DNA from: Kozakia baliensis
GTDB taxonomy: Bacteria > Pseudomonadota > Alphaproteobacteria > Acetobacterales > Acetobacteraceae
Reading direction: 5' to 3'
Assembly: GCF_001787335.1 (NCBI RefSeq)
Contig: NZ_CP014675.1
Span: forward strand, 62,001-126,000
DNA length: 64,000 bases
A program made the position numbers and the translations under genes. Within the stretch, counting starts at the first letter, position 1, and the number at the start of each line of letters is the position of its first letter. Shown one piece after another: positions 1-64,000 of the stretch. The notes beneath the pieces were generated by a model. It was not told where the DNA came from, made no database searches, and was given only the letters and a program-made list of their open reading frames with translations.

Positions 1-365
1 CGCTCGCCGAGCACATCCCGCAGGTTCAAGCCCAACATGCCCGCGATGTTGCGGCAGGATTCGAGACTGAGCCGGTCGATCTCGCGCGCGGAACTTTCCG
101 GATCGGAAACATACCAGCCGACGATCGCGTGACCGCTATGTTCGAGCAGACCCTGAAGTTCGATCCGCTGCTGCTCGGCGATGTCTTCGATCTCGCGACG
201 TGTGCACATCCGGCGCAGGCCGTTGATACGCAGAGCGGAAATATAGTCGCCACGCTTGGTGACCAGGCGGTCGCCGTGCGTGGTCTCGATGTCGCAAAAC
301 GCGTGCAGCGGTTGATGCAACGCCAGACTGAGCCAGGCGAGCGTAGAGGTTACGGGACCGGTCAT
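1..365 (-). CDS. dotO: IcmB/DotO (TraU) type IVB secretion ATPase, N-terminal part
   Basis: First 121 codons of the VirB4-like ATPase IcmB (DotO; TraU in IncI plasmids); the gene runs leftwards out of the window. In the family this is the cytoplasmic ATPase that energises the Dot/Icm machine at the inner membrane. Start chosen at ATG 365, 12 bp after the icmJ stop, with AGGA seven bases upstream. What can be seen is the typical opening: a FCDIETTHGD segment, a GDYISALRING strand and a GHAIVGWYVSDPES stretch. The Walker motifs lie beyond the edge. The call rests on this N-terminus plus the icmD-icmJ-icmB order known from IncI plasmids and Legionella. Confidence 0.75.
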   Translation of the reverse strand, partial: MTGPVTSTLAWLSLALHQPLHAFCDIETTHGDRLVTKRGDYISALRINGLRRMCTRREIEDIAEQQRIELQGLLEHSGHAIVGWYVSDPESSAREIDRLSLESCRNIAGMLGLNLRDVLGE

Positions 366-376
366 GGCAATTCCTG

Positions 377-1027
377 TCAGGATCGACGTGCGTGAAGGGC
401 GTGGCGTGCCCGCAAAAGATCGGCGTAGACGTCATCCGCGCCACGATAGAAACGGCCGACCGGCAGCAGGCGCAGGCCAGCCAGGACGTCTTGAAGATTT
501 TTTGCGACATCGCCGCGCGAAACATCCGCCATCATCATGGCGGTGACGATTTGAAGCGGCGACGTCGATTGCAGACGCCGGAAGGCCTCAGCGGCCCGCG
601 CATGCAGGACGCGGAGAACCTGGACGGCCGGGAGGCCGCTTTCGGGAAGGATAGGGAGGGGGCGATCGGACAAAAGAGCGTCGACCAGATGTTCCCAAAA
701 GGCGCCGAGCGCCTCGCGCGGCTTTGTGAACATCGGCTCCAACAGAACCGAATGCGCATGGCCCGCGAGGGCGAGAACCTGCGGCTGGCTCAGCTCCGGC
801 ATCCAGATCAGCACCGCTTCACGGTCGATCGTGGGCCGGGTTGGGGTTTGTAGGAGATCACAGATTTCGCAGACACGACGTGCGGCGTCTCCTTGCCATG
901 GTGCCCCGCCGGTTGGGGCGGGAAGGCCGCAGCAGGCGCACAACGTGGCGCTCCCCGCACTTTTTTCGTCAAACGGTGAGACCCTATACGAGGAGCGCAC
1001 CATAAGCCCGAAGTCCGGAGAGGCCAT
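377..1027 (-). CDS. icmJ: IcmJ/DotN (TraT)-like zinc-binding component
   Basis: 216-residue soluble protein. Near the N-terminus it has a CACC cluster (residues 30-33) and a CEIC cluster (53-56), the zinc-binding arrangement of IcmJ/DotN, followed by an IWMPELSQ motif that I associate with this family. In Legionella, DotN belongs to the inner-membrane coupling complex with DotL and DotM. It sits between icmD (13 bp upstream) and icmB (12 bp downstream), the same order as in other type IVB systems, and is surely co-transcribed. ATG 1027 is preceded by AGAGGA at good spacing. No signal peptide or membrane segment. Main uncertainty: family assignment is by motif and position only. Confidence 0.7.
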   Translation of the reverse strand: MASPDFGLMVRSSYRVSPFDEKSAGSATLCACCGLPAPTGGAPWQGDAARRVCEICDLLQTPTRPTIDREAVLIWMPELSQPQVLALAGHAHSVLLEPMFTKPREALGAFWEHLVDALLSDRPLPILPESGLPAVQVLRVLHARAAEAFRRLQSTSPLQIVTAMMMADVSRGDVAKNLQDVLAGLRLLPVGRFYRGADDVYADLLRARHALHARRS

Positions 1028-1040
1028 GTTGAGAGTCCTC

Positions 1041-1514
1041 TCAGTTGCCGCCCGTGAACTGGTAGGCCTGCGCTTGCGTGCCGACCGTCGCCTGTCCGCC
1101 GGATGCGGTGTTGGCCGACTTGTTGATCCATTGCGGACCGGTAGCGAAGAGGCCGCAAAGGATCAGGCCCGCCACGCCCATGCCGATCTTGCCGGGCGAA
1201 CGGTTCTGTTCGTTGCGGCTCTGCCACAGCGCCCAAGCGCCGCCGATCAAGCAGATGAATGAGGCGCCATACATGACCATGGACGCGACGAAGCCGGTGG
1301 TGGTGAGTCCTTCTTGGCTCATGCCCTGCACTTGTGAGCCAATGCCATTGGAGCTGCCGTTGGCAGCCTGCGCGAAAGCGTGGTCGATCGTCAGTGCGAA
1401 CGCCATCACGGTCAGCATGCCGAGTGTTTTGCGGCTGGGGAGGTAGCGCGCCGTGCGCAGCCCGGTGATCCGGAGCGCCGGTAGGATCGAGGAGGAAAAA
1501 GAGCGGTTCATCAT
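1041..1514 (-). CDS. icmD: IcmD/DotP (TraR)-like small membrane protein
   Basis: 157 residues: a basic leader and hydrophobic stretch ending in AFAQA (about residues 30-50, signal peptide), a polar spacer, then two membrane segments (about 78-98 and 110-128) separated by a short RNEQNRSPGK loop. This is the topology of IcmD/DotP and IncI TraR, small inner-membrane proteins of unknown biochemical role in the type IVB apparatus. GGAG precedes ATG 1514. One copy of the GTCGCAT(C/G)ATG element stands about 50 bp upstream in the same orientation, so the gene may have its own promoter inside the leftward cluster. Confidence 0.65.
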   Translation of the reverse strand: MMNRSFSSSILPALRITGLRTARYLPSRKTLGMLTVMAFALTIDHAFAQAANGSSNGIGSQVQGMSQEGLTTTGFVASMVMYGASFICLIGGAWALWQSRNEQNRSPGKIGMGVAGLILCGLFATGPQWINKSANTASGGQATVGTQAQAYQFTGGN

Positions 1515-1566
1515 GTGACTCCGATGTCGGTTGCGGGAAGAGTTCCCAAGAGCGATCGGACGCTTT

Positions 1567-1592
1567 CATGATGCGACCGAAAACTTTTTTTT
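1567..1592 (-). promoter_or_regulatory. GTCGCAT(C/G)ATG element, copy upstream of icmD
   Basis: Read on the minus strand: A8, seven bases (GTTTTCG), then GTCGCATCATG. It lies in the 98-bp gap between the traQ-like gene and icmD, about 52 bp before the icmD start. The same layout (A/T tract, seven bases, GTCGCAT) occurs at 3412, 6386 and 17286, and with a T tract at 8495. The GCAT-N-ATGC core is an imperfect inverted repeat, so an operator or a special promoter is likely; which one cannot be told from sequence. Confidence 0.6.
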
Positions 1593-1612
1593 CAGGACTG
1601 CCATTATTATTT

Positions 1613-2149
1613 TTAAGTGGGCCAATAACTGAGCAGCCAGGTGGCTTCTTTTTGCGGGTGCAGCAGCACCACACCGAAGGCGAACTGGAGAAAACAGCTC
1701 ATTTTGCCCCGGTTGGTCTTGCCGGTGTTGGAGGCGTGCCAAGCCAGGATGGCAAAGAAGGCGACCCAGGCGCCGAACATCTGAAAAAACAGGGCGAATT
1801 CACTGACGATCGTCAGGATGGCGTCTTTCGGGCCGGTGCCCGCGATCGGATCGACCGAACCGGTGTAACCGGTCGGCGACGCGCTGCTCAGCGACACGTC
1901 GATGTCGAGATTGGCCGACGTCGCCGATTTGGTCAGGATGCGGTCGAACGCCGCGAACACGCCGGCCAGCACGACCGAAAGGTAAGGCACCCAAGGCTTA
2001 CCCACATACGGGTTCTGGGGCTGGTGCTGCTGCCAAATCCCCCAGACGCCGGTGAAAAAACAATAGAACGCGGCCGCGTAGCAGGCCGCAGGCAGCACCC
2101 ACGCCATGGCGATCGCGATATCGTTGGTGAAGCTGACAAGTCCTTCCAC
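1613..2149 (-). CDS. TraQ / IcmC(DotE)-like inner-membrane protein
   Basis: 178 residues with a long hydrophobic segment at about 12-36, a second at 53-67 after a WQQHQPQNP loop, and a third at about 118-138; no signal peptide. Size, topology and position between dotF and icmD match TraQ of IncI plasmids and IcmC/DotE-type proteins of Dot/Icm systems, whose biochemical role is unknown. The start is GTG 2149, chosen because AGGAGG stands six bases before it. Only 13 bp separate it from the dotF stop, so it is in the dotF transcript. The assignment is mostly positional. Confidence 0.5.
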   Translation of the reverse strand: MEGLVSFTNDIAIAMAWVLPAACYAAAFYCFFTGVWGIWQQHQPQNPYVGKPWVPYLSVVLAGVFAAFDRILTKSATSANLDIDVSLSSASPTGYTGSVDPIAGTGPKDAILTIVSEFALFFQMFGAWVAFFAILAWHASNTGKTNRGKMSCFLQFAFGVVLLHPQKEATWLLSYWPT

Positions 2150-2162
2150 GATCGCCTCCTGT

Positions 2163-3365
2163 TCAGAGAATTTGGCCGTGATCGGTCTTGATCACCCAAT
2201 TGGTGCCCGACTGATAGATCGACTGCACGACCCCATAACCGCGCAGGTTGGCCCCAATCTGCACCTCGTATTGGGCAGGTTGACCTGCGGGAGCATTGTC
2301 GTCTTGCACCATCGCAAGCAGCGGCGACGCCGAGACGATCCGATAATGGGGCACCCAGCGGCGCGGCATGGGCGCGGGTTGGGGTGGCGGTATCTCTTGC
2401 GCCGGGATCGATGTCCTGCCGTCGACCGTTCGCCCATCGACGGTAGGTTGGGGCGACTGACTGCCCATCGCGGCCGCGAGCGCGCGCTTTGCGACCGCTG
2501 CGGCATTGTCACGGGCATGTTGGGGGGCATCCGCCGCATCGGACACTGCCTTCCGGGCTTCCAGCATGGCGAGCCGCCGGTTGAGGTCGGCCTCGTGCTG
2601 GAGCTCAGCTTGCCGGTCGTGCTGCATCTGCGCGCGCAGGGCGGCAACTTCGGCACGATCCTGCTGCACGAGGGCCGCTTCCATGGTGACCAGTTGGAGG
2701 ACGTCGACCTGGTCCTGTGTGGCCATCGGGGCGGCGACGAGACGGGCGGCGTCACGCGCCGCATCGGTCGGATGGGGGATGTCCGGCGCTGTGCCAGCAC
2801 GCGCGGGCGCCGCTTGAGCCGGTGTTGGTTTGCTGGCAGTGGGTGCGACGCTCGCATCGTGCGCCGTTGTGGGCGGGGCAGGTTGGGGGACGCTTGCCGG
2901 TTTCGGACCGAAAGCGAGCATGGCGTTCAGATCGGTGCCCGGCGCTGCCGATGGTGTCAGGACCGGTTGTGAAGAACGCGGCGCTTCCGCAGGGCGCGCG
3001 GAAGAAGACACGCGGCTGGTTTGCGGACGGCGGCTCGGGTTGGGGGCGGTGACCGGGGCCGTCATACCAGCTTCCTGTCCCACGGGCATCGGCGCGCGAT
3101 GAGGATAGATGACATAGCCGATCGTGCCCAGGACCAGCGCGCCCGCGGCGGCACCACCGAGAATAATTTTCCTTGTCGTGGCGGGGCGGGCGGTGTTGTC
3201 GACGTTGACAGAAGGCGATGCGGGCGGCTCTGACGCAGAGCCGCCGTCGGTGTCCCTTGGCGTGTTATCGGGCGGTGAAGGTGGAGAAGGCGTATGCAGC
3301 CGGCGCACCGTCGACGCTTCGCTCTGTGGATAGTCCGAATAATGTTGAACGGGTTCGGGAGACAT
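2163..3365 (-). CDS. dotF: DotF/IcmG (TraP)-like bitopic membrane protein
   Basis: 400 residues: a proline-rich cytoplasmic N-terminus, one membrane segment at about 66-87, a long Pro/Ala-rich linker, a charged coiled coil at about 216-275, and a conserved Gly-containing C-terminal patch (ANLRGYGVVQ and the last 20 residues). That is the layout of DotF/IcmG and TraP, inner-membrane proteins that contact the DotG channel. It lies directly after dotG, as in Legionella. A GTCGCAT(C/G)ATG element lies about 47 bp upstream, so it can probably also start its own transcript. AGGA is placed seven bases before ATG 3365. Confidence 0.7.
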   Translation of the reverse strand: MSPEPVQHYSDYPQSEASTVRRLHTPSPPSPPDNTPRDTDGGSASEPPASPSVNVDNTARPATTRKIILGGAAAGALVLGTIGYVIYPHRAPMPVGQEAGMTAPVTAPNPSRRPQTSRVSSSARPAEAPRSSQPVLTPSAAPGTDLNAMLAFGPKPASVPQPAPPTTAHDASVAPTASKPTPAQAAPARAGTAPDIPHPTDAARDAARLVAAPMATQDQVDVLQLVTMEAALVQQDRAEVAALRAQMQHDRQAELQHEADLNRRLAMLEARKAVSDAADAPQHARDNAAAVAKRALAAAMGSQSPQPTVDGRTVDGRTSIPAQEIPPPQPAPMPRRWVPHYRIVSASPLLAMVQDDNAPAGQPAQYEVQIGANLRGYGVVQSIYQSGTNWVIKTDHGQIL

Positions 3366-3411
3366 GGGGTGATCCTGCCCTTTGAGTTGCGAGAAGGACA
3401 GGATCGGCGGT

Positions 3412-3437
3412 CATGATGCGACCGAGCGCTTTTTTTT
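3412..3437 (-). promoter_or_regulatory. GTCGCAT(C/G)ATG element, copy upstream of dotF
   Basis: Minus strand: A8, GCGCTCG, GTCGCATCATG. The A tract overlaps the TAA stop codon of dotG (3438-3436), so the element is squeezed into the 70-bp gap before dotF. Same spacing between A tract and GTCGCAT (seven bases) as the copies at 1567 and 6386. Confidence 0.6.
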
Positions 3438-4659
3438 AGCGGGTCAGCGCCACGTTTTTCAGAAACATGACCCCGACATTGACATTCGCCGCCATGTTGA
3501 TGCGCGGCTGGGTCGGCATTTGCTGCATCATGGAGCTGTTGACTTGAGAGGCCGCGGCACCGGCCGCCACGCCGAGCTGCTGCGGGAAGTTCAGCTTCTG
3601 AACATAGTTCACGTTACCCAGTCCGCCGATGGAACCGACCGTGTTCGACGTCATCTCCAGCGCCGTGCCAAGACCCTGCACGAAAGCTGCCGCCGCCGGT
3701 AGCACGAAGCGTTGCAGATAAAGCTGGTCCACGCTTGACGCCACGGCCGCCTCCATGGTGTCCGGCGCCACGACGACGCCCTGCACCGGTAAGGTCTGCC
3801 CTTGATGTTCGATGCTTTGCACGGTGAGAACCAGACGGTTCATGTGTCCCCCGGCACGCGCGACGGAGGCAATCATACGATCTCCGGCGACGGGACCGGA
3901 ATCCGCCTCGAGCACGATTTGCCCGCTTAGGTCGCTGTTCGTGGCGGTGACGGTATGTGCAAAAATCCCACGTCCGGCCGGGATCAGAACGCGGGGAGCT
4001 GCGACAACCGACCCGGTCGCCGCCTGCGAGGGCACGGTGCCCGATTTATTCCCTTCCGCGTGCCCCTGTTGAGCGGCGCGCGCCGCCGTCATCTCTTTGA
4101 CCGAGTACATGATACTCGTCACCGGCGGGCGCCCGGCGAGGCCGTCCTTGAGATTTTGCAGTGCCGCCGCGTAGAGTTTCGCATGCTGTTTGACGGCATC
4201 CTGATCGACGGGAGCCGCCGCATAAGCGGGGGCCGTGGGCACAGGTGCGGGAGGCGGCGGCGTGTTGACGCTCGGACTGGCCGTATCGGCCGGCAACCGC
4301 TTGGCCATCCCGGCATCGGCGTCCGTTCCGACTTCCGTACCGCCCGGCGGTTTCGACGATGCGCCCGGCGCAATATCCGGGGTGTAGGAAGCGCCTGATT
4401 TCGCTGCCCGGGCGCTGGCATCGGCCATGTCCTGTTGGCGCAGCGCGTCCTGACGTGGATCGGTATTCGTGCCGCCGGGCAGTGGATTGACGGCGGGCGT
4501 GGTGCCCGCGATCGATTGCGGGTCTTCGCGTTTGCTGTTGCGCAAGCTGAAAACGAGAACGAGCGTAACGGCGAGGATCGCCACCCCTAACAGCGTCAAA
4601 ATGCGCCGATGCCCTCCCGCCGCCGCCTGTGTGAACGGGCTTTTGAGTTTAAAGGCCAT
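3436..4659 (-). CDS. dotG: DotG/IcmE (TraO) core-complex channel protein
   Basis: 407 residues from ATG 4659. A short basic N-terminus leads into one membrane segment (about 20-38), then a long Pro/Ala/Thr-rich periplasmic linker, and a conserved C-terminal half with VLIPAGRGIFAH, a GDRMIAS stretch and QSIEHQGQTLPVQG. These are features of the VirB10-like C-terminal domain of DotG/IcmE and TraO, which spans the periplasm and forms the outer-membrane channel with DotH. The linker is short: plasmid TraO and Legionella DotG usually carry more repeats. The start overlaps the dotH stop (TGATG), implying translational coupling. Confidence 0.8.
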   Translation of the reverse strand: MAFKLKSPFTQAAAGGHRRILTLLGVAILAVTLVLVFSLRNSKREDPQSIAGTTPAVNPLPGGTNTDPRQDALRQQDMADASARAAKSGASYTPDIAPGASSKPPGGTEVGTDADAGMAKRLPADTASPSVNTPPPPAPVPTAPAYAAAPVDQDAVKQHAKLYAAALQNLKDGLAGRPPVTSIMYSVKEMTAARAAQQGHAEGNKSGTVPSQAATGSVVAAPRVLIPAGRGIFAHTVTATNSDLSGQIVLEADSGPVAGDRMIASVARAGGHMNRLVLTVQSIEHQGQTLPVQGVVVAPDTMEAAVASSVDQLYLQRFVLPAAAAFVQGLGTALEMTSNTVGSIGGLGNVNYVQKLNFPQQLGVAAGAAASQVNSSMMQQMPTQPRINMAANVNVGVMFLKNVALTR

Positions 4660-5651
4660 CACTGCGCCTCCTTGATGCTGGCTGAGATCGTGCGTCCCGC
4701 ATCGGAGAGCAGCACGTAAGGAGTTTCGTGAAACGCGTAAATCGTGGTGCCGCCTTCGCCATGTTCGGAGCTGTCCCAGGCGGGTGTCATCAGCACAAGG
4801 CGCGTGCGCAGATACATCTCGTTGCCGATTTTCCAGGCGCGTACATCATCGGGCGATACGCCGTCGACCGATAGCGGTGTGGCCGCCGCCGGTGCAATAC
4901 CGCTCAGCATCGCGTTCATGAAAGGCTCGCCGGTCGCGGGTGCCCCCGGTCGCGTGTCGATCTGGACCTTCGCATTGGGGCCGGAACCGGCGACACGAAC
5001 CGTCAGGTTGTCGTCGTAAGAGCCGCGCCCTGCGATCAGCAGAAAGGAAATCGGCTTCGGCGCATCCTTGAGGGTGACGAGAAGACCTCCACGTGGCTGT
5101 AACGAAACCGGCTGGATGCTGATCGTGTTACTGCCTTGATAAGGGACGCACACATAGAACCCGGAAGTCTGGACGGCCGGCGCACCGACTTTGCCGTCAC
5201 CCTGACCCGAATTGCAGTTTGTGCCGCCGCTGGCGTTCGCGCTGTTGCCGTTCTGGTTCCAGGCGATCGGCCAGGGCTGACCGGTTGAGTCAACGAACGA
5301 CAGCGCCGTGGGATAGCCCTTGGTGGTGAAAATAATGCTTGTCTGCTGGCCCGGTTGAAACGAGACGCGAATGGCAGGGCGTACATTCGGCGTCGCCATT
5401 TCGGTCTGCACCGCTTCCTGCGCGCGGCTGACGTCCTTAAAGCGTGTCCCGAGCCGCATGATCGTCTCGGGTGTGAACGGGATGGCTTCGCGCTCGGCCT
5501 GTACCTGCGCTTGTTCGTCCGCGATCCGATTGGAATCGGAGGCGACGCCGTTCGGTGCCTGAGCGCTGGTTCCTTGCGTTTGGGCGGACGCGCCTTGCGC
5601 GAACGCCAGTAGGGCGAGCGGAAGAAACAGCAGGATTTGTCGCAGTTCCAT
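4659..5651 (-). CDS. dotH: DotH/IcmK (TraN) outer-membrane core protein
   Basis: 330 residues starting at ATG 5651, where a Sec signal peptide begins (MELRQILLFLPLALLAFAQG, cut after ASA at about 23). The mature part has a charged helix (IADEQAQVQAEREAI), then the family's beta-rich domain with RPAIRVSFQPGQQTSI and LVTLKDAPKPISFLL, and ends with a YVLLSDAGRTISASI strand. DotH/IcmK and TraN form the outer-membrane ring of the type IVB core with DotC and DotD. The start lies 4 bp after the dotI stop and the end overlaps the dotG start: dotI-dotH-dotG is one tight operon. A longer frame extends upstream but lacks the signal peptide at its front and overlaps dotI. Confidence 0.8.
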   Translation of the reverse strand: MELRQILLFLPLALLAFAQGASAQTQGTSAQAPNGVASDSNRIADEQAQVQAEREAIPFTPETIMRLGTRFKDVSRAQEAVQTEMATPNVRPAIRVSFQPGQQTSIIFTTKGYPTALSFVDSTGQPWPIAWNQNGNSANASGGTNCNSGQGDGKVGAPAVQTSGFYVCVPYQGSNTISIQPVSLQPRGGLLVTLKDAPKPISFLLIAGRGSYDDNLTVRVAGSGPNAKVQIDTRPGAPATGEPFMNAMLSGIAPAAATPLSVDGVSPDDVRAWKIGNEMYLRTRLVLMTPAWDSSEHGEGGTTIYAFHETPYVLLSDAGRTISASIKEAQ

Positions 5652-5655
5652 GGTC

Positions 5656-6291
5656 TTAACTCCGCGCTGGACCGACGACGAGTTGGCTGATCGCCAGACC
5701 GTCCGGATGATCAAGTTCCTCCACCCGGTCGATGACAGCCGTCGCCATGAGAGTCTGCGTGTTCTGCTGATTGACGTTTTCGCAGGTTTGGATGAAGGGA
5801 AACTGCACGACATACCGCATGTGACCGTTGACAATCTTTTGGTCGCGCACGGTCGCCGCGCGGGTCGGTTGCGCGAAGCACAGCAACTTCGCTTGCTTGA
5901 TTTTCGCGAGATTTCCTTGATCGATGAACGACTTGGCAAATGTGTTCCAACCGCTGATCAGATAATGCTGGCCCGCTACGTTCAATTGGATCGGATAGTC
6001 TCGATAGTTAATATTATAGGGCGCGATTGCCCATCGGATCGCCCAGGACAGCAATTGATCCTGCCCGACAATTGGGCTGTCGAGCGGCATTGCCGGACGT
6101 GGCGCGTTCTGCCCATCGATCCAGAAATATTTCGGTTGTGGCGGATGAATCCACACCACAGCGTCGTGCAGGACGAAAATCGCCAGCAGCACACTTTGAA
6201 CGATACACACAAGCAACGAGCGCTCGACAATGACACCCTGAAACTCAGGATCCGTCATACGACGTATCGTCGCACTGCTTCGGAGTTTCAT
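5656..6291 (-). CDS. dotI: DotI/IcmL (TraM) inner-membrane protein
   Basis: 211 residues from ATG 6291, which has GGGAGG five bases upstream; an in-frame start at 6321 lacks this. One membrane segment lies at about 26-47, followed by a periplasmic domain with YFWIDGQNAPRPAMPLDSP and LLSWAIRWAIAPYNINYRDY, typical of IcmL/TraM. The family forms an inner-membrane ring analogous to VirB8. It is the first gene of the dotI-dotH-dotG operon, and a GTCGCAT(C/G)ATG element lies about 95 bp upstream. Confidence 0.8.
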   Translation of the reverse strand: MKLRSSATIRRMTDPEFQGVIVERSLLVCIVQSVLLAIFVLHDAVVWIHPPQPKYFWIDGQNAPRPAMPLDSPIVGQDQLLSWAIRWAIAPYNINYRDYPIQLNVAGQHYLISGWNTFAKSFIDQGNLAKIKQAKLLCFAQPTRAATVRDQKIVNGHMRYVVQFPFIQTCENVNQQNTQTLMATAVIDRVEELDHPDGLAISQLVVGPARS

Positions 6292-6385
6292 GACGGCCTC
6301 CCGATGAGGCGGACACTCCAAAGATAACTCTCACCGACCATGGCTCTGTCCTCTTTGCTGGATACTCTGGCCAGTCTGCTCGGCG

Positions 6386-6409
6386 ATGATGCGACCGAAT
6401 GCTTTTTTT
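6386..6409 (-). promoter_or_regulatory. GTCGCAT(C/G)ATG element, copy upstream of dotI
   Basis: Minus strand: A7, GCATTCG, GTCGCATCAT, then CGCC in place of the usual G. It lies between the end of the putative regulator (6437) and dotI, about 95 bp before the dotI start, and is the natural promoter/operator site for the leftward dot operon. Lined up by eye with the copies at 1567 and 3412. Confidence 0.6.
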
Positions 6410-6436
6410 GCCGTTACCTGCGCATTTTTAAAGATG

Positions 6437-7333
6437 TCACGCTGCCAGCGCGTAAGCGTCGGCGCTCCCGCGTGCGGCGGCCGTCGCCTTGAAGCGCTTG
6501 CTGATGCGACGACCCGAGCGACGCTCCGTCCAAAAATGCGCATTGTCCATCGCCGTGCATTTGCGGCGCACCAGCTTATGTTCCGCGATATAGGAGAGCG
6601 CGTCCGCCATCACGTAGTAGCGCGTCCGCGTCCGCGTGCCTTCCGGGCTGCATTCTTCGAAGCTCGCATGTGAGCGCACGGCGTGCGGGCTCACAAGAAA
6701 TTCGGCGGCGATCATGCGGTGCGCCTGACGCGCAAAGTACCGATGGGCTACCTCGATGCGCGCCGCGTCGTTCCAGTGGACCTTGTTGCTTTTTTCCATG
6801 GCGGTCAGGGTCGCCTGGCTGATCGTATTGCGAAGATACCAGGTCCGTCCACGACGCTCCACCGCACTCAATGTCGACGCCTGTGCCCAGGACAGAACGG
6901 TATCGTTGCCGAGTACAAGCGCCGCTTCGCGAACCTCATTGAGGTGCGCGACCACCATCGCTTTGGAGCATTGCTGACGGCACGGCAGTCCGAAGGCTCT
7001 TCGTTTCGCCGAAACGCTTGAGCGGGAACGACGAAGGGTCTTGGCGATCGTTTTGGTCAGCTCGCCAGCGTGCCACATCTGGCCGAGAATGGTCAGTTCC
7101 CGGTGAGACCAGGATCCTTTGTCCTTGGGTTGAGCGTACCCCGACATAATGGGCGCTTCGGGCCATGCGTCGAGATGAGCCGCCACCGCCAGGGTGCGCA
7201 GCCCTAAAAGGGTTGCGACGAGATCGATATCCCTGACCCGTTTTAACAGCCGCCTGACCATCGACGCATCGGCGACATGCTGGATCCAATTACGTTGTCC
7301 GTGAGCAATAACGACACTGTCATGAGAAATCAT
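6437..7333 (-). CDS. Putative DNA-binding protein with GcrA/SANT-like helices
   Basis: 298 residues, no membrane segments. Residues 74-118 (SWSHRELTILGQMWHAGE, then IAKTLRRSRSSVSAKRRAFGLP) resemble the W-x(n)-L-x-LW-x-G-x-S-x-x-IA-x-x-L-x-x-S-RSAV-x-x-K pattern of GcrA and of small Myb/SANT helix-turn-helix proteins. A second, weaker copy follows at about 187-226 (WNDAARIEVAHRYFAR, IAAEFLVSPHAVRSH). The family role is unknown to me; a regulator of the adjacent transfer operon is my inference from position. GAGGTGA precedes ATG 7333. It lies 146 bp upstream of dotI, with the repeated element between them. Confidence 0.5.
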   Translation of the reverse strand: MISHDSVVIAHGQRNWIQHVADASMVRRLLKRVRDIDLVATLLGLRTLAVAAHLDAWPEAPIMSGYAQPKDKGSWSHRELTILGQMWHAGELTKTIAKTLRRSRSSVSAKRRAFGLPCRQQCSKAMVVAHLNEVREAALVLGNDTVLSWAQASTLSAVERRGRTWYLRNTISQATLTAMEKSNKVHWNDAARIEVAHRYFARQAHRMIAAEFLVSPHAVRSHASFEECSPEGTRTRTRYYVMADALSYIAEHKLVRRKCTAMDNAHFWTERRSGRRISKRFKATAAARGSADAYALAA

Positions 7334-7561
7334 CTGACGTCACCTCAATAGGATGAAGCCAATCACTGTAGGTTATTTTTAAAAAGGTCAACAGAAATAT
7401 TAACTACGTAAAGCATCTATTCCAAGTGGAATGTATCTCACATTGCGCCAGAACGTTGATGGCGCGCGCCTACCGGCCTTATCCATGGATAGAAAAGGCA
7501 ATCAAAGTTCTCGTGATGATTGGCTTGGGAATACGGAAAAGTAGACGCACTCAGCGTCAGT

Positions 7562-8374
7562 TTACGACGCTCGTGTGCCCATAATGACGTCGTGGATATG
7601 CTCGCAAGCGACAAAGAGATCACCAATCTGTTCGCGATGTCGCGATGCCGTCAACGAGGCCGCCCGCAATTGGAGGGCCAGATGATTGAGGTGAGCTTCC
7701 CGAGAGTTTGAGAAAAGGAAGGCGCACTCAACCTTCAGAGCTTCCGCGATCTCGTAGGCGGTTAGCAGAGACGGGTTACGGATACCGGCCTCAATCGAAA
7801 TGATCGCCCCTTCGCCGATTGTTGAGTTGGCTCCCAGATGATGGATCGGAATGCCTCGAGCGATCCGCAAGCTCTGCACGCGACGACCAAACACTTGTGT
7901 GGAAGCAAGCGTGTCATTGATGATGATATTGTTCTTTCGCTCGCCGGGAATAAATGGCTCGGCGATCTCGGGTTGCCCATCCGCGACAAGCGAAATGTTT
8001 TCGAGAATTACCGCGAGGCTTTTCAAATGCTCAGCCGCAGCGGTGAGACCATCGGCTATGCGGACCATTTTCTGCTCTGCGATTGCAGGAATTGGTTCCG
8101 GTAAAGGCTCGATCGGTCCTCCATGAGGGGGCAGAAGCTGCTCCGCATCTAAACCATAGGCGTCGAGAAGCATAAGAACAGAGCTTACCGAAAATGGAAC
8201 CCCCTTCTCGACGTTCTTTAATGTCGAGATCTTGATTCCCGTGAGCCTGACTGCTTTCGCAACTGTTAGATTCAAAAACTGACGACGTTCGCGGAACACT
8301 GCCCCGAGTTTTGTATAAAGAGCGTCATCGACAAATAGCTTCTTGCAAGCCTGCTCCACCGCTACTTTTTTCAT
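7562..8374 (-). CDS. XRE-type regulator with two helix-turn-helix domains
   Basis: 270 residues. The N-terminal part (about 22-75: VFRERRQFLNLTVAKAVRLTG, ISTLKNVEKG, SVLMLLDAYGLDAEQLL) is a Cro/C1-type helix-turn-helix. A second one lies at about 160-215 (RVQSLRIARGIPIHHLGANS, ISIEAGIRNP, LTAYEIAEALKVECAFLF). Two such domains in one chain are unusual and suit binding to paired or palindromic sites. It is divergently oriented to the DotD-like gene, with one copy of the repeated element in the shared 180-bp gap, which makes it a candidate regulator of the transfer region. The ribosome site is weak. No ligand domain is visible between the two HTHs. Confidence 0.65.
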   Translation of the reverse strand: MKKVAVEQACKKLFVDDALYTKLGAVFRERRQFLNLTVAKAVRLTGIKISTLKNVEKGVPFSVSSVLMLLDAYGLDAEQLLPPHGGPIEPLPEPIPAIAEQKMVRIADGLTAAAEHLKSLAVILENISLVADGQPEIAEPFIPGERKNNIIINDTLASTQVFGRRVQSLRIARGIPIHHLGANSTIGEGAIISIEAGIRNPSLLTAYEIAEALKVECAFLFSNSREAHLNHLALQLRAASLTASRHREQIGDLFVACEHIHDVIMGTRAS

Positions 8375-8494
8375 ATCACACCGCTAATTCCACACAGGCA
8401 TAAATAACCTTCTCCGAGAGAAGGACGCGCCACAATAGTGCGACGCTACGATCTGACAATGACTATGCGTTTCGGGCAAAACGACGACACACTG

Positions 8495-8522
8495 TTTTTT
8501 TTGTGCGGCATCGCATGATGCG
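8495..8522 (+). promoter_or_regulatory. GTCGCAT(C/G)ATG element, copy upstream of DotD-like gene
   Basis: Plus strand: T8, seven bases, then ATCGCATGATGCG. Here the CGCAT-G-ATGCG inverted repeat is perfect. It lies about 33 bp before the start at 8555 and in the divergent gap facing the double-HTH gene. The tract is T rather than A, but the seven-base spacing to TCGCAT is kept. Confidence 0.6.
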
Positions 8523-8554
8523 CCGCGATCATGGTCTCCTGACAGGAGATCATC

Positions 8555-9013
8555 ATGCTTGCCGCCCTTCTTTTTCCGCTCCTTGCGCATCCTCACCCGA
8601 TTGAGGGAGTGCGCCCGGTCAGCGTTGAGCTGGCGTCGTTTCAGATCGTCCAGCATTCGGCCGCTTTGCCGTCGCCGCACCCTCAACCTGTGCCGATCCC
8701 GCGCAAAACGAATGCGCAGCCCGACGAAGCTCCAAAGCCCGCAGGGGGATTGGGGGGGCATTTCCGGGTGGCGACTGGCTTTGGGCATCGCGTTCCACTG
8801 GGGTTCGCCGTGCGCCAGATCGTTCCGCGCGGTGTTAAAATCACATTCGGTCCTGACACTGATCAGGCCCAACCCGTCGATTGGCAGGGAGGTCGAACGT
8901 GGAACCGCGTCCTTGCGACCACCGTCGCCCAGTGCGGCTACCGGATCGATGTCGGCCACAACCAAGTCGCGATCCTGCAACAAAATCGTCGCCCGTCGCA
9001 TGATGGGGCGTGA
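8555..9013 (+). CDS. DotD/TraH-like exported protein with secretin N0-like domain
   Basis: 152 residues with a hydrophobic start (MLAALLFPLLAHP) that probably serves as a signal peptide, a Pro-rich linker, then a small domain at about 80-140: VPLGFAVRQIVPRGV, a QPVDWQGG turn, and VLATTVAQCGYRIDVGHN. This resembles the N0/N1-like fold of secretins, TcpQ/PilL proteins and DotD. DotD (TraH) forms the outer-membrane core with DotC and DotH, so a DotD role would fit the operon, but I see no lipobox, which DotD normally has. AGGAG lies six bases before ATG 8555. First gene of the rightward transfer block. Confidence 0.45.
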   Translation: MLAALLFPLLAHPHPIEGVRPVSVELASFQIVQHSAALPSPHPQPVPIPRKTNAQPDEAPKPAGGLGGHFRVATGFGHRVPLGFAVRQIVPRGVKITFGPDTDQAQPVDWQGGRTWNRVLATTVAQCGYRIDVGHNQVAILQQNRRPSHDGA

Positions 9014-9040
9014 TCTTGGACCGAAATGGGAGGTCGCACG

Positions 9041-9388
9041 ATGACGGCAGCAGGAAAAATCAAAGGAACGCTCGAAACGCTCGCACATGAGTTGCGCGCC
9101 CGCGGCGACGACTGGCTTCTCGGAGAACTTCGCCAAAAGGATCTACGCACACAATGGGATGCCGCATTCGAGCATATTCCGCCCGCCTATTGGCAAGATT
9201 TGAGAACCGCGCTCATGAGCGCGCTGGCGGACGAGCGGTCGCTCCGGGGTCTCATACTTCCGACGTCACCGGTCGGGAGCGGCGTATTTCAACGCGCACG
9301 GCTTGAGGCTTTAAATCGCCTCATGGCGCCGGAGCGTTTGCAGATGCTCGCCACGCTGACGGCGCATCGAGGGGGGGCCAAATTATGA
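9041..9388 (+). CDS. Unknown protein of the transfer operon
   Basis: 115 residues from ATG 9041 (GGGAGG seven bases upstream). No signal peptide, membrane segment or recognisable motif; mostly amphipathic helix (LETLAHELRARGDDWLLGEL, ERLQMLATLTAHR). It starts 28 bp after the DotD-like gene and its stop overlaps the next start (ATGA), so it belongs to the same transcript. I do not recognise the family. By position it may be a small cytoplasmic accessory factor of the type IVB system. Confidence 0.6.
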   Translation: MTAAGKIKGTLETLAHELRARGDDWLLGELRQKDLRTQWDAAFEHIPPAYWQDLRTALMSALADERSLRGLILPTSPVGSGVFQRARLEALNRLMAPERLQMLATLTAHRGGAKL

Positions 9389-9942
9389 GCCACGCCCCCA
9401 CCCTGCTTCTTCTCGCCCTGCTTTTAGCATTTCCGATCGAATCTGCGCTTGCCCAGAGCGAAACCAGCAGCAGCGGCTGCGCGGCGCTGACCCAAGCGGC
9501 TCAAAAAGCGACGGACGACACGATCCAAGCGAACGATAACTACGTCAAGCAGCCGCAAAGCGTCGGTGCCTTGAGTTGCCTCGACGGCTTTCTGCACGGC
9601 ACAGGTCTCAACGTGGTGTCGAGCGGTCTCGACCCCGCCTCGCTTCTCCAGAACCTTGAAAACCAGTTGGGGAGCCAGCTTTGCCAGGCCGCGCAGAGCG
9701 CTTGGGGCGGGGCGATGGGCGGCACGCAATGCAGCCTGTCGCTCACTGGCGTCAATCTCGGCCTGGGGTTTGGAAACATCGGAAGCGGCACGATGTGCCC
9801 GACCCTCAGCTGGGGCGGCAATGGGCCGCCGCTTGCTCAGAGCAGCGTCGGTTCTGGTGGCAACAGCGGTCTCTATGTGAATGGCACGCCCGAACTGCCA
9901 GCGGGCTACTCGCTCACCTCGAACCTCGATGGGGTGTTCTGA
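9385..9942 (+). CDS. Exported cysteine-containing protein of the transfer operon
   Basis: 185 residues with a clear signal peptide (LLLLALLLAFPIESALAQ, cut near residue 24). The mature part has five cysteines (GCAALTQA, LSCLDGF, SQLCQAAQ, TQCSLSL, GTMCPTLSW) in a Gly/Ser-rich sequence, suggesting disulfides in the periplasm. That fits the DsbC-like protein encoded at 16249-17247. It overlaps its neighbours at both ends (ATGA, TGATG). I do not recognise the family; IncI systems have exported proteins (TraV/TraW) near this place. Confidence 0.6.
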   Translation: MSHAPTLLLLALLLAFPIESALAQSETSSSGCAALTQAAQKATDDTIQANDNYVKQPQSVGALSCLDGFLHGTGLNVVSSGLDPASLLQNLENQLGSQLCQAAQSAWGGAMGGTQCSLSLTGVNLGLGFGNIGSGTMCPTLSWGGNGPPLAQSSVGSGGNSGLYVNGTPELPAGYSLTSNLDGVF

Positions 9943-11111
9943 TGGCGATGCGACACTCCGTGCTGCTTGCGGCCGGCACCTGCCTCCTGACCGTCTCCCT
10001 GACACCGCCGCGTGCCTACGCTTTCGGAGAAGCCGCGGTGGTCTTCGCGATCCAGGCGCTTCAAAGTTTCATGGGCAAGCAGCTCGACAACCTTGGGACG
10101 AATATCACGAACAGTCTAAATGACATGACGAACCCGAATTCGGTCGCATCGCTCATTCGTGACAGCGCGACCCAGTCGGCGAATTATTCGAAAGGTCAGG
10201 TGGCGGCCCAGTCCCGTATCGCAGATGCGTCCAACACGTCTATGGCGACCTTTCTACGCCAGCAGCACGATACCGACATTCGCGACGAACATACGATGAA
10301 CCCCGAGTTCTGCGCAGGGCTCGACGCGCAACAGGCGACCATGGCGGCCGCGAAATCGTCGAGATCCGCTCTCGGCGCCATCACCACGGTTACGGATCCA
10401 CGCGGGGAAGCGGAACAAGGAACGCCGTCCTATTACGGCCGGTCCCAGGGCGTCACCGCCAATTCCGATCTGCATCTGCGTCGCTACTGTTCGCAAAGCG
10501 ATGCCGCCGCGGGTCTCTGCACCAGCGTATCGCGCCTGCCGAACGCCGACCAGCGTGCCGCGTCGCTTTTTGCGACCGACACGTTGACGGCCGATGGCTC
10601 GGTTGATGCGGCAAACGATTATGGAACGACCTTGATCCAACCGGTCGCGCCCGCGGCGCTCCGTGGCGACCAGGCGACCAGCACCCTTGGCCGGGAGGCC
10701 ATGTTGGAGCGACGCTCCTACAACGCCCGCATGTCGCTCGCGCGCTGGATCATGGCGTTTATTACGTCCCTCGAAACACCGTCCGTGTCGCTGACCGGTG
10801 CGCAGAAAACGGAAATGCAGGCCGAGGGCCTCCAGCCTCTCGAGAAGGCATCGTGGCTTCAAGCCGTCAGCCTCGAAGTCAACCGTCGCGTCTCGAACGT
10901 GCAGTGGAACGCCAACTTGCAAACCATGGCGCCAGCTTCCGTCGAGCGCGAAATCGCGACCGAACTCGCCCTATCGAATTACCTCGCGATGCAAAACTAT
11001 CGCCTTGGGCTCTATCAATCCTCGATTGGCGCAACGCAGGTCGCTCAGAGCGAAGAGCGGAAACAGCAAAAGACGCTGACCGCCATGCCTTCTCCTACGA
11101 TCAACCCGTAA
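9942..11111 (+). CDS. Exported protein, possible TraW/IcmX-like component
   Basis: 389 residues from ATG 9942, which overlaps the previous stop (TGATG). A signal peptide comes first (MAMRHSVLLAAGTCLLTVSL, cut after AYA near 26). The rest is helical and Gln/Ala/Ser-rich with four spaced cysteines and no membrane segments. Position before traY and the exported helical nature suggest TraW of IncI plasmids, but I see no decisive motif. A longer in-frame extension upstream to 9681 is rejected: it overlaps the upstream gene and would bury the signal peptide. Confidence 0.55.
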   Translation: MAMRHSVLLAAGTCLLTVSLTPPRAYAFGEAAVVFAIQALQSFMGKQLDNLGTNITNSLNDMTNPNSVASLIRDSATQSANYSKGQVAAQSRIADASNTSMATFLRQQHDTDIRDEHTMNPEFCAGLDAQQATMAAAKSSRSALGAITTVTDPRGEAEQGTPSYYGRSQGVTANSDLHLRRYCSQSDAAAGLCTSVSRLPNADQRAASLFATDTLTADGSVDAANDYGTTLIQPVAPAALRGDQATSTLGREAMLERRSYNARMSLARWIMAFITSLETPSVSLTGAQKTEMQAEGLQPLEKASWLQAVSLEVNRRVSNVQWNANLQTMAPASVEREIATELALSNYLAMQNYRLGLYQSSIGATQVAQSEERKQQKTLTAMPSPTINP

Positions 11112-11130
11112 CAACACGGAGAACACGCCG

Positions 11131-12456
11131 ATGTCCGAAACCATGGAACAGGCCGCCAGTCTACGAAATGTCACAGCCTATCTCGACCGTGTCGTCGATG
11201 AGGTTCGCCGGGTGCAACCGGCGGTTGCCGCGAATTTCGAAACGCTGAAACGCGAGATGTCTTCCGCGCCCAGCGGTGCGGAACCCGATCACCTGCACAC
11301 GCGCCTTGCCTTCGCGGTTCAGGATTTCACGCGCGCGGTTGGCGACGTGCTGCCAGCGTCGCATCCGCTTCGTGACGAAATGACTCGGCGCGCTACGACG
11401 ATGGATGGCCTGCACGACCCGGAAATCGCGGGGTTCCTGAAACAGACTTCGGCGATCCGGGATCAGAACGTCGTCAATAAAATTCGCGATGTTGCGCAAG
11501 ATGTCGCACATGGCGGATTGGACGCCAACCATCCCGACATCGCTTTTGCTGTCGACCGTATTCGCGAGGCGCTGCAGAAAAGCCCGGGGTCGAGCCAGGA
11601 GCAGGCGCGCGTGCACCGCTCTCCCGGCGGAGGCGATACTTCTCAGGACCGCGATCGTCAACCGAACGAGCGGCCAGCCGGCGCTGAAGCGTCGCAGCGC
11701 GCCAACGCGGGAAAACCGCGCCCCGGAGCAACCGATGATCCACAGCAGGGGCAGGACAATCATTCGCCACAACCTGAACCGCCGCAACCCGAAAAGATGA
11801 CGGTCGCCGCGGCGGCCGTGAATGGCTTCTCCCGCTTCGCGTCGGCGCTCGCGACGCGTATCGAGGGCCAGCCACGGAACGTCACGCCTTCCTGGTTCGA
11901 TCGGGCGATGGAGCAGACCAACGCTAGAACCGCGGCCCGGGCGGAGCGCGATATGGATGCGACCGCGCAGCTTGGCTCCGAGGCTGTGGAGGCGATGCGC
12001 AATCTCAGGTCCGGACCCGGCTCATCGATCATGGCGGCGATCCACGACGCGGCGGGCAACGACCCGGACGGCGTGCGCGGCGTCTTATCCCAGATGAAGC
12101 CGGGCGGTCGCTACGAGACGTTGCATTCGCAGCTTACTTTGGAGAAGTCTTCGAACCGCGAGTTCGCCCGCCAGTTCGAGGAGGCCGCATCCAAGGTCGA
12201 GGCTTACGGGAAAGGGCGCGAAGCGGCTGACCAACTCGGCGTCCAGCTCAAAACCTCGACCCGAGTGGAGCAGCGCTTTGCGCAGATCGACGCGCAGGTT
12301 GGGGCGGAAGCCGCTGCGCTTCCAGGGCGCAAACCTGGCCAAAGCATGCTCGAGGACATGACCGAGAAGGCTCAGGAGGCCGTCAAGAAAGCCATCGAGT
12401 TGCTCCAGAAAATTTTCCGCCCTGCTCCTTCGAGCGGTCCCTCCATGTCGCCCTGA
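11131..12456 (+). CDS. Unknown soluble protein, charged and partly disordered
   Basis: 441 residues, no signal peptide or membrane segment. A helical N-terminal domain (1-150) is followed by a Pro/Gln/Asp/Arg-rich linker (about 155-225) and a second helical, glutamate/alanine-rich domain (about 230-430). The sequence ends in a basic Pro/Ser tail. It starts 19 bp after the previous gene and 17 bp before dotA. It could be a cytoplasmic adaptor or even a translocated substrate of the type IVB machine; nothing in the sequence decides this. I do not recognise the family. Confidence 0.55.
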   Translation: MSETMEQAASLRNVTAYLDRVVDEVRRVQPAVAANFETLKREMSSAPSGAEPDHLHTRLAFAVQDFTRAVGDVLPASHPLRDEMTRRATTMDGLHDPEIAGFLKQTSAIRDQNVVNKIRDVAQDVAHGGLDANHPDIAFAVDRIREALQKSPGSSQEQARVHRSPGGGDTSQDRDRQPNERPAGAEASQRANAGKPRPGATDDPQQGQDNHSPQPEPPQPEKMTVAAAAVNGFSRFASALATRIEGQPRNVTPSWFDRAMEQTNARTAARAERDMDATAQLGSEAVEAMRNLRSGPGSSIMAAIHDAAGNDPDGVRGVLSQMKPGGRYETLHSQLTLEKSSNREFARQFEEAASKVEAYGKGREAADQLGVQLKTSTRVEQRFAQIDAQVGAEAAALPGRKPGQSMLEDMTEKAQEAVKKAIELLQKIFRPAPSSGPSMSP

Positions 12457-12473
12457 GAAAGCGGAATTTCCTC

Positions 12474-14921
12474 ATGAAAAACTTGGTGAAACTCTTCCGG
12501 CTGGGGGCAATGCTGGCTCTGGTCGGATCACTCGGCGGATTTGCGCACCCGGCATCGGCCGCGCCGGGTGGTGTGGCAGGCGGCGCAACGGCAACAGCCG
12601 CCTCGTCGACCGCGTCCGGTTCGTCAAACAGCTACAGCGTCACGTGGTCTCTGCTCGATCCGCAAGACGATTGGGCAGCCGATACGATCCGCTCTGTCTT
12701 CCCTGTGTTGTCCAGTTCCACTTCAAGCACGAATGGCCAGACGATCGGCAACGAGAATTCCGTCATCGGCACGATGCTCGGATGGCTGAGCGGCTTTGTC
12801 ATGGCCATCGCCATGGCATGGGTCACTTATTCCTGGTTCGTCACCTCGCACAGGGCCGCCGAGACCGGAGCCCTGCTCGGCAATAATCAGTCCCACATCG
12901 CTTTTATCAAACTCGGCGTCGCCTCTATTTTGATGTTCCCGATCGCGACCGGCTTCAACGGCGCGCAAGCGCTGGTGGTGCAAGGATCGTTGTGGGGTAT
13001 CGGCATGGCGAAAACCATCTATCACTATGCGATCGAAGCGATCGGCCCGGATGGCAAGGTCATCGCCACGCCAATCGTGCCGGGCACCAAAGGCATCGTC
13101 ACGAACCTCGTGGAGGACGAGTTCTGCCGCGCATTGATCAATGTGGCATCGAATAACGCAAACATGATTCCGGCTCCGACGGGTCGGATCATCCAGAGCG
13201 CCACGGGCGATAGCAGCTCGAATATCGTCTCCTATGCCTACAACATGGCCTTTGGAGACGGAATTCCCACCTGCGGTGCGATTTCGCTGAGTTCTCCCAG
13301 CCACGGCCAAACCAACTTCCTGGGCGTGTCGGTGGACCAGGCGTCCATGCAGCAGAGCACGCTCGATGCAGTCCTGGTCTCCGATATACGGCCTGCCGTC
13401 GAGGGAATCGCGCAGCGCTTCTGGGCGAGTAAGAAGACGCAGGACCTTGCGCCGCTGCTCGGTGTGGTGATCGCCGCGACGAACGACTACACGTCCCGTC
13501 TGTCGCGGGAAGCCGCTCAAATCAAAGCCGCCCTGCAGAAAACTCTCGCGGACCGGTCGCAGACCTTGAACAGCTGGGGACTAGGTCAGAGCGACGACGC
13601 GACGAACACGGCCAACCGCCTTGATTCGCTGGGCTGGTCGGGCGCCGGGGCCTATTATCTCGAATTTGCGCGCCTCAATGGTCAAACCCTTTCGCTGATG
13701 ACGGCAACGCCAAACGTCATGACACCCAGCTATTCCGGCCTTGGTCCGGCGCTAACGTCCGATATCGCGCCGTTCGTGCAGTCGAGCCACACCTTCCTCG
13801 CCAATATCAAAGCCGAAGTTGCGACAACGGATGGCATGGACACGCCAGGCGGTTATAGCGATTTGTACTCCGGGGCGATGCCGGGTGGGGATGGCGCCAG
13901 CGTGCTGTCGCAGCTTTTCCGCTCCCTCCACCTCAGTGACTCGGTGTTGCAGACCGTCGTCGCTTTTCTCGAACCTTCCGGCACCGACGGCTACTGGACC
14001 GACCCCTTTGGTAATCTGATGGGGTTGGGCAACTATATGATCACAACCGCTGTGCTGACGATGGGCACGGCATCGATCGTCTCGTCGACCCCGGGCGCGA
14101 TCGGCACGGCCATCCTCTCCGTATTGTCGGGGCAACCCGAGGGCGTGATCGGGGCGGGCGTGGGCCATGCCGCGATGCAATTCTTTGCCACGCCCGTCAT
14201 GCTCGGCTGCGCCGCCCTGCTGACGCCGGGACTGATGATTGCTTTTGTGCTACCCATGGTGCCCTTCATCATGTGGGTCGCGGGCATTGCGGGGTGGCTG
14301 ATGCTCGTCTGCGAAGCCGTCATCGCAGCGCCCCTTTGGATGCTCGCGCACATGACCCTCAACGGCGAAGGACTGCACGGGAACGCAAAGCAGGGCTACG
14401 CGCTGTTGTTCAATGTTCTGTTTCGGCCGACGCTCATGCTGTTCGGGCTATTCCTGGGATATTTCGTGTTCGACGCCATCAGTTGGCTCATCCATCAGAC
14501 ATTTGGGGTGGCGGCAGGCTTCGTGCTCGCTCACAATTGGCTCGTCACGAACTTCATCGGCGTGTGGGTGCTCGTCTGCCTGTTTGTGCTCATCCATCTA
14601 ACGCTCGCCTTGATGTGCTTCCGTCTGATCGCGATCGTGCCCGATCGGGTGCCGCAGATGATCGGTTTCGGCGGCGCGGCCCGTGTCGACGTCGACGCTT
14701 TCAGTCGCGATGCGGCGGTGGTTGGCATGGCCGGTGCGCTGCGCACGCTCCAAACGACGCTCCAGGCACCGAATCAAGGAGGTGGAGGAGGACCGCTCTC
14801 TCCTCCTGGCGGCGGTGGTGCTGGTGATGGTGATAGTTCTCCGCCGCCTGGCACCGGGGGAACCGGAATTGCTGGCAAGTTGGCATCGAAGAATGATACG
14901 ACAGTGAAGAAGACCACTTAG
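12474..14921 (+). CDS. dotA: DotA/TraY polytopic membrane protein
   Basis: 815 residues. A signal peptide (about 1-30, ending SASA) is followed by a conserved LLDPQDDWAADTIRSVFP, then a membrane segment at about 95-120 (MLGWLSGFVMAIAMAWVTYSW), ASILMFPIATGFNG, a large periplasmic loop, and four to six C-terminal membrane segments (about 530-740) including VLPMVPFIMWVAGIAGWLML and EAVIAAPLWMLAHM. The tail is Gly/Pro-rich. These are hallmarks of DotA (Legionella) and TraY (IncI), polytopic inner-membrane proteins needed for transfer. It is the anchor gene identifying this block as type IVB. Start ATG 12474, 17 bp after the preceding stop. Confidence 0.85.
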   Translation: MKNLVKLFRLGAMLALVGSLGGFAHPASAAPGGVAGGATATAASSTASGSSNSYSVTWSLLDPQDDWAADTIRSVFPVLSSSTSSTNGQTIGNENSVIGTMLGWLSGFVMAIAMAWVTYSWFVTSHRAAETGALLGNNQSHIAFIKLGVASILMFPIATGFNGAQALVVQGSLWGIGMAKTIYHYAIEAIGPDGKVIATPIVPGTKGIVTNLVEDEFCRALINVASNNANMIPAPTGRIIQSATGDSSSNIVSYAYNMAFGDGIPTCGAISLSSPSHGQTNFLGVSVDQASMQQSTLDAVLVSDIRPAVEGIAQRFWASKKTQDLAPLLGVVIAATNDYTSRLSREAAQIKAALQKTLADRSQTLNSWGLGQSDDATNTANRLDSLGWSGAGAYYLEFARLNGQTLSLMTATPNVMTPSYSGLGPALTSDIAPFVQSSHTFLANIKAEVATTDGMDTPGGYSDLYSGAMPGGDGASVLSQLFRSLHLSDSVLQTVVAFLEPSGTDGYWTDPFGNLMGLGNYMITTAVLTMGTASIVSSTPGAIGTAILSVLSGQPEGVIGAGVGHAAMQFFATPVMLGCAALLTPGLMIAFVLPMVPFIMWVAGIAGWLMLVCEAVIAAPLWMLAHMTLNGEGLHGNAKQGYALLFNVLFRPTLMLFGLFLGYFVFDAISWLIHQTFGVAAGFVLAHNWLVTNFIGVWVLVCLFVLIHLTLALMCFRLIAIVPDRVPQMIGFGGAARVDVDAFSRDAAVVGMAGALRTLQTTLQAPNQGGGGGPLSPPGGGGAGDGDSSPPPGTGGTGIAGKLASKNDTTVKKTT

Positions 14922-14936
14922 TGGCTGGAGGCCGAC

Positions 14937-15308
14937 ATGTCTGAAGAAGGAATGGGAGGCTGGGCTGGCTACATGCTCGGTCGGGCATCAGCTGAGCAGG
15001 ATGCGTTCATGGCGCGTCAGCGCCAGATCATCCACCGCATGTTCAATCGGCCACCGGACGATGACGGTCACGAGGCTCTAAAGCGAGAAGCTCTCAGAGC
15101 GTGCGACGTCATTGATCGTCTTGACGCCAAGCTGGACGAGGTGAAGGCGCAGCTCGCGGCTGAGAAGGAGCGCACGGCGCAACTCGAAGCAGAGTTAGCG
15201 GCAGAGCGCGAGCGATCGGCAAAGCTCTACCGTGATCGTGAGCGCTCGGCAGCCCTCTATCTCGAAGCCGCGGCAAAGCGCAGGCGCGATTACGAAAATC
15301 GCCAGTAG
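14937..15308 (+). CDS. Small coiled-coil protein downstream of dotA
   Basis: 123 residues from ATG 14937 with GGAGG six bases upstream and 15 bp after dotA. The N-terminus is Gly-rich (MSEEGMGGWAGYMLGRAS). From about 50 onward it is one continuous charged coiled coil with repeated AELAAERERSAKLYRDRERS-type heptads. No membrane segment. I do not recognise it; small coiled-coil proteins after traY often act in entry exclusion or assembly, but that is only a guess here. Confidence 0.55.
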   Translation: MSEEGMGGWAGYMLGRASAEQDAFMARQRQIIHRMFNRPPDDDGHEALKREALRACDVIDRLDAKLDEVKAQLAAEKERTAQLEAELAAERERSAKLYRDRERSAALYLEAAAKRRRDYENRQ

Positions 15309-15310
15309 TC

Positions 15311-15322
15311 GGTCGCATCATG
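15311..15322 (+). promoter_or_regulatory. GTCGCAT(C/G)ATG element, copy upstream of lipoprotein gene
   Basis: Plus strand GGTCGCATCATG, directly after the stop of the coiled-coil gene and 37 bp before the lipoprotein start at 15360. The A tract is reduced to AAAA and lies further upstream than in other copies. Confidence 0.5.
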
Positions 15323-15359
15323 GGCCTTCAAAGTTGTTTCCATCACGATGGAGATAACG

Positions 15360-15668
15360 ATGAAGGCCTTTTCTTTTTTTCCGCTCGCCCTGCTGCTCTC
15401 GCTTGCGGCTTGTGACAGCGGCAACGTGCAATCGACCGCCCATCTGCACGGCCCCAAGCCCCCCAAAATGCGCAATGCCCATTACGATCCGAACAGCGCC
15501 TATGCGTCCGAGAGGGCCACGTGGGCACCTCCGGTCTTCGATCGGAATGGAACGATCGTAAAGCCGTCCGATCCGCGGAACGACACTGGACGCGAGGATT
15601 ATGAGCACGCCAAATGGGCGACCGGGGCACAGGGAGGAGATCGCAACGCGCCGCCCGGCACGTTCTAA
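15360..15668 (+). CDS. Small lipoprotein of the transfer region
   Basis: 102 residues from ATG 15360 (GGAG six bases upstream; another in-frame ATG lies at 15348). A lipoprotein signal peptide MKAFSFFPLALLLSLAAC places the lipid-modified cysteine at residue 18. The mature part is hydrophilic, rich in Pro, His and Asp, with an NAHYDPNSAYASERATWAPP segment. The family is not recognised. Type IVB systems have outer-membrane lipoproteins (DotC, DotD), but this one is too short for DotC and has no secretin-like domain. It has its own repeated element upstream and a terminator 17 bp downstream, so it is probably a single-gene transcript. Confidence 0.6.
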   Translation: MKAFSFFPLALLLSLAACDSGNVQSTAHLHGPKPPKMRNAHYDPNSAYASERATWAPPVFDRNGTIVKPSDPRNDTGREDYEHAKWATGAQGGDRNAPPGTF

Positions 15669-15684
15669 CGTTTCGTTCGCCGGA

Positions 15685-15708
15685 GAGGGCCGCGTGGCCC
15701 TCTTTTTT
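15685..15708 (+). terminator. Rho-independent terminator
   Basis: Perfect 7-bp stem GAGGGCC / GGCCCTC (15685-15691, 15696-15702) with a GCGT loop, followed by six T. It lies 17 bp after the lipoprotein stop and just before the convergent gene's stop, so it ends the rightward transcript. Confidence 0.85.
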
Positions 15709-16252
15709 ATGGCTTGCGGGGAAAGAGAGAATCGCTCTCGTGAAGAAATTGCCGCAGCGACGCAACGCGGCGTGTGCGCAACTGCCAGTTCAGCGAGCAG
15801 TTATGCAGCGAGATATACCCCAACATGACTAGAAATGGCACGAACTCGAAGGCTGCGAGCACGCGGCTTCCCGTCCAATGCCCGAAAATCATCTCGATCG
15901 ACCAGAGCACGAAAAGCACAAGATCTAACGCAGCGGCTGAGACAGCTGTCATATAGGTTTCGCGCTGCCGTCGTCGCACCAGTGCGATGAACGCCTGTTC
16001 GTCCAACCCAATGAACCGGGCCTTGGAGCGAAGATCGGCGCGGAGCGGTTCAAAGGACACGATCGCCGCGTCGCCAGTGCGATGCCGGTCTCGAAACAGG
16101 TTCCAGAGAGCCTCGATAAAGTTAAACCCGCTCGCCAACGAGCGCCAACCGACGGCATCGGCGGGCGTTCCTGTAACTTTTCTCATGGCATGCGCCGCGC
16201 GAGCGATCAAACCACCTTTGTCATTTTTGTCGCTGGGCTGCCGGTCGCTCAT
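15707..16252 (-). CDS. TraX/IcmV-like membrane protein
   Basis: 181 residues: about 100 cytoplasmic residues containing GWRSLASGFNFIEALWNLFRD and a charged FIGLDEQAFIALVRRRQRETY helix. Two adjacent membrane segments follow (about 103-121 and 130-149), then a C-terminal tail with LNWQLRTRRVASLRQFL. The two-helix hairpin and the FI-x-x-LW motif resemble TraX of IncI plasmids and IcmV of Legionella, but the match is by eye. Its start overlaps the stop of the DsbC-like gene (ATGA, 16252-16249), so the two are translationally coupled and under the element at 17286. Confidence 0.5.
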   Translation of the reverse strand: MSDRQPSDKNDKGGLIARAAHAMRKVTGTPADAVGWRSLASGFNFIEALWNLFRDRHRTGDAAIVSFEPLRADLRSKARFIGLDEQAFIALVRRRQRETYMTAVSAAALDLVLFVLWSIEMIFGHWTGSRVLAAFEFVPFLVMLGYISLHNCSLNWQLRTRRVASLRQFLHESDSLFPRKP

Positions 16253-17247
16253 TGCGTGAGGCTCCGGATGAACCCGTCGATATCTTGCGGATTTCCCTCA
16301 TAGCGACCGACTGTGCCGCGCGCCGTCGTCCATAGAAAGGTGGGCGTGCCCTTGAGCCCAATTTGTCGTGCGAGGTTACTATTCTGGGCGAGCTGGACTG
16401 TAGCATCGTCGCTCGGGCGGTCGACACGGATGTTGAGGCGGTTGTTTATCCAAGCGCTCGCCATTTCGCTTTCGGGAAATGACAGCATGGACTTGGCATA
16501 TTGGGTGCTTTCCCCGCGATCCTCATAATCCAGCAACGAGAGAGGGACGATTTTTAAACGAAGACGGCCGGCCTGGACGGCGGGCATCAGCGCGTGGATC
16601 GACTTAATGGAATACACGCACTGAGGATCGATCAGCATCGTGGCTTCCGGTGCTCCGGTCTGTCCGATCGCGCCGCCATGCAGCGACGAAAGAGCGACTT
16701 TCGTCGCTTCGCGCGTCTCCGGCGTGTCGATCGCGATCGTCGGCACCGCGCCGGGCACGGACTTGATCTGGGACCGGGTCACGTCCTTGCCGTCAGCATC
16801 CCAAAGCGAACCGGCAATGGCCGCCTGGTGATCGGGTGTGTCGTAGATGACCTGAAAGCGGGTGCCGTTTTGCACGAACATCCCTCGTATGCCGCGATAG
16901 GGCGCCAGATCATGGACGCGATCACCCGCCAACCTGTGCAACGTGTCGTAGGGCACCGGGATGACGGTTCCGCCGAGCAACGCTGCATGATCACTGGGGG
17001 TGTAGTAGACGAAAAGTTGCTGTCCGGTATGGGCCACACCCGACTCATAACCATGAACAGGCGCGACCTGAAGAATTTGTGCACCCGACGCAACGACCCG
17101 CTTTAGGGCATCATGAGATCCCGCAGGAAGAGTATCGGCCTCCATCGGGACGGGTTTGCCGAGACCGGTCGGTTGCACAGCACATTGCTGAGCGAGCGCA
17201 GGGGTGACGAGCCAAGCCATTAAGGTTAGCGGAAAAACAAGACGCAC
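16249..17247 (-). CDS. Periplasmic DsbC/TrbB-like thioredoxin-fold protein with CVYS active site
   Basis: 332 residues, GTG start with GGGAGG upstream. A signal peptide (MRLVFPLTLMAWLVTPALAQ) precedes an N-terminal domain with VFVQNG-type and LWDADGKDVTRSQIK strands, as in DsbC/DsbG. From about 200 a thioredoxin-fold domain follows: MLIDPQCVYSIKSIHAL carries the active site and LKGTPTFLWTT the cis-proline loop. Known DsbC proteins have CxxC; here the site is CVYS, so the second cysteine is missing. IncI TrbB is a related thiol isomerase needed for transfer. A one-cysteine site would favour a trapped or isomerase-only reaction. Partners may be the Cys-rich exported proteins of this block. Confidence 0.7.
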   Translation of the reverse strand: MRLVFPLTLMAWLVTPALAQQCAVQPTGLGKPVPMEADTLPAGSHDALKRVVASGAQILQVAPVHGYESGVAHTGQQLFVYYTPSDHAALLGGTVIPVPYDTLHRLAGDRVHDLAPYRGIRGMFVQNGTRFQVIYDTPDHQAAIAGSLWDADGKDVTRSQIKSVPGAVPTIAIDTPETREATKVALSSLHGGAIGQTGAPEATMLIDPQCVYSIKSIHALMPAVQAGRLRLKIVPLSLLDYEDRGESTQYAKSMLSFPESEMASAWINNRLNIRVDRPSDDATVQLAQNSNLARQIGLKGTPTFLWTTARGTVGRYEGNPQDIDGFIRSLTQ

Positions 17248-17285
17248 GATGATTCCCTCCCTTGTCGGGAACCACCGCTACCGGA

Positions 17286-17310
17286 GCATCATGCGACGGT
17301 ACGCATTTTT
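17286..17310 (-). promoter_or_regulatory. GTCGCAT(C/G)ATG element, copy upstream of DsbC-like gene
   Basis: Minus strand: A5-T, GCGTACC, GTCGCATGATGC. The copy lies inside the end of the 118-residue gene: its GTCGCATGA gives the last two codons and the stop of that gene. It stands about 40 bp before the DsbC-like start. Confidence 0.6.
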
Positions 17311-17645
17311 CTTGTTCGTGCGGAAATATAGGACCAGTTCGAGGGCAAATCACCATCGATCTCGGCCGGTAGGTAGTCTTTGACGTCTTGCAAAAACGCA
17401 GCGACGATCATTTTCTCCCTTCGGGAACCGGTTTTGGATTTGGTTGCCAGAACATCGAGGGCATGGGACCAGTCACGATAAGGGCAGTGACCGTCAAGCG
17501 TAAGGGCACTATCATAGGACGGTCCGTAAAATGAGCGCCTTACACAATTCTTGAGCGCTCGTGCGGATGGCCCGACCGTTTCGTTTCCTGTCCAAGGCAA
17601 AATGACACGATCCACGGCGGCAAATGCGACACACAATGAAAACAT
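17289..17645 (-). CDS. Unknown small exported protein
   Basis: 118 residues from ATG 17645, chosen because GGAGGGG lies eight bases upstream and a short signal-like hydrophobic stretch (MFSLCVAFAAVDRVIL) follows. An in-frame start at 17789 would run through a copy of the repeated element, so I reject it. The mature part has cysteines at NCVRRS and DGHCPYRDW and a basic C-terminus. Family unknown. It is the first gene of the leftward trio with the DsbC-like and TraX-like proteins, 41 bp before the next gene, and may be a substrate of the former. Confidence 0.5.
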   Translation of the reverse strand: MFSLCVAFAAVDRVILPWTGNETVGPSARALKNCVRRSFYGPSYDSALTLDGHCPYRDWSHALDVLATKSKTGSRREKMIVAAFLQDVKDYLPAEIDGDLPSNWSYISARTRKMRTVA

Positions 17646-17770
17646 AGCGTATACCCCTCCAAAGCACCCCGCAGCGCGGGTGAAACCTCCGTGTTCTGCG
17701 TCCGCAGATATGTCATGTGCAGGGTTTTGTTTTCCGAATTTGCGGAACGCTACGAACTGTATCTCGCCGT

Positions 17771-17781
17771 CATCATGCGAC
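17771..17781 (-). promoter_or_regulatory. GTCGCAT(C/G)ATG element, copy upstream of the 118-residue gene
   Basis: Minus strand GTCGCATGATG, about 126 bp before the start at 17645. No A or T tract at the usual spacing; only the core is kept. It lies in the divergent gap facing gapR. Confidence 0.45.
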
Positions 17782-17891
17782 TGGATCAATGAATAAATGC
17801 TAATGAAGATTCACAACAACGTGAGGCTTAAACTTGCCTTCTGAGCCTGTTGATCTTCTCCCGTTCTGTATCCGTCATAAGCGCCCGAATC

Positions 17892-17916
17892 TTTTCCTTT
17901 TGCGTCGCATGATACG
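17892..17916 (+). promoter_or_regulatory. GTCGCAT(C/G)ATG element, copy upstream of gapR
   Basis: Plus strand: TTTTCCTTTTGC, then GTCGCATGATACG, 36 bp before the gapR start. One base differs from the perfect CGCAT-G-ATGCG repeat. With the copy at 17771 it makes a divergent pair. Confidence 0.5.
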
Positions 17917-17952
17917 TCGGCACGGTATCCGAACCATGAGAAGGAATTCACC

Positions 17953-18225
17953 ATGTCGGATGTTTTGACGCGGCCCCAGGAAGGAGAAACGGTCGGTGGT
18001 ATCGCGGCTGATCGTCTCCGCAGCATCATCGAGCGTGTCGAGCGGCTTGAGGAAGAACGAAAAGCCATCGCTGGCGACATCAAAGAGATCTTTTCCGAAG
18101 CGAAAGGGGCAGGATTCGATGTAAGAACGATCAAAGCCATTTTGAAGTTGCGAAGGCTCGAGCCCGCCCAGGTCGAGGAAGCCGAGACGCTGCTCGACAT
18201 CTATAAGCGGGCACTCGGCATGTGA
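17953..18225 (+). CDS. gapR: GapR family nucleoid protein (DUF2312)
   Basis: 90 residues, the usual length. The central helix RLRSIIERVERLEEERKAIA, then GDIKEIFSEAKGAGFDVRTI and KAILKLRRLEP match GapR/DUF2312 very well. In Caulobacter GapR is an essential nucleoid-associated protein that clamps overtwisted AT-rich DNA ahead of polymerases and helps topoisomerases. Plasmid and phage copies are common and may assist replication or transfer, or act on host chromatin. AAGGA lies six bases before ATG 17953. It is a single gene with its own copy of the repeated element. Confidence 0.9.
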   Translation: MSDVLTRPQEGETVGGIAADRLRSIIERVERLEEERKAIAGDIKEIFSEAKGAGFDVRTIKAILKLRRLEPAQVEEAETLLDIYKRALGM

Positions 18226-18506
18226 AGCGTTGCATCGCTGTGCAACAGCGCGTTTTCTTATTCAAGAATTCGCGTAGGTCGAAGTAAAACTACCGATAGC
18301 GTGAGAAACTTTGTTACGTTCATCCGCGCATTATCCTTCGCGTGCAGTAGCGTCCGTTGGATTTCTGTCTGTCCGGCGGCAAGAGTTCGACGACGCTCTG
18401 ACATATGAGCTTGAAGCAGTGAACTGATACAGCGACTTGGAGCGGTCCTCCGCCCCCTCTCGCATGAACGTCAAATGAAGAGTTCGAAGGCGGCGGAGAA
18501 AGGACA

Positions 18507-18800
18507 ATGCACGTCATGGGTAGGTTCGACGAGTACCCACGCCTAAAAAAATATCAGGAGCGATTGAAGGCGGAATCGTATATTCCGGTATGTGACGCCC
18601 AAGCGGCGCGCTTACGCGGTCAGTACCATAAGATCGCTGGCATCAATGGTTCCGAGCACGTGGCCGCCGCAGGCGAAACATTCGCATTAATCGCTCTGTT
18701 GATCGAGGCGCGTGTGCCCGTTGATATCCTAGATCTCTATCTCGACAGTCACGACCGCGAATTAATGCAGGATACGGCAAATGCGGAGGACAACTCCTGA
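18507..18800 (+). CDS. Small protein upstream of Fic gene, candidate antitoxin
   Basis: 97 residues, acidic and helical at the C-terminus (LIEARVPVDILDLYLDSHDRELM). GGAGAAAGG lies close to ATG 18507; a second ATG at 18516 is possible. The stop overlaps the fic start (TGATG), the typical geometry of a toxin-antitoxin pair with the antitoxin first. Known Fic antitoxins (VbhA type) carry an S/T-x-x-x-E-G/N motif; the nearest thing here, AAGETFALIALL, is not convincing. The role as antitoxin is inferred from position only. Confidence 0.5.
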   Translation: MHVMGRFDEYPRLKKYQERLKAESYIPVCDAQAARLRGQYHKIAGINGSEHVAAAGETFALIALLIEARVPVDILDLYLDSHDRELMQDTANAEDNS

Positions 18801-19810
18801 TGGCGGGTCACGATCCATACACCTATCCCGATAGTGACGTGCTCATCAATAAGCGCGGCCATCGATCTCAAGCCCTCCTCCAGAATTACGAATGGATGCG
18901 CACGGTCCGCCGCGCTCTCGACCTCCCGACTTTCCCCCTCAGCGCGCAAGGCATTCAGTCGCTGCATCATCATCTTTTCCAGGATGTCTACGATTGGGCC
19001 GGCCAATACCGGACCGTCAACATGACGAAAGAAGGCGCTCCGTTTTTGCATAAAGACCAGATCGCCGAAGCACTGGTTTCGCGTTTCCAACAACTACGGT
19101 GGCAAAACAATCTGAAGGATATGTCCGCCGACCGCTTCGCGCGTGGAGCGGCCGAGCATATTGCCGACTTGAATTACATCCATCCCTTTCGGGAAGGAAA
19201 CGGACGCGTCATGAAGTTCCATCTCGAGCATCTCGCCGAACAAGCTGGCCACGTGCTCGATCTGACGCGTATCCAGGCTGGCCCTTGGGACCGCGGCAGC
19301 AAAGCGGCCCTTAGCAATGACGAGCGCCTGCTGACACATGCCATCGCGCTCATGCTCGCGCCACAACGGAGCGTCAGTGTCACGCAGGCCGTGAGCGAGG
19401 TACGGGATCTCCGGGACACGGCTGTCGCGGAGATACGCGACCGGATTGCCGAAACACAAGCCGCGATTCAACGAGGCAAAGGCACCACCATCACGACGCG
19501 AGCGCTGCGTGACATGCGTGATGAGTTGGCGGTCATCGAGGGAAGCGGTCGCGGCAGTATCCTGCGTCTCTTGGAGGAGGCGAAAACATCCGGGATCGAA
19601 CGCATCGATGTGCTTCCAGGACGGGACGGGTCAGCGCGTGACGCGATCCATGCCATTGGACGGGGCGCCGTAAGAAGCCTCGACCTTGATCGAGACCGGA
19701 AAGTCGCGGCCTCTCTGGGCGTGACGCCCGCGGCCGCCAACGTCGTGACGAATTCCGCCGATGCGATCCCCGCGCCAAAGCGCCCTTCGTCCTCGCCGGG
19801 AATGAGCTGA
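18800..19810 (+). CDS. Fic-domain protein with C-terminal extension
   Basis: 336 residues. The N-terminus YPDSDVLINKRG is typical of VbhT/Bep-type Fic proteins. A flap region (GQYRTVNMTKEGAPFLHK) and the active-site loop HPFREGNGR (128-136) follow, so AMP transfer from ATP to a target protein hydroxyl is the expected reaction. The canonical motif ends R-x-x-R; here the second arginine is lysine (K139). After the Fic core (to about 195) comes a 140-residue helical, Arg/Asp-rich extension with a Pro/Ser tail, not a BID domain that I can recognise. In a type IVB island it may be a toxin of a TA pair or a substrate delivered during mating; both are inference. Confidence 0.75.
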   Translation: MAGHDPYTYPDSDVLINKRGHRSQALLQNYEWMRTVRRALDLPTFPLSAQGIQSLHHHLFQDVYDWAGQYRTVNMTKEGAPFLHKDQIAEALVSRFQQLRWQNNLKDMSADRFARGAAEHIADLNYIHPFREGNGRVMKFHLEHLAEQAGHVLDLTRIQAGPWDRGSKAALSNDERLLTHAIALMLAPQRSVSVTQAVSEVRDLRDTAVAEIRDRIAETQAAIQRGKGTTITTRALRDMRDELAVIEGSGRGSILRLLEEAKTSGIERIDVLPGRDGSARDAIHAIGRGAVRSLDLDRDRKVAASLGVTPAAANVVTNSADAIPAPKRPSSSPGMS

Positions 19811-19853
19811 ACTAATTTTGTCGCCTCGTCGCGCAGGCTTGATTTCGCATCAA

Positions 19854-20930
19854 TCATTCGATCACTTTGCGAAACCGGGCGATCGCGGCGTCGGCGGCGG
19901 CCAGCGCTTCCTCGAGAGCGGCGTAATCGATCGGTTCCGGTGAAGGCGACGGATCCGAAGGGGGTGCCAGGTCGACTGCTGAGAACGTGCCGGCTTCCAC
20001 GGCGTCGCGCCGTGGGCGTCCACGCTTGCGCCCCGGCAACGGTCGTCGCGGCGGTGCCACGGCGTCCCGTAGAGGTTCGAGCCCTTTCAACGCGAATAAA
20101 CGTCGCGCCGAGCGGTGCGTGACCTCCACCACCAACCCATCGGCCAGAAAACGCTCCAGATACAGGTAGGCCCCCTTCAACGACACGCCGAGCAATTCTG
20201 AAAGCCTGAAAGCCGAAATCACCGGAAAAGCGGCGATCAGATCGAGCGCAGTGCGCGCACGTGAGGTGCGACGCTGCACCCGGGTCTGCGCTCGCGCCAC
20301 ACGCCATGCCTGTTCGAATGCGATCGTGCGACGTTCGATCGCTTCCGCCTCATCCGCGAGGCAGGCTAAGAATAGCGGTGTCCAACGGCGTGGTTCCCAA
20401 GGCGCTTCGCCGGCGAATGCCCGTGCGGCGACCAGGGGTAGCGGACAGTGCAACACCGTGCTTTCCTGCCAAAAGCGCACCAATGCGCCGCGCATAGAAG
20501 AACGATCACGTCCTCCATCGATCCAGCGATGAAATGCTTGCGCCGCGCCGAGCAAGGGACCATTCGCAATCGCTGCGTTGTCGAGCGCCGCCAGGGCGCT
20601 TTCCAAACGCGTGGTCTGCTCGCTGGTCGGTCGTGTCAGCCAGAGATACTGATCAAAGGCCGCTTTTGCGGCATCGATGACGTTGCCACGATCATAGGCG
20701 TTCTCGCCGACGATCCGGGGCTTTAGCCCTTCGAGTTCGGCGGCGAGATGCCACGGGTCGATCAGGTGCCCATCCACGGCGGCGCAAGCGCGCGCGGCTT
20801 CCAGTCGTTCGCGGAACAGGATGGCCGACTGCAACGGATGGTTCCGCAACCGCTGATCGAGCCGACCGATTGCCAAAGCCGCGCGTGTTAGAGGGATAGT
20901 TGAAGAAGTTTGCACCGAAGTTGGCAACAT
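19854..20930 (-). CDS. RHE_PE00001 family protein (DUF1612 plus helix-turn-helix)
   Basis: 358 residues from ATG 20930, preceded by GAGG. The N-terminal half (LTRAALAIGRLDQRLRNHPL, RERLEAARACAAVDGHLIDP, DAAKAAFDQYLWL) is the conserved domain of a family found on rhizobial and other alphaproteobacterial plasmids. The C-terminal half has a winged helix (AFPVISAFRLSELLGVSLKGA, LERFLADGLVVEV) and then a basic stretch with an AT-hook-like GRKRGRPRRD. The function is not known; HTH and AT-hook suggest DNA binding. It is convergent with the fic gene (43-bp gap). Fic-type N-terminal helices are related in layout, so a link to the neighbouring Fic gene is possible but unproven. Confidence 0.7.
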   Translation of the reverse strand: MLPTSVQTSSTIPLTRAALAIGRLDQRLRNHPLQSAILFRERLEAARACAAVDGHLIDPWHLAAELEGLKPRIVGENAYDRGNVIDAAKAAFDQYLWLTRPTSEQTTRLESALAALDNAAIANGPLLGAAQAFHRWIDGGRDRSSMRGALVRFWQESTVLHCPLPLVAARAFAGEAPWEPRRWTPLFLACLADEAEAIERRTIAFEQAWRVARAQTRVQRRTSRARTALDLIAAFPVISAFRLSELLGVSLKGAYLYLERFLADGLVVEVTHRSARRLFALKGLEPLRDAVAPPRRPLPGRKRGRPRRDAVEAGTFSAVDLAPPSDPSPSPEPIDYAALEEALAAADAAIARFRKVIE

Positions 20931-21327
20931 CAAGCCTCATACCGCACGTTTGCGCGCTGAGAGATAACCGAGATAATCCGCGCGCTCCTGCAAAAAATAA
21001 GCGTGAGAAGCCATTCGCTCGTCGCATCCACACCGGGACTTACCTTAAGACAGGCTTAGCTTCAAACTAGCGTATTTTCTGTCCGCCAGCCCTTCTCTCC
21101 CTTTGTCTCTAAACAATACTTGCCACAAGCGGTCCACGTTCTACGTGCCGAAAAGGTCGTCAAAAGCTTCTTTTTGCTAGGTTTTCGAACTTCGCTCACC
21201 TGATCGGCGCTGCGATCTGGCGTATTGGCCACCTCTGCAAACGGTCGTTTATCAACTCTTGATTGAACTGTAAAAATGAAATGGAAGGAGGATACCTCAT
21301 CACCGTGAAACCGCAGTAAACCCGAAA
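20931..21327 (+). other. Intergenic region with a 13-mer shared with 34803
   Basis: About 400 bp without a convincing gene. It holds TTAGCTTCAAACT (21056-21068), repeated exactly at 34803-34815, followed in both places by a similar pyrimidine-rich stretch. A short inverted repeat CACGT-TCT-ACGTG lies near 21135. Open frames on the minus strand here have no ribosome site and run into the IS3 end, so I do not call them. Confidence 0.4.
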
Positions 21328-21548
21328 TGGACTTGCGCTGAAAAAGTGGAGAGCTATCGGGATCAGGTCGCCTGCCTTTCGTATGCAGCCGGGCTGATGA
21401 AGTCCAGTGACGAATGGCGCCGGACAGGATTGTAGAAACTGTCGATGTAACGGCCGATAGCATTCTCGGCATCCTGTCGGGTCAGGAAGATCGTCCGCCA
21501 AACGAGTTCGGATTTCAAGGTTTTGAAGAAGGTCTCGACAATGGCATT

Positions 21549-22805
21549 GATGCTCCTATATTTGTCAAACTGGGCGTGGTGATGTTTGTGACCCACAAAG
21601 ATGACGGTAGATTTCGCGTACAATGTATCGTTCAAGGCATCTGACAATTTCCCGGCGTGTTTTTCCTTCCGTCGTTCTTTTTGCCACGTAGGCTCGGGTC
21701 ATTTCATGATCGCGCATTCGCACGATAGCCACGCGATACAGGGCAGCATTAGCCTGACGGTTTCCCCCACGATTTAATCGCATACGGTTTGTCTTGCCGC
21801 TTGAGGCTGGAACAGGACAGACACCACAGAGTTTGGCCAATGCCGCTTCGGATCTGATACGCTCCGGATTATCTCCCACCAGAATCAGCATTTCGGCCAC
21901 TGTCATGGTTGAGATACCATGAGACGCCATCAGTCCAGGGGCTTTTTCATGCGCCATGCGCTCCAGTTCCCGGTCATGACCGTCAACCTCCTCATGGAGC
22001 GCCAGACAACGACGTGCAATGGACCTCAGGACCATTTTCGCTGAAGCTGTTGGAGAATTTATCTGCGTCGGCTGGTGCCACGCCGCCAGATGCCGGATCA
22101 ATGTGATGCGCCCGTTTATCTTTTCAAGCGTATCGCGGAGTTCAACTGGCGCATTGATAATCAACGTTTTCAACGTGATCATGGCCTGAGAACGGGCTTT
22201 GACAGCGCTGTCGCGCGCAACCTTGAGGTGACGGAGCATTTCTGATGTGCCAGTTTGTGTCTTGGCCAGAGCTGTTGTCTGCCCATTCAGGACTGATCGG
22301 GCGGCTCCCTCCGCATCAAGAGCGTCAGATTTGCCTTGAAGATAGCGGATCTGACGATTAGGGCGCATGACATCCATTACGACATGGCCTTTTGCCATAA
22401 GGGCGCGAGAGAGATTGGCGCCAAAAGAGCCGGTTCCTTCAATACCAAAAGCCTTGACCTGCCCGAAACCTGATGCCCAGATTTCAAGATCACGATATCC
22501 CCGGCTGGTTGTTGGAATGGTTTTTTCGCCCAAACGAGCACCGTGAGTGTTAATCGCAACAGCAATATGGTTGGACTTGTGAGTGTCGACGCCGATAATG
22601 ACCTGATCCATGATGACCTCCCTGGTGGGTTGGCCTGACAGCAATCAAAGAGGACAGGACTGTGAGGGTACGTAACCGTCAGGCTTCTATTAGGCCACAT
22701 CTCCAATGCCGTCAGGGCACAGTCTGATGGCCGACACGTCAATGCAATGACACGAAGTCAATCGTAGCAGGGGTCAGGCCACCAGACTGCGATATCATAT
22801 TCACA
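21549..22805 (-). mobile_element. IS110-family element inserted in IS3 orfB
   Basis: Limits are deduced from where the orfB reading frame stops and resumes (22806 and 21548), giving about 1257 bp. There are no terminal inverted repeats, as usual for IS110. The transposase is on the minus strand; the 194 bp upstream of it (22612-22805) is the place where IS110-group elements encode their bridge RNA. Confidence 0.8.
21565..22611 (-). CDS. IS110-family transposase (DEDD recombinase)
   Basis: 348 residues from ATG 22611. The RuvC-like N-terminus has GVDTHKSNHIAV (first Asp), GIEGTGSFGA (Glu) and KSDALDAEGAARSVL (Asp pair). The C-terminal transposase_20 domain has a LGVCP-like LAKLCGVCPVPASSGKTNRM with the catalytic Ser and NRGGNRQANAALYRVA. 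Such recombinases insert at target sites chosen by a bridge RNA. A start at 22644 is in frame but lies in the non-coding leader. The end overlaps nothing; it stops 17 bp from the element's edge. Confidence 0.9.
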   Translation of the reverse strand: MDQVIIGVDTHKSNHIAVAINTHGARLGEKTIPTTSRGYRDLEIWASGFGQVKAFGIEGTGSFGANLSRALMAKGHVVMDVMRPNRQIRYLQGKSDALDAEGAARSVLNGQTTALAKTQTGTSEMLRHLKVARDSAVKARSQAMITLKTLIINAPVELRDTLEKINGRITLIRHLAAWHQPTQINSPTASAKMVLRSIARRCLALHEEVDGHDRELERMAHEKAPGLMASHGISTMTVAEMLILVGDNPERIRSEAALAKLCGVCPVPASSGKTNRMRLNRGGNRQANAALYRVAIVRMRDHEMTRAYVAKRTTEGKTRREIVRCLERYIVREIYRHLCGSQTSPRPV

Positions 22806-23473
22806 GTCGTAACAATTTCCCTTGCCGGACATTGAGATCAACGCTCCGTGTTTCAAAATCTCACTCTGATAATCAATCGAACAATATTGACTGCTACGGT
22901 CGGAATGACAGATCAGGCCGGGCTCAGGGCGCCGAATGGCGAAGGCCCGGCGGAGCGCCGCCAGCGCCAGGTCACGGTGCAAGCGGTCACTGACGGCCCA
23001 ACCGATGATGCGCCTGGAGAACAGGTCCATGACAATGGCCAGGTAAAGCCAGCCTTCCTTCGTCCAAATGTATGAAATGTCGGCTGACCATTTCTCATTC
23101 GGAGCGGTCGCGCTGAAATTCTGATCCAGCAGATTCGGGGCAACCGGCCAGGCGTGTTCGCTATCCGTCGTGCGTTTGAAACGGCGCTTTTGTCGAGCTC
23201 GCAGGCCGTTGTCCCGCATGATGCGCGCTGTTCGCCGGCGCCCGACGGGCAAGCCTTGGTCCCGCAGTTCCCGGGTCATGCGCGGACTGCCATAGGTGCC
23301 GTTGGACAAGGCGAAGGCCGATCGCACATGGGCAAGCAGCACCATGTCCTGCCGTTGGCGTTGGCTGGGAGCCCGGCCACGCGACGCAAAATAGCCGCTT
23401 TGACTGACACCCAGAACCCGGCACAGTCGTTGGACAGGGAAGTCCGTTTTCGCCCGGTCAATGAGTTCGAACC

Positions 23474-23767
23474 TCATCGACTTCCCTCCCGAGCGAAAAA
23501 AGCCGTTGCCCGTTTCAGGATATCCCGCTCCTGGCGAAGAATTTCATTCTCGCGCCGCAGCCGCTTCAACTCCGCTGTCACGTCCTCACCCGGCAGCCGC
23601 CGATCTGGCTCGTCAATCTCCCGATCTCGGCTACGAGAGATCCATCGCGTCAGTGTCGATAGGCCGATCCCAAGATCTGCAGCTATCTCCCGTTTCGTCC
23701 GGCCGCTCGTCCGCGATAGGCGAACGGCCTCATCCTCAAATTCCTTCGTGAACCGCTTCTGTGGCAT
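23474..23767 (-). CDS. IS3-family transposase OrfA
   Basis: 97 residues: helix-turn-helix (RFTKEFEDEAVRLSRTSG, REIAADLGIGLSTLTRWI) followed by a leucine-zipper-like helix (ELKRLRRENEILRQERDILK), the standard OrfA plan. It recognises the element ends and is fused to OrfB by frameshifting in active elements. Intact, but its OrfB partner is broken by IS110, so the copy cannot move by itself. Confidence 0.9.
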   Translation of the reverse strand: MPQKRFTKEFEDEAVRLSRTSGRTKREIAADLGIGLSTLTRWISRSRDREIDEPDRRLPGEDVTAELKRLRRENEILRQERDILKRATAFFAREGSR

Positions 23768-23929
23768 GCCCAGAAAACTCCTCTCTCAGTGTATCAGGAG
23801 CTCTCCACTTTTTCAGCGCAAGTCCAAACATTCCAGAGCCAAGGAGTTTTTTAGAGCCCTCCAGGTTGTCCACGCTATCTGACACAGAGGCAGATCAGAA
23901 GCGTCGCCGCTGCGGGAATACGTCAGCAC

Positions 23930-26053
23930 CTAAATTACCTTGTCCGAGCTAGCGATGCTTATTACATTACTATGATCTAGAACAAAATCTTTATCATGTG
24001 TGACGGTTATAATAGTTGCTCGAAGGTTCCTCATGGTTTCGAGCAACGAGATTTCGTTATCGTGATCTAAATGACTGGATGCTTCATCAAGAAATAAAAT
24101 ACGTGGCTTTCTGTATAGTGCTCGGGCGAACAATATGCGTTGTCTTTGCCCACTCGAAAGTATACTACCCATATCGCCAACCAGTGTCTCGAATTTCATC
24201 GGCATCCGGCGTATATCATCGATGATAGACGCCAAGCGCGCGCACTCCTCGATCCAACTCAGATCCGGGCATTCATCAAAGGCACAGATGTTGTCAGCCA
24301 ATGAGCCGGAGAATAATTTATCATCCTGGAGCACGCTGGAAATTTGACTACGGTAAATTTCGAGATCTTTGCAGCGAATATCTTCGCCATCGATAAGAAT
24401 ACGACCATGGCTAGGCTCGATAAGTCCCATCATAACTTTGAGCAGAGTCGTCTTTCCGCATCCTGACGGACCCATGATCGTGAGCGAAGATCCTCTTGGG
24501 ACATGCAAACTTATATCTTTAATAATCCATGGATCATGCGGGCTGTAACGCACTGCGATATTCTCACATGTCAGTGTCGCAGGCTCGGAACCCGGTGCGA
24601 CTACATCCGAACTCTCCGCTGATGCAATTATGAGACCGCTACTCTCCGGCTCAGTCATGATGATATCCGAAAGACGATCAGTTTGGACGTTGAGCATACG
24701 AAGTTGAAACAGACTGTTTACAAGAGAGCCAACTCGACCTGCAAACTGATCTTTGTACGCCAAAAAGGCTACCAGCATGCCTACCGACATGTCACCACGC
24801 ATAACGGCCGATGTGCCGAGCACCAGCATTGCCAGACGATCCGCGCCGAAAATCAAATCTCCCAGGCGACCATAAAAAAGATCGTACCGCTGCATCCTTA
24901 GTTGAATATTGATATTGTCAACCGCAAGGTTTAGCCAAGCAACTTTTCGCCGATTGCGCAATCCTAGAAGTTTTACGCTGGTCATTCCGCGTACAGTTTC
25001 CATGAAATGACTCTGCTGTTGCGCCCTGGTGACAAGATGCTCATCGGCGGCCTCACGATACAACCTGTAAGTGAATAGGCGAAGAACAATATCGAGGACC
25101 AACGCGACAAGAGCGATACCGCCAAGCCATCCCCCATAAACAAACAGCATGACCGCCATACCGATCGCCATAAGCCCGTCCATAACCGATTGAACCATGC
25201 TTGTGGTGAGCGTTGACTGGATAGTGTTGAGTGAGCCAAAGCGTGAAACGATATCACCAACGTGGCGTTTCATGAAATAGTCTAGCGGAAGTTTACTGAG
25301 ATGATCGAATAAACCAGCGTTCCATTCCATCCCAACTCGCGTGCTGAGTAATAGGACGGCCCACTGCCTCACCGAGCCGACAGCAAGTTGCAGAATAAGA
25401 AGGAACACCAAACCAATCGCTATCGTGTCGAGCAATTCATAATCGCTTGTGACGATAACCTCATCGATTACGATCTGTGAGACTATAGGCATAATGATAG
25501 CGATTGTTTCCAACCCGAGAGAAAGTAAGAACAACTGCGTCAAGGCACCTCGTAATCCGCCGATCCGTCGAAACAGATCGTTCAATCTCAACGTTTTGCG
25601 TTCGTCCTTGCGTTCAAATATTTCGCTCGGCGTAAGCTCAAGTGCAACGCCCGTAAACTCTTTGGAAACCTGATCTAAATTCCGCACCTTTCGTCCAGAA
25701 GCTGGATCATGAATAAGATACTTCCCTCTTTTGATATTCGTTAAAACAACGAAGTGGTTCAATCCCCAGTGGAGGATGCAAGGCAACTGAAGATTCTGTA
25801 TTTCATCAAGTTCAAGTCTCACAGCTCTAGCAGAAAGCCCTGACCGGTCGGCGATTTGGACCATATCACGTAAAGTCATACCTTTTGTCGAAACTGCATA
25901 TTTCCGGCGTAATGTTGCGAGATCAATCTGATGACCATAGTATCCGAGTATCATCGCCAGACATGCAAGACCGCACTCCGCCGCCTCCGTCTGCTGGACG
26001 ATAGGAGGGCGTTTTTTCCAGCCCCACTCAGCAGCCTTAACTATCGTAATCAA
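23930..26053 (-). CDS. C39 peptidase-containing ABC exporter for a double-glycine peptide
   Basis: 707 residues. An N-terminal C39 peptidase (1-140) has QTEAAECGLACLAMI with catalytic C27, WGLNHFVVL with H100 and HDPA with D116. The membrane domain (about 160-460) has six helices. The ATPase has GPSGCGKTT (Walker A), LSSGQRQRI (signature), ILFLDEASS (Walker B) and THD (H-loop). Such proteins (CvaB-like) cut a double-glycine leader on the cytoplasmic side and export the peptide. It overlaps the HlyD-like gene by ATGA and is the last gene of the cluster that begins with the Gly-rich precursor at 29326. The whole cluster is more AT-rich than its surroundings, a sign of separate origin. Confidence 0.9.
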   Translation of the reverse strand: MITIVKAAEWGWKKRPPIVQQTEAAECGLACLAMILGYYGHQIDLATLRRKYAVSTKGMTLRDMVQIADRSGLSARAVRLELDEIQNLQLPCILHWGLNHFVVLTNIKRGKYLIHDPASGRKVRNLDQVSKEFTGVALELTPSEIFERKDERKTLRLNDLFRRIGGLRGALTQLFLLSLGLETIAIIMPIVSQIVIDEVIVTSDYELLDTIAIGLVFLLILQLAVGSVRQWAVLLLSTRVGMEWNAGLFDHLSKLPLDYFMKRHVGDIVSRFGSLNTIQSTLTTSMVQSVMDGLMAIGMAVMLFVYGGWLGGIALVALVLDIVLRLFTYRLYREAADEHLVTRAQQQSHFMETVRGMTSVKLLGLRNRRKVAWLNLAVDNINIQLRMQRYDLFYGRLGDLIFGADRLAMLVLGTSAVMRGDMSVGMLVAFLAYKDQFAGRVGSLVNSLFQLRMLNVQTDRLSDIIMTEPESSGLIIASAESSDVVAPGSEPATLTCENIAVRYSPHDPWIIKDISLHVPRGSSLTIMGPSGCGKTTLLKVMMGLIEPSHGRILIDGEDIRCKDLEIYRSQISSVLQDDKLFSGSLADNICAFDECPDLSWIEECARLASIIDDIRRMPMKFETLVGDMGSILSSGQRQRILFARALYRKPRILFLDEASSHLDHDNEISLLETMRNLRATIITVTHDKDFVLDHSNVISIASSDKVI

Positions 26054-27357
26054 TGATACAAGCCGCCGCTGACGACAGAGATACTATCTCGCATCGAAAT
26101 GACTGGATCAAAAATCCACTGATAAAGTGGACGCGTATCGATCGCGATATCTGCCTCTACAACCATGCCTGCTTCAAGCGGTTTAAGGCGTCCATATGCC
26201 TTGACGAATTGTTGCTCTGGTACGACGCGTAGCCTATAGACATCACCATGATTTGGATGTTGATCCTTTCTGACTTCATCAAGTGACGCAAACGCCTCAT
26301 CATTCTTTTCCAGAAGAGTAACCGGGGCTCGAGTAATTTCAGAGACCTGTCCCCGATAAAGACCAAAACGCTGATAGGGGTAAGACGCATAACGTAGAAG
26401 AACTGGCTCCCCCTCATATAAAAATCCAATGGACGCGCTCGTCACATACAGATCAGCCTCTAGCTGTCTTCCGGTCGGCAACAGCGTCGCAAGAGGCGCT
26501 CCAGCGATAACCTGCTGTCCCACATTTACGCGGAGTGCCGTGACGATCCCGTCACTCATTGCGGTAACAATGTTCTTCTGGTGTCGAGCATTATCTGTGA
26601 GCCGCTCGTCAATAGCAGCAATTTTTTGATCAATCTCGCTAATATCATGCCGCAGCAGGTTGTCGTAACGGCTTAACCTCGAAAGGATATCGGCCATCTG
26701 AGCGTCTACCTGAGAAAAGTTACTCAGAAACTGAGCATGGCTGCTTAGAAGCTGCGCATAGGTATAAATCTGGCTTTGGAACTGTGTCTCGTTAACGAGG
26801 TGCTTCGCGGCAGCAGCGCGCAGGCGTGCCACAGCTCTCTCGACAACAGGCAAGATACGTTGATCCTGCTCGATTTGCCGGGAAATGTTGTCGTGTTGCT
26901 CATGCAAAAAGAAAAGCTGAGACGCAAATGCGCGCTTTTCCATCGGTGCCGCGTCCAATCGCAATTGACGTTGAGTTTCCAATTGGCCTCGCTGGCGTCG
27001 AAGGTCGTCAAAAATTTGTTTGTATGTCAAGCCAGACGCCGAGCGCTCTTCAAGATCAAGTATGAAGAGCTGGTCCCCTCTATGTACGCGCTGCCCCTCC
27101 TGCACCAATCGAGCGGAGAGTAGACCTGGCACCATAGAATTCACCGTAATGAGACCACTGGGAGGCTGCATGTAGCCAGTTGCATGCACGCGCCGTGTAT
27201 AAAGTCCCAAACGCAAATAAAATATAAACGCAAGAACGAAGAACAACGAAAGCCATCCGACAATCCTTATGGGGATGGGAAACCCTACACGGACATTGCC
27301 CATCCATGTCAATCGACGAGCCTCGAACACTTCATTTCGAAAAAATGGGTCAGACAT
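26050..27357 (-). CDS. HlyD/CvaA-type membrane fusion protein
   Basis: 435 residues: cytoplasmic start, one membrane segment at about 30-50 (GWLSLFFVLAFIFYLRLGLY), a lipoyl-like half-domain (VPGLLSARLVQEGQRVHRGDQLFIL), a long coiled coil (about 110-260), the second lipoyl half (SDGIVTALRVNVGQQVIAGA) and a beta-barrel C-terminus (LEAGMVVEADI). This is the periplasmic adaptor that links a C39-type ABC exporter to a TolC-like outer-membrane channel. No TolC gene lies in the cluster; a host TolC or the OMF at 43822 might serve. The ribosome site before ATG 27357 is weak. Confidence 0.85.
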   Translation of the reverse strand: MSDPFFRNEVFEARRLTWMGNVRVGFPIPIRIVGWLSLFFVLAFIFYLRLGLYTRRVHATGYMQPPSGLITVNSMVPGLLSARLVQEGQRVHRGDQLFILDLEERSASGLTYKQIFDDLRRQRGQLETQRQLRLDAAPMEKRAFASQLFFLHEQHDNISRQIEQDQRILPVVERAVARLRAAAAKHLVNETQFQSQIYTYAQLLSSHAQFLSNFSQVDAQMADILSRLSRYDNLLRHDISEIDQKIAAIDERLTDNARHQKNIVTAMSDGIVTALRVNVGQQVIAGAPLATLLPTGRQLEADLYVTSASIGFLYEGEPVLLRYASYPYQRFGLYRGQVSEITRAPVTLLEKNDEAFASLDEVRKDQHPNHGDVYRLRVVPEQQFVKAYGRLKPLEAGMVVEADIAIDTRPLYQWIFDPVISMRDSISVVSGGLYH

Positions 27358-27383
27358 GCGTTTGCAGAACGCTTAGATAATCT

Positions 27384-27608
27384 TCAGCGCGGCATCATAT
27401 TTTCGAACTGAGCGTCCCGCCAAGTGTGACCCTTAGCATCACCCGCAGGCCCCCACGGACCCCGCCCTGATGCACATGACGAGTCGCTTCCATTACATTC
27501 ATATGGAGCTACCTCCGGTATGATATTTGAAGTTGCCGACGGATTTTCGTTGGAGCGGCAGGCCATTAGCGTTAATCCGATAGCGGTATAAGACAAAAGA
27601 ACCCTCAT
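27384..27608 (-). CDS. Small lipoprotein of the microcin cluster, possible immunity protein
   Basis: 74 residues: lipoprotein signal MRVLLSYTAIGLTLMAC with the lipidated cysteine at 17, then a short hydrophilic tail with a CNGSDSSCASG pair of cysteines and GPWGPAGDAKGHTW. AGGAGG lies six bases before ATG 27608. It starts 10 bp after the retropepsin-like gene and ends 26 bp before the HlyD-like gene, so it is in the operon. Immunity by a small envelope protein is common in microcin systems, but nothing in this sequence proves it. Confidence 0.6.
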   Translation of the reverse strand: MRVLLSYTAIGLTLMACRSNENPSATSNIIPEVAPYECNGSDSSCASGRGPWGPAGDAKGHTWRDAQFENMMPR

Positions 27609-27618
27609 GCTGAACCTC

Positions 27619-28944
27619 CTATTTGCCGCGTTCGATTAGTGAAAAACGGCCATTAGCCCCGTCTATCCATATGCTGGCGTAGTGCAATATCCTCGCTGTT
27701 AGAAAAATTTTCATCTGTTGTGCTTCTCCCTTAAGGACGGTGATCTTCATATGTCGCGTCGGAAGATTCCCGACCTTCAGGTTGTCATACATTGAGAAGG
27801 ATGGTGTAACCTTGGGTGAAGAATACGTTAGGACTGAAATGTCTTGTGATTTGGCTAGTTCGTCCGGAGTAAAAGTGGGCTTGATGATGAGAATATCTGT
27901 CCCACCCGCTACATTCGCGCCGGTATCGAAGGTGGCGAGACTGACGGTTTTCCCGTCGGTCACGGGTATCTGAATATACGCTTCCGATCCCCCTAGCGTT
28001 GAAGACCAAAGAGAAATTTCCGAATTTTTTGGCGGGATAGTATTTAGTCTAATTCCACTCTCAGAAATGAGAAAATTTTTACTATTTCTGAAATATACCC
28101 ACCCTAATATATTTACGGAGCGATCAGAGGTCGCAAAGTGCGGATTTCGCACAGACAAACCACCCACCCGAAGATTTAATTTCTGTACGTGATCCACGTC
28201 AGCGCGACGACCAAGTACATCAACAATATTGTATGATTTCGCAAATATCTCTGAGCCAGCCTCGGAACGTGCCATCCAATTTTTCGACGATGCACTATCA
28301 AAAAGGAAGTTAACAGTCGTTCCGTCTACTGTAGCATCTAGGTGAGGACCATGTTCATCTATGCTTGCCGGGTTTGACCACGGAATTTGATTTGTATCTG
28401 AAGGAGGCGGATTAATTTGGGCTGGTTTTGCTTGTTTTAGAAATTCGATTTCCTCTGACTGTGCGAATTTTATCGATTTGACTTTTGTTAGCTTTTCGAT
28501 CGGTTTAGCCCACTTGAATTGCATCTCCGACTGAATTTTTGAAACCCCCTTGTAATCTCCTAAGAGGTTGTAATTTCCCTCCTTTATTAGAGAACAGAGC
28601 ATGGCGATGGATTTAATCGCATTATCCGGCTCTATATCGAAACATCTAGAAATCTGATTGCTCGATCTTTCGAACATTCCTTGCGACCGATACCAGATCA
28701 TCTTCAGAAAGTTTTTTTCGTCTTCTGATAATGACAGCCTTTTCAAGTTCCTTTCAATCAGGCTCATATCAGGTAGATTTATGGCTTGCTCGTATTTAGG
28801 TACCGTAAAAAACGATATAGAACTATTGTGTATTAGAACGTTTTTTAGATTTTCAATCTGCTTGTTCGTCAACGACAAGTCGCCCGCCATAGCCCACAAA
28901 GGCAAGAAAAATGAAAGCAGACAGAAAATCTTTACAAGTTTCAT
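27619..28944 (-). CDS. Exported retropepsin-like (aspartyl protease) protein
   Basis: 441 residues from ATG 28944, where a signal peptide begins (MKLVKIFCLLSFFLPLWAMA); a longer frame to 29157 would bury it. Residues 20-180 are helical, with YRSQGMFERS and TPR-like spacing. Then come two beta-rich repeats, each with an aspartyl-protease-like turn: FLFDSAS (D216) after ATVDGTTVN, and ATFDTGA (D340) after ITDGKTVS-like strands. The second is a canonical DTG, the first a degenerate DSA. Retropepsin-like proteins cut proteins or act as binding folds. In this cluster it could mature, trim or sequester the microcin-like peptide. I do not know a described homologue. Confidence 0.6.
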   Translation of the reverse strand: MKLVKIFCLLSFFLPLWAMAGDLSLTNKQIENLKNVLIHNSSISFFTVPKYEQAINLPDMSLIERNLKRLSLSEDEKNFLKMIWYRSQGMFERSSNQISRCFDIEPDNAIKSIAMLCSLIKEGNYNLLGDYKGVSKIQSEMQFKWAKPIEKLTKVKSIKFAQSEEIEFLKQAKPAQINPPPSDTNQIPWSNPASIDEHGPHLDATVDGTTVNFLFDSASSKNWMARSEAGSEIFAKSYNIVDVLGRRADVDHVQKLNLRVGGLSVRNPHFATSDRSVNILGWVYFRNSKNFLISESGIRLNTIPPKNSEISLWSSTLGGSEAYIQIPVTDGKTVSLATFDTGANVAGGTDILIIKPTFTPDELAKSQDISVLTYSSPKVTPSFSMYDNLKVGNLPTRHMKITVLKGEAQQMKIFLTARILHYASIWIDGANGRFSLIERGK

Positions 28945-29011
28945 TATATTTTTCGTCGAAAGTGAACGAGGAGATGCTTGCTCAGGTTTTTGAACAAGCA
29001 TCTTTTGGAAG

Positions 29012-29326
29012 TTAGTTTTTGGGGGCGTACGGACCTGGCACACCGCTCGCCGGATTCTGTGGCGCAGCTGGTTCGTACGGAGTCGAAGACGACGAAGTAT
29101 TCGTGCCTCCCACTTGGCCAGACCAGCCGCCTTGGGTGGAGGATGACCCTGGTCCAATAGGCACTGTTACTTGCGCGCCTCCTGCAACACCGCCTCCGCC
29201 ATTTCCGGTCACTCCTGCCGAGGCAGATATACCGCTTCCGCCATCCGTGTAAGTAAGTGTTCCGCCAACCTCCTCTTTCTCGCCACCAGAAATTCGACCG
29301 AAATCGGAGTGATTTATAATGCGCAT
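29012..29326 (-). CDS. Microcin-like precursor with double-glycine leader
   Basis: 104 residues. MRIINHSDFGRISGG is a leader of 15 ending in GG with hydrophobic residues at the expected spacing (I, F, I) before the cut; the C39 peptidase encoded downstream is its expected processor. The product would be 89 residues, beginning EKEEVGG. It is very rich in Gly, Ser, Thr and Pro and free of Cys, with a hydrophobic GSGISASAGVTGN stretch and a Pro-rich end. Class II microcins such as colicin V are also Gly-rich peptides of about this size. GGAG precedes ATG 29326. First gene of a five-gene leftward operon. Confidence 0.7.
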   Translation of the reverse strand: MRIINHSDFGRISGGEKEEVGGTLTYTDGGSGISASAGVTGNGGGGVAGGAQVTVPIGPGSSSTQGGWSGQVGGTNTSSSSTPYEPAAPQNPASGVPGPYAPKN

Positions 29327-29626
29327 AATTCGACTCTCCTATTTATGATTACACTAGTAAGGTGATTAACTTACTTTACATTAAGCGAATAGGAATGATA
29401 GTTATTATCCGCTTTACTACAAACGAGATCATGTCGACCTTCCAGGGGCGACAAATATTACGGTGGCATTTGTAACGAGAAAATGTCAAACGTTTTCTCG
29501 CGGACTGTCGGATTGGGGTACCTGGCTCTGGCGATCTGCGGTAAGCTTTCATGATGAGCAGCTTCATCCCGTCTACCCTATTTCGGCCGTATCTTCGGCC
29601 GCCGTATCTGAAGTCATAACTGTTGG
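29327..29626 (+). other. Upstream region of the microcin operon
   Basis: About 300 bp, AT-rich near 29330-29400, where the promoter of the leftward microcin operon must lie. I cannot single out clear -35/-10 boxes. The remainder has no gene that I believe. Confidence 0.35.
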
Positions 29627-29790
29627 CGGACGATGTGGCGCATTTTATCGTGGGGACGGTAGAGTAAGGTGCTGTTGAGGCATTTTCCGTGTCTGACTGG
29701 ACTGGCAAGGAGCAGAATCATCTGCGTCTGATGCTGGCGCGTCTCATTTACGCCTATGCAAACGGCGTGTTCCTATCGCGTTGGTGTCAG
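29627..29790 (+). pseudogene. IS1182-family transposase N-terminal fragment
   Basis: Translation in one frame gives DVAHFIVGTVE, a stop, then AFSVSDWTGKEQNHLRLMLA and RLIYAYANGVFLSR. This is the typical opening of IS1182-type transposases (HLA-F-V-x-x-VE, then LL-YAYA-G-x-SSR). It carries a stop codon and ends abruptly at about 29790. Confidence 0.5.
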
Positions 29791-29877
29791 CTGGAGGGTT
29801 CTAAAAATTCGTTGGCTCTGAACTGTTGGCCGCGATTCCATCCTTGGTGTGATGATGGGAGCATGGATGATGAAGTA

Positions 29878-29957
29878 GCCGGGTTTCTTTGATGTTGAAT
29901 ATCGTCTTGCTCGCCTGAGTGGGCTTGGTGATCAACTTGAAGTGAGTGGCCCCTAGA
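29878..29957 (+). pseudogene. IS5-family transposase N-terminal fragment
   Basis: A frame reading GFFDVEYRLARLSGLGDQLE matches the N-terminus of IS5-family transposases of alphaproteobacteria. It ends at once in unrelated sequence before the IS6 end. Only about 25 codons remain. Confidence 0.5.
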
Positions 29958-29983
29958 TTTCTGGACGCCTCGGCTCCTAAAAG

Positions 29984-30607
29984 GGAGCTGTCACGTTAAC
30001 TTTAGTGTGTTGAGTTACCCTCTGCCGTGAAGTTTTCAGGCTGTAAGCATGGTGTAGCATTGTTCCATTGGGCGAAGGCGCGGGCACGATGGATGTGACG
30101 GGCCAGGGCATTGTCGATGGAGTGGGGCGGGACGAAGAGGTTGCGGACGGCGGAGAAGACAGAAACGAAGTGCTGGCAGCCCCCGGGAGAGCGGAATGTC
30201 TGCATGATCCGTTCGCGTTTTCGCAATGGCAGATGACTGTTCTCCGCCCTGTTGTTCAGTCCTTTGTTAGACAGATGCCGGACCGTGAGCTTTAGTTTAC
30301 GTCTGGCCGCGCCATAGGACCCCAGTTTGTCGGTGACCATGCGCCTGGGCCGGACACCCTGCTTTTTCAGCAGCCGCGTCAATAGTCGCCGGGCGGCTTT
30401 GGTGTTCCTGCGGCTCTGCAGGATCTCGTCAAGGACATCGCCATCCTGATCGACGGCGCGCCACAGCCGGTATGGCCTGCCGCCAATCACGATCCGGACC
30501 TCGTCCAGATGCCAGATATCCCCGGGTCTGGCCGCCTTGCGGCGCAGCAAGCGGGCAAAGATCGCGCCGAACTTCTTGCTCCAGCGACGGATCGTTTCAT
30601 ACGATGT
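29984..30607 (-). mobile_element. IS6-family element, truncated
   Basis: The terminal repeat GGAGCTGTCACGTTAACTTT at 29984 differs by two bases from the ends of the intact IS6 copies at 37610 and 62801. The other end is missing: at 30607 the sequence changes to an IS3-type element within the codons for SYETIRRW. Confidence 0.8.
30002..30607 (-). pseudogene. IS6-family transposase, N-terminus lost
   Basis: Keeps the DDE catalytic core: DEVRIVIGGRPYRLWRAVDQ, VTDKLGSYGAARRKL and NRAENSHLPLRKRER. About the first 50 residues are cut off by the junction at 30607. It ends with an extra tail (PENFTAEGNSTH) not present in the intact copies. It is a diverged relative of the copies at 37662 and 62842, so it came from another insertion event. 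Confidence 0.85.
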
Positions 30608-30690
30608 CCGCCGTCAGGACCTATGGGACGAAAGTGGCGAATTGAACAATGGAGGATTTCTGGCTCATCGTAACGACGCAGGAGTGAAGA

Positions 30691-31065
30691 ATGAGCCAGA
30701 AATCCATGCCGGAGACGACATCCGGGGATCGATTGATCCGCGATATCCGCCGGGCGACGCGCCGGCAATATTCAGCGGAAGAGAAGATCCGCATTGTGCT
30801 CGAGGGGCTGCGGGGTGAGAGCAGTATTGCTGAACTGTGCCGGCGTGAGGGTATTGCCGAAAGCCTGTATTATGCCTGGTCGAAGGAATTCCTTGAGGCC
30901 GGCAAGAAGCGCCTTGCGGGCGATACGGCGCGCAACGCCACGACCGGCGAGGTCCGTCACCTGCGCGACGAGGCTCGCGCGCTCAAGGAAGTCGTGGCCG
31001 AGCAGACACTGGAATTGCGCCTGCTCAAAAAAAGCATGATCGGGGATGGGGGAGACCCCACGTGA
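30691..31065 (+). CDS. IS3-family transposase OrfA
   Basis: 124 residues with a helix-turn-helix (RQYSAEEKIRIVLEGLRGES, IAELCRREGIAESLYYAWSK) and a C-terminal leucine-rich helix (LRDEARALKEVVAEQTLELR). Stop and orfB start overlap (ATGA-type, 31062-31065). Not related closely to the orfA at 23474, so the two IS3 elements in the window belong to different subgroups. Confidence 0.9.
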   Translation: MSQKSMPETTSGDRLIRDIRRATRRQYSAEEKIRIVLEGLRGESSIAELCRREGIAESLYYAWSKEFLEAGKKRLAGDTARNATTGEVRHLRDEARALKEVVAEQTLELRLLKKSMIGDGGDPT

Positions 31066-31927
31066 GATACGATGCCTCGGAAAAGCTCGAAATCATCCGT
31101 CTTGTCGAACAATCGGTTCTGCCTGCCCGAAAGGTTCTGGACAGGATCGGCATACCGCGTTCGACGTTTCACCGCTGGTGTGATCTATACCGGACGGGTG
31201 GTCCAGAGGCTCTGGCTGACCGGCCATCACGGCCCAATCGGACCTGGAACCGCATCGCGGACGATATGCGCGCGCAGATCATTGATCTGGCGCTGGAAGC
31301 GCCGGACCTGTCACCGCGGGAAATTGCCGTGCGGTTCACCGACGAGCGGGGCTATTTCGTCTCGGAAGCCTCGGTCTATCGCCTGCTCAAGGCCCATGAC
31401 CTGATCACCAGTCCGAAATTCATCGTCATCAAGGCGGCGGAGAGCTTCCATACAAAAACAACAGCGCCGAACCAGCTCTGGCAGACGGACTTCACCTATC
31501 TCAAGGTGATCGGCTGGGGATGGTTCTACCTGTCGACCATCCTTGACGATTTCTCGCGCTATATCATCGCCTGGAAGCTTTGCGCGACCATGGCCGCGTC
31601 CGATGTGACGCAAACGCTGGAAATGGCCCTGCAGGCCTCAGGGCTTCATCAAGCCACGGTCAGACACCGGCCGCGCCTGTTATCGGATAACGGCCCCTGC
31701 TACGTCGCCGAAGACCTCGCGAAATGGCTGGGTCGGAACGACATGGATCACGTGCGCGGCGCTCCCAACCACCCCCAGACACAGGGGAAGATCGAGCGTT
31801 GGCATCAGACGCTCAAGAACCGCGTGCTTCTTGAGCATTATTATCTGCCAGGCGATCTCGAACGGCAGATCGAGGCATTCGTCGAGAACTACAATCATCG
31901 CCGGTATCACGAGAGTATCCGTTGTGA

Positions 31928-32917
31928 TCAAGCGGCTTTTGGCGTCCAGAGGCGATCTTTTCGGAGCAGCGCATTGGCGAGGACGACGAGCTTGCGCATG
32001 ATTGCAGTGATGGCGACCTTTGCGTGTTTTCCTTTGGCGATGAGGCGGTCATAGACACGCTTGAGGTCCTGGTTGAACCGCATGGCGACGAGGGCCGGCA
32101 TGTAAAGCGCCTGCCGCAACGTGGCCCGTCCACCCCGAATGAGGCTCTTGCCTCGCCATGTGCCAGATTGCCGTGTGACCGGAGCGAGCCCCGCCAGCGA
32201 GGCCGCCTGACCTTCTTCCATTGTGCCCAGTTCAGGCATGTCGGCCAGTATTGTATGGGCAGCGACTGGACCGAGGCCCGGTATGCTGATGAGGATTTCC
32301 CGGCGGCGGAGCAGATCTTCGTTCTCCGCTACGAGAGCTTCAAGTGCCGCGTCGAGCGATGTGACTTGTGCTTCGATCTGCCGCAGGCGATGACGTGCGT
32401 GTCGTATTAGAATATCGATTGTCAGCGTCTTGATACGGTTGAGCGTGGCGGTGCGATCGCGCATCAAGCTGCGGCGCGCGGCGACCAGCTCGGCCAGATC
32501 GTTGTGCAGATCTGAGCGGATCGGGCGCGGCACCGGCTCCAGCAGGGCGCCATAGCGTGCCAGCATCCGGGCATCGACGCGATCGGTCTTGGCCAGTCTG
32601 CCCGTCGCCTCGGCAAAGCACCGCGCCTGCCGCGGGTTGACCTTGATGATGACCACGCCAAGACCCGCCAGGCGCTCCTCCAATGTGCGGTGATACGGGC
32701 CGGTCGGCTCGAACACGACCCGCGCCACCAGAGTGAGGTCGCCGATCCAGCGCAGCAAGGCCGTCTGGCCCTTTCGGGTATTAGCGACGCGGATCGTCTC
32801 GCCGCCGGGATGGCGAGACGCGTCGAGATGATCCTTGGACACGTCGATCCCGATCGTGATCGACGCGGGTGACGATTCAAGCTTGGAGGCCGCAACGGGA
32901 TGCGTCATCTTTTCCAT
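31928..32917 (-). CDS. IS110-family transposase
   Basis: 329 residues. GIDVSKDHLDASRHP (first Asp), VFEPTGPYHRTLEERLA (Glu) and KTDRVDARMLARYG (Asp pair) form the DEDD site. The C-terminal part has LISIPGLGPVAAHTILADM, LAGLAPVTRQSGTWRGKS with the catalytic Ser, and RGGRATLRQALYMPAL. It is of the IS110 group proper, unlike the IS1111-group copy at 58401. Start ATG 32917; ATG 32908 is also possible. Confidence 0.9.
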   Translation of the reverse strand: MEKMTHPVAASKLESSPASITIGIDVSKDHLDASRHPGGETIRVANTRKGQTALLRWIGDLTLVARVVFEPTGPYHRTLEERLAGLGVVIIKVNPRQARCFAEATGRLAKTDRVDARMLARYGALLEPVPRPIRSDLHNDLAELVAARRSLMRDRTATLNRIKTLTIDILIRHARHRLRQIEAQVTSLDAALEALVAENEDLLRRREILISIPGLGPVAAHTILADMPELGTMEEGQAASLAGLAPVTRQSGTWRGKSLIRGGRATLRQALYMPALVAMRFNQDLKRVYDRLIAKGKHAKVAITAIMRKLVVLANALLRKDRLWTPKAA

Positions 32918-33038
32918 GTCCTATGCTTGTCATCCGAGGCCGGACCTCGGGTATCCGTTCAGGGCGCAAGGAAAAGAAGGGGTGATCCTACTCTCGTTCG
33001 GTCCGTAATGACCTGCCTGCAAGCGATCCGTCCCCTTC

Positions 33039-33074
33039 CTGATTTTGCCGGGGTGGCCATCCCGGCAAAATCAG
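33039..33074. ncRNA. 14-bp perfect hairpin in IS110 leader, candidate bridge-RNA stem
   Basis: CTGATTTTGCCGGG (33039-33052) pairs perfectly with CCCGGCAAAATCAG (33061-33074) across the loop GTGGCCAT. It lies upstream of the IS110 transposase, the position of the bridge RNA in IS110-group elements. It is a stem candidate only; loops that read the target or donor were not worked out. Confidence 0.45.
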
Positions 33075-33279
33075 TCCTTTGTCGCACACGGCGACGCCTG
33101 ATGCATAAGACAAGCCTGAACAATCTCACACCGGCCGATGTCTGGCTTGGGCGGGGCCAGGCTATCCTACTCGAACGTGAGCGTATCAAACGCGACACCA
33201 TCCAGACACGGCGCTTGCTTCATCAGCAGCGTGCCGCCTAAACAGCATCACCAGATGGGCCAGAACCTCCGTTATCTCA

Positions 33280-33490
33280 CACCATCCAAAGTCCCAAATC
33301 TTTCGACGACGGACACGTCAAGCGCTTCCACTACGAGACGCATGACCAACTGCGACAGCATCTCGGCGACTTCGTTGCTGCCTACAATTTTGCCCGCCGA
33401 CTGAAGACACTCCGGGGCCGGACGCCCTATGAATTCATTTGCCAGCAATGGCTGCACGAGCCATCAAGGTTCACGCAAAACCCGCACCAT
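33280..33490 (+). pseudogene. IS481-family transposase C-terminal fragment
   Basis: One frame reads GHVKRFHYETHDQLRQHLGD, FVAAYNFARRLKTLRGRTPY, EFICQQWLHEPSRFTQNPHH, the typical end of an IS481-type transposase. Everything before the HVKR segment is missing. Confidence 0.65.
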
Positions 33491-33529
33491 CAAACCCCGG
33501 GACCAAAGAGTTTCGTGAAGACTTGTGGA

Positions 33530-33733
33530 GAAGAGGCTCACGGCCGGTCATTCCGCCCAAACGAAACGAGCTGCCCGTCTCGTGCCTACCGGCACCGCCA
33601 TCTGGTCGAGAACCTATGGGCGCGCCTCAAGGAATGGAGAGCCGTTGCCACCCGATACGACAAAACCGTCGCTTCCTTCATCTCCGTCATCTGCATCGCA
33701 GCCGCAGCTGCAGCAGATCATATCAAGACCTAA
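33530..33733 (+). pseudogene. IS5-family transposase C-terminal fragment
   Basis: RPVIPPKRN in one frame and RHRHLVENLWARLKEWRAVA, TRYDKTVASFISVICIAAAA in another are the two adjacent blocks of the IS5/IS427 transposase C-terminus, so a frameshift lies between them near 33565. The N-terminal two thirds are absent. Confidence 0.65.
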
Positions 33734-33886
33734 CAGAGCCTAGCTCTACGGTTGCGCTTCATTTTCCGGATCGGAAAGACGAAGAATTTTGGGTTTTTCT
33801 CGATGTATCGCTCTTGAAATTCTAGGTTTCCGGAAGACATTAGAGATATAAACAATTAGAGAACAAAGCGAACTGCAACTATAGTG

Positions 33887-34315
33887 CTAGTTTACGCCAC
33901 GGATTGGGTTGATCACATCGATTCCTGAAAAATCTCTAACATTATCGGTCACGACAACACAGTCGTTGCTTTTGCCAATCGCAGCAATGATCATATCGAG
34001 ACTGCTACGGGAACGGCCGCTCATGCTGCCAGCCGCCATCAGCTCAGCCCATATGAGCCCCGCCTTGTAATCAAAAGGCAGGATGCGCCCGGCGAAAAGC
34101 GTCTGCGGCCCTTGGGCTCCGATAAACCAAGCCTCGAGCGCATGACGCCGCTTTCCTGATGGCATTTCAAGGATGCCGCGCCAAAGCTCCGCCACGGTGA
34201 AGGAAGCAATATAGAGATCCTCATCATTTTGTTCTGCCATCCAGGCGACAAGCCTTTCGGAAGGTGACGCCTTGGTAAAATTACTGAGGATATTCGTATC
34301 AAGAAGGTAACGCAT
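33887..34315 (-). CDS. vapC: VapC toxin (PIN-domain ribonuclease)
   Basis: 142 residues from ATG 34315. The PIN-domain acidic residues are in place: LLDTNILSNF (D6), VAELWRG (Glu), SSLDMIIAA (Asp) and VVTDNVRDFSG (Asp). VapC toxins cut tRNA or rRNA and are held by the cognate antitoxin. The start overlaps the antitoxin stop (TGATG), the standard arrangement. Intact by appearance, so it likely stabilises the plasmid. Confidence 0.9.
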   Translation of the reverse strand: MRYLLDTNILSNFTKASPSERLVAWMAEQNDEDLYIASFTVAELWRGILEMPSGKRRHALEAWFIGAQGPQTLFAGRILPFDYKAGLIWAELMAAGSMSGRSRSSLDMIIAAIGKSNDCVVVTDNVRDFSGIDVINPIRGVN

Positions 34316-34617
34316 CAAAGATCGACCATACGCCCATTTTCCTGGGAACGCCTCAGTTCGATCTCCGAGCCGGACAAAGGTGACGACATCAGCGCACGCA
34401 AAATGCCTCCTTTTCCGGACGCTTCTTCAGCCATGAAGCTGGCAACTGTCGTGCGCAGCCGAGCCGCCTCGACATCGTCTTCTGCAAGCTTTCGGGCGAT
34501 CGTCCGGATAAGTCCCCGGTCGTGATCGCGGCCCACAACCTCAAATCGGGTCAGGCCGCGCTGCGCCAGACGGCTTCGATAATTTTCGGTTGCGCGAGAT
34601 TGTGAGTTTTTTGTCAT
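34315..34617 (-). CDS. vapB: VapB-type antitoxin
   Basis: 100 residues, charged: RATENYRSRLAQRGLTRFEV is a ribbon-helix-helix-like N-terminus for DNA binding, ARKLAEDDVEAARLRTTVAS a helix, and SPLSGSEIELRRSQ the toxin-binding tail. Directly before vapC with overlapping stop/start. Assigned mostly by size and position. Confidence 0.75.
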   Translation of the reverse strand: MTKNSQSRATENYRSRLAQRGLTRFEVVGRDHDRGLIRTIARKLAEDDVEAARLRTTVASFMAEEASGKGGILRALMSSPLSGSEIELRRSQENGRMVDL

Positions 34618-34802
34618 TGGCAGAGCCTTTGTATGTCAGGTGATATGACCAGACTAACTGCGTTTGTCCCCATTTTCCAGCGAAACATCCCAAAAGGCGT
34701 GCACTGACGCGAAGAGAAAATGCACGATTATAACCTGTCTGGCATGCAGCTATGACATTACCGCCAACGCGCTTCGAGATTCTTAATTACTCTAAATAGG
34801 CA

Positions 34803-34815
34803 TTAGCTTCAAACT
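34803..34815 (+). repeat. 13-bp repeat shared with 21056
   Basis: TTAGCTTCAAACT, identical at 21056-21068. In both places a C/T-rich stretch with a T run follows, so the shared element may be some 40 bp. Both are in non-coding DNA next to putative DNA-binding or recombinase genes. Confidence 0.5.
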
Positions 34816-34850
34816 CCGCTTTTTTTCCACCAAGCCCCCTCGCCCGTATT

Positions 34851-34880
34851 TACTTCCGATAAGTTCTCTTGTCGGAAGTA
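34851..34880. repeat. 9-bp inverted repeat upstream of integrase
   Basis: TACTTCCGA (34851-34859) and TCGGAAGTA (34872-34880) are perfect inverted copies with a 12-bp centre, ending three bases before a TTGACG -35 box. It may be an operator, or core-type binding sites for the adjacent tyrosine recombinase. Confidence 0.5.
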
Positions 34881-34882
34881 AC

Positions 34883-34910
34883 TTGACGGCCGCAAAAAGG
34901 CGTGTATTCA
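34883..34910 (+). promoter_or_regulatory. Promoter upstream of integrase
   Basis: TTGACG (34883-34888), 16 bp, TATTCA (34905-34910). Close to the sigma-70-type consensus. It is directly downstream of the 9-bp inverted repeat, which could repress it. Confidence 0.5.
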
Positions 34911-34945
34911 TCGAGGAATGAACGCTATTCAGACCGTCGGCTCGC

Positions 34946-36469
34946 GTGATCTCCGACCTCCTCTGCAGTCCGTCCGACGCTGGATCCCGTATGACCGAAC
35001 CGACGGCCATCATGACAAAAAGCCTGTGCCCCGTGCTGAGTGACGTCCGCGTTCTTGGCTCTGCGGTCCAAGCCCGTTGTGCCCTCCTTGAACGGGTCGA
35101 TCTCCGCACACAGGAGCGTCTGGATGGCGTAGAACTGCCCGCCGCGGCGCCGATCCTGTCCTCCGCCCGCTTTACGCCACCGCTCCCCCTGCTGCTAGCC
35201 GGTCACGCCCTGGCCGATGGAAATGATACGCCCGACCATATGATCGGCGCGGCGTTCCCGGACGCTGCTGCGGCGGAGCAGGCCGCGCGCCGTCATCTCG
35301 GCGATGCGCCTTCCGGCTTCGACGTCGCGGTCGGCCTGGAAATCGAGGAGGACGCGCCGCGCTTCGTGGCCTGGCTGCGCCGACAGGAACGCGTGTCGGT
35401 TCACGCCAGCGATCCGCCTTCCCCACCGCCCGCGCCGGTTGGCCAAGCGCCCGCCACCGTGGCGCGGTGGTTCGCGCTCGTCTCCACCCAGCCCGTCCCC
35501 CAGCCTGACGGGACGCTGCGCACCGCCCGCCAGGCCGTGGAGGCCTATGTCCAGCGCAGCAAGGCCGCCAACACGCTGCGAAGCTATCGGGCCGCCGTGC
35601 GTTCCTGGTGCCAGTGGGCCAGCGCGCACAACCTCCCGGCCCTGCCCGCTCGCAGCGAGGATGTCGCGGCCTATCTCGCTGACATGGCGCTGCGCCAGCG
35701 CAAGACGCGCACCCTCGACCTGCATCGGGCGGCGTTGCGCTACCTCCATCATCTGGCGCAGATCACGGTACCGACCTCTCATCCTTTGGTCGCGGCCACG
35801 CTCGCGGGCATCCGCCGGGAAGCGGACCATCCCGCCCCCGTCCAGAAAACTGCTCTGACCTGGGAGAAGCTGACGCAGGCGGTCGACGCGATGGAGGGTG
35901 ACGATCTCGTCGCGCTCCGGGACCGGGCGATTTTGCTGCTCGGTTTTGCCGGCGCGTTCCGGCGGTCCGAATTGGCGGGGTTGGCGATCCAGGATATCGC
36001 AATCGACGACGAGGGCTTGCAGATCCGGCTGACGCGTTCCAAAGGCGACCCTGCGGCCAAGGGCGTGTTCATCGGCATTCCACGCGGCATCACCCGTCAC
36101 TGCCCGGTGCGCGCCTACGAAGCCTGGCTTCGGGCGTCGGGCCTCACGGAAGGCCCAATTTTCCGTCGAGTCTGGCGGACTCCCCTCCCTACTCCGGGCG
36201 TGGTCCCTCCCCGACCGAAGATCGGTGCTGCGGCCCTGTCGGATCGTTCCGTGGCCGAGATCGTCCGCCAACGCTGTGGAGGTGCTGGCCTGAAGGGCGA
36301 CTTCTCAGGACACAGCCTGCGTCGGGGCGCGATCAGCACCGGCGCCCAGGACGGCTACGACCTGCTCGAGCTGAAGCGTTTCTCCCGCCACAAGAGCCTT
36401 CAGGTGGTCGAGACCTATGTCGACGCGGCCAGCGTCAAAAAACGACACCCGGGACGCAGTCGCTTTTGA
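34946..36469 (+). CDS. Tyrosine recombinase/integrase
   Basis: Up to 507 residues; the start is uncertain (GTG 34946, ATG 34991 or ATG 35012). After a 170-residue N-terminal region comes a SAM-like core-binding domain (YVQRSKAANTLRSYRAAVRS, WCQWASAHNLPALPAR). The catalytic domain has GFAGAFRRSELAGL (Arg), GHSLRRGAI (His-x-x-Arg), SRHKSLQVV (His) and ETYVDAA (Tyr). All expected catalytic residues are present. The long N-terminal part is unusual for simple integrases and may bind DNA. It may resolve plasmid multimers or act on a mobile unit. Confidence 0.85.
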   Translation: MISDLLCSPSDAGSRMTEPTAIMTKSLCPVLSDVRVLGSAVQARCALLERVDLRTQERLDGVELPAAAPILSSARFTPPLPLLLAGHALADGNDTPDHMIGAAFPDAAAAEQAARRHLGDAPSGFDVAVGLEIEEDAPRFVAWLRRQERVSVHASDPPSPPPAPVGQAPATVARWFALVSTQPVPQPDGTLRTARQAVEAYVQRSKAANTLRSYRAAVRSWCQWASAHNLPALPARSEDVAAYLADMALRQRKTRTLDLHRAALRYLHHLAQITVPTSHPLVAATLAGIRREADHPAPVQKTALTWEKLTQAVDAMEGDDLVALRDRAILLLGFAGAFRRSELAGLAIQDIAIDDEGLQIRLTRSKGDPAAKGVFIGIPRGITRHCPVRAYEAWLRASGLTEGPIFRRVWRTPLPTPGVVPPRPKIGAAALSDRSVAEIVRQRCGGAGLKGDFSGHSLRRGAISTGAQDGYDLLELKRFSRHKSLQVVETYVDAASVKKRHPGRSRF

Positions 36470-36545
36470 AATCGTACCGTGAAGGCCCTGACGCGGGTTC
36501 AGAGAACCGGCGAGCAACGCGTCTCGCGCCTCCGGCTTCGATGCC

Positions 36546-37082
36546 TTAGCGGGATGAGGCGATCGCGGCTTTCGTCAAGTCGATCAGCTCCGAAGCCGAC
36601 GGTTCGATATTTTTGCTCCGAAACCAGGCCAGAAAGCTGTCCGCAATCGTGATCATCTCCTCAGCGCGAGCGGGTAAAATGTCGGCGCGGGGCGATGCCT
36701 TCTCGTCTGAGGTCGTCGGGGCCAGCACGGGGGAGACGGCGGGTTCGAGGCCTGACGGCGCCGATGCGCTTTCAGCATGCGGCTTCGTTTGAGTCTTCAC
36801 GGCACTCTTCGGAGCGTCTTTGACGGCGGCCGGTTTCTTGCTCGGACGACCTGCCGAGGCACGGGCGACTGGTGTCGCCTTGAGGCCCGGCTTCTTGTCG
36901 GTCTCAGAGGCCGCGAACAGAGCCTCAAATTTGGCTCGTGTCGCTTCGCTGGGCTTTCTGTAGCCATGTTCCCAGCTCTTGATGGCGGCCGTGGAGAGTT
37001 CCAAACGTGTCGCCAATTCCGCCTGGGTGAGACGATGAGCGGCGCGGAACGCTTTGACTTGTTGCGCGAAATCGTTGGGCAT
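36546..37082 (-). CDS. XRE-family regulator with AT-hook-like linker
   Basis: 178 residues. The N-terminal helix-turn-helix (KAFRAAHRLTQAELATRLEL, STAAIKSWEHGYRKPSE) is Cro/C1-type. A Lys/Pro/Ala-rich linker with GRPSKKPAA follows, then a C-terminal helix (ADSFLAWFRSKNIEPSASEL). AGGAGA stands before ATG 37082. Convergent with the integrase (77-bp gap). Target unknown; it may regulate the integrase or plasmid copy control. Confidence 0.75.
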   Translation of the reverse strand: MPNDFAQQVKAFRAAHRLTQAELATRLELSTAAIKSWEHGYRKPSEATRAKFEALFAASETDKKPGLKATPVARASAGRPSKKPAAVKDAPKSAVKTQTKPHAESASAPSGLEPAVSPVLAPTTSDEKASPRADILPARAEEMITIADSFLAWFRSKNIEPSASELIDLTKAAIASSR

Positions 37083-37384
37083 TCACCGTATCTCCTGAGG
37101 GAAACCGGACCGATATCATGATTGGCGGTTGCTGGACATCTTTCGATAGCCATGACGCATCGACCAGTGTTGAAGTTTGCACAGTGTCTCATGCCCGCAA
37201 GCGAACACGAGTTCAGATAAGAATAAACGATGTCATTTACACGATTTAGGATATCTGCCTGACGGCTATGGGGGGACAGCGGAACATCTGTTGTACAACG
37301 GAAGCCGAAAAAAGCTGACGTTGTTGGCAATCCAGCATCACGATGCTGCCCAATCATGAAAATCAGATAGGTTCCCGATCGCAA
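37083..37384 (-). other. Upstream region of the XRE gene
   Basis: About 300 bp that must contain the promoter of the XRE gene. No further gene is convincing; short frames here lack ribosome sites. Confidence 0.3.
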
Positions 37385-37609
37385 TCACTGACTGAGTGAG
37401 GAACCCCGCGGCAGCATGCGTCCAAGCACTTTGTCTTTCAGGACAAACTGATGAAAAAGCGCCGCCGCGCCATGGCCTGTCGCAAGACCCATAATCAACC
37501 AGGCGTTCCAGTAATGTAGCGTCTGAAACCACGTCACGGTTTCCGCCGGGAACCGCGCGAACGGGGATGGAATCAGGAGGCCGAAAAAACTCATCGTCTG
37601 CCCGGCACC
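37385..37609 (-). pseudogene. Cytochrome b561 C-terminal fragment
   Basis: The frame gives GAGQTMSFFGLLIPSPFA, then HYWNAWLIMGLATGHGAAAL and FHQFVLKDKVLGRMLP. This is the last part of a cytochrome b561-type di-haem membrane protein, with a membrane helix bearing the haem-ligand His. The N-terminal half is cut off by IS6 at 37610. A chromosomal-type gene, so part of this replicon was picked up from elsewhere. Confidence 0.65.
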
Positions 37610-38407
37610 GGTGCTGTCACATTAACTTTGGTTTGTTGAGCTCTTCTCGGTGTTGACGCATTCAGGCGGTAAGCGCGGTAGCGTTGTTCCACTGGACGAA
37701 AGCCCTGATCCGATGGATGTGCCGGGAGAGGGCATTGTCGATGGAGTGGGGCGGGACGAAGAGGTTGCGGACGGCGGAGAAAACGAAGACGAAGCGCTGG
37801 CATCCCCCAGGTGAGCGGAATTTCTGCATGACCCGTTCGCGTTTTCGCAGTGGCAGATGGCTGTTCTCCGCCCTGTTGTTCAGGCCCTTGTGGGATAGAT
37901 GCCGGACCGTGAGCCTCAGTTTACGTCTGGCCGCCCCGTAAGAGCCCAGCTTGTCGGTGACCAAGCGCGCGGGCCGGATACCTTGCTTTTTCAGCAGCCG
38001 CGTCAGCAGTCGCCTTGCGGCTTTGGTGTTCCTTCGGGTCTGCAGGATTTCGTCGAGAACGTAACCGTCCTGATCGACGGCGCGCCACAGCCAGTGTGGC
38101 CGGCCATGGATCACGACCCGGACCTCGTCGAGATGCCAGATATCCCCGGGTCTGGCGGCCTTACGGCGCAGCGAGCGGGCAAAGGCCACTCCAAACTTTA
38201 GGCTCCACCGGCGGACCGTCTCATACGACACGACAATCCCGCGTTTGAGCAGCATCTCCTCAATCAGACGAAAGCTCAGGGGAAACCGGAAATACAGCCA
38301 TACCGCATGCGCGATCAGCTCACTCGGAAAACGATGTCGTTTGTAGCTCACAGATCCAGCACTCATCAGCCCAGCCTATCACAGGTCAGAGTTAATGTGA
38401 CAGCACC
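37610..38407 (-). mobile_element. IS6-family element, copy A
   Basis: 798 bp with terminal repeats GGTGCTGTCACATTAACT and its inverse (ending 38407). Same length and nearly the same sequence as copy B at 62801-63598, in opposite orientation. The flanking octamers (CCGGCACC left, CTTTCGTC right) do not match, so it has no simple target duplication. Confidence 0.9.
37662..38366 (-). CDS. IS6-family transposase, copy A
   Basis: 234 residues, full length. Zinc-finger-like/HTH N-terminus (FRFPLSFRLIEEMLLKRGIV, SYETVRRWSLKF), DDE core DEVRVVIHGRPHWLWRAVDQ, VTDKLGSYGAARRKLRL, and NRAENSHLPLRKRER with the catalytic Glu. Differs from copy B by two residues that I can see (V/I at SYETxRRW and V/A at LTxRHL). 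Replicative transposase; in the IS6 family it forms cointegrates. Confidence 0.95.
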   Translation of the reverse strand: MSAGSVSYKRHRFPSELIAHAVWLYFRFPLSFRLIEEMLLKRGIVVSYETVRRWSLKFGVAFARSLRRKAARPGDIWHLDEVRVVIHGRPHWLWRAVDQDGYVLDEILQTRRNTKAARRLLTRLLKKQGIRPARLVTDKLGSYGAARRKLRLTVRHLSHKGLNNRAENSHLPLRKRERVMQKFRSPGGCQRFVFVFSAVRNLFVPPHSIDNALSRHIHRIRAFVQWNNATALTA

Positions 38408-38658
38408 CTTTCGTCTGATTGAGGAAATGCTGTTTGAGCGCGTCATGCAGAAATTCCGTTCCCCCGGCGACTGTCAGCGCTTCGTCTCCGCTTTCTCAAC
38501 GCTCCGCAACCTCTTCGTCCCACCCGCCTCCATCGACAATTCTATCTCCCGTCACATCCATCGTATCCGGTCCTTCGTCCAATGGAAGAACGCTCTCGCC
38601 GCCTGAAATCGACAGAGCCTACCTCTGTCTGCTTGGACTCAGTTAACGTGACATCACC
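38408..38658 (+). pseudogene. IS6-family relic with internal deletions
   Basis: Begins directly at the outer end of copy A with FRLIEEMLFE, jumps to RVMQKFRSPGDCQRFVSAFS and ends FVQWKNALAA with a diverged terminal repeat AGTTAACGTGACATCACC (38641-38658). The middle of the transposase is deleted. Probably the older element into which copy A inserted. Confidence 0.8.
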
Positions 38659-38990
38659 CAGCGACCCTGTAGACAATGTTTGGGTCCTCTACCTGGGTTA
38701 TCGCATCCCATCTTCAGGAAGGTTAAAGCTACGGCCCATCCCGTCGCTCTGGACTTTGTGTTTGCTATGGCAGGCAGCACCTTTGTTTTGCGGTGGAGAC
38801 CGCCTGGTTTTTGCTTGCAGTATTTTTCAACGACAGTGCAAACTGCCGATGGAGACGTGTTGCCAAATCGACCGGATGCTTCCCGATATAGGACGTAGCG
38901 CATCCTTCCACTCACGTGAAAATATCACACCATCAAAATACGGGACCAAACACCTAATCTCCCCGGCTAACAGCCGACATTTTCCTCCCC
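38659..38990. other. Unassigned stretch between IS6 relic and mazF
   Basis: About 330 bp without a gene I can support. The frames are short and lack ribosome sites; it may be rubble of a further mobile element. Confidence 0.3.
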
Positions 38991-38992
38991 TC

Positions 38993-39322
38993 TTACCCAA
39001 CAAGTAACCTCACCCGTGCGCGCACCGCTTCAAGTTCGCTTTCAGAAACCTGACCTTTATGCCTCGCTCGTCTGGCTCGCCAATCAAGGCTACGAACCTG
39101 ATCCGAGAGAACGACACTTGTCGGTTCTCCCGTTAGAGACACTTCAAAAGGATATCCTTTGATTTTTGTCGTTGTCGGGCAGCAAATAATCATTCCAGAT
39201 TTTTTATTGTAGCTGGCGGGGGACAGTACGACAGCGGGGCGACGTCCAGCCTGTTCCCGTCCTGCCTGAGGATCAAACTCCAGCCAGACAATGTCTCCGC
39301 AATCTGGCACCCATACTGACAT
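38993..39322 (-). CDS. mazF: MazF/PemK-type toxin endoribonuclease
   Basis: 109 residues: PDCGDIVWLEFDPQAGREQAGRRPAVVLSP is typical (GDIVW, then the G-x-E-x-x-x-RPA loop; written in the protein around residues 6-35). CCPTTTKIKGYPFEV and LSDQVRSLDWRAR hold the catalytic Thr and the RNA-binding Arg. Such toxins cut mRNA at short sites. ATG 39322 directly follows the TAA of mazE. Complete and probably functional. Confidence 0.9.
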   Translation of the reverse strand: MSVWVPDCGDIVWLEFDPQAGREQAGRRPAVVLSPASYNKKSGMIICCPTTTKIKGYPFEVSLTGEPTSVVLSDQVRSLDWRARRARHKGQVSESELEAVRARVRLLVG

Positions 39323-39565
39323 TTACCAGACCTCTCCACCTACTTCGGATCCAAAGCTCACTTCGCAATGACGGTTATCATCTGTGATTGCGGCAGTCAG
39401 AGTTTCCAGAGAGAGGATAGCAGGCCGAACCGGCTGAATGATGATACATCCACCTTCTTCCCGGACATCAACAGCCTGATTGACCTGCAGATGAGCCGCT
39501 TCGAGGATATTTGCCGACAAGCGGATGGCAGCGCTGTTTCCCCATTTTCGAACAGTCCCGTGCAT
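39323..39565 (-). CDS. mazE: MazE/PemI-type antitoxin (AbrB fold)
   Basis: 80 residues: GTVRKWGNSAAIRLSANIL and VNQAVDVREEGGCIIIQP form the swapped-hairpin DNA-binding domain. The C-terminus (SLETLTAAITDD, SFGSEVGGEVW) binds the toxin. GAGAG precedes ATG 39565, and a palindromic site lies 17 bp upstream. Confidence 0.9.
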   Translation of the reverse strand: MHGTVRKWGNSAAIRLSANILEAAHLQVNQAVDVREEGGCIIIQPVRPAILSLETLTAAITDDNRHCEVSFGSEVGGEVW

Positions 39566-39581
39566 GAACTCTCTCCCTTAT

Positions 39582-39600
39582 GTATCTACATAGTAGATAC
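39582..39600. promoter_or_regulatory. Palindromic operator of mazEF
   Basis: GTATCTAC-ATA-GTAGATAC: a perfect 8-bp inverted repeat 17 bp before the mazE start. MazE/MazEF complexes repress their own promoter through such palindromes, so autoregulation is expected. Confidence 0.75.
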
Positions 39601-39836
39601 GTCCTCAATGGGCTCTACTTCAAGCTAAAAAAGAGCCAATGTCCGCTTTTAATGAATAGGAAATACGAAGCGGTCCGTCCGCTTTCCCCCCAAATGCGCC
39701 TGTCGGCTTCAAGAATTAAGCAGACAGGCTGCTGTCGCCTACATCTCTGCCGTTCAACGATCTGTCACGCTTTCCCGATAGTGGACATTACCGGTTTCCC
39801 TTGACGTAAGGTCCGGAAGTGTCCAGCGGTGGCGGC

Positions 39837-41105
39837 ATGGATACCATCAGCCTTCTTGCTCTGCTTCTGACCCTTTCGGCAGGCTTCAGCATTCTCAACC
39901 ATCACACACTGCGTATTCCTGTCACGATTGGTGTTCTGATTCTCTCGTTGCTGACGTCGCTTGTGTTCATGATCCTGAACCTGTTGCTTCCGGCCTACGA
40001 CCTTCAGGCTTTTCTACGATCGATGCTTGGAGCCATCAATCTCCCTGCGGCACTTCTGAATGGCGGGTTGTCGCTTCTCCTGTTTGCCGGTGCCATGCAG
40101 GTCAATGTCGGACATCTGAGGGCAAAGCTGATGTCTGTGACAGCCCTCTCCATTCTGGGAACCATTCTGGCCGTCGCGTTTCTTGCGGTCGCCGCGTGGT
40201 CCGTTTTTCCGCTACTGGGACACGCGATTCCCTTTACATGGTGCATTGTGCTCGGTGCCATTCTCGCACCTACGGACCCGGTTTCAGTCGTGGGAATGCT
40301 AAAGCGTCTGGGGCTGCCGGGACCGCTTCAGGCTATTTTTGCAGGGGAAAGCCTGTTCAACGATGGCGTGGGTGTTGTCATTTTCGGTGTCACGATCGGG
40401 CTGGCAACCGGAGGAAGTCACGAAGTGACCGCCTCCGAGATTGCGCTGAGTTTCTGCCGGGAGGCAATCGGTGGTGGTCTGTTGGGCGCATTGACCGGGT
40501 GGATTGCTTTGCGGGTGCTCAAGGGACAGCGGGATCCGCATATCGACCTGCTAACATCGCTGGCCCTGGCCACTGGAACCTTCAGCATCGCCAATCAGTT
40601 TGGAATGTCCGGAGCTATTGCCGTCGTGGTGGCAGGACTGTGCTTTGGAACAAACTATAGCCATTCCATTTTCGACGAAGCGTCCCGCAAGGACCTTGAC
40701 GTTGCGTGGACCCTCATTGACGAGGTGCTGAACGTCCTGCTGTTCATGCTGATCGGCTTTGAAATCCTTGAGATTAAGCCGCATGTGTTTGCAGTTTTGG
40801 CAACGCTTGCCATCATCCCGCTGTCCATTGCTGTGCGCGCCTTGAGCGTGCTCTTTTCAACGCTCCCAACCCACCTCAGGCAATGGGAACAGGGCCGCGT
40901 CCTGGGTATCCTGACATGGGGTGGTCTCCGTGGAGGCATCTCGGTCTCTCTGGCGCTTGGACTGCCAGCCGGAGGCTTACGCGAGTTGCTGTTGCCAGTT
41001 TGTTACGGCGTAGTGGTATTCACGATCATCGTACAAGGGCTCACGATGGAATGGGTTGTCCGAAGACTGTTCCCCTCCACCCTACTCTCAAGCTTAGATC
41101 GGTAA
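39837..41105 (+). CDS. CPA1-family Na+/H+ antiporter
   Basis: 422 residues from ATG 39837 (GTG 39819 also possible), with about 12 membrane segments. Signature segments: TWCIVLGAILAPTDPVSVVG, and FAGESLFNDGVGVVIFGVTI with the ND pair that binds the cation in NhaP/NHE transporters; the C-terminal half has GILTWGGLRGGISVSLALGL. It exchanges Na+ or K+ for H+ across the inner membrane and would support pH and salt tolerance. The 3' end overlaps the convergent clc gene by 12 bp. Confidence 0.85.
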   Translation: MDTISLLALLLTLSAGFSILNHHTLRIPVTIGVLILSLLTSLVFMILNLLLPAYDLQAFLRSMLGAINLPAALLNGGLSLLLFAGAMQVNVGHLRAKLMSVTALSILGTILAVAFLAVAAWSVFPLLGHAIPFTWCIVLGAILAPTDPVSVVGMLKRLGLPGPLQAIFAGESLFNDGVGVVIFGVTIGLATGGSHEVTASEIALSFCREAIGGGLLGALTGWIALRVLKGQRDPHIDLLTSLALATGTFSIANQFGMSGAIAVVVAGLCFGTNYSHSIFDEASRKDLDVAWTLIDEVLNVLLFMLIGFEILEIKPHVFAVLATLAIIPLSIAVRALSVLFSTLPTHLRQWEQGRVLGILTWGGLRGGISVSLALGLPAGGLRELLLPVCYGVVVFTIIVQGLTMEWVVRRLFPSTLLSSLDR

Positions 41106-42506
41106 CTTCTCCTCAGAGGCAGCTTCCTGTTTCGCAGGCATGGGCTCTGGTCGTGCGGCGGGTTTGTCCATCGTTTCCAGAAATCTGTCGGCCAAGACGG
41201 TATAAAGAGGTTGAGGGCAGACAATCCGGGAAACACCAAACGCCAGAAACGCTGTGGCCAAAAGTGCAAGCGTTACCTGCTGGTTATCGCAGATTTCCAT
41301 GACGATGATCGTTGCGGTTAACGGCGATTGAGCAACACCACAGAAATAGGCAACTGTCCCCAACAGCACGACTGCACCGGGGGTCGTATGCGGAAGAAAC
41401 TGTTCGATCCATCCGCCGATGCCCGCTCCGATTGCAAGAGAGGGTGCAAACATTCCACCTGGAATTCCCGAGCAGTACGAGACCAGCATTGAGAGATACT
41501 TCAGGATAAAGAACGAAGCCGGGTAGTGGTCGGTCCCTGCAAAAATTGCCTGAGCCTGCACATAGCCCGTCCCGTAAGTATTCCCTTTGGAGATCAGTCC
41601 GATCACGGCGGTCAGAAGGCCGCACAATGCTGAGAACATGATCGGACGCTGTTTGGCCAGTCGGCCAACAGAGCCAGGTAAGCCTCTGGAAGCCCTGATG
41701 ACGAGTGCGGCAAAGCTTCCCCCAGCCAGCCCCCCGACAATGCCGCAGACGAGAACGGCAATCCACGCTGTCCCAACAGGGATATTGACGTCGGCATGAC
41801 CAAAATAGGTATAATTTCCCATGAGGGTAATAGCGGTGACACCTGAGATCACAACGATCGTCAATGTCCGGCCTGAGGCTTTCTGCTCGAAAGAGTGAGA
41901 AAGCTCCTCAATAGCAAAGACAATGCCAGCCAGCGGCGTGTTGAAAGCCGCTGCCATTCCAGCAGCGCCTCCCGCCAGAATCATGCTGCGCTTGGATGCG
42001 ATATTGGATTGCCCAAGCAGTCGTGAAAAGCCATGCATGATCGACGCTCCGATCTGCACGCTGGGACCTTCACGTCCGATGGAGGCACCGCAGACAAGGC
42101 CAAGGCAGGTCAGAATGATTTTCCCGGCGGCAATCCGCAGCGTGAGAATACGGTCAACAACGGTATAGTTTCCCATGTGGAGGGTAGCGATCGTCTGGGG
42201 AATTCCTGACCCCTGCGATCCTTTGAAAAGCGTTCGTGTCATCCAGGTAATAAAGGCAAAGCCCGCGGGCGCGAGAACAAGCATGGCCCAGGGATGCCAC
42301 GTCACGAAGCGCGTCCGGAGCTCCGCGCACTGATCACCAAATCTAGCGAATAAAACGGCTGTCAGACCCACAAGGACAGCGCCGATCCAGTAAAGACTCA
42401 TCCGGCGCCAGCGTGTTGTCCTGGCGCGCGCTGTTCGTCTGAGATGGTGGATCCTGTCCTTGTGATGAGCGGATGGTTTCACAGGAGCAGAAGGTATATC
42501 AGACAC
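41094..42506 (-). CDS. ClC-family chloride channel/antiporter
   Basis: 470 residues. The ion-pathway motifs are all there: GSQGSGIPQT (GSGIP), GREGPSVQIGASIM (with the gating Glu), GIPGGMFAPSLAIGAGIG (GxFxP) and a Tyr-containing late helix. There is a basic N-terminus but no CBS domains. ClC transporters move Cl- out against H+ and help in extreme acid resistance. Convergent and overlapping by 12 bp with the antiporter, and divergent from the DUF1275 gene, so the three may form an ion/acid-stress island. Confidence 0.9.
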   Translation of the reverse strand: MSDIPSAPVKPSAHHKDRIHHLRRTARARTTRWRRMSLYWIGAVLVGLTAVLFARFGDQCAELRTRFVTWHPWAMLVLAPAGFAFITWMTRTLFKGSQGSGIPQTIATLHMGNYTVVDRILTLRIAAGKIILTCLGLVCGASIGREGPSVQIGASIMHGFSRLLGQSNIASKRSMILAGGAAGMAAAFNTPLAGIVFAIEELSHSFEQKASGRTLTIVVISGVTAITLMGNYTYFGHADVNIPVGTAWIAVLVCGIVGGLAGGSFAALVIRASRGLPGSVGRLAKQRPIMFSALCGLLTAVIGLISKGNTYGTGYVQAQAIFAGTDHYPASFFILKYLSMLVSYCSGIPGGMFAPSLAIGAGIGGWIEQFLPHTTPGAVVLLGTVAYFCGVAQSPLTATIIVMEICDNQQVTLALLATAFLAFGVSRIVCPQPLYTVLADRFLETMDKPAARPEPMPAKQEAASEEKLPI

Positions 42507-42620
42507 AGAAAACGTCCATAGCAGTATAAGCCATTTCCTCGGCCCTCATGACGACGACTGGAAAACTGGAATAAGAATGTCGTGCCAGATTTGTCTGGAC
42601 CGGGTCAAATATCGGAATTC

Positions 42621-43307
42621 ATGATGTCACCTCCCCTCATGCCCATTGCTGTCTCTGCCCGCCGCGTCTTCATCCTGGGTCTTGTTGCAGGATATGTAGA
42701 TGCTCTGAGCTTCGTGGACTTGGGAGGTGTCTTTGCAGGTGCGATGACTGGAAACACTACGCATATGGGCGCTTCATTCGTGCAGGGAAATTTGGCCCAT
42801 GGTTTCCTGCTTGTTGGTGCGCTGGCGATTTTCTTTATCAGTGCGGTCCTGACCAGCCTCGCGCGCCTTCTCTGGCTTCCGGCTTACGGCGTTATGTTCA
42901 TGACGATCCTGATGGTGCTGGCACAGGTGGCTCATTCATCTCCATACCGATACTGGGGTGAGTTTCTGATTCTTCCAGCTCTGCTGGCTGTACAGGGAGA
43001 AACCATTGCGAAATTTTCCGGCACATCAATGCCGACGATTGTCATCACAACCAATCTCCTGAAAGCCGCATCTGGCGTTGCAACCTGGGTGGCTGCAAAG
43101 CTGGCACCGTCCCGCGTGGGGACTCCGCTCTCCGGAAGTATTCTTCTGCCGGGGCTGTCTTTCCTGTCTTTTTTCATGGGGGCACTGATGGCAGCACTCG
43201 GGCTGGCAGTGCACGGCAGCTTTCCGTTTCTCTGGCCCTTGCCGTTTCTGGGCTTTCTTTACTGGGACGTCTGGAAATCAGAGCATGATGGACGTTACGA
43301 GGACTGA
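42621..43307 (+). CDS. DUF1275 (YoaK) family membrane protein
   Basis: 228 residues from ATG 42621; GTG 42582 is an alternative. Six membrane segments. The family opening FILGLVAGYVDALSFVDLGG, VFAGAMTGNTTHMGASFVQG, and GTSMPTIVITTNLLKA near the middle mark DUF1275. The transport role is unknown. Divergent from clc with a 114-bp gap. Confidence 0.85.
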   Translation: MMSPPLMPIAVSARRVFILGLVAGYVDALSFVDLGGVFAGAMTGNTTHMGASFVQGNLAHGFLLVGALAIFFISAVLTSLARLLWLPAYGVMFMTILMVLAQVAHSSPYRYWGEFLILPALLAVQGETIAKFSGTSMPTIVITTNLLKAASGVATWVAAKLAPSRVGTPLSGSILLPGLSFLSFFMGALMAALGLAVHGSFPFLWPLPFLGFLYWDVWKSEHDGRYED

Positions 43308-43821
43308 GACAGCCCAAGCTGAATATCACAGAGTAATCTGGTCTCTGAAGCTTTAAACCCTCTCGCACTGTTGCGTTTGCAAGACAGGGCCCGGCAAAAT
43401 ATTTCGCAATTACAATTTCTTCATATCAATAATTCCGCTGGCAGAAAATAATAATCAGAGCCAGCTTCTCTGGAGAAGGGATGAATTCGATTTTGGCGCA
43501 GAAATAATCTTCATGGGAAGTGTTACGTGATGTCCCTGCGCACGTGCGTCATATTGGACCTCGGGTCCGTGTATTTCATAGAGAGCACCGAGTTATTGGA
43601 CAGTCATATTAAAAAATTCGCATAGTACTTGATATGGGCAAATTTCCAGATCAGAAAATAATAATTTTATTATAATATCCTCGATGTGTCCTATGCACGA
43701 GCATAAAATCCAATCAATTCTATAAAAAAATTATTAATAGTGAAACATTCTTTGAAAAATAAAGAAGCCATTGCGTGTGTATGAATTTTGAAGATCTTGC
43801 ATCTTCGAGAGACCCATATTC
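43308..43821 (+). other. AT-rich promoter region of the RND efflux operon
   Basis: 514 bp, clearly more AT-rich than its flanks, without a convincing gene. It must contain the promoter of the efflux operon; no regulator gene (MerR, two-component) is adjacent. I could not identify a metal-responsive operator. Confidence 0.35.
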
Positions 43822-45048
43822 GTGAAAATGCCTCTGTCGATATATTATCTGAGCTTTTCTCTCCTTTTACTAAGTGGTCTTTCGCAGGCTGGAGCAGAAA
43901 CACTTCATGATGCCATTCACTTGGCCTGGCAAGCAGATCCGAGGCTGTCGTCTTTTCATGCGGATGCTTTTGCAGCCAGGAAAGAGGCCAAAGCGGCACG
44001 TGCCTGGTTTCCTGACAGCCCCACTATTACAGGCGAGTATCTTGACGATCATTTTATCGGTAGCAAAGTCGGTTATACAACGTACCAAGGTGGTATAAAT
44101 TTTCCTTTGTGGCTGCCAGGACAAAGCCGCGCGATTGCCAATGAAGCACTTGGAAATCAGGAAGTTGCCGACGCCAACACTCAGGTCGAAAAACTGGTAA
44201 CGGCTGTCCGTATCGTTACGCTGACCAGCGAGGCGACACTTCAGCAGGAAACCATTCGAAATTTACGTCATGCCGATTCCCTGCTGGGAAATATCGCTCA
44301 CGTCACTGAAGTTGCCTATCAGAATGGTGAACTGTCCGGCTCTGATAACGAGGCGATTGTCGCAGAGAAAGAAACCCTTGAAGGCAGGATTTCAGATGCA
44401 GTTCAATCTTTGGACGGTATCAAAGCTGATCTTGAAGCTCTGACCGGACACGAAGATATTCCTGATCTTCTGTCTCTTTCAGGACATATCCTGGATGGGC
44501 GTAACATGGCTCTGAACGTTGAACGAGATCCGAGAGTCAGGCTGGCAGAGGCCATAAGAAGTGTCTCAAAATCGTCCTACGAAGTTGCGCGTCATTCCAA
44601 AATCCCCAATCCGCGCTTGGGTGTCATGGTCAGCCGGCAGGAACAGTATCAAAGTCCGTGGGATACGCAGGTAGGGGTTCAGATCCAAATCCCTCTACCA
44701 AGTGCAGCCCGAAATACTCCCATGGAAATGAAAGCGGTCAGGGCTATGGCGGCGGCAGACCGGGATGCCATTCTGGCGCGCAGAAAAGTCCAGACCGAAT
44801 ATCGGCAGGTTCACACCCGCTTTCGTTCGTCGCTGACAATTCTGCAACACAGCGAAGCGACCAATGTCGCGTTACAGAAGCGCGCAAACGACCTTGAAAA
44901 TGCCTGGAAGGTCGGAGAGGTGCCGGTCATAGAATATCTCCGTGCGCGCCGCAGCGCTCTGGAAGCGCAGCAACGAGCCTCTCAGGCGAATGTCGTCTGG
45001 CACACTGCCATGATCAGAATGATGCTCCTGACAGGAGAGACCCCTTGA
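43822..45048 (+). CDS. TolC/CzcC-like outer-membrane efflux protein
   Basis: 408 residues: signal peptide (about 1-25, ending AGA), then two repeats of long helices as in OMF proteins: LHDAIHLAWQADPRLSSFHA, ARAWFPDSPTITGEY, and RDPRVRLAEAIRSVSKSSYE, SKIPNPRLGVMVSRQE. It forms the outer-membrane tunnel of a three-part RND pump. The stop overlaps the next gene's start region (45045-45048). Composition is less GC-rich than the flanking modules. Confidence 0.8.
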   Translation: MKMPLSIYYLSFSLLLLSGLSQAGAETLHDAIHLAWQADPRLSSFHADAFAARKEAKAARAWFPDSPTITGEYLDDHFIGSKVGYTTYQGGINFPLWLPGQSRAIANEALGNQEVADANTQVEKLVTAVRIVTLTSEATLQQETIRNLRHADSLLGNIAHVTEVAYQNGELSGSDNEAIVAEKETLEGRISDAVQSLDGIKADLEALTGHEDIPDLLSLSGHILDGRNMALNVERDPRVRLAEAIRSVSKSSYEVARHSKIPNPRLGVMVSRQEQYQSPWDTQVGVQIQIPLPSAARNTPMEMKAVRAMAAADRDAILARRKVQTEYRQVHTRFRSSLTILQHSEATNVALQKRANDLENAWKVGEVPVIEYLRARRSALEAQQRASQANVVWHTAMIRMMLLTGETP

Positions 45049-46202
45049 AAAAATCCATCTTTGTGTCTGTCCTGTTGGGCATGAGTTCTTTGTGCTTTCC
45101 TGGCGTAGGCATGGCTGAAAAGACCGTTCAGATTTCGCCGGATGCTTTTAAAGCGGAAAATATTGTGATCTCTACGGCGATAGCCGGAAGGCTGTCTGAT
45201 CATATGGATGTTCCGGCCTATGTCGCACTTGATGAGCGCCATGTCGCCCGTATCCACCCAGTCGGAAACGGCCGTGTTCAGGAAGTCTTTGTAACGCCAG
45301 GAGAGAAAGTCCAGAAAGGCGCGCCCCTTTTCAAATATGAAAATTTCAGCCTGGCAGATCAGGAACAGAGAACTAACGAGGCACAGGCGGCTTATCAGCA
45401 GGCCCTGGCGCAAGAAAGTAACGCAACGGATATTTATAAACGTGGGCATGCTTTAGAGGGGGGCGTTGTCTCCTCCGGCGAAGTAGAGCGACGCTTCTCA
45501 TCGTTCAAAGCAGCACGTGAATTGGTTCGTCAGAGACAGGCAGAGTTAACTACGGAACGGCAACGTCTCGCACGGTATTCGACACAATTGGAAAAAGGAG
45601 AAGGTCTGGTTTCTACCGTGACCTCTCCAATCAGCGGTATTATCCGTACGATTTCAGTAACTCAGGGAGAGAGTGTTTCGAATACAGCCTTACCAGCTGT
45701 TGAAATTGACGACCTCTCGCAGGTTTGGGTCATCTCGCAGGTTGATCCACAGAAAGCTGGACTGTTGGCTGCTGGGGGGCAGCAGTTAACATACATCTCT
45801 GCAAATCAGACTCCTATTTCTTCAAATATTACTCTTATCGAGGCCAGTATTGAGCCTGGAACCAGACATGTTCTGGTGCGTAGCCTCGTAACAAATCCTG
45901 ATATGATTTTGCGTCCTGATATGCTTGTAAAAACTCGTTTGATGACAAGAAATCGTGTCTCCGGCGTTCTTGTTCCAGAAGCCGCCATTCAGACATTGAA
46001 TGGAGAAAATTGTGTCTTTGTTCAAAAATCAGATCATGAATTTGTTCCGAGGAATGTGACTGTCGCGACTACTCTTGAGGGAAAAGCTTTGGTGACAGAG
46101 GGTCTCAAGGCTGGGCAGAAAGTTGTCTCACAAGGAAGCTTTGTCCTGAAGTCGCAATATCTTCTGGCGCCGACGCCTGATCATTCCGAAGCACGGGACT
46201 AG
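45045..46202 (+). CDS. RND periplasmic adaptor (CzcB/CusB-like)
   Basis: 385 residues with a signal peptide (about 1-24), HlyD-type lipoyl half (GRVQEVFVTPGEKVQKGAPL), coiled-coil hairpin (about 105-185), second lipoyl half (TSPISGIIRTISVTQGESVS) and beta-barrel with VLVPEAAIQTLNGE. No Met- or His-rich N-terminal metal site is visible, unlike CusB and CzcB. It overlaps the OMF gene (ATGA-like) and lies 3 bp before the pump gene. Confidence 0.85.
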   Translation: MKKSIFVSVLLGMSSLCFPGVGMAEKTVQISPDAFKAENIVISTAIAGRLSDHMDVPAYVALDERHVARIHPVGNGRVQEVFVTPGEKVQKGAPLFKYENFSLADQEQRTNEAQAAYQQALAQESNATDIYKRGHALEGGVVSSGEVERRFSSFKAARELVRQRQAELTTERQRLARYSTQLEKGEGLVSTVTSPISGIIRTISVTQGESVSNTALPAVEIDDLSQVWVISQVDPQKAGLLAAGGQQLTYISANQTPISSNITLIEASIEPGTRHVLVRSLVTNPDMILRPDMLVKTRLMTRNRVSGVLVPEAAIQTLNGENCVFVQKSDHEFVPRNVTVATTLEGKALVTEGLKAGQKVVSQGSFVLKSQYLLAPTPDHSEARD

Positions 46203-46205
46203 ATC

Positions 46206-49200
46206 ATGAATTTCTTTTTGCATGTCGTCAAAGGCCGGAAAGGAATTCTGGGCTGTATTCTTCTTTTGATGGTGGCAGGTCTTTTCGATCTTCGCTCTCT
46301 TCCCGTAGAGCCAGTTCCAGATATTTCGCCACGTCAGGTTCTCGTCTCTATTCAGGCACCTGGATTACCGACAGAAGAGGTGGAGAAGCTCGTTACATTT
46401 CCCATTGAAACGGTGCTGTCGGGGGTTGTCGGGCTAAAAAACCTAAGATCGGTTTCCCGTACTGGCGTATCGGTTCTCTATCTTCAATTTGATGACAATA
46501 CGAGCATTTACCGCGATCGGGACCTGGTGTCTCAATTTCTGGATCAAGCAAAAAATACCATTTCAGTCCACGGACTCTCCATTAGCATGGGGCCAATGGC
46601 CACAGGCATGGGTGAGATCATGCAACTGGAGATTAAAGGGAAAGGCCAGTCTCTCACAGATCTGAACCGTATTCTGAACTGGTCTGTTGTGCCTAAGCTG
46701 CGACTGATTCCTGGAGTGGTGGATGTCAACGTCAATGGTGGCGCATCGGAGACCTACGAAGTCGCGCTCGATCCAATGGCCATGCGTCGGTTCAATGTGT
46801 CCATTTCAGATGTTTTTAAAGCCGTCGATACTGGCAATGAGGCCGCTGGGGGGGCGTGGATAGAACATAATGATGAGCAGCACATTATTGTGGGTCGCTC
46901 CCTCATCGATGACCTCAAAGAATTGGGAGAAGTTCAGGTCAAAAGTGGCCCAAACGGAGAGGTTGTTCATATCAGGGATATTGGCACTGTCCGCAAAGGT
47001 GCGCTTCCAAGGCTAGGAGCTGTAACACGGGATGGTAAAGGAGAGGCTGTGAATGCAGTTGTTCTTCTGCAGGAAGGCGCAAGTGCCCGTGACACGCTCA
47101 ACCGGTTAAACAGAATTCTCCCAACGCTTCAAAAAACACTCCCAGAGGGCATCATCCTGGAGCCGTATTACAGCCGTACAACGCTGACAGATGTGACGAT
47201 TGATACCGTCAAGGAAAACCTTGCATTGGGCGCGTTGCTTGTTCTGGTGGTGCTGCTTGTCGTTCTTGGAGACTGGAGGGCTTCTCTGGTCATCATGTCC
47301 ATCATTCCTTTTGCTCTGCTGGCTGCGATGGTTGGGATGCACCATCTTGGTATTTCGGCCAATCTTCTCAGTCTTGGGGCCATAGATTTTGGAATGATTG
47401 TCGATAGTGCACTCGTCATTGTCGAGGGCGTTCTGAGTATTTCCGTTATTGCGGGGCTGACTCTGCAGGAGCGCGTGGCCAAAGTGACGGCCTCTGTCGC
47501 GCGGCCTGTGATTTTTGCCGTGTTTATCATCATGCTGGTCTATCTGCCGATCCTGACACTGGAAGGTGTCGAAGGGCGGATGTTTCGACCGATGGCAGAA
47601 ACCATTATTCTGGCATTGCTGGCTTCTCTCGTCTTCGCTTTTCTGGGTGTGCCAGCTTTATGTGCGATGGTCATGAAGAGTCATTCAGGAAGCGCTGACA
47701 CAGTGACCGGACCTGAAGGACAGAAACATGCCTTCAGTGTCGAAAGCCATGACACACGATTTATCGCCTTTTTAAGGCGTGGCTTTAACCCGGCAGCGCG
47801 ATATTGCCGCACACATACAAATCAGATTTTCATGGTTGCAGTCGGTATTCTGCTTGTATCTGTTTTTTTGGCGACACGTCTTGGAGGAGAGTTCATTCCA
47901 CAACTCCAGGAGGGTGATTTGATTGTAACGTCAACGCGTCTTCCAGGAATCTCTCTCGATGCTTCAGTGCGTGCCGTTACGAACATTGAAAAGACCCTGC
48001 GACAATTTCCCGATATTCGCATGTTGGTGAGTAATACTGGAACGTCAGCTATCCCTACAGATCCACAGGGCGGAGAACAAAGCGACACCTATGTTTTGCT
48101 GAAGCCGCGATCAGAATGGAAGACTGCACATTCCCAGGAAGGGCTCGTGAGGGCGTTTGACGCAGCACTGCGCCAGAATAATCCCGGCTCGCTTTTCTCG
48201 TGGAGCCAACCTATTCAAATGCGCATGGATGACATGCAGGCCGGAGTGCGCTCACAGATTGCAATCGGTATCTACGGTCCTGATATTCGTCGGCTACAGG
48301 AACTGGCGCAACAGACGGCAGATATTGTCAGCAGGATTAACGGTGCGGCGGACGTCGCTCCCCAGGACGTTGGGACGATTCCATATCTTCATATTGATGT
48401 GGATCGAACAGCCGCAGGTCGGCTCAATGTGGATACAGCGGCTATTCTTGATGTTGTCGAGTCCGTCGGCGGACACGTCGGGCCGCCGGTTTCAACGGGT
48501 GATGCTTTAATTCCAACCGAAGTGCGGATCGACGCTCCGCAAAGGCGTACTCTTGATGATATCAAACGCCTCCCGGTCGCGACACGAGATGACCAGATGG
48601 TTGAATTGTCTCAGGTCGCTAAAATCACGCTGACTGATGGGCCAGCGGCCATCCGCCGCTATCAGGGGGAGCGACGGATGATGGTGCAGGCGAACGTGCG
48701 CGGGCGCGATATGAGTTCGTTCGTACAGGAAGCTCAGACGACCGTTGGCCAGCAACTTAAACTTCCGCATGGATATCGTGTTGAATGGGGCGGGCAGTTT
48801 CGCAATCTCCAGTCAGCTGTTGCTCGATTGGAGATTGTCGTACCGATTACCTTGGCGCTTATTTTCTTTCTGTTGGTGTTCGCGTTTGGGGATATCTGGG
48901 TAGCGGGCCTGGTCTTCCTGAATCTGCCGTTTGCCGCAACGGGTGGTATCCTGGCACTGACAGTAAGATCCCTGCCGTTTAGCGTCTCTGCTGGAATTGG
49001 GTTTATTGCTTTGTTCGGGGTGGCGACCTTGAATGGAGTAGTCCTTGTTTCCTGCATTCGGGAAAAACGAGCGGCAGGGTTGTCGGCGCGCGTTGCCAGT
49101 CAGGAGGCCGCTGAAGAGCGTTTCCGCCCTGTCATGGCTACAGCTACTGTGGCCTGCCTGGGGTTCTTTCCTATGGCGTTTTCAATGAGCGAAGGGGCTG

Positions 49201-49322
49201 AAGTCGAAAAGCCATTAGCAACCGTTGTTATTGGAGGGCTGGTGTCATGTACGGCCCTGACTCTTCTCGTCTTACCCAGTCTGTATGTTAAGCTGGACGA
49301 ATGGAGAAGAAGCCGACTCTAG
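46206..49322 (+). CDS. HME-type RND efflux pump (CzcA/CusA family)
   Basis: 1038 residues, the normal length. Two sets of six membrane helices with large periplasmic loops. TM4 contains SLGAIDFGMIVDSALVIVEG; the D-x-x-x-x-x-D and following Glu are the proton-relay residues of heavy-metal-efflux (HME) pumps, distinct from drug pumps. The opening LPVEPVPDISPRQVLVSIQA is also HME-like. The exact metal (Co/Zn/Cd/Ni or Cu/Ag) cannot be fixed: I do not see the paired CusA methionines clearly. Third gene of the operon. Confidence 0.85.
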   Translation: MNFFLHVVKGRKGILGCILLLMVAGLFDLRSLPVEPVPDISPRQVLVSIQAPGLPTEEVEKLVTFPIETVLSGVVGLKNLRSVSRTGVSVLYLQFDDNTSIYRDRDLVSQFLDQAKNTISVHGLSISMGPMATGMGEIMQLEIKGKGQSLTDLNRILNWSVVPKLRLIPGVVDVNVNGGASETYEVALDPMAMRRFNVSISDVFKAVDTGNEAAGGAWIEHNDEQHIIVGRSLIDDLKELGEVQVKSGPNGEVVHIRDIGTVRKGALPRLGAVTRDGKGEAVNAVVLLQEGASARDTLNRLNRILPTLQKTLPEGIILEPYYSRTTLTDVTIDTVKENLALGALLVLVVLLVVLGDWRASLVIMSIIPFALLAAMVGMHHLGISANLLSLGAIDFGMIVDSALVIVEGVLSISVIAGLTLQERVAKVTASVARPVIFAVFIIMLVYLPILTLEGVEGRMFRPMAETIILALLASLVFAFLGVPALCAMVMKSHSGSADTVTGPEGQKHAFSVESHDTRFIAFLRRGFNPAARYCRTHTNQIFMVAVGILLVSVFLATRLGGEFIPQLQEGDLIVTSTRLPGISLDASVRAVTNIEKTLRQFPDIRMLVSNTGTSAIPTDPQGGEQSDTYVLLKPRSEWKTAHSQEGLVRAFDAALRQNNPGSLFSWSQPIQMRMDDMQAGVRSQIAIGIYGPDIRRLQELAQQTADIVSRINGAADVAPQDVGTIPYLHIDVDRTAAGRLNVDTAAILDVVESVGGHVGPPVSTGDALIPTEVRIDAPQRRTLDDIKRLPVATRDDQMVELSQVAKITLTDGPAAIRRYQGERRMMVQANVRGRDMSSFVQEAQTTVGQQLKLPHGYRVEWGGQFRNLQSAVARLEIVVPITLALIFFLLVFAFGDIWVAGLVFLNLPFAATGGILALTVRSLPFSVSAGIGFIALFGVATLNGVVLVSCIREKRAAGLSARVASQEAAEERFRPVMATATVACLGFFPMAFSMSEGAEVEKPLATVVIGGLVSCTALTLLVLPSLYVKLDEWRRSRL

Positions 49323-49337
49323 AGAAAACTCACACAG

Positions 49338-49369
49338 ATAGAGCGAGTATCATCAGATAATCGCTCTAT
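49338..49369 (+). terminator. 9-bp inverted repeat after RND operon, possible terminator
   Basis: ATAGAGCGA (49338-49346) and TCGCTCTAT (49361-49369) are perfect inverted copies with a 14-base loop, 16 bp after the pump stop. There is no immediate T run, so it could be an operator instead. Confidence 0.4.
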
Positions 49370-49761
49370 ATTACACTATTTACGGAATTTTTTTGTGAAC
49401 AAAATAGTATTGAAAATATCTTTTACAATTTTAGTCTTATTTTTTCTCGTAGTAATTTTTATTAAAAGCCATCAGAAAAGTCCGACAGTGGACGAGGTTC
49501 ATGACTACTTAGTAAACTATATTTATAAACCTATTCCTGCTTCCAACGTAGAAACCGGCCTGCATCGCCTGAGGCGCATTGAAATGTTAGAAATGCGTCA
49601 GGGCTTAAATCCGACCTTCGAGATAACTGAACTTTCTTGTCAAAAAAAAGGAATTGTAGAAATAAAATATATTTGTCACCTGTCGGTAAAAATTAAGTAT
49701 AAGGCAAGCGATATAAAATCCACCCTAGAGATACATAGGGATGATCTAGAGCATAATCCGA

Positions 49762-50380
49762 TCAATCTGGTTCGTACCCAGCGGCGGTGAAGCAGGCGGC
49801 GGCCTGGCTGTGACAGACATCGTCGATTGCCCCGCACACTGCGTCCTGGAGTGCATTGAGGGTGCGGGGCGCCAGTCGCCTGATCCATGCCTTCATCTTG
49901 GCGAAGATGTTCTCGATAGGGTTGAAGTCGGGACTGTAGGGCGGCAGGAACAGCAGGTACGCACCAACTTCCTCTACAGCCTCGCGCGCTTCAGCACTCT
50001 TGTGTGCCGGAAGATTATCCAGAATGACGACGTCTCCCGGCGACAGTGTTGGAGCGAGCATCATGCGAGCATAGGCGGCGAACCATTCGCCGGTCATTGG
50101 GCCGTCCAGCATCATCGGCGCGGTCATGCCGGACAGGCGCAGTCCACCGATGAACGTCGTGGTTTTCCAATGCCCATGGGGCACAGACATCCGACAGCGC
50201 GTGCCACGACGTGACCGTCCCCGCAGACGGGCCATCTTCGTCGAGACGGCGGTTTCGTCGATGAAGACCAGTCGGGCCGGATCAAGGTCAGGCTGACTGT
50301 CGAACCAGGCCTCGCGCCGCTCTGCGACGTCGGGTCGTGTCTGCTCGCTGGCGTGCGCCGTTTTTTTTAACGGTCATGTC
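49762..50380 (-). CDS. IS630-family transposase OrfB (DDE domain)
   Basis: Reached from orfA by frameshift at the A8 run (minus strand, about 50362-50369). It reads RPDVAERREAWFDSQPDLDP, LVFIDETAVSTKMARLRGR (first Asp), VVILDNLPAHKS (second Asp) and FLPPYSPDFNPIENIFAKMK (Glu/Asp block). An internal ATG at 50235 opens the longest plain frame, but the catalytic DET lies before it, so the frameshifted product is the active one. Confidence 0.8.
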
Positions 50381-50710
50381 GTGACGGTCAAGGCAGCGCC
50401 AGATCGTACTCGGAGCGAAGCGAACCCCATATTCCGTAGCAAGTTTCTCCGCCAGTTCGACAAGGGAAATGTCAGCTTTGGCTTCAATCGCTGCCAGCAG
50501 GACGCCCGACCAGGCCTCGATCCGATGGGAACGGCGATCGCCGCCCTGTCGCAGCGCGTGCTCCCGACCGCTCGCACGCCATTCCGCCACCCAACGGATC
50601 ACGCTGGAGGCAGAGACACCAAAGCGCTCGGCAGCCGCCCGGCGGGTCATGCCGGAAGAAACCGCAGCAATGGCTCGCCGCCGCAGATCAGACGATAGCG
50701 CTCGGGTCAT
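50288..50710 (-). CDS. IS630-family transposase OrfA
   Basis: About 110 meaningful residues with helix-turn-helix segments: RRRAIAAVSSGMTRRAAAER, FGVSASSVIRWVAEWRASG, and WCLDRHDMTVKK-type end at the slippery run. Residues after the A8 run (to 50288) are out of frame and not part of the native fusion. Confidence 0.8.
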   Translation of the reverse strand: MTRALSSDLRRRAIAAVSSGMTRRAAAERFGVSASSVIRWVAEWRASGREHALRQGGDRRSHRIEAWSGVLLAAIEAKADISLVELAEKLATEYGVRFAPSTIWRCLDRHDMTVKKNGARQRADTTRRRRAARGLVRQSA

Positions 50711-50842
50711 GATTGCCGGCCTCCATCCCGGTAATCAGGATGAAGCAGATTTCGCCACAGAGGGGAACCCTAAAATGACCCAGTTAGGTCGGATTATTCT
50801 ATAGGATACATATCTGGAGAAGAAATTATAGGAAATCAGTAA

Positions 50843-51167
50843 TTCAAATATTTTTATGACAAAAATTCATAATATTTATTTTTAATACGCCTAAAATACC
50901 TACGCAAAAAGTGCTGCAAGCATTTCGATTTTTATCGTCATTCGCTTCGGGAGTCCAAAAAACTATATGACCGGATAGGGAGGTGTAGTGGTTATGCATT
51001 TCCAACATACGGAATAGCTGCTTACGCCTACATCTCGGACATAGAGGGCATCAAAGTATCCCGCCTGAAGCAGACGTAAATGCCATATGCGGGTCGGATT
51101 GAAATTCCTGAAAGCCTCGCTTAGTTTTCTCATCAAACTGACGTGAGATAAGATTTTTTGAAGGCAA
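50843..51167. other. AT-rich stretch without a supported gene
   Basis: 325 bp between the IS630-interrupted gene and the NTF2-like gene. A 71-codon minus-strand frame overlaps the NTF2-like stop and lacks a ribosome site, so I do not call it. Confidence 0.3.
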
Positions 51168-51548
51168 TCACTTATCAAACTGCAGGAAGGCTTTGGAGAA
51201 TACAGACCACTTTCCTTCTGTTTTGATCAGATTGACATATTCGCAACAGTCGGAGCCGGTGGCGTCGTTCTCGATAATAATGCGTGCGACCGCTGTAACG
51301 GGGGTTATGTCGAGGACGTCGATATGAGATGCGATGTCCGGGGATGGCCCGTTGATCCTGATAAATTCAGCCGCCAGATTGCCAGTTCCCCCCACAAGCT
51401 CCCCGTCAACTATGCCGTGCGTCACGACGTCCTTGTGAAAGACACCGGACAGCATCTCAATGTTGCCTGTGCGCAAGGCTTCGACATATCTTCCGAGAGT
51501 ATCTTGAATATTTTGGTATTCACGTAACGGTATGTTCTTTGTGTTCAC
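51168..51548 (-). CDS. NTF2-like/SnoaL-fold protein
   Basis: 126 residues, GTG start at 51548. IQDTLGRYVEALRTGNIEML, SGVFHKDVVTHGIVDGELVG and IDVLDITPVTAVARIIIEND, DCCEYVNLIKTEGKWSVFSK form the cone-shaped NTF2-like fold of small lumazine-binding-like/SnoaL proteins. These include isomerases, hydrolases and plain binding proteins, and no catalytic residue is decisive here. Monocistronic, divergent from the AlkD-like gene. Confidence 0.75.
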   Translation of the reverse strand: MNTKNIPLREYQNIQDTLGRYVEALRTGNIEMLSGVFHKDVVTHGIVDGELVGGTGNLAAEFIRINGPSPDIASHIDVLDITPVTAVARIIIENDATGSDCCEYVNLIKTEGKWSVFSKAFLQFDK

Positions 51549-51672
51549 GACTCATTCTTCTCCGTAACCCAAGTCGCAGCGAAAGGAATGAAGTTTCACA
51601 CCTGTCGTGGCATTGGGGCGTATTGACGTTCATCTTAGTTACTAGCTACGCAAGCGTAGCGGCAAAGGCACC

Positions 51673-52788
51673 ATGAGCACCTCCGCCATGAAAGACATAT
51701 TCGATCTGGCGCTCGTGCGCGAGATTGCCGCCGCACTGCTTGTCGCGGATGCATCTTTTGATGCCGATGCCTTCGTCGCGTGTTCGATGGACGGTCTGAG
51801 CAGGCTGGAGCTGACCGGTCGTGCCGCACATATTGCCGACGCCCTGCATGACTATCTGCCTGAGCAGTTTAGTGAAGCCGCTGCCGTCATCGAAGCCTCG
51901 CTCGGCCCCGAATTGCCGGTGACTGGCGAAATCGGGCGTGCTGCGCTCCGTTATATGCCGCATGTCCTGTTCGTCCAGAAATACGGGATTGACGATTTTG
52001 AGTCTGCCATGCGGATTCAGGCTGAACTCACCAGGCGGTTCACCGCCGAATTCAGCATCCGTGCTTTTCTGGTAAAATATCCCGAACGAACCTATGAGCA
52101 AATGCTCGCATGGGCCGATGACGATGACGCGCATCTGCGCCGTCTGGCTTCGGAAGGGACACGACCACGTTTGCCATGGGCGCCTCGCCTGTGCGCGTTT
52201 CAGAAGGACCCGCGCCCAGTGCTTGAACTGCTGGAACGACTCAGGGACGACCCTGTCCTTTACGTCAGGCGTTCGGTTGCAAACAATCTGAACGATATTG
52301 CCAAAGACCATCCGGCTCTGGTCATCGAAACCTGTCGTCGGTGGATGAAAAATTCCTCTGCGGAGCGCACCTGGACTGTTCGCCGAGCGCTTCGCTCGCT
52401 CGTCACTGCGAGCAACCGGGATGCAATCTCCATCCTGGGAGGGACTTACAATCCATCGGTGTGTCTGTCGGGCATAACCGTTACGCCGCAACGCGTCACT
52501 CTGGGTGGCGCCGCGCAGGTATCGTTCGAACTCGAAAACACAGCCCGACAGAGCCAGCACCTGCTGATCGGCTATGCCGTGCATTTCGTGAACGCCTATA
52601 AGACTACACGTGCAAAGGTCTTCAAACTGCGTTCCCGCACGATGCAGCCCGGGGAAAAAGTCACGTTGAGCTTCACAGTATCTCTGGCGACCATGACAAC
52701 GCGCCGTCATTTCCCCGGATACCATCGCATCGACGCCATCATCAACGGAGAGACCCATCCCCTTGGTGGCTTCGATCTGATAGCCTGA
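51673..52788 (+). CDS. AlkD-like DNA glycosylase (HEAT-repeat DNA alkylation repair protein)
   Basis: 371 residues of antiparallel helices: FSIRAFLVKYPERTYEQMLA, LRRLASEGTRPRLPWAPRLC, LELLERLRDDPVLYVRRSVA and NNLNDIAKDHPALVIETCRR match the ALK/HEAT repeat family. The C-terminus (240-371) is a beta-rich immunoglobulin-like extension, as in the longer AlkD2-type proteins. The family removes positively charged alkylated bases such as 3-methyladenine and 7-methylguanine. No SOS box before it. Its position just before imuA groups DNA-damage functions. Confidence 0.85.
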   Translation: MSTSAMKDIFDLALVREIAAALLVADASFDADAFVACSMDGLSRLELTGRAAHIADALHDYLPEQFSEAAAVIEASLGPELPVTGEIGRAALRYMPHVLFVQKYGIDDFESAMRIQAELTRRFTAEFSIRAFLVKYPERTYEQMLAWADDDDAHLRRLASEGTRPRLPWAPRLCAFQKDPRPVLELLERLRDDPVLYVRRSVANNLNDIAKDHPALVIETCRRWMKNSSAERTWTVRRALRSLVTASNRDAISILGGTYNPSVCLSGITVTPQRVTLGGAAQVSFELENTARQSQHLLIGYAVHFVNAYKTTRAKVFKLRSRTMQPGEKVTLSFTVSLATMTTRRHFPGYHRIDAIINGETHPLGGFDLIA

Positions 52789-53002
52789 ATCGCTCTTTCC
52801 AGGAAAAGCAGAGGCTTTTGAATGTCTGATATTTTGAGGCACTGTCGTAAAACAGACATTCCGCTCACCCCCCGAAGCTGACTTTTGCACCATGCGTTCG
52901 GGCAAAAAGCGCTTGTCCTCATCCTTTTAACGACCCTTCGTCCTGTCGATCGTGGAGCGACAAGCTGACTGGCTATTGCGCACCGTAACGATTTTCTCTT
53001 GT

Positions 53003-53017
53003 GTTCGTGTTTTGTTC
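53003..53017 (+). promoter_or_regulatory. SOS (LexA) box upstream of imuA
   Basis: GTTC-GTGTTTT-GTTC, a perfect alphaproteobacterial LexA site (GTTC-N7-GTTC), 31 bp before the imuA start. It explains DNA-damage induction of the imuA-imuB-dnaE2 operon. Confidence 0.9.
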
Positions 53018-53047
53018 TGTGCATGCTGGCGCGTGGAGGCATGACAC

Positions 53048-53860
53048 ATGGCGCAAAAAACCCACGACACCCTGACGCTATTGCGCGAGCAAGTGGCGCG
53101 CCTCGAGCGCCCGCCGATCGCCCCTCATGTCTCGGAAACTTTGCCGACCGGCACGCCCGCGATCGATGCCCATCTGGGCGGCGGATTGCGGCGGGGAACG
53201 GTGCATGAAATCGTGGGCACCGGCGCCGATCACGCGATCGGCGTCCGACCGACCCGCTTCGTCGCCTCCATCCTCGCCCGTGCGACGGGTCCCATCGTCT
53301 GGGTGCGCGGGGCTGGCACCGATCTTTGTCTTGCGGGCCTGCGTCAACTCGGTCTTTCGCCCGGCCGCTTGATTTTGGTGGAAACCACACCGGAGCAAGT
53401 GGCGGCGCTCGCCGAAGACATTCTGCGCGAGCGCGGTATTTGCGCCATGGTCGCGGATATCACCGCGCCGATGACGCTCACCGCAACCCGACGTCTTCAA
53501 CTCGCCGCCGAGAAGAGCGGCGCCACCGGTTTCCTGATCCATCAAGCCAAGGCCGACGGGCGGCGCGGCAAACCACCCCCTCTTCCCGCTTCCGCCTGCC
53601 AAACCCGCTGGCGGGTCGGTGCGGCCCCTTGTGTGCTGCCGTTTAGCCCTTCCTGCCGTACGCCCCTCCCCGGCCCAGCGCGCTGGCAGGTCGATCTCCT
53701 GCGTCAGCGCGGCGGACCGGCGGCCTCCTGGACACTCGAGATTTCCGATGACGACGCGACGCTTCCTCTCCGTCTGGCTTCCCCTCTGGCGGACCGATCT
53801 GTGGCGTCGCCGACACCCCGACATCTGCATCTCGTCCGGTCTGGTTCTGCAGGCGCATGA
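53048..53860 (+). CDS. imuA: ImuA, RecA-like SOS mutagenesis protein
   Basis: 270 residues. TGTPAIDAHLGGGLRRGTVHEIVG is the RecA-like start (the usual hLGGGL-x-x-G-x-x-HE; shown here in parts, residues about 37-58). GPIVWVRGAGTDLCLAGLRQ and ATRRLQLAAEKSGATGFLIH continue the fold. A classical Walker A is absent, as usual in ImuA. It works with ImuB and DnaE2 in error-prone translesion synthesis. The last 38 codons overlap imuB in another frame. GGAGG lies upstream of ATG 53048. Confidence 0.9.
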   Translation: MAQKTHDTLTLLREQVARLERPPIAPHVSETLPTGTPAIDAHLGGGLRRGTVHEIVGTGADHAIGVRPTRFVASILARATGPIVWVRGAGTDLCLAGLRQLGLSPGRLILVETTPEQVAALAEDILRERGICAMVADITAPMTLTATRRLQLAAEKSGATGFLIHQAKADGRRGKPPPLPASACQTRWRVGAAPCVLPFSPSCRTPLPGPARWQVDLLRQRGGPAASWTLEISDDDATLPLRLASPLADRSVASPTPRHLHLVRSGSAGA

Positions 53861-55304
53861 CGGTCGCAAGCCAGTCGTTCTGGCGGCGGATGCGACAGCG
53901 CAAGGGCGGGGCATCCGCGCGGGCATGACGCTCGCGCACGCGCAAAGTCTCGCGCCGGACCTGCAGGTGGCTCCGGCCACGCCGGACCGCGATGACGAAG
54001 CACTTTTGCGTTTTGCCGATTGGTGTTTTGGCTTCTCGCCGATCGTGGCCCCCGACCGGCTGGACGGCCTCTGGATCGACACCACAGGATGCGATCACCT
54101 GCAGGGTGGTGAGGCGCCGATGCTGGAGGCGCTGCGCGGACAGATCGCTGAGCGGGGATATGCGGTGCGTCTTGCCCTTGCCGACACGCCCGGCGCGGCA
54201 CAGGCCGTGGCGCGGTTCGGCCGCGACGCGGTCTCGATCGTGCCGCCGGGCGATCAGCGCAACGCCCTTCGGCTCCTGCCGATCGCCGCCCTGCGGATCG
54301 AAACCACGAGGGTGGCCGACTTACGCCGTCTCGGGCTGCGCACGGTCGGCGCCCTGCTCGAGGCCCCGCGTGCGCCTCTGGTGCGGCGTTTCGGCACGGA
54401 GGTCATGACGCGCCTCGATCAGGCGCTCGGCCACCTGCGCGAGCCGCTTCAACCGCTTCAGCCCCGCGACGTCATTCAGGCGCGGCGCGGCTTCGTCGAG
54501 CCGATCGGCACCGCTGAGGCGATCGGCACCGTCATCGACACGCTGACCCCCGAAATCTGCGTCGCCCTGAGCCAACGCGGGCTCGGTGCACGTTGGGTGG
54601 ATCTACACTGCCACCGCGTCGATGACACGGTGCAGATCGTGCGCGTCGGCCTGGCTGCCCCGGTGAACGATGTCGGGCATCTCGCGCGCCTACTGCACGA
54701 GCGCATCGAGACGATCGAGCCGGGTTTCGGCATCGAGGCGATGCGCTTGTTCGTCACCTGCGCCGAACGCCTGAACGCAGGGCGACAAGTCGCCAGTCTT
54801 TTGACCACCACCGGTTCTTCGTCTCAAGACGCCGATCTGGCTTGTCTGGTCGATCGGCTGCGCAATCGGGTTGGCCCCGACAAGGTGGTCTGGCTTGAGC
54901 CAAGAGCCGCGCATTGGCCGGAACACGCCCAGCGTATCCGGCGCGTCGAGGAACGTCCGACCGGGGCTCGCGGAGAAGAAGCAGGTATTTTTCTTGCTCA
55001 CGAGAGACCGCCGCGCCCCGTGCGCCTGTTTTCTCCGCCCACCCCGGTTTCCGTCACCAGCCTGCTGCCGGATGGCGCGCCGATGCAGTTCGTCTGGCAG
55101 GGCCGGCCACGCCGGATCCGCGCCGCCGACGGACCCGAGCGGCTGCATGGCGATTGGTGGGGCGAGGACGGCAAGCTGGGCGCGGTCCGCGACTATTGGG
55201 TGGCCGAGGACGAGCTGGGCGAACGGTTCTGGCTGTTCCGGCGCGGGGACGGTGTGCATGACTGGTCCGGCGACCGGGCCTGGTTCCTGCATGGGCTGTT
55301 CTGA
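53748..55304 (+). CDS. imuB: ImuB, catalytically inactive Y-family polymerase homologue
   Basis: 518 residues from ATG 53748 (MTTRRFLSVWLPLWRTDLWR). It has the palm/fingers of Y-family polymerases (GRGIRAGMTLAHAQSLAP, LDGLWIDTTGCDHLQGGEAP) but the usual acidic pair is missing, as in all ImuB. The C-terminal part carries an MQFVWQGRPRRIRAADGPER domain conserved in ImuB. It acts as scaffold linking ImuA, DnaE2 and the beta clamp; I saw no perfect clamp-binding QxSLF but did not check all loops. Starts 113 bp before the end of imuA. Confidence 0.9.
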   Translation: MTTRRFLSVWLPLWRTDLWRRRHPDICISSGLVLQAHDGRKPVVLAADATAQGRGIRAGMTLAHAQSLAPDLQVAPATPDRDDEALLRFADWCFGFSPIVAPDRLDGLWIDTTGCDHLQGGEAPMLEALRGQIAERGYAVRLALADTPGAAQAVARFGRDAVSIVPPGDQRNALRLLPIAALRIETTRVADLRRLGLRTVGALLEAPRAPLVRRFGTEVMTRLDQALGHLREPLQPLQPRDVIQARRGFVEPIGTAEAIGTVIDTLTPEICVALSQRGLGARWVDLHCHRVDDTVQIVRVGLAAPVNDVGHLARLLHERIETIEPGFGIEAMRLFVTCAERLNAGRQVASLLTTTGSSSQDADLACLVDRLRNRVGPDKVVWLEPRAAHWPEHAQRIRRVEERPTGARGEEAGIFLAHERPPRPVRLFSPPTPVSVTSLLPDGAPMQFVWQGRPRRIRAADGPERLHGDWWGEDGKLGAVRDYWVAEDELGERFWLFRRGDGVHDWSGDRAWFLHGLF

Positions 55305-55306
55305 GG

Positions 55307-55552
55307 ATGGACGACGATCTCACACCCGCCCACGCGGAAGAAATCGCCGACGCGCTGATGCACGCGCTGCGGTTCAACGGGCGGCGACGCGTTCATGACG
55401 CCGATGAGTTGATGGCGCGCCTGGTCGCGGAACGCCTGGTGGCACATTTGCAGCGTTGCGGCTTCCGCCTCATGCGTTTGCCGTCCGCCCCGCTGCCCGA
55501 TACCAGCCAGCATCGCCATCCTCATGCGGATGCACGCGAGAACGGCCCGTGA
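55307..55552 (+). CDS. Small protein between imuB and dnaE2
   Basis: 81 residues starting 2 bp after the imuB stop, acidic helix first ([20 protein letters not shown]), then [30 protein letters not shown] in two helices, His/Pro-rich end. Its TGA overlaps the dnaE2 GTG start (GTGA), so translation of dnaE2 is coupled to it. I do not recognise it; its tight packing in the operon argues that it is real. Confidence 0.65.
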
Positions 55553-56571
55553 ACACGCCACCCTATCTCGAACTGCAAGCCGTCAGCAATTTCTCTTTCC
55601 TGCGCGGGGCGAGCCATCCCGAGGAACTGTTCGCAATGGCGAAATTCCATGGTTATGATGCGCTGGGTATTGCCGACTTCGACACCGTGGCCGGCATCGT
55701 GCGCGCCCATGTCGCGGCTGAGGCCACGGGCGTGCGCCTGATCGCCGGGTGTCGCTTGTCTCTGACGGACGGTTCCATCGTGCTGGCCTATCCGACCGAC
55801 CGCGCAGCCTGGGGCCGACTTTGTCGTCTGCTGACGTTGGGCAATAAGCGCGGCGACCGCCAAACCTTCCAACTGACCTGGGACGATCTCGCGCGTGAGG
55901 GCGCGGGCCTGATCCTCATTCTTCATCCGCAACCCCATGACGATCGGGTCAACGAGCGCCTGATTGCTTTGAAACGCGTTCTGGCCCCCGGTGAACCGGC
56001 AATGGTGCGTGGTTATCTCGGCCTGACGCGTCACTTTCGGCCGGGCGATGTGCGTCGGCTGGAGCGCCTGCAGGCGCTTGCCGATCGCCATGACATGCCC
56101 ACCGTGGTGGTGGGCGACGTGCTGTATCATATGCCGGAGCGCACCGTCCTTCAGGACATCGTCACCGCCATTCGCTGCGGCCGCACGATGGAAACGCTCG
56201 GCGAGGACCGGGAATATGCGCGGGACCGCCATCTCAAGTCCCCTGCGGACATGGCACGACTCTATGCCGGTTTCGAAGACGCCCTGGGGCGCTCGCTCGA
56301 GATTGCCGCCGCCTGCCGGTTCTCGGTTGCGGATCTGCGCTATCAATATCCGGAAGAAAGCGACGTCGTGGGCGAGACGCCGCAGGCCACTCTCGCCCGC
56401 CTGGTGCGAGAAGCCCTCCCCCGGCGCTATCCGACCGGTGTGCCGAAAGACGTGCTCAAGCAGCTCAAACACGAACTCGATCTCATCGCCGGCCTCGATT
56501 ATGCGCCTTACTTCCTCACGGTGAACACGATCGTGCGTCAGGCGCGCGCGCTCGGCATCGTGTGCCAAGGG

Positions 56572-56604
<33 letters not shown>

Positions 56605-58315
56605 GTGCTGGGCGTCACGGCGATCGATCCGGTGCGCTCCGGCCTATTATTCGAGCGGTTCGTCTCCGCCGAACGGCGCGAGCCCCCCGATATCGACGTC
56701 GATTTCGAAAGCGACCGGCGCGAGGAAGTCATTCAGTGGATTTACCAGCACTACGGCCGTCAGCATGCGGCGCTGTGCGCCACGGTCATGCGCTATCAGC
56801 CCAAAGGCGCGTTGCGCGAGGTCGGCAAGGTCATGGGCCTGTCCGACGATCTGCTCGGCTTGCTGTCGAAGCATCTCGCCTCGGCGCTCGGCGATCCGGA
56901 TGTGCTGCGTGCCCGCGCGGCGGAATTGCATCTCGACCTTTCCGAGCGCCGGCTGTCTCTGACGCTGGCCTTCGCCACACGGCTCCTGACCTTTCCGCGT
57001 CAACTCGGCACCCATCCCGGCGGCTTCGTGCTCACACGCGACCGGCTCGACGCGTTGGTGCCGGTGCAAATCGCCGCCATGGAAGATCGTCAGATCATCG
57101 TCTGGGATAAAGACGATATCGACGCGCTCAAATTCATGAAGGTCGACGTGCTGGGCCTGGGCATGCTCGGCTGCCTGCGGCGCTGCTTCGAATTTCTGGA
57201 AAGCCATCATCACCGGCGGCTCGATATCGCCACCATCCCAGCCGAGGATCCCGCGACCTATGCCATGATCCGCAAGGCCGACACGCTCGGCACCTTCCAG
57301 ATCGAAAGCCGCGCGCAAATGTCGATGCTCCCGCGCCTCAAGCCCACCACCTTCTACGATCTGGTGGTGCAAGTGGCGATCGTGCGTCCCGGCCCCATCC
57401 AAGGCGACATGGTGCATCCCTATTTGCGGCGTCGCGAAGGCCTCGAGAAGCCCGACTGTCCCTCGCTGCAGCTTCAGGCGATCCTGGGGAAGACGCTCGG
57501 CGTGCCGCTGTTTCAGGAACAAGCCATGCAGGTGGCGATCCATTGCGCGGGCTTCACGCCGGGAGAAGCCGATCAGTTGCGCCGCTCCATGGCCACCTTC
57601 AAATTCACCGGCGGGGTCAGTCATTTCAAGACCAAGCTGATCGAAGGCATGGTCGATCAAGGCTACGCGCGCGACTTCGCCGAACGGACTTTCGCGCAAC
57701 TGGAAGGCTTCGGCTCCTACGGCTTTCCGGAAAGCCATGCTGCCTCGTTCGCGCTGGTGGCGTATGCGTCGAGCTATCTGAAATGCCACCACCCCGACGC
57801 GTTTTGCGCGGCGTTGCTCAATGCGCAACCGATGGGGTTCTACGCGCCGGCGCAGATCGTGCGCGACGCCCGCGAACACGGCGTCGACGTGCGCGCGATC
57901 GACATCAACCGTTCACGCTGGGACTGCACGCTGGAAGGCCGTGCGGGCAGCGCCCAGTTCACCGTCCGGCTTGGCATGCGCCTGGTGAAGGGGCTGTCCA
58001 ACGAACAGGCAGCGCGGATCGTGGCCAACCGCATGCCGCTCTATGACAGCATCGAGGATGTCTGGCGCCGGGCCGACGTGCCGGTGTCGGCGCTGGAACG
58101 TCTGGCCGAGGCGGACGCGTTTCGCTCGCTGGACCTCGACCGGCGTGCGGCGCTCTGGGCGATCAAAGGTCTCGCGCCGTCCGTGTTGCCGCTGTTCGCG
58201 GCGGCCGAGCGTTTCGCCAACCGGATCGAGAGTGAATTCAACGAACCCTCTTTTCCGCTGGCCCCGATGAGCGAGGGCGCGGACGTGGTGGAGGACTATG
58301 TGTCAGGTTGTGAGA

Positions 58316-59700
58316 TGGGGTGGTTGCCGTCCTCCCCGAACGGCATCGCAGTGTGCCAACGTGGTGGTTGGTAACGCAACCACGGAAGAGAGGACGGCAG
58401 ATGACGGATACAATGATTGGGGTGGATCTGGCAAAGACAGTCTTCCAGATTCACGCGGCATCGCTGACGGGCGAATTGCTGTTTCGCAAGAAGGTTCGTC
58501 GCCCGCAGTTTCTGCAGTTCATGGCGAGTCAACCGCCGGCACTTGTAGTGATGGAGGCGTGTGGCAGCGCCCATTACTGGGCGCGGGAACTGATGAACGC
58601 TGGGCACGAGGTGAAACTGATCGCACCGCAATATGTGCGTCCGTTCGTCAAGCGCCAGAAGAATGACGCAGCCGACGCAGAAGCGATCGTGATCGCGGCC
58701 CGCCAGCCGGAGATGCGTTTCGTGATGCCAAAGAGCGAGGACCAGCAGGCGCGTGCTGTTCTGTTCCGCTGCCGCGACCGGCTGGTCCATCAACGGACCG
58801 AACTCGTCAATGCACTGCGCGCGACGCTTTATGAGTTCGGCCTGATCGTGCCAAAGGGCATTGCTCATCTTAAACGCATGGAGGAATTCGTCGAAGACGA
58901 GAGCGTGTCGCTCCCGACGCTCGTCCGGAAGGAATGCCGCGATCTTCTGGAGCAGATCGATGAGCAGTTGGCTCGGATCATGGAAAAGACCCGCGCCATG
59001 GTCGGGCTTTCGGAAGAAAGCGGTGTGGCGCAGCGCTTGGAGACGATGCCTGGTGTCGGACCGTTGACCGCACTGGCCGTTGAGGCCTTTGCCCCTTCTA
59101 TGGAGAGCTTCCGTAGTGGGCGCGATTTCGCAGCATGGCTCGGCCTTGTCCCCCGGCAGTTTTCGTCCGGCGGTAAGGAGCGGCTGGGCCGGGTCTCGAA
59201 AGCCGGTCAGGCCGATATCCGACGTTTGCTGATCATCGGCGCCATGACGCGTGTGAACTGGGCGAGCCGCAAGCCGCCTCTGCCCGGCACCTGGATGGCA
59301 CGGATGCTGGCCCGCAAGCCCCGTATGCTTGTGGCGATCGCCCTGGCGAACAAGATGGCGCGGACAATCTGGGCCATGCTGACGAAGCAAGAGAATTATC
59401 GGGATCCGGTTCTGTCCGCCGCAGCATGAGATGATCTCAACTACGCGCGGGCGGAATCGGTAATGGAGTGTGAGAAGGCGACGACCCATATGGGCGCATG
59501 ATCGAGCCGATCCGGATCGGGAAAACCAACTGACGTCTTGGTGCCCTTGAGCACGTTTGTGAGATTTGGACCTGATCCGCAGATCACCATATCGGCCAGC
59601 GGCTTCTGAAAGTGCCGCGTTCAAAGGCCTGACAGAAGACCGCAGTCGATCACTCGTTCAAAAGGTCAGATACTTCTTGCACTACGGACGGCAACCACAG
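58316..59700 (+). mobile_element. IS1111-group (IS110 family) element within IS481
   Basis: Approximate limits. GGTTGCCGTCC near 58321 and GGACGGCAACC near 59686 are inverse copies and fit the subterminal inverted repeats of IS1111-group elements. It sits about one base inside the IS481 terminal repeat. The 250 bp after the transposase stop (59430-59680) is where this group keeps its bridge RNA. A small hairpin GTGGTTG/CAACCAC lies before the transposase start. Confidence 0.6.
58401..59429 (+). CDS. IS1111-group transposase
   Basis: 342 residues from ATG 58401 (AGAGGA upstream). GVDLAKTVFQIHAAS, VMEACGSAHYWARELMNAGH, EVKLIAPQYVRPFVKRQKND and AADAEAIVIAARQP are typical of the IS1111 group of DEDD recombinases. 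The C-terminal half has ETMPGVGPLTALAVEAFAPS and LGLVPRQFSSGGKERLGRVS with the catalytic Ser. Intact. Confidence 0.9.
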   Translation: MTDTMIGVDLAKTVFQIHAASLTGELLFRKKVRRPQFLQFMASQPPALVVMEACGSAHYWARELMNAGHEVKLIAPQYVRPFVKRQKNDAADAEAIVIAARQPEMRFVMPKSEDQQARAVLFRCRDRLVHQRTELVNALRATLYEFGLIVPKGIAHLKRMEEFVEDESVSLPTLVRKECRDLLEQIDEQLARIMEKTRAMVGLSEESGVAQRLETMPGVGPLTALAVEAFAPSMESFRSGRDFAAWLGLVPRQFSSGGKERLGRVSKAGQADIRRLLIIGAMTRVNWASRKPPLPGTWMARMLARKPRMLVAIALANKMARTIWAMLTKQENYRDPVLSAAA

Positions 59701-60683
59701 AAGACGTCATTGGCGTAATCAAGGATTTCGTCGACCTGTTTCATGATGTCACGACCAGCCGGTTTGATATAGTCTTGATTACGTGACGCGGGATGTTTTT
59801 CAAGCCATGAGATGATGCATTGGGCGGGAGCGATGCCGCCCAGAACACGCTGCGGGCGATGATTGTAGGCGAAACAGAAGCCTCTGAGCAGAATTTCCAG
59901 ATCTTCATGGTTTGAGACACAGACCTGCAGTACTTCTGTAGCGACACGGCCATTGAAGCGTTCCACCATTCCATTGGTCTGAGGGGAGTAAGCCTTGGTC
60001 CGGCGTCGGTCGATTCCCATGTCATGACAGGCTTTTTCGAAGTCGTCCGCTGTAAAGCAGGAGCCACGATCGGTCAGGATATGGGTGATCCGGAAAGGAA
60101 AGGCCGATTTGACGGCATTGAGGAAATCAACGGAATTATCCGCATTTTCCGCGTCATAAACAGCCAGGTGCACTGAACGGGAACAGCGATCGATGGCGAC
60201 ATACAGAAAACGTTTCCGCCGGTCCCCATCTGCTGTCTGTAATTTTGGCAGATGTTTCACATCGATATGGACATAACCGGGATCGTAATCGCGGAACTTT
60301 CCCTGTCCCCGAACTGGTCCGGCCTTTGGAACAGGAGGCAGCCTGTTCAATCCGGCGTCTTTCAGTATCCGCCAGATATTGTCCCGGTTCAGATGCGGCA
60401 GGAAATGCCGTAAGACAAAGGTCAGATCATCCAGACCAAAACCGGTAGAACGCCGAAGCTGACAGACAATGGCGCGCTCCTCCTCCGAGGCTTTCCAGGC
60501 CAGCCTCCAGGGACGGCTGCTGCGGTCCTGACAGGCGTCCGAACCACGCCTGCGCCACTTGCGGACTGTTTCATCGCTGATCCCGTAGCGTCTGGCGAGC
60601 ACGGATGTCGGTTCTGACGAACGAGCTATCTCAGCCCGGACAGCCGGTGTCGTGCGTGCCTGTGGGTGGATCTGAAGCATCAT
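59682..60683 (-). CDS. IS481-family transposase
   Basis: 333 residues from ATG 60683 (GGGAGA upstream). HTH start (ARTTPAVRAEIARSSEPTSV, LARRYGISDETVRKWRRRGS), then the rve core: YVHIDVKHLPKL (Asp), ITHILTDRGSCFTADDFE (Asp) and SPQTNGMVERFNGRV (Glu). All catalytic residues are present. The last residues (NDVFCGCRP) coincide with the presumed IS1111 end, so the natural C-terminus may be slightly different. Confidence 0.9.
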   Translation of the reverse strand: MMLQIHPQARTTPAVRAEIARSSEPTSVLARRYGISDETVRKWRRRGSDACQDRSSRPWRLAWKASEEERAIVCQLRRSTGFGLDDLTFVLRHFLPHLNRDNIWRILKDAGLNRLPPVPKAGPVRGQGKFRDYDPGYVHIDVKHLPKLQTADGDRRKRFLYVAIDRCSRSVHLAVYDAENADNSVDFLNAVKSAFPFRITHILTDRGSCFTADDFEKACHDMGIDRRRTKAYSPQTNGMVERFNGRVATEVLQVCVSNHEDLEILLRGFCFAYNHRPQRVLGGIAPAQCIISWLEKHPASRNQDYIKPAGRDIMKQVDEILDYANDVFCGCRP

Positions 60684-61215
60684 TCGGTCTCCCTGCAAAC
60701 GGAAGAAAACAACGAAGCATAACGCGGTATCGCCCACGCTACATCATCCCAATGACGTCTCACAACCTGACAACTATGGCACCACGGGACTCACCTTGCG
60801 CCGTCATCCTGTCTCGTTCCTGCGTAACGCTCTGACGCGACGCGGCATGATCGCCTGTGCGGATCTCACGCGCACGCGCGACGGCCAGCGTGTGCGTCTC
60901 GGTGGTCTGGTGCTGATGCGTCAGCGACCGGGCACCGCCAAGGGCGTCATGTTCATGACGATTGAAGACGAAAGCGGCGTCGCCAACCTGATTTTCTGGA
61001 AAGACCGGATCGAGGCGCAGCGCCCGATTGTCATCGGCGCCGGTATGATCGGCGTGACGGGTATCCTCCAGCGCGAGGGCGAGGTGCTTCATGTCATCGC
61101 CAAGGAAGTAGAGGATCTGACGCCCTTGCTGGCGACCGTCGGTCAGTCTGTGGCGGTGAAAGGGCAAGCGGAGAATGACAGGGCGATTGCGGTTAAAGCA
61201 CGGGATTTCCGATGA

Positions 61216-61389
61216 GACGATCACGCAACATATCGTGCCGTCCTTCAACTGCTACGCAGGCCCGCAAAGCTGTCGGGAAGGAATTTCCGGCTGGCTTAAC
61301 GAACATCGGACGCCACTGGGCGATGATCCAGTTATTCACGACGTTCGATTATAACTGACAACGATCTGGCTAGAAATCGAGTTTGAGAA
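61216..61389 (+). other. Gap between dnaE2 and membrane-protein gene
   Basis: 174 bp with no clear promoter or gene. It breaks the GC-rich dnaE2 sequence and leads into a more AT-rich segment, as if inserted between the two copies of the dnaE2 3' end. Confidence 0.3.
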
Positions 61390-62109
61390 ATGATGTCACC
61401 GATTGATCCTTTGAAAAACGCCCTGCCGAGTCTCGAGCAGGCGACGCAATTCCGGCCACTATTTCTTCTTACAAGTTTTGTCGTGTTTCTCGATTGCTCG
61501 TCTCTCTACTGTTACGGAAAGAATATTTTACATCTTTCCGGAAGCCCTGATATGAATCTGCAACGACTTGCAGTTCCGGCTTTACTGGCGCTGATATTAT
61601 TTGGTTTTTTTTTGTCAGTCATTGTGCGGCTTGCGAAGATTCTGGCCGACCAGATCGTCATCGCGACGGCGTGGCGCATCTGGCTACACATTGAGCGCGA
61701 ATTCCTGTCGTCAGAACATGAAAGAGTGCGTTTTTATTACAATACAGTTCCGCTTGGAGCGATCAAAGCGAAGGCACATAAAACAAAGGAATCTTATTAT
61801 CTATCGCTATGGAAAGAGGCCGAGGAAAGGCACAGAGAATACGAAGCCTTGTCCGAAGACACTGCCTTGGGCGCATTTTCCGTTATTGTTCTCACGATAT
61901 TGGATGTTTCTGGTTGTTTCGCGAAACAGGAGCCCGGTGTCATCTCGCAGATTTTTACGGCTTCCGGACCGTATGGCCAAGTGATGTTTTGTCTGGTGTC
62001 TATGGTCCTGATCTCCTGTGCCTTTTTGCCTATTTTTGCAGATCGCTCGACGCAAGTTTATTGTCCGGAACTGGCAGAAGAAATGAATGCGGCGCGAAGG
62101 CAGCAGTAA
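61390..62109 (+). CDS. Unknown membrane protein flanked by dnaE2 3' repeats
   Basis: 239 residues with four membrane segments: about 25-45 (PLFLLTSFVVFLDCSSLYCY), 62-84 (AVPALLALILFGFFLSVIVR), 160-178 (TALGAFSVIVLTILDVSGCF) and 196-216 (QVMFCLVSMVLISCAFLPIF). Between them is a charged cytoplasmic loop (LHIEREFLSSEHERVRFYYN, SLWKEAEERHREYEAL). Not recognised; the two hairpins with a central charged helix recall small phage or plasmid effector/inhibitor membrane proteins, but that is loose. Less GC-rich than dnaE2. Confidence 0.55.
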   Translation: MMSPIDPLKNALPSLEQATQFRPLFLLTSFVVFLDCSSLYCYGKNILHLSGSPDMNLQRLAVPALLALILFGFFLSVIVRLAKILADQIVIATAWRIWLHIEREFLSSEHERVRFYYNTVPLGAIKAKAHKTKESYYLSLWKEAEERHREYEALSEDTALGAFSVIVLTILDVSGCFAKQEPGVISQIFTASGPYGQVMFCLVSMVLISCAFLPIFADRSTQVYCPELAEEMNAARRQQ

Positions 62110-62140
62110 TTCCGCAGGCCATACCGCGTATTGGAGCGCT

Positions 62141-62292
62141 ATCTCCAGCGCGAGGAAGACGTCCTTCACGTCATCGCCAAGGAAGTCGAAGATCTGACGC
62201 TCTTGCTGGCGACCGTCGGTTAGTCCGTGGCGGTGAAAGGGCAAGCGGCGAATGACAGGGCGATTGCGGTTAAAGCACGGGATTTCCGATGA
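62141..62292 (+). pseudogene. Second copy of the dnaE2 3' end
   Basis: Reads LQREEDVLHVIAKEVEDLTL, LLATVG, TAG stop (CAG in the first copy, 62221), then SVAVKGQAANDRAIAVKARD and TGA. It matches 61064-61215 with about a dozen base differences. A fragment of another dnaE2 allele or an old duplication. Confidence 0.85.
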
Positions 62293-62483
62293 GTGATGGG
62301 TCGGTGAAGAAGGAGGCGTTGGGGCTAATAGAATAAATCGACAGCGGTGCGTTCTTTACTTTAACAAGAGAAATTATAGAAAGTGGGTCATGTCGAATTT
62401 ATAGTAAAGTGCGCACTGTGATTCTGTTTTTCATATGAAATTATGTTTTAATCGCGCCATAAGCGATTTGACACTGTCTCTGT
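62293..62483 (+). other. AT-rich leader before SOS-like box
   Basis: About 190 bp with no gene visible; it ends in the promoter with the SOS-like box. Confidence 0.3.
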
Positions 62484-62498
62484 GTTAGCGTTTTGTTC
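62484..62498 (+). promoter_or_regulatory. Near-perfect SOS (LexA) box upstream of small membrane-protein gene
   Basis: GTTA-GCGTTTT-GTTC: one mismatch to GTTC-N7-GTTC. The surrounding bases also resemble the imuA promoter (TTTTGTTC, then C/TTGTATGC against TGTGCATGC), suggesting a duplicated promoter. Confidence 0.65.
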
Positions 62499-62503
62499 CT
62501 TGT

Positions 62504-62734
62504 ATGCATTTAAGATCAACAAAGTTCAATCCAGATATAGCCAACTTAGCGATCGACGAGACAGCCGCTCCTATGGAGAGCCATGCCGTGGGTAGACTTA
62601 ATCGTCAAAGCTTACGGCGTCGGTGGCTGCTATGGCTTATGTCCGCTCAACGAAACAAGCTGCGGGCCGTCGTGATCATGGCCCTGCTGACGTCAATATT
62701 TGCGATCACTGTGACGCTCTGTAGAAGTGTCTGA
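62504..62734 (+). CDS. Small single-pass membrane protein, possibly SOS-controlled
   Basis: 76 residues; basic N-terminal 50 residues (VGRLNRQSLRRRWLLWLMSA, QRNKLR) and one C-terminal membrane segment (about 54-73, AVVIMALLTSIFAITVTLCR). The start is uncertain: ATG 62504 has no good ribosome site, ATG 62573 and 62639 are alternatives. The LexA-like box six bases before ATG 62504 suggests damage induction. Small SOS-induced membrane proteins such as Caulobacter SidA block division, so a checkpoint role is a possible reading, not shown by homology. Confidence 0.5.
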   Translation: MHLRSTKFNPDIANLAIDETAAPMESHAVGRLNRQSLRRRWLLWLMSAQRNKLRAVVIMALLTSIFAITVTLCRSV

Positions 62735-62800
62735 AGAGCGTTCAAAGAACGACCACAGGCTCTCAACGTTAACCCAATCGTTTTGCTATTGCGGCTTTCC

Positions 62801-63598
62801 GGTGCTGTCACATTAACTCTGACCTGTGATAGGCTGGGCTGATGAGTGCTGGATCTGTGAGCTACAAACGACATCGTTTTCCGAGTGAGCTGATCGCGCA
62901 TGCGGTATGGCTGTATTTCCGGTTTCCCCTGAGCTTTCGTCTGATTGAGGAGATGCTGCTCAAACGCGGGATTGTCGTGTCGTATGAGACGATCCGCCGG
63001 TGGAGCCTAAAATTTGGAGTGGCCTTTGCCCGCTCGCTGCGCCGTAAGGCCGCCAGACCCGGGGATATCTGGCATCTCGACGAGGTCCGGGTCGTGATCC
63101 ATGGCCGGCCACACTGGCTGTGGCGCGCCGTCGATCAGGACGGTTACGTTCTCGACGAAATCCTGCAGACCCGAAGGAACACCAAAGCCGCAAGGCGACT
63201 GCTGACGCGGCTGCTGAAAAAGCAGGGTATCCGGCCCGCGCGCTTGGTCACCGACAAGCTGGGCTCTTACGGGGCGGCCAGACGTAAACTGAGGCTCACG
63301 GCCCGGCATCTATCCCACAAGGGCCTGAACAACAGGGCGGAGAACAGCCATCTGCCACTGCGAAAACGCGAACGGGTCATGCAGAAATTCCGCTCACCTG
63401 GGGGATGCCAGCGCTTCGTCTTCGTTTTCTCCGCCGTCCGCAACCTCTTCGTCCCGCCCCACTCCATCGACAATGCCCTCTCCCGGCACATCCACCGGAT
63501 CAGGGCTTTCGTCCAGTGGAACAACGCTACCGCGCTTACCGCCTGAATGCGTCAACACCGAGAGGAGCTCAACAAACCAAAGTTAATGTGACAGCACC
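62801..63598 (+). mobile_element. IS6-family element, copy B
   Basis: 798 bp, same ends as copy A (37610-38407) but inverted. Flanking octamers GGCTTTCC and TGTCGTTT do not match each other. Its right side abuts a short IS6 fragment. Confidence 0.9.
62842..63546 (+). CDS. IS6-family transposase, copy B
   Basis: 234 residues, full-length DDE transposase with the same motifs as copy A (DEVRVVIHGRPHWL, VTDKLGSYG, NRAENSH). Only two residue differences from copy A were noticed. Near-identity shows recent movement within this replicon. Confidence 0.95.
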   Translation: MSAGSVSYKRHRFPSELIAHAVWLYFRFPLSFRLIEEMLLKRGIVVSYETIRRWSLKFGVAFARSLRRKAARPGDIWHLDEVRVVIHGRPHWLWRAVDQDGYVLDEILQTRRNTKAARRLLTRLLKKQGIRPARLVTDKLGSYGAARRKLRLTARHLSHKGLNNRAENSHLPLRKRERVMQKFRSPGGCQRFVFVFSAVRNLFVPPHSIDNALSRHIHRIRAFVQWNNATALTA

Positions 63599-63671
63599 TG
63601 TCGTTTGTAGCTCACAGATCCAGCGCTCATCAGCGGAGACTATCACAGGTCAGAGTTAATGTGACAGCGCC
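63599..63671 (-). mobile_element. IS6-family terminal fragment
   Basis: Reads on the minus strand as a terminal repeat GGCGCTGTCACATTAACT, the leader and the first codons (SAGSVSYKRH-like, damaged), stopping where copy B begins. Complements the kind of fragment found outside copy A. Confidence 0.75.
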
Positions 63672-63855
63672 TGCCCATGTCGTGGGCATCTTTCCCAACG
63701 AGGCTTCCATCGTCCGCCTGATCGCCGCCGTGCTGCTGGAAGCCAACGACGAATGGCAAATCCAGGTCCGATACATGCAGACCGAGCCCATGGCAGCTCT
63801 CATGAGCCCCGCAATCAATGCTCAACCAGCACAGATTTCCACCGACGCCGCGTGA
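63672..63855 (+). pseudogene. IS256-family transposase C-terminal fragment
   Basis: The frame reads VVGIFPNEASIVRLIAAVLL, EANDEWQIQVRYMQTEPMAA, the well-known C-terminal block of IS256/Mutator transposases (FPNEAA, LLEQNDEW, RYM). Cut on the left by the IS6 fragment. Confidence 0.8.
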
Positions 63856-64000
63856 TCCCGTGCGCACTGGCACGCAGAACGCACTCATCGAACCCGCTCA
63901 ACGGCTGCGACAATGAAATGCGCCATATCGTCAGCAGGAAGCCATGACTTCAGATCCGGCGGCAAAAGATATAGTTGAGACCGGTCAAACGGGGTGAAGC
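63856..64000. other. Right edge, no gene recognised
   Basis: 145 bp beyond the IS256 fragment; likely the end of that element or more IS debris. Nothing can be supported. Confidence 0.3.

Follow-up and report, generated by a model that had tools for sequence, protein, structure and literature searches.

A lineage-variable box at a fixed distance from a −10 element: a putative promoter class for type IVB conjugation genes of alphaproteobacterial plasmids

What is the role of a short sequence that recurs ahead of the genes of a type IVB transfer block? We addressed this question for the window, a stretch of 64,000 nucleotides from Kozakia baliensis (contig NZ_CP014675.1), in which an initial annotation had noted a repeated element and suggested that it might be the operator of a dedicated regulon or else a promoter for some plasmid-specific factor. 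The element, GTCGCATSATG, is real. The exact sequence occurs six times in the window, compared to 0.10 ± 0.30 expected from 100 dinucleotide shuffles (none of which reached six), and all six copies fall within 1.5–18 kb. With up to two mismatches the count is ordinary (63 vs 53.6). From comparisons of DNA sequence, we think it probable that this element, the TCGC box, is the recognition element of a dedicated sigma70-type promoter class. In the account as a whole, a plasmid-encoded activator on the box would replace the missing −35 contact of the host sigma70 RNA polymerase, like MotA of phage T4; the class would drive the dot/icm type IVB (MPF_I) conjugation genes and some other backbone genes in a family of alphaproteobacterial plasmids; and a translation lock would be built into the promoters. 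The sites in the window are listed here.

1567–1577, minus strand: TCGC box GTCGCATCATG; −10 candidate 1555–1560 (TCCGAT, without A at −11); predicted transcription start about 1548; start codon ATG 1514
3412–3422, minus strand: TCGC box GTCGCATCATG; −10 at 3400–3405 (GATCCT); predicted transcription start about 3393; start codon ATG 3365
6385–6395, minus strand: TCGC box GTCGCATCATC before the DotI gene (identified by Pfam PF11393); −10 at 6373–6378 (CAGACT); start uncertain, ATG 6291 used
8510–8520, plus strand: TCGC box ATCGCATGATG; −10 at 8527–8532 (GATCAT); predicted transcription start about 8539; start codon ATG 8555
8995–9005, plus strand: TCGC box GTCGCATGATG; −10 at 9012–9017 (GATCTT); start codon ATG 9041
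15312–15322, plus strand: TCGC box GTCGCATCATG; −10 at 15329–15334 (CAAAGT); predicted transcription start about 15341; start codon ATG 15360
17287–17297, minus strand: TCGC box GTCGCATGATG before a DsbG-like gene; −10 at 17275–17280 (TAGCGG, without T at −7); start codon GTG 17247
17771–17781, minus strand: exact box sequence, an outlier; no −10 at the common distance; box start and the start codon used are 136 nt apart
17904–17914, plus strand: TCGC box GTCGCATGATA before gapR; −10 at 17921–17926 (CACGGT); start codon ATG 17953
17953–18225, plus strand: GapR (DUF2312) homologue, 3′ of the box promoter (PF10073, 8.2e-30)

The initial annotation listed eight copies. All eight have cores (at 1567, 3412, 6385, 17287 and 17771 on the minus strand and at 8510, 15312 and 17904 on the plus strand), but several positions and details needed correction. 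Positions 8495 and 17892, reported as copies, mark the T-rich stretch that precedes the core, and other positions were off by one. The cores at 6385 (minus), 8510 (plus) and 17904 (plus) carry one mismatch. An exact copy at 8995–9005 on the plus strand, within the end of the open reading frame at 8555–9013 and before the next gene, had been missed. An A or T tract exactly seven bases before the core, described for five copies, is present in four (1567, 3412, 6385 and 8510); in copy 17287 the distance is eight. The distance to the gene, given as 33–126 bp, holds: 34–125 bases separate the end of the core from the start codon, with the starts used here. Two copies were said to overlap the preceding stop codon. 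A TGA does lie inside the core of 17287 and a TAA in the A tract of 3412; others are merely nearby (TAG 6 bases before 15312, and TGA at +16 of 8995). The inverted repeat CGCATGATGCG is present, at 8512–8522, but is a property of that one site and not of the class. The copy at 17771 is perhaps not a class member.

The fixed position of a −10 element points to the box as part of a promoter. Among 50 curated, deduplicated sites, A at +18 of the box was found in 42 and T at +22 in 44, both together in 37; the next best offset gave 10. Sites were called by a simple start-codon and Shine-Dalgarno rule and not by a gene finder. Removal of near-identical entries reduced 99 called rows to 60, and ten of these were dropped by eye as coding or implausible (before this last step, A was present in 45/60 and T in 46/60). 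The two bases correspond to a sigma70-type −10 (NANNNT), so that the box spans roughly −29 to −19 and its TCGC core −28 to −25, with 12 bp separating the core from the −10. No −35 consensus was seen in either pooled set of sites, the 50 curated or the distant ones. In the acetic-acid-bacteria (AAB) dialect, an A/T tract occupies roughly −42 to −37. At −12, most sites have C or G rather than T (31/50 curated sites, and 91/108 distant sites, whose logo is conditioned on both [GT]TCGC and the −10 by which they were selected).

The signature was also recovered where no −10 condition was applied. Upstream TTCGC in 15 distant type IVB loci was accompanied by A at +18 and T at +22 in 95 of 217 cases, compared to 16 of 217 for the best other offset and 5.9% elsewhere. 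For the word N[TC]CACA in 18 clade-2 loci, the pair was present in 35 of 113 cases, with 9 of 113 at the best other offset and 6.6% elsewhere. TCGC upstream of open reading frames had a −10 in 174 of 1071 cases in 26 block stretches (one of which, L099, is without type IVB genes), compared to 8 of 237 in control DNA (nine stretches of the chromosome and of replicons C4, C6 and C7). When heptamers were scanned with the −10 as the only condition, the box ranked first in all 13 type IVB loci among L090–L103 (p from 2e-5 to 1e-18, uncorrected) and in 23 of 32 sequences overall. It was not first in L049, L050, L058, L084, L085, L087, L088, L089 and L099. These are for the most part Komagataeibacter-type stretches, and the lists of L084, L085 and L087–L089 contain portions of the box at lower rank. 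Because the fixed −10 signature is recovered in separate lineages, we take the box to be a putative promoter element, and the promoter reading of the initial annotation gains support.

Equal density in random DNA, which the initial annotation had named as the outcome that would speak against its reading, is not what we found. There are 25 exact matches to GTCGCATSWTG-N7-A-N3-T in the whole genome, distributed over replicons C2 (12), C3 (11) and C5 (2), which total 375 kb; there are none on the 2.89-Mb chromosome (C1) or on C4, C6 and C7. Allowing one mismatch adds 25 matches, 12 of them on C1. The statement that no copies lie outside 1.5–18 kb is true within the window, but there are more on C2, and also on C3 and C5. 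Nor is the set confined to the transfer block: a related Kozakia plasmid has further boxes ahead of a BRO-family gene, the DotD/TraH gene and the gene immediately upstream of the MobF relaxase. The genes preceded by boxes include those for DotA/TraY, DotG, DotH, DotI and DotD/TraH, the same machinery as in MPF_I/IncI-like type IVB conjugation. We found no such transfer promoter class, regulon or candidate master activator in the open-licence literature. A search across 200 genomes of the family for the AAB dialect gave 13 matches in genome G000 and one in each of two others; this search shows only that the AAB dialect is local. GapR is encoded nearby and some plasmids have scattered partition sites, so that the box might be a nucleoid or partition site without a link to transcription, or else a chance or repeat-driven word. 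The shuffles, the whole-genome counts, the gene orientation and the fixed −10 distance all oppose this, and we give it almost no weight.

The geometry resembles that of T4 middle promoters, in which, according to PMC2988021, the MotA box replaces the −35 and lies 12 ± 1 bp from the sigma70 −10. The promoters described here also have a box in place of the −35, with 12 bp from core to −10 and a T/A-rich part before the core. They differ in the box itself, in their location on alphaproteobacterial plasmids, in having lineage dialects, and in that the AAB box runs to −19. No MotA or AsiA domain is among the Pfam matches of the candidate regulators A1 and, for the window protein, A2 (see below).

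A site in the spacer between −35 and −10 would also fit steric repression, and transfer genes are often under repression. The box could thus be the operator of a factor that keeps the transfer genes off. We judge this rather unlikely: with no −35 consensus in the pooled sites, RNA polymerase would need help, and the box is one-way at a single −10 distance, which an operator does not need. The same directionality removes the palindrome as the key feature, and a palindromic operator was rejected because dialects other than AAB are not palindromic. Alternatively, box and −10 could form one bipartite sequence, recognised by one of the host's alternative sigma factors. This seems very improbable, since 12 bp from TCGC to −10 is too short for a usual −35/−10 pair, no exact box with −10 occurs on the chromosome, and the dialects follow plasmid lineage. 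A at −11 and T at −7 are hallmarks of sigma70. A plasmid-encoded sigma factor was rejected because Sigma70_r2 (E ≤ 0.1) had no match on C2, C3 or C5; there were four on C1 and one on C4. Sigma70_r4_2 gave 26 matches, with three above the cut-off, on C1 and C4.

The type IVB transfer blocks of relatives have the proposed promoter architecture with other boxes (AGTCGCAGAT, RTTCGC and TCACA): the box sequence varies by lineage and its distance to the −10 is constant. A promoter orthologous to that at 3412 is present in L051 (at 19317), L052 and L056. In 19 of the 20 stretches L084–L103 there is an MPF_I block with dot/icm core genes, in the same order by coordinates. The 20 clade-1 stretches L177–L196 are not all independent, as some appear to repeat the replicons of L049, L058 and L059; in L177, L180, L181, L187 and L195 the top heptamer was something other than a TCGC-type box. 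Boxes are visible by eye in L181 and L187, and L195 has a possible TTTC-core dialect. Nine clade-2 loci gave a GcrA-like match, and five of them lacked a significant heptamer. With the looser word N[TC]CACA, there was one site each in L164, L167 and L168 and none in L165 and L174; L171 has three such sites despite no GcrA-like match being found there. Several clade-2 stretches end at contig ends. L099 encodes a GcrA-like protein, and its contig has 0 TTCGC-type and three GTCGC-type matches in the stretches examined.

We consider it very probable that a dedicated activator binds the box. Two proteins encoded in the window are candidates.

6437–7333, minus strand: GcrA-like protein A1 (298 aa), preferred candidate box reader
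7562–8374, minus strand: XRE-type regulator A2 (270 aa, HTH_3 and HTH_31), adjoining A1; rival reader

The likeliest activator, in our estimate a moderately probable one, is A1, the GcrA-like multi-HTH protein in the middle of the block. A GcrA-like protein is present in all 19 type IVB loci of L084–L103, which were themselves found through this protein. Of the 20 clade-1 stretches L177–L196, which were found through TraY, 19 have one too. L157, L158, L159 and L161 have a box and a GcrA-like match without a detected XRE protein. An A1 profile matched solved GcrA (PDB 7ye1) with an E-value of 0.0012; one L054 protein in the underlying alignment was a wrong choice. In hhalign against a GcrA alignment the probability was 96.4 over 53 columns; the DNA-binding domain alone aligned, and the C-terminal sigma-interacting domain of GcrA was not detected in A1, which might contact sigma in another way. 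The window A1 by itself has no Pfam GcrA match; among nine members, four gave one at E ≤ 1, the best of them at 1.4e-5. The GcrA-type HTH is internal rather than N-terminal (about residues 74–126), with further HTH-like repeats visible by eye, and the AlphaFold model of A1 (pLDDT 50.6) is of insufficient quality for a fold search. No box was found upstream of A1's own gene. According to PMC7403470, GcrA contacts region 2 of sigma and favours formation of the open complex at selected sigma70 promoters. A1 shares the GcrA-type DNA-binding HTH; it differs in being longer, in the internal position of that HTH and in the undetected sigma-interacting domain. The target of GcrA is methylated GANTC, and the consensus boxes, of which A1 is a putative reader, do not contain GANTC.

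The same promoter class could be read by A2, alone or together with A1. A2 adjoins A1 in clade-1 type IVB blocks and has two HTH domains, and C3 has A2 and boxes without A1. A search of 18 clade-2 stretches gave no A2 homologue (E ≤ 1e-4), and several of these stretches have a box at the same place, but they may have an A2 that is strongly diverged or encoded elsewhere. XRE proteins usually bind palindromes, and dialects other than AAB are non-palindromic. Overall, a reader role for A2 is unlikely. The Kozakia plasmid pKB16680_1 keeps boxes and has neither A1 nor XRE; records closest to the window's genome were possibly omitted from this search. Box and A1 co-diverge (partial r 0.153, p 0.042; 23 loci), but DotG does so similarly (0.147, p 0.027), so that the relationship is indistinguishable from shared descent, and we set it aside as proof of the reader.

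With A1 as the reader, we tentatively propose, while thinking it somewhat less likely than its opposite, a portable code. A GcrA-derived activator would appropriate host sigma70, box and reader would drift into mutually foreign, insulating dialects, most promoters would also be keys to a lock, so that neither RNA nor protein of the transfer genes would be made before their own activator acts, and C3 (partial) and C5 (small) would answer the C2 activator in trans. If the account as a whole is true, alphaproteobacterial type IVB conjugation gains a defined regulatory code (promoters, regulon and candidate master activator), and T4 sigma appropriation gains a plasmid counterpart with a GcrA-type DNA-binding part. 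The many natural dialects would also serve for studying co-evolution of box and reader. Acetic acid bacteria are used industrially, and a plasmid activator with orthogonal dialects is a possible expression tool.

The proposed lock concerns the bases between the box and the predicted transcription start, whose sequence is complementary to that of the gene's own Shine-Dalgarno region. Three inverted repeats in the window have this arrangement; fold energies are given from the box side vs from the predicted transcription start.

3371–3405, minus strand: inverted repeat, proposed translation lock; 5′ arm 3394–3405 over the −10, 3′ arm 3371–3382 with the Shine-Dalgarno; −18.8 vs −6.1 kcal/mol
8522–8565, plus strand: inverted repeat over the −10 and the Shine-Dalgarno/ATG, proposed translation lock; −18.3 vs −0.6 kcal/mol
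15323–15368, plus strand: proposed translation lock, a long inverted repeat from the −10 across the Shine-Dalgarno and the ATG; −28.6 vs −1.8 kcal/mol

We think it fairly probable that read-through mRNA is locked and promoter-born mRNA is open. Messages arriving from upstream would fold and hide the Shine-Dalgarno, messages begun at the box promoter would be without the 5′ arm and would be translated, and the transfer genes would be expressed solely when their own promoters fire. In a swap test that pools 133/149 sites, some false ones included, the fold energies of promoters with their own genes summed to −2371, compared to −1752 (sd 33) after permutation (z −19); segments further upstream gave z of −0.6, −1.6 and −3.4. 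Individually, 47 of 133 promoters beat 95% of swaps. Accessibility was 0.32 vs 0.58 (n = 47) and 0.33 vs 0.55 (n = 98), compared to 0.45 vs 0.55 at control starts (n = 161). Among 12 AAB sites without a hairpin, T at +22 was present in all 12 and A at +18 in only 7, so promoter and lock cannot be completely told apart.

The hairpins that cover the Shine-Dalgarno are strong and conserved, and could also belong to an RNA leader element, in which box and hairpin are transcribed from farther upstream and sense something. Such a leader gives no reason for a single A and a single T at rigid +18 and +22 in several lineages, and the hairpin-free sites retain T (12/12), though A less so (7/12). In the window and four other stretches, Rfam matched none of the sites (ALIL and two fluoride riboswitches were found elsewhere). 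We regard a sensing leader as very improbable, if slightly less so than an alternative sigma factor. An RNA motif had been considered from the outset, when the hairpins suggested a leader; it was rejected because the rigid +18 and +22 bases put the 5′ arms over the −10.

The proposed lock has precedents. In T4 genes e, soc, 49 and I-TevI and in B. subtilis sigG, according to PMC3014915 and PMC5942855, a hairpin in read-through mRNA hides the Shine-Dalgarno, and mRNA from the gene's own promoter is without it. As in T4 gene e and sigG, bases upstream of the start site (here a predicted one) pair with the Shine-Dalgarno. Those are single genes; the complementarity described here recurs throughout a promoter class in several plasmid lineages, and its locks are predicted. 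If true, they show that an entire class of promoters can incorporate a rule that had been known from individual genes. The traY leaders bear on the pairing itself. Those of L100, L101 and L102, whose stems are in another register, were left out of the pair count, and in the other 11 of 14 the stem has four pairs changed on both sides, with a covariation score reached by 0 of 500 shuffles.

The window covers C2:62001-126000 of a 3.5-Mb genome in seven contigs. Its first 18.5 kb have their best match in a Kozakia baliensis plasmid (94% identity over 28% of the query), and the host is therefore probably Kozakia or a close relative. We found six exact copies of the GTCGCATSATG element (the box) in the window versus 0.10 in shuffled sequences, so the repeat noticed in the initial annotation is above chance. 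Across the genome there were 26 exact copies (1 on the chromosome, C1; 14 on C2, which holds the window; 10 on C3; 1 on C5), and the reversed control gave 0. With two mismatches permitted, the window count was ordinary (63 versus 53.6), and loose matching was therefore unusable. Extending the box to GTCGCATSWTG-N7-A-N3-T, which includes a -10 at a fixed distance, gave 25 exact matches in the whole genome (C2, 12; C3, 11; C5, 2) and none on the chromosome, C4, C6 or C7; one mismatch added 25 more (C1, 12; C2, 7; C3, 4; C4, 1; C5, 1). The genome-wide scan for occurrence at random-DNA density, which the initial annotation had proposed, thus placed the exact box and -10 only on C2, C3 and C5. The box is real, and in this genome it is specific to these plasmids.

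Of 99 sites called on C2, C3, C5 and plasmids of Kozakia, Komagataeibacter, Acetobacter and Gluconobacter, deduplication left 60, which we aligned at the first box position. Two bases outside the box were prominent, A+18 (45/60) and T+22 (46/60). Removal by eye of 10 coding or implausible rows left 50 sites, with A+18 in 42, T+22 in 44 and both in 37, compared with at most 10 of 50 at other offsets from +11 to +39. The same four-base spacing separates A-11 and T-7, the two most strongly conserved positions of the sigma70 -10 element. Numbered from these, the box spans -29 to -19, and the predicted start site is at about +29 on the box scale; the start codon used lies at +44 to +57 in 42 of the 50 sites. 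TTGACA was not seen at the -35 position of the aligned sites, where the sequence is T-rich, and there is an A/T tract near -42 to -37. Judged from sequence, the box is part of a predicted promoter class conserved over large distances, and we found no account of such a class in the open-licence literature. Of the earlier proposal of an operator or a promoter for a plasmid-specific factor, the promoter part is supported by the fixed -10 at +18/+22; the factor is probably A1, a GcrA-like protein encoded within the block of type IVB (T4B) transfer genes. One exact box (window 17771-17781), retained in Kozakia, has no -10 at the shared distance, and the start codon used is 136 nt away.

In phage T4 middle promoters a MotA box takes the place of the -35, and its spacing from the -10 is 12 ± 1 bp (PMC2988021); here the distance from TCGC to the -10 is 12 bp. 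The box promoters resemble sigma appropriation in layout, with no claim of membership. The comparison with MotA/AsiA covered the two regulators mid-block, A1 (window 6437-7333) and the XRE-type A2 (7562-8374).

Plasmids of Acetobacter, Komagataeibacter, Novacetimonas and Gluconobacter (PLSDB type MPF_I) share the gene order of the block, as do Methylocapsa and Methylocella, which belong to a different order and receive no type in PLSDB. The corresponding genes are preceded by AGTCGCAGAT in Gluconobacter and by ATTCGCGC or GTTCGCGC in the two Beijerinckiaceae, Methylocapsa and Methylocella, and NANNNT again follows at an unchanged distance. To avoid circularity, we scanned for heptamers on the sole assumption of a -10 and a Shine-Dalgarno-bearing ORF. 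The box, or a portion of it at the matching offset, ranked first in 23 of 32 sequences (misses: L049, L050, L058, L084, L085, L087, L088, L089 and L099), including all 13 T4B-bearing stretches of L090-L103, a set found solely through a regulator protein; L099, the sole non-T4B stretch of that set, had no T4B genes and no box. With no -10 condition, upstream TTCGC in 15 distant loci had A+18/T+22 in 95 of 217 cases (next offset, 16/217; elsewhere, 5.9%). TCGC upstream of ORFs was accompanied by a -10 in 174 of 1071 cases in 26 block stretches (L099 included) versus 8 of 237 in control DNA (nine stretches of C1, C4, C6 and C7).

More divergent T4B loci, found by their TraY (clade 2, L157-L174), use a TCACA dialect: N[TC]CACA had A+18/T+22 in 35 of 113 cases (next, 9/113; elsewhere, 6.6%), with at least three sites in 8 of 18 loci, one or two in 7 and none in 3. 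Before DsbG in L157, L159, L161 and L164, a TCACA box appears by eye to have an inverted second copy upstream (e.g., TGTGAGTGC...GCACTCACA), unlike the TCGC dialects. Among 20 further clade 1 stretches (L177-L196), some apparently from replicons already in the set, A1 and A2 were both present in 19, and a TCGC-type box was the top heptamer in 15, including the core variant GTTTGCA of L194. L181 and L187 gave no top heptamer, yet boxes are visible by eye, and L195 has a possible TTTC-core dialect.

In many promoters, an inverted repeat links the -10, which its 5' arm overlaps, to the Shine-Dalgarno sequence, which lies in its 3' arm; mRNA begun at +29 would omit most of the 5' arm. We exchanged +11 to +28 between promoters and refolded each with the downstream leader (133 deduplicated of 149 sites). 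Own pairs totaled -2371 kcal/mol versus -1752 ± 33 for permuted pairs (0/5000 as low), and 47 of 133 promoters beat 95% of swaps; z was -19 for this segment versus -0.6, -1.6 and -3.4 for segments further upstream. For the stretch from Shine-Dalgarno to ATG, the mean unpaired probability was 0.32 when folding began at the box and 0.58 when it began at the predicted start (n = 47); the corresponding values were 0.33 and 0.55 in the distant set (n = 98), and 0.45 and 0.55 with the same cuts at chromosomal and C4 control starts (n = 161). In 11 of 14 traY leaders there was a stem with four pairs changed on both sides, with a covariation score matched by 0 of 500 shuffles, although relatedness among sequences can produce such an excess over shuffles even where no structure exists. 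The predicted lock, which would hide the Shine-Dalgarno sequence in read-through mRNA, is statistically strong. Its best precedents are T4 gene e, where late promoters map to the region of the hairpin 5' strand (PMC3014915), and the read-through lock of sigG (PMC5942855). The hairpin may account for part of the A+18 signal, because sites from acetic acid bacteria had A+18 in 7/12 without a hairpin versus 30/31 with one (T+22, 12/12 versus 26/31).

A1 carries a GcrA-type DNA-binding HTH (profile against solved GcrA, E 0.0012; against a GcrA alignment, probability 96.4 over the DNA-binding domain only, versus 5.7 for A2), although window A1 alone had no Pfam GcrA match. GcrA is an activator acting on sigma region 2 (PMC7403470). 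Because profile-profile alignment detected no sigma-interacting domain in A1, and GANTC is absent from consensus boxes, we consider A1 GcrA-like, not a GcrA. In most members of one alignment (A3; e.g., L053:15362-16255) the GcrA-like protein seems by eye to hold a second HTH-like repeat, and in Gluconobacter a third.

A1 is probably the reader of the box. The box was absent upstream of the A1 gene in 21 of 24 loci and of the A2 gene in 22 of 24, as expected of regulators placed above the regulon. Within clade 2, 9 of 18 stretches had a GcrA-like ORF and 0 of 18 had A2; four of those nine (L157, L158, L159 and L161) had a TCAC-type top heptamer at the shared offset, so a box apparently does not depend on the presence of A2. 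Several observations speak against A1. Among the remaining five GcrA-like loci, L164, L167 and L168 each had a single TCACA-type site and L165 and L174 had none, whereas L171 had three and no GcrA-like match. Co-divergence with the box was no stronger than for DotG, and L099 has a GcrA-like protein and no TTCGC-type boxes in the contig stretches read. Kozakia pKB16680_1 has boxes and no A1; we interpret this as a recent loss, since the place of the missing block centre (XRE, GcrA-like, DotI/H/G, TraY) is taken by an IS21 pair (istA, istB; L045:8756-11081). C3 carries A2 and half of the block without A1; if A1 is the reader, the C3 boxes must be served from C2, which carries the genome's only GcrA-like match at E ≤ 1e-15.

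The right arm of the transfer block is present on C3 in near-identical form (C3:40975-50811; TraY side, DsbG, GapR, XRE), with no match for DotG, DotH, DotI or a GcrA-like gene. The GcrA-like protein at L099:10040 (contig G203:C3) has a weak A2-like neighbour; in the stretches read of that contig, neither T4B genes nor TTCGC-type box promoters were found. The small plasmid C5 (18.6 kb) has two divergent box promoters (11480 and 11827) and genes for an RPA-type replication protein, an SNF2-type helicase, a NOV_C protein, a resolvase and a C5 cytosine methylase. Three RNA elements were also found:

L001:5570-5635, minus strand, fluoride riboswitch on C2
L001:5813-5873, plus strand, fluoride riboswitch on C2, divergent from the first
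L013:1241-1357, minus strand, ALIL pseudoknot on C3
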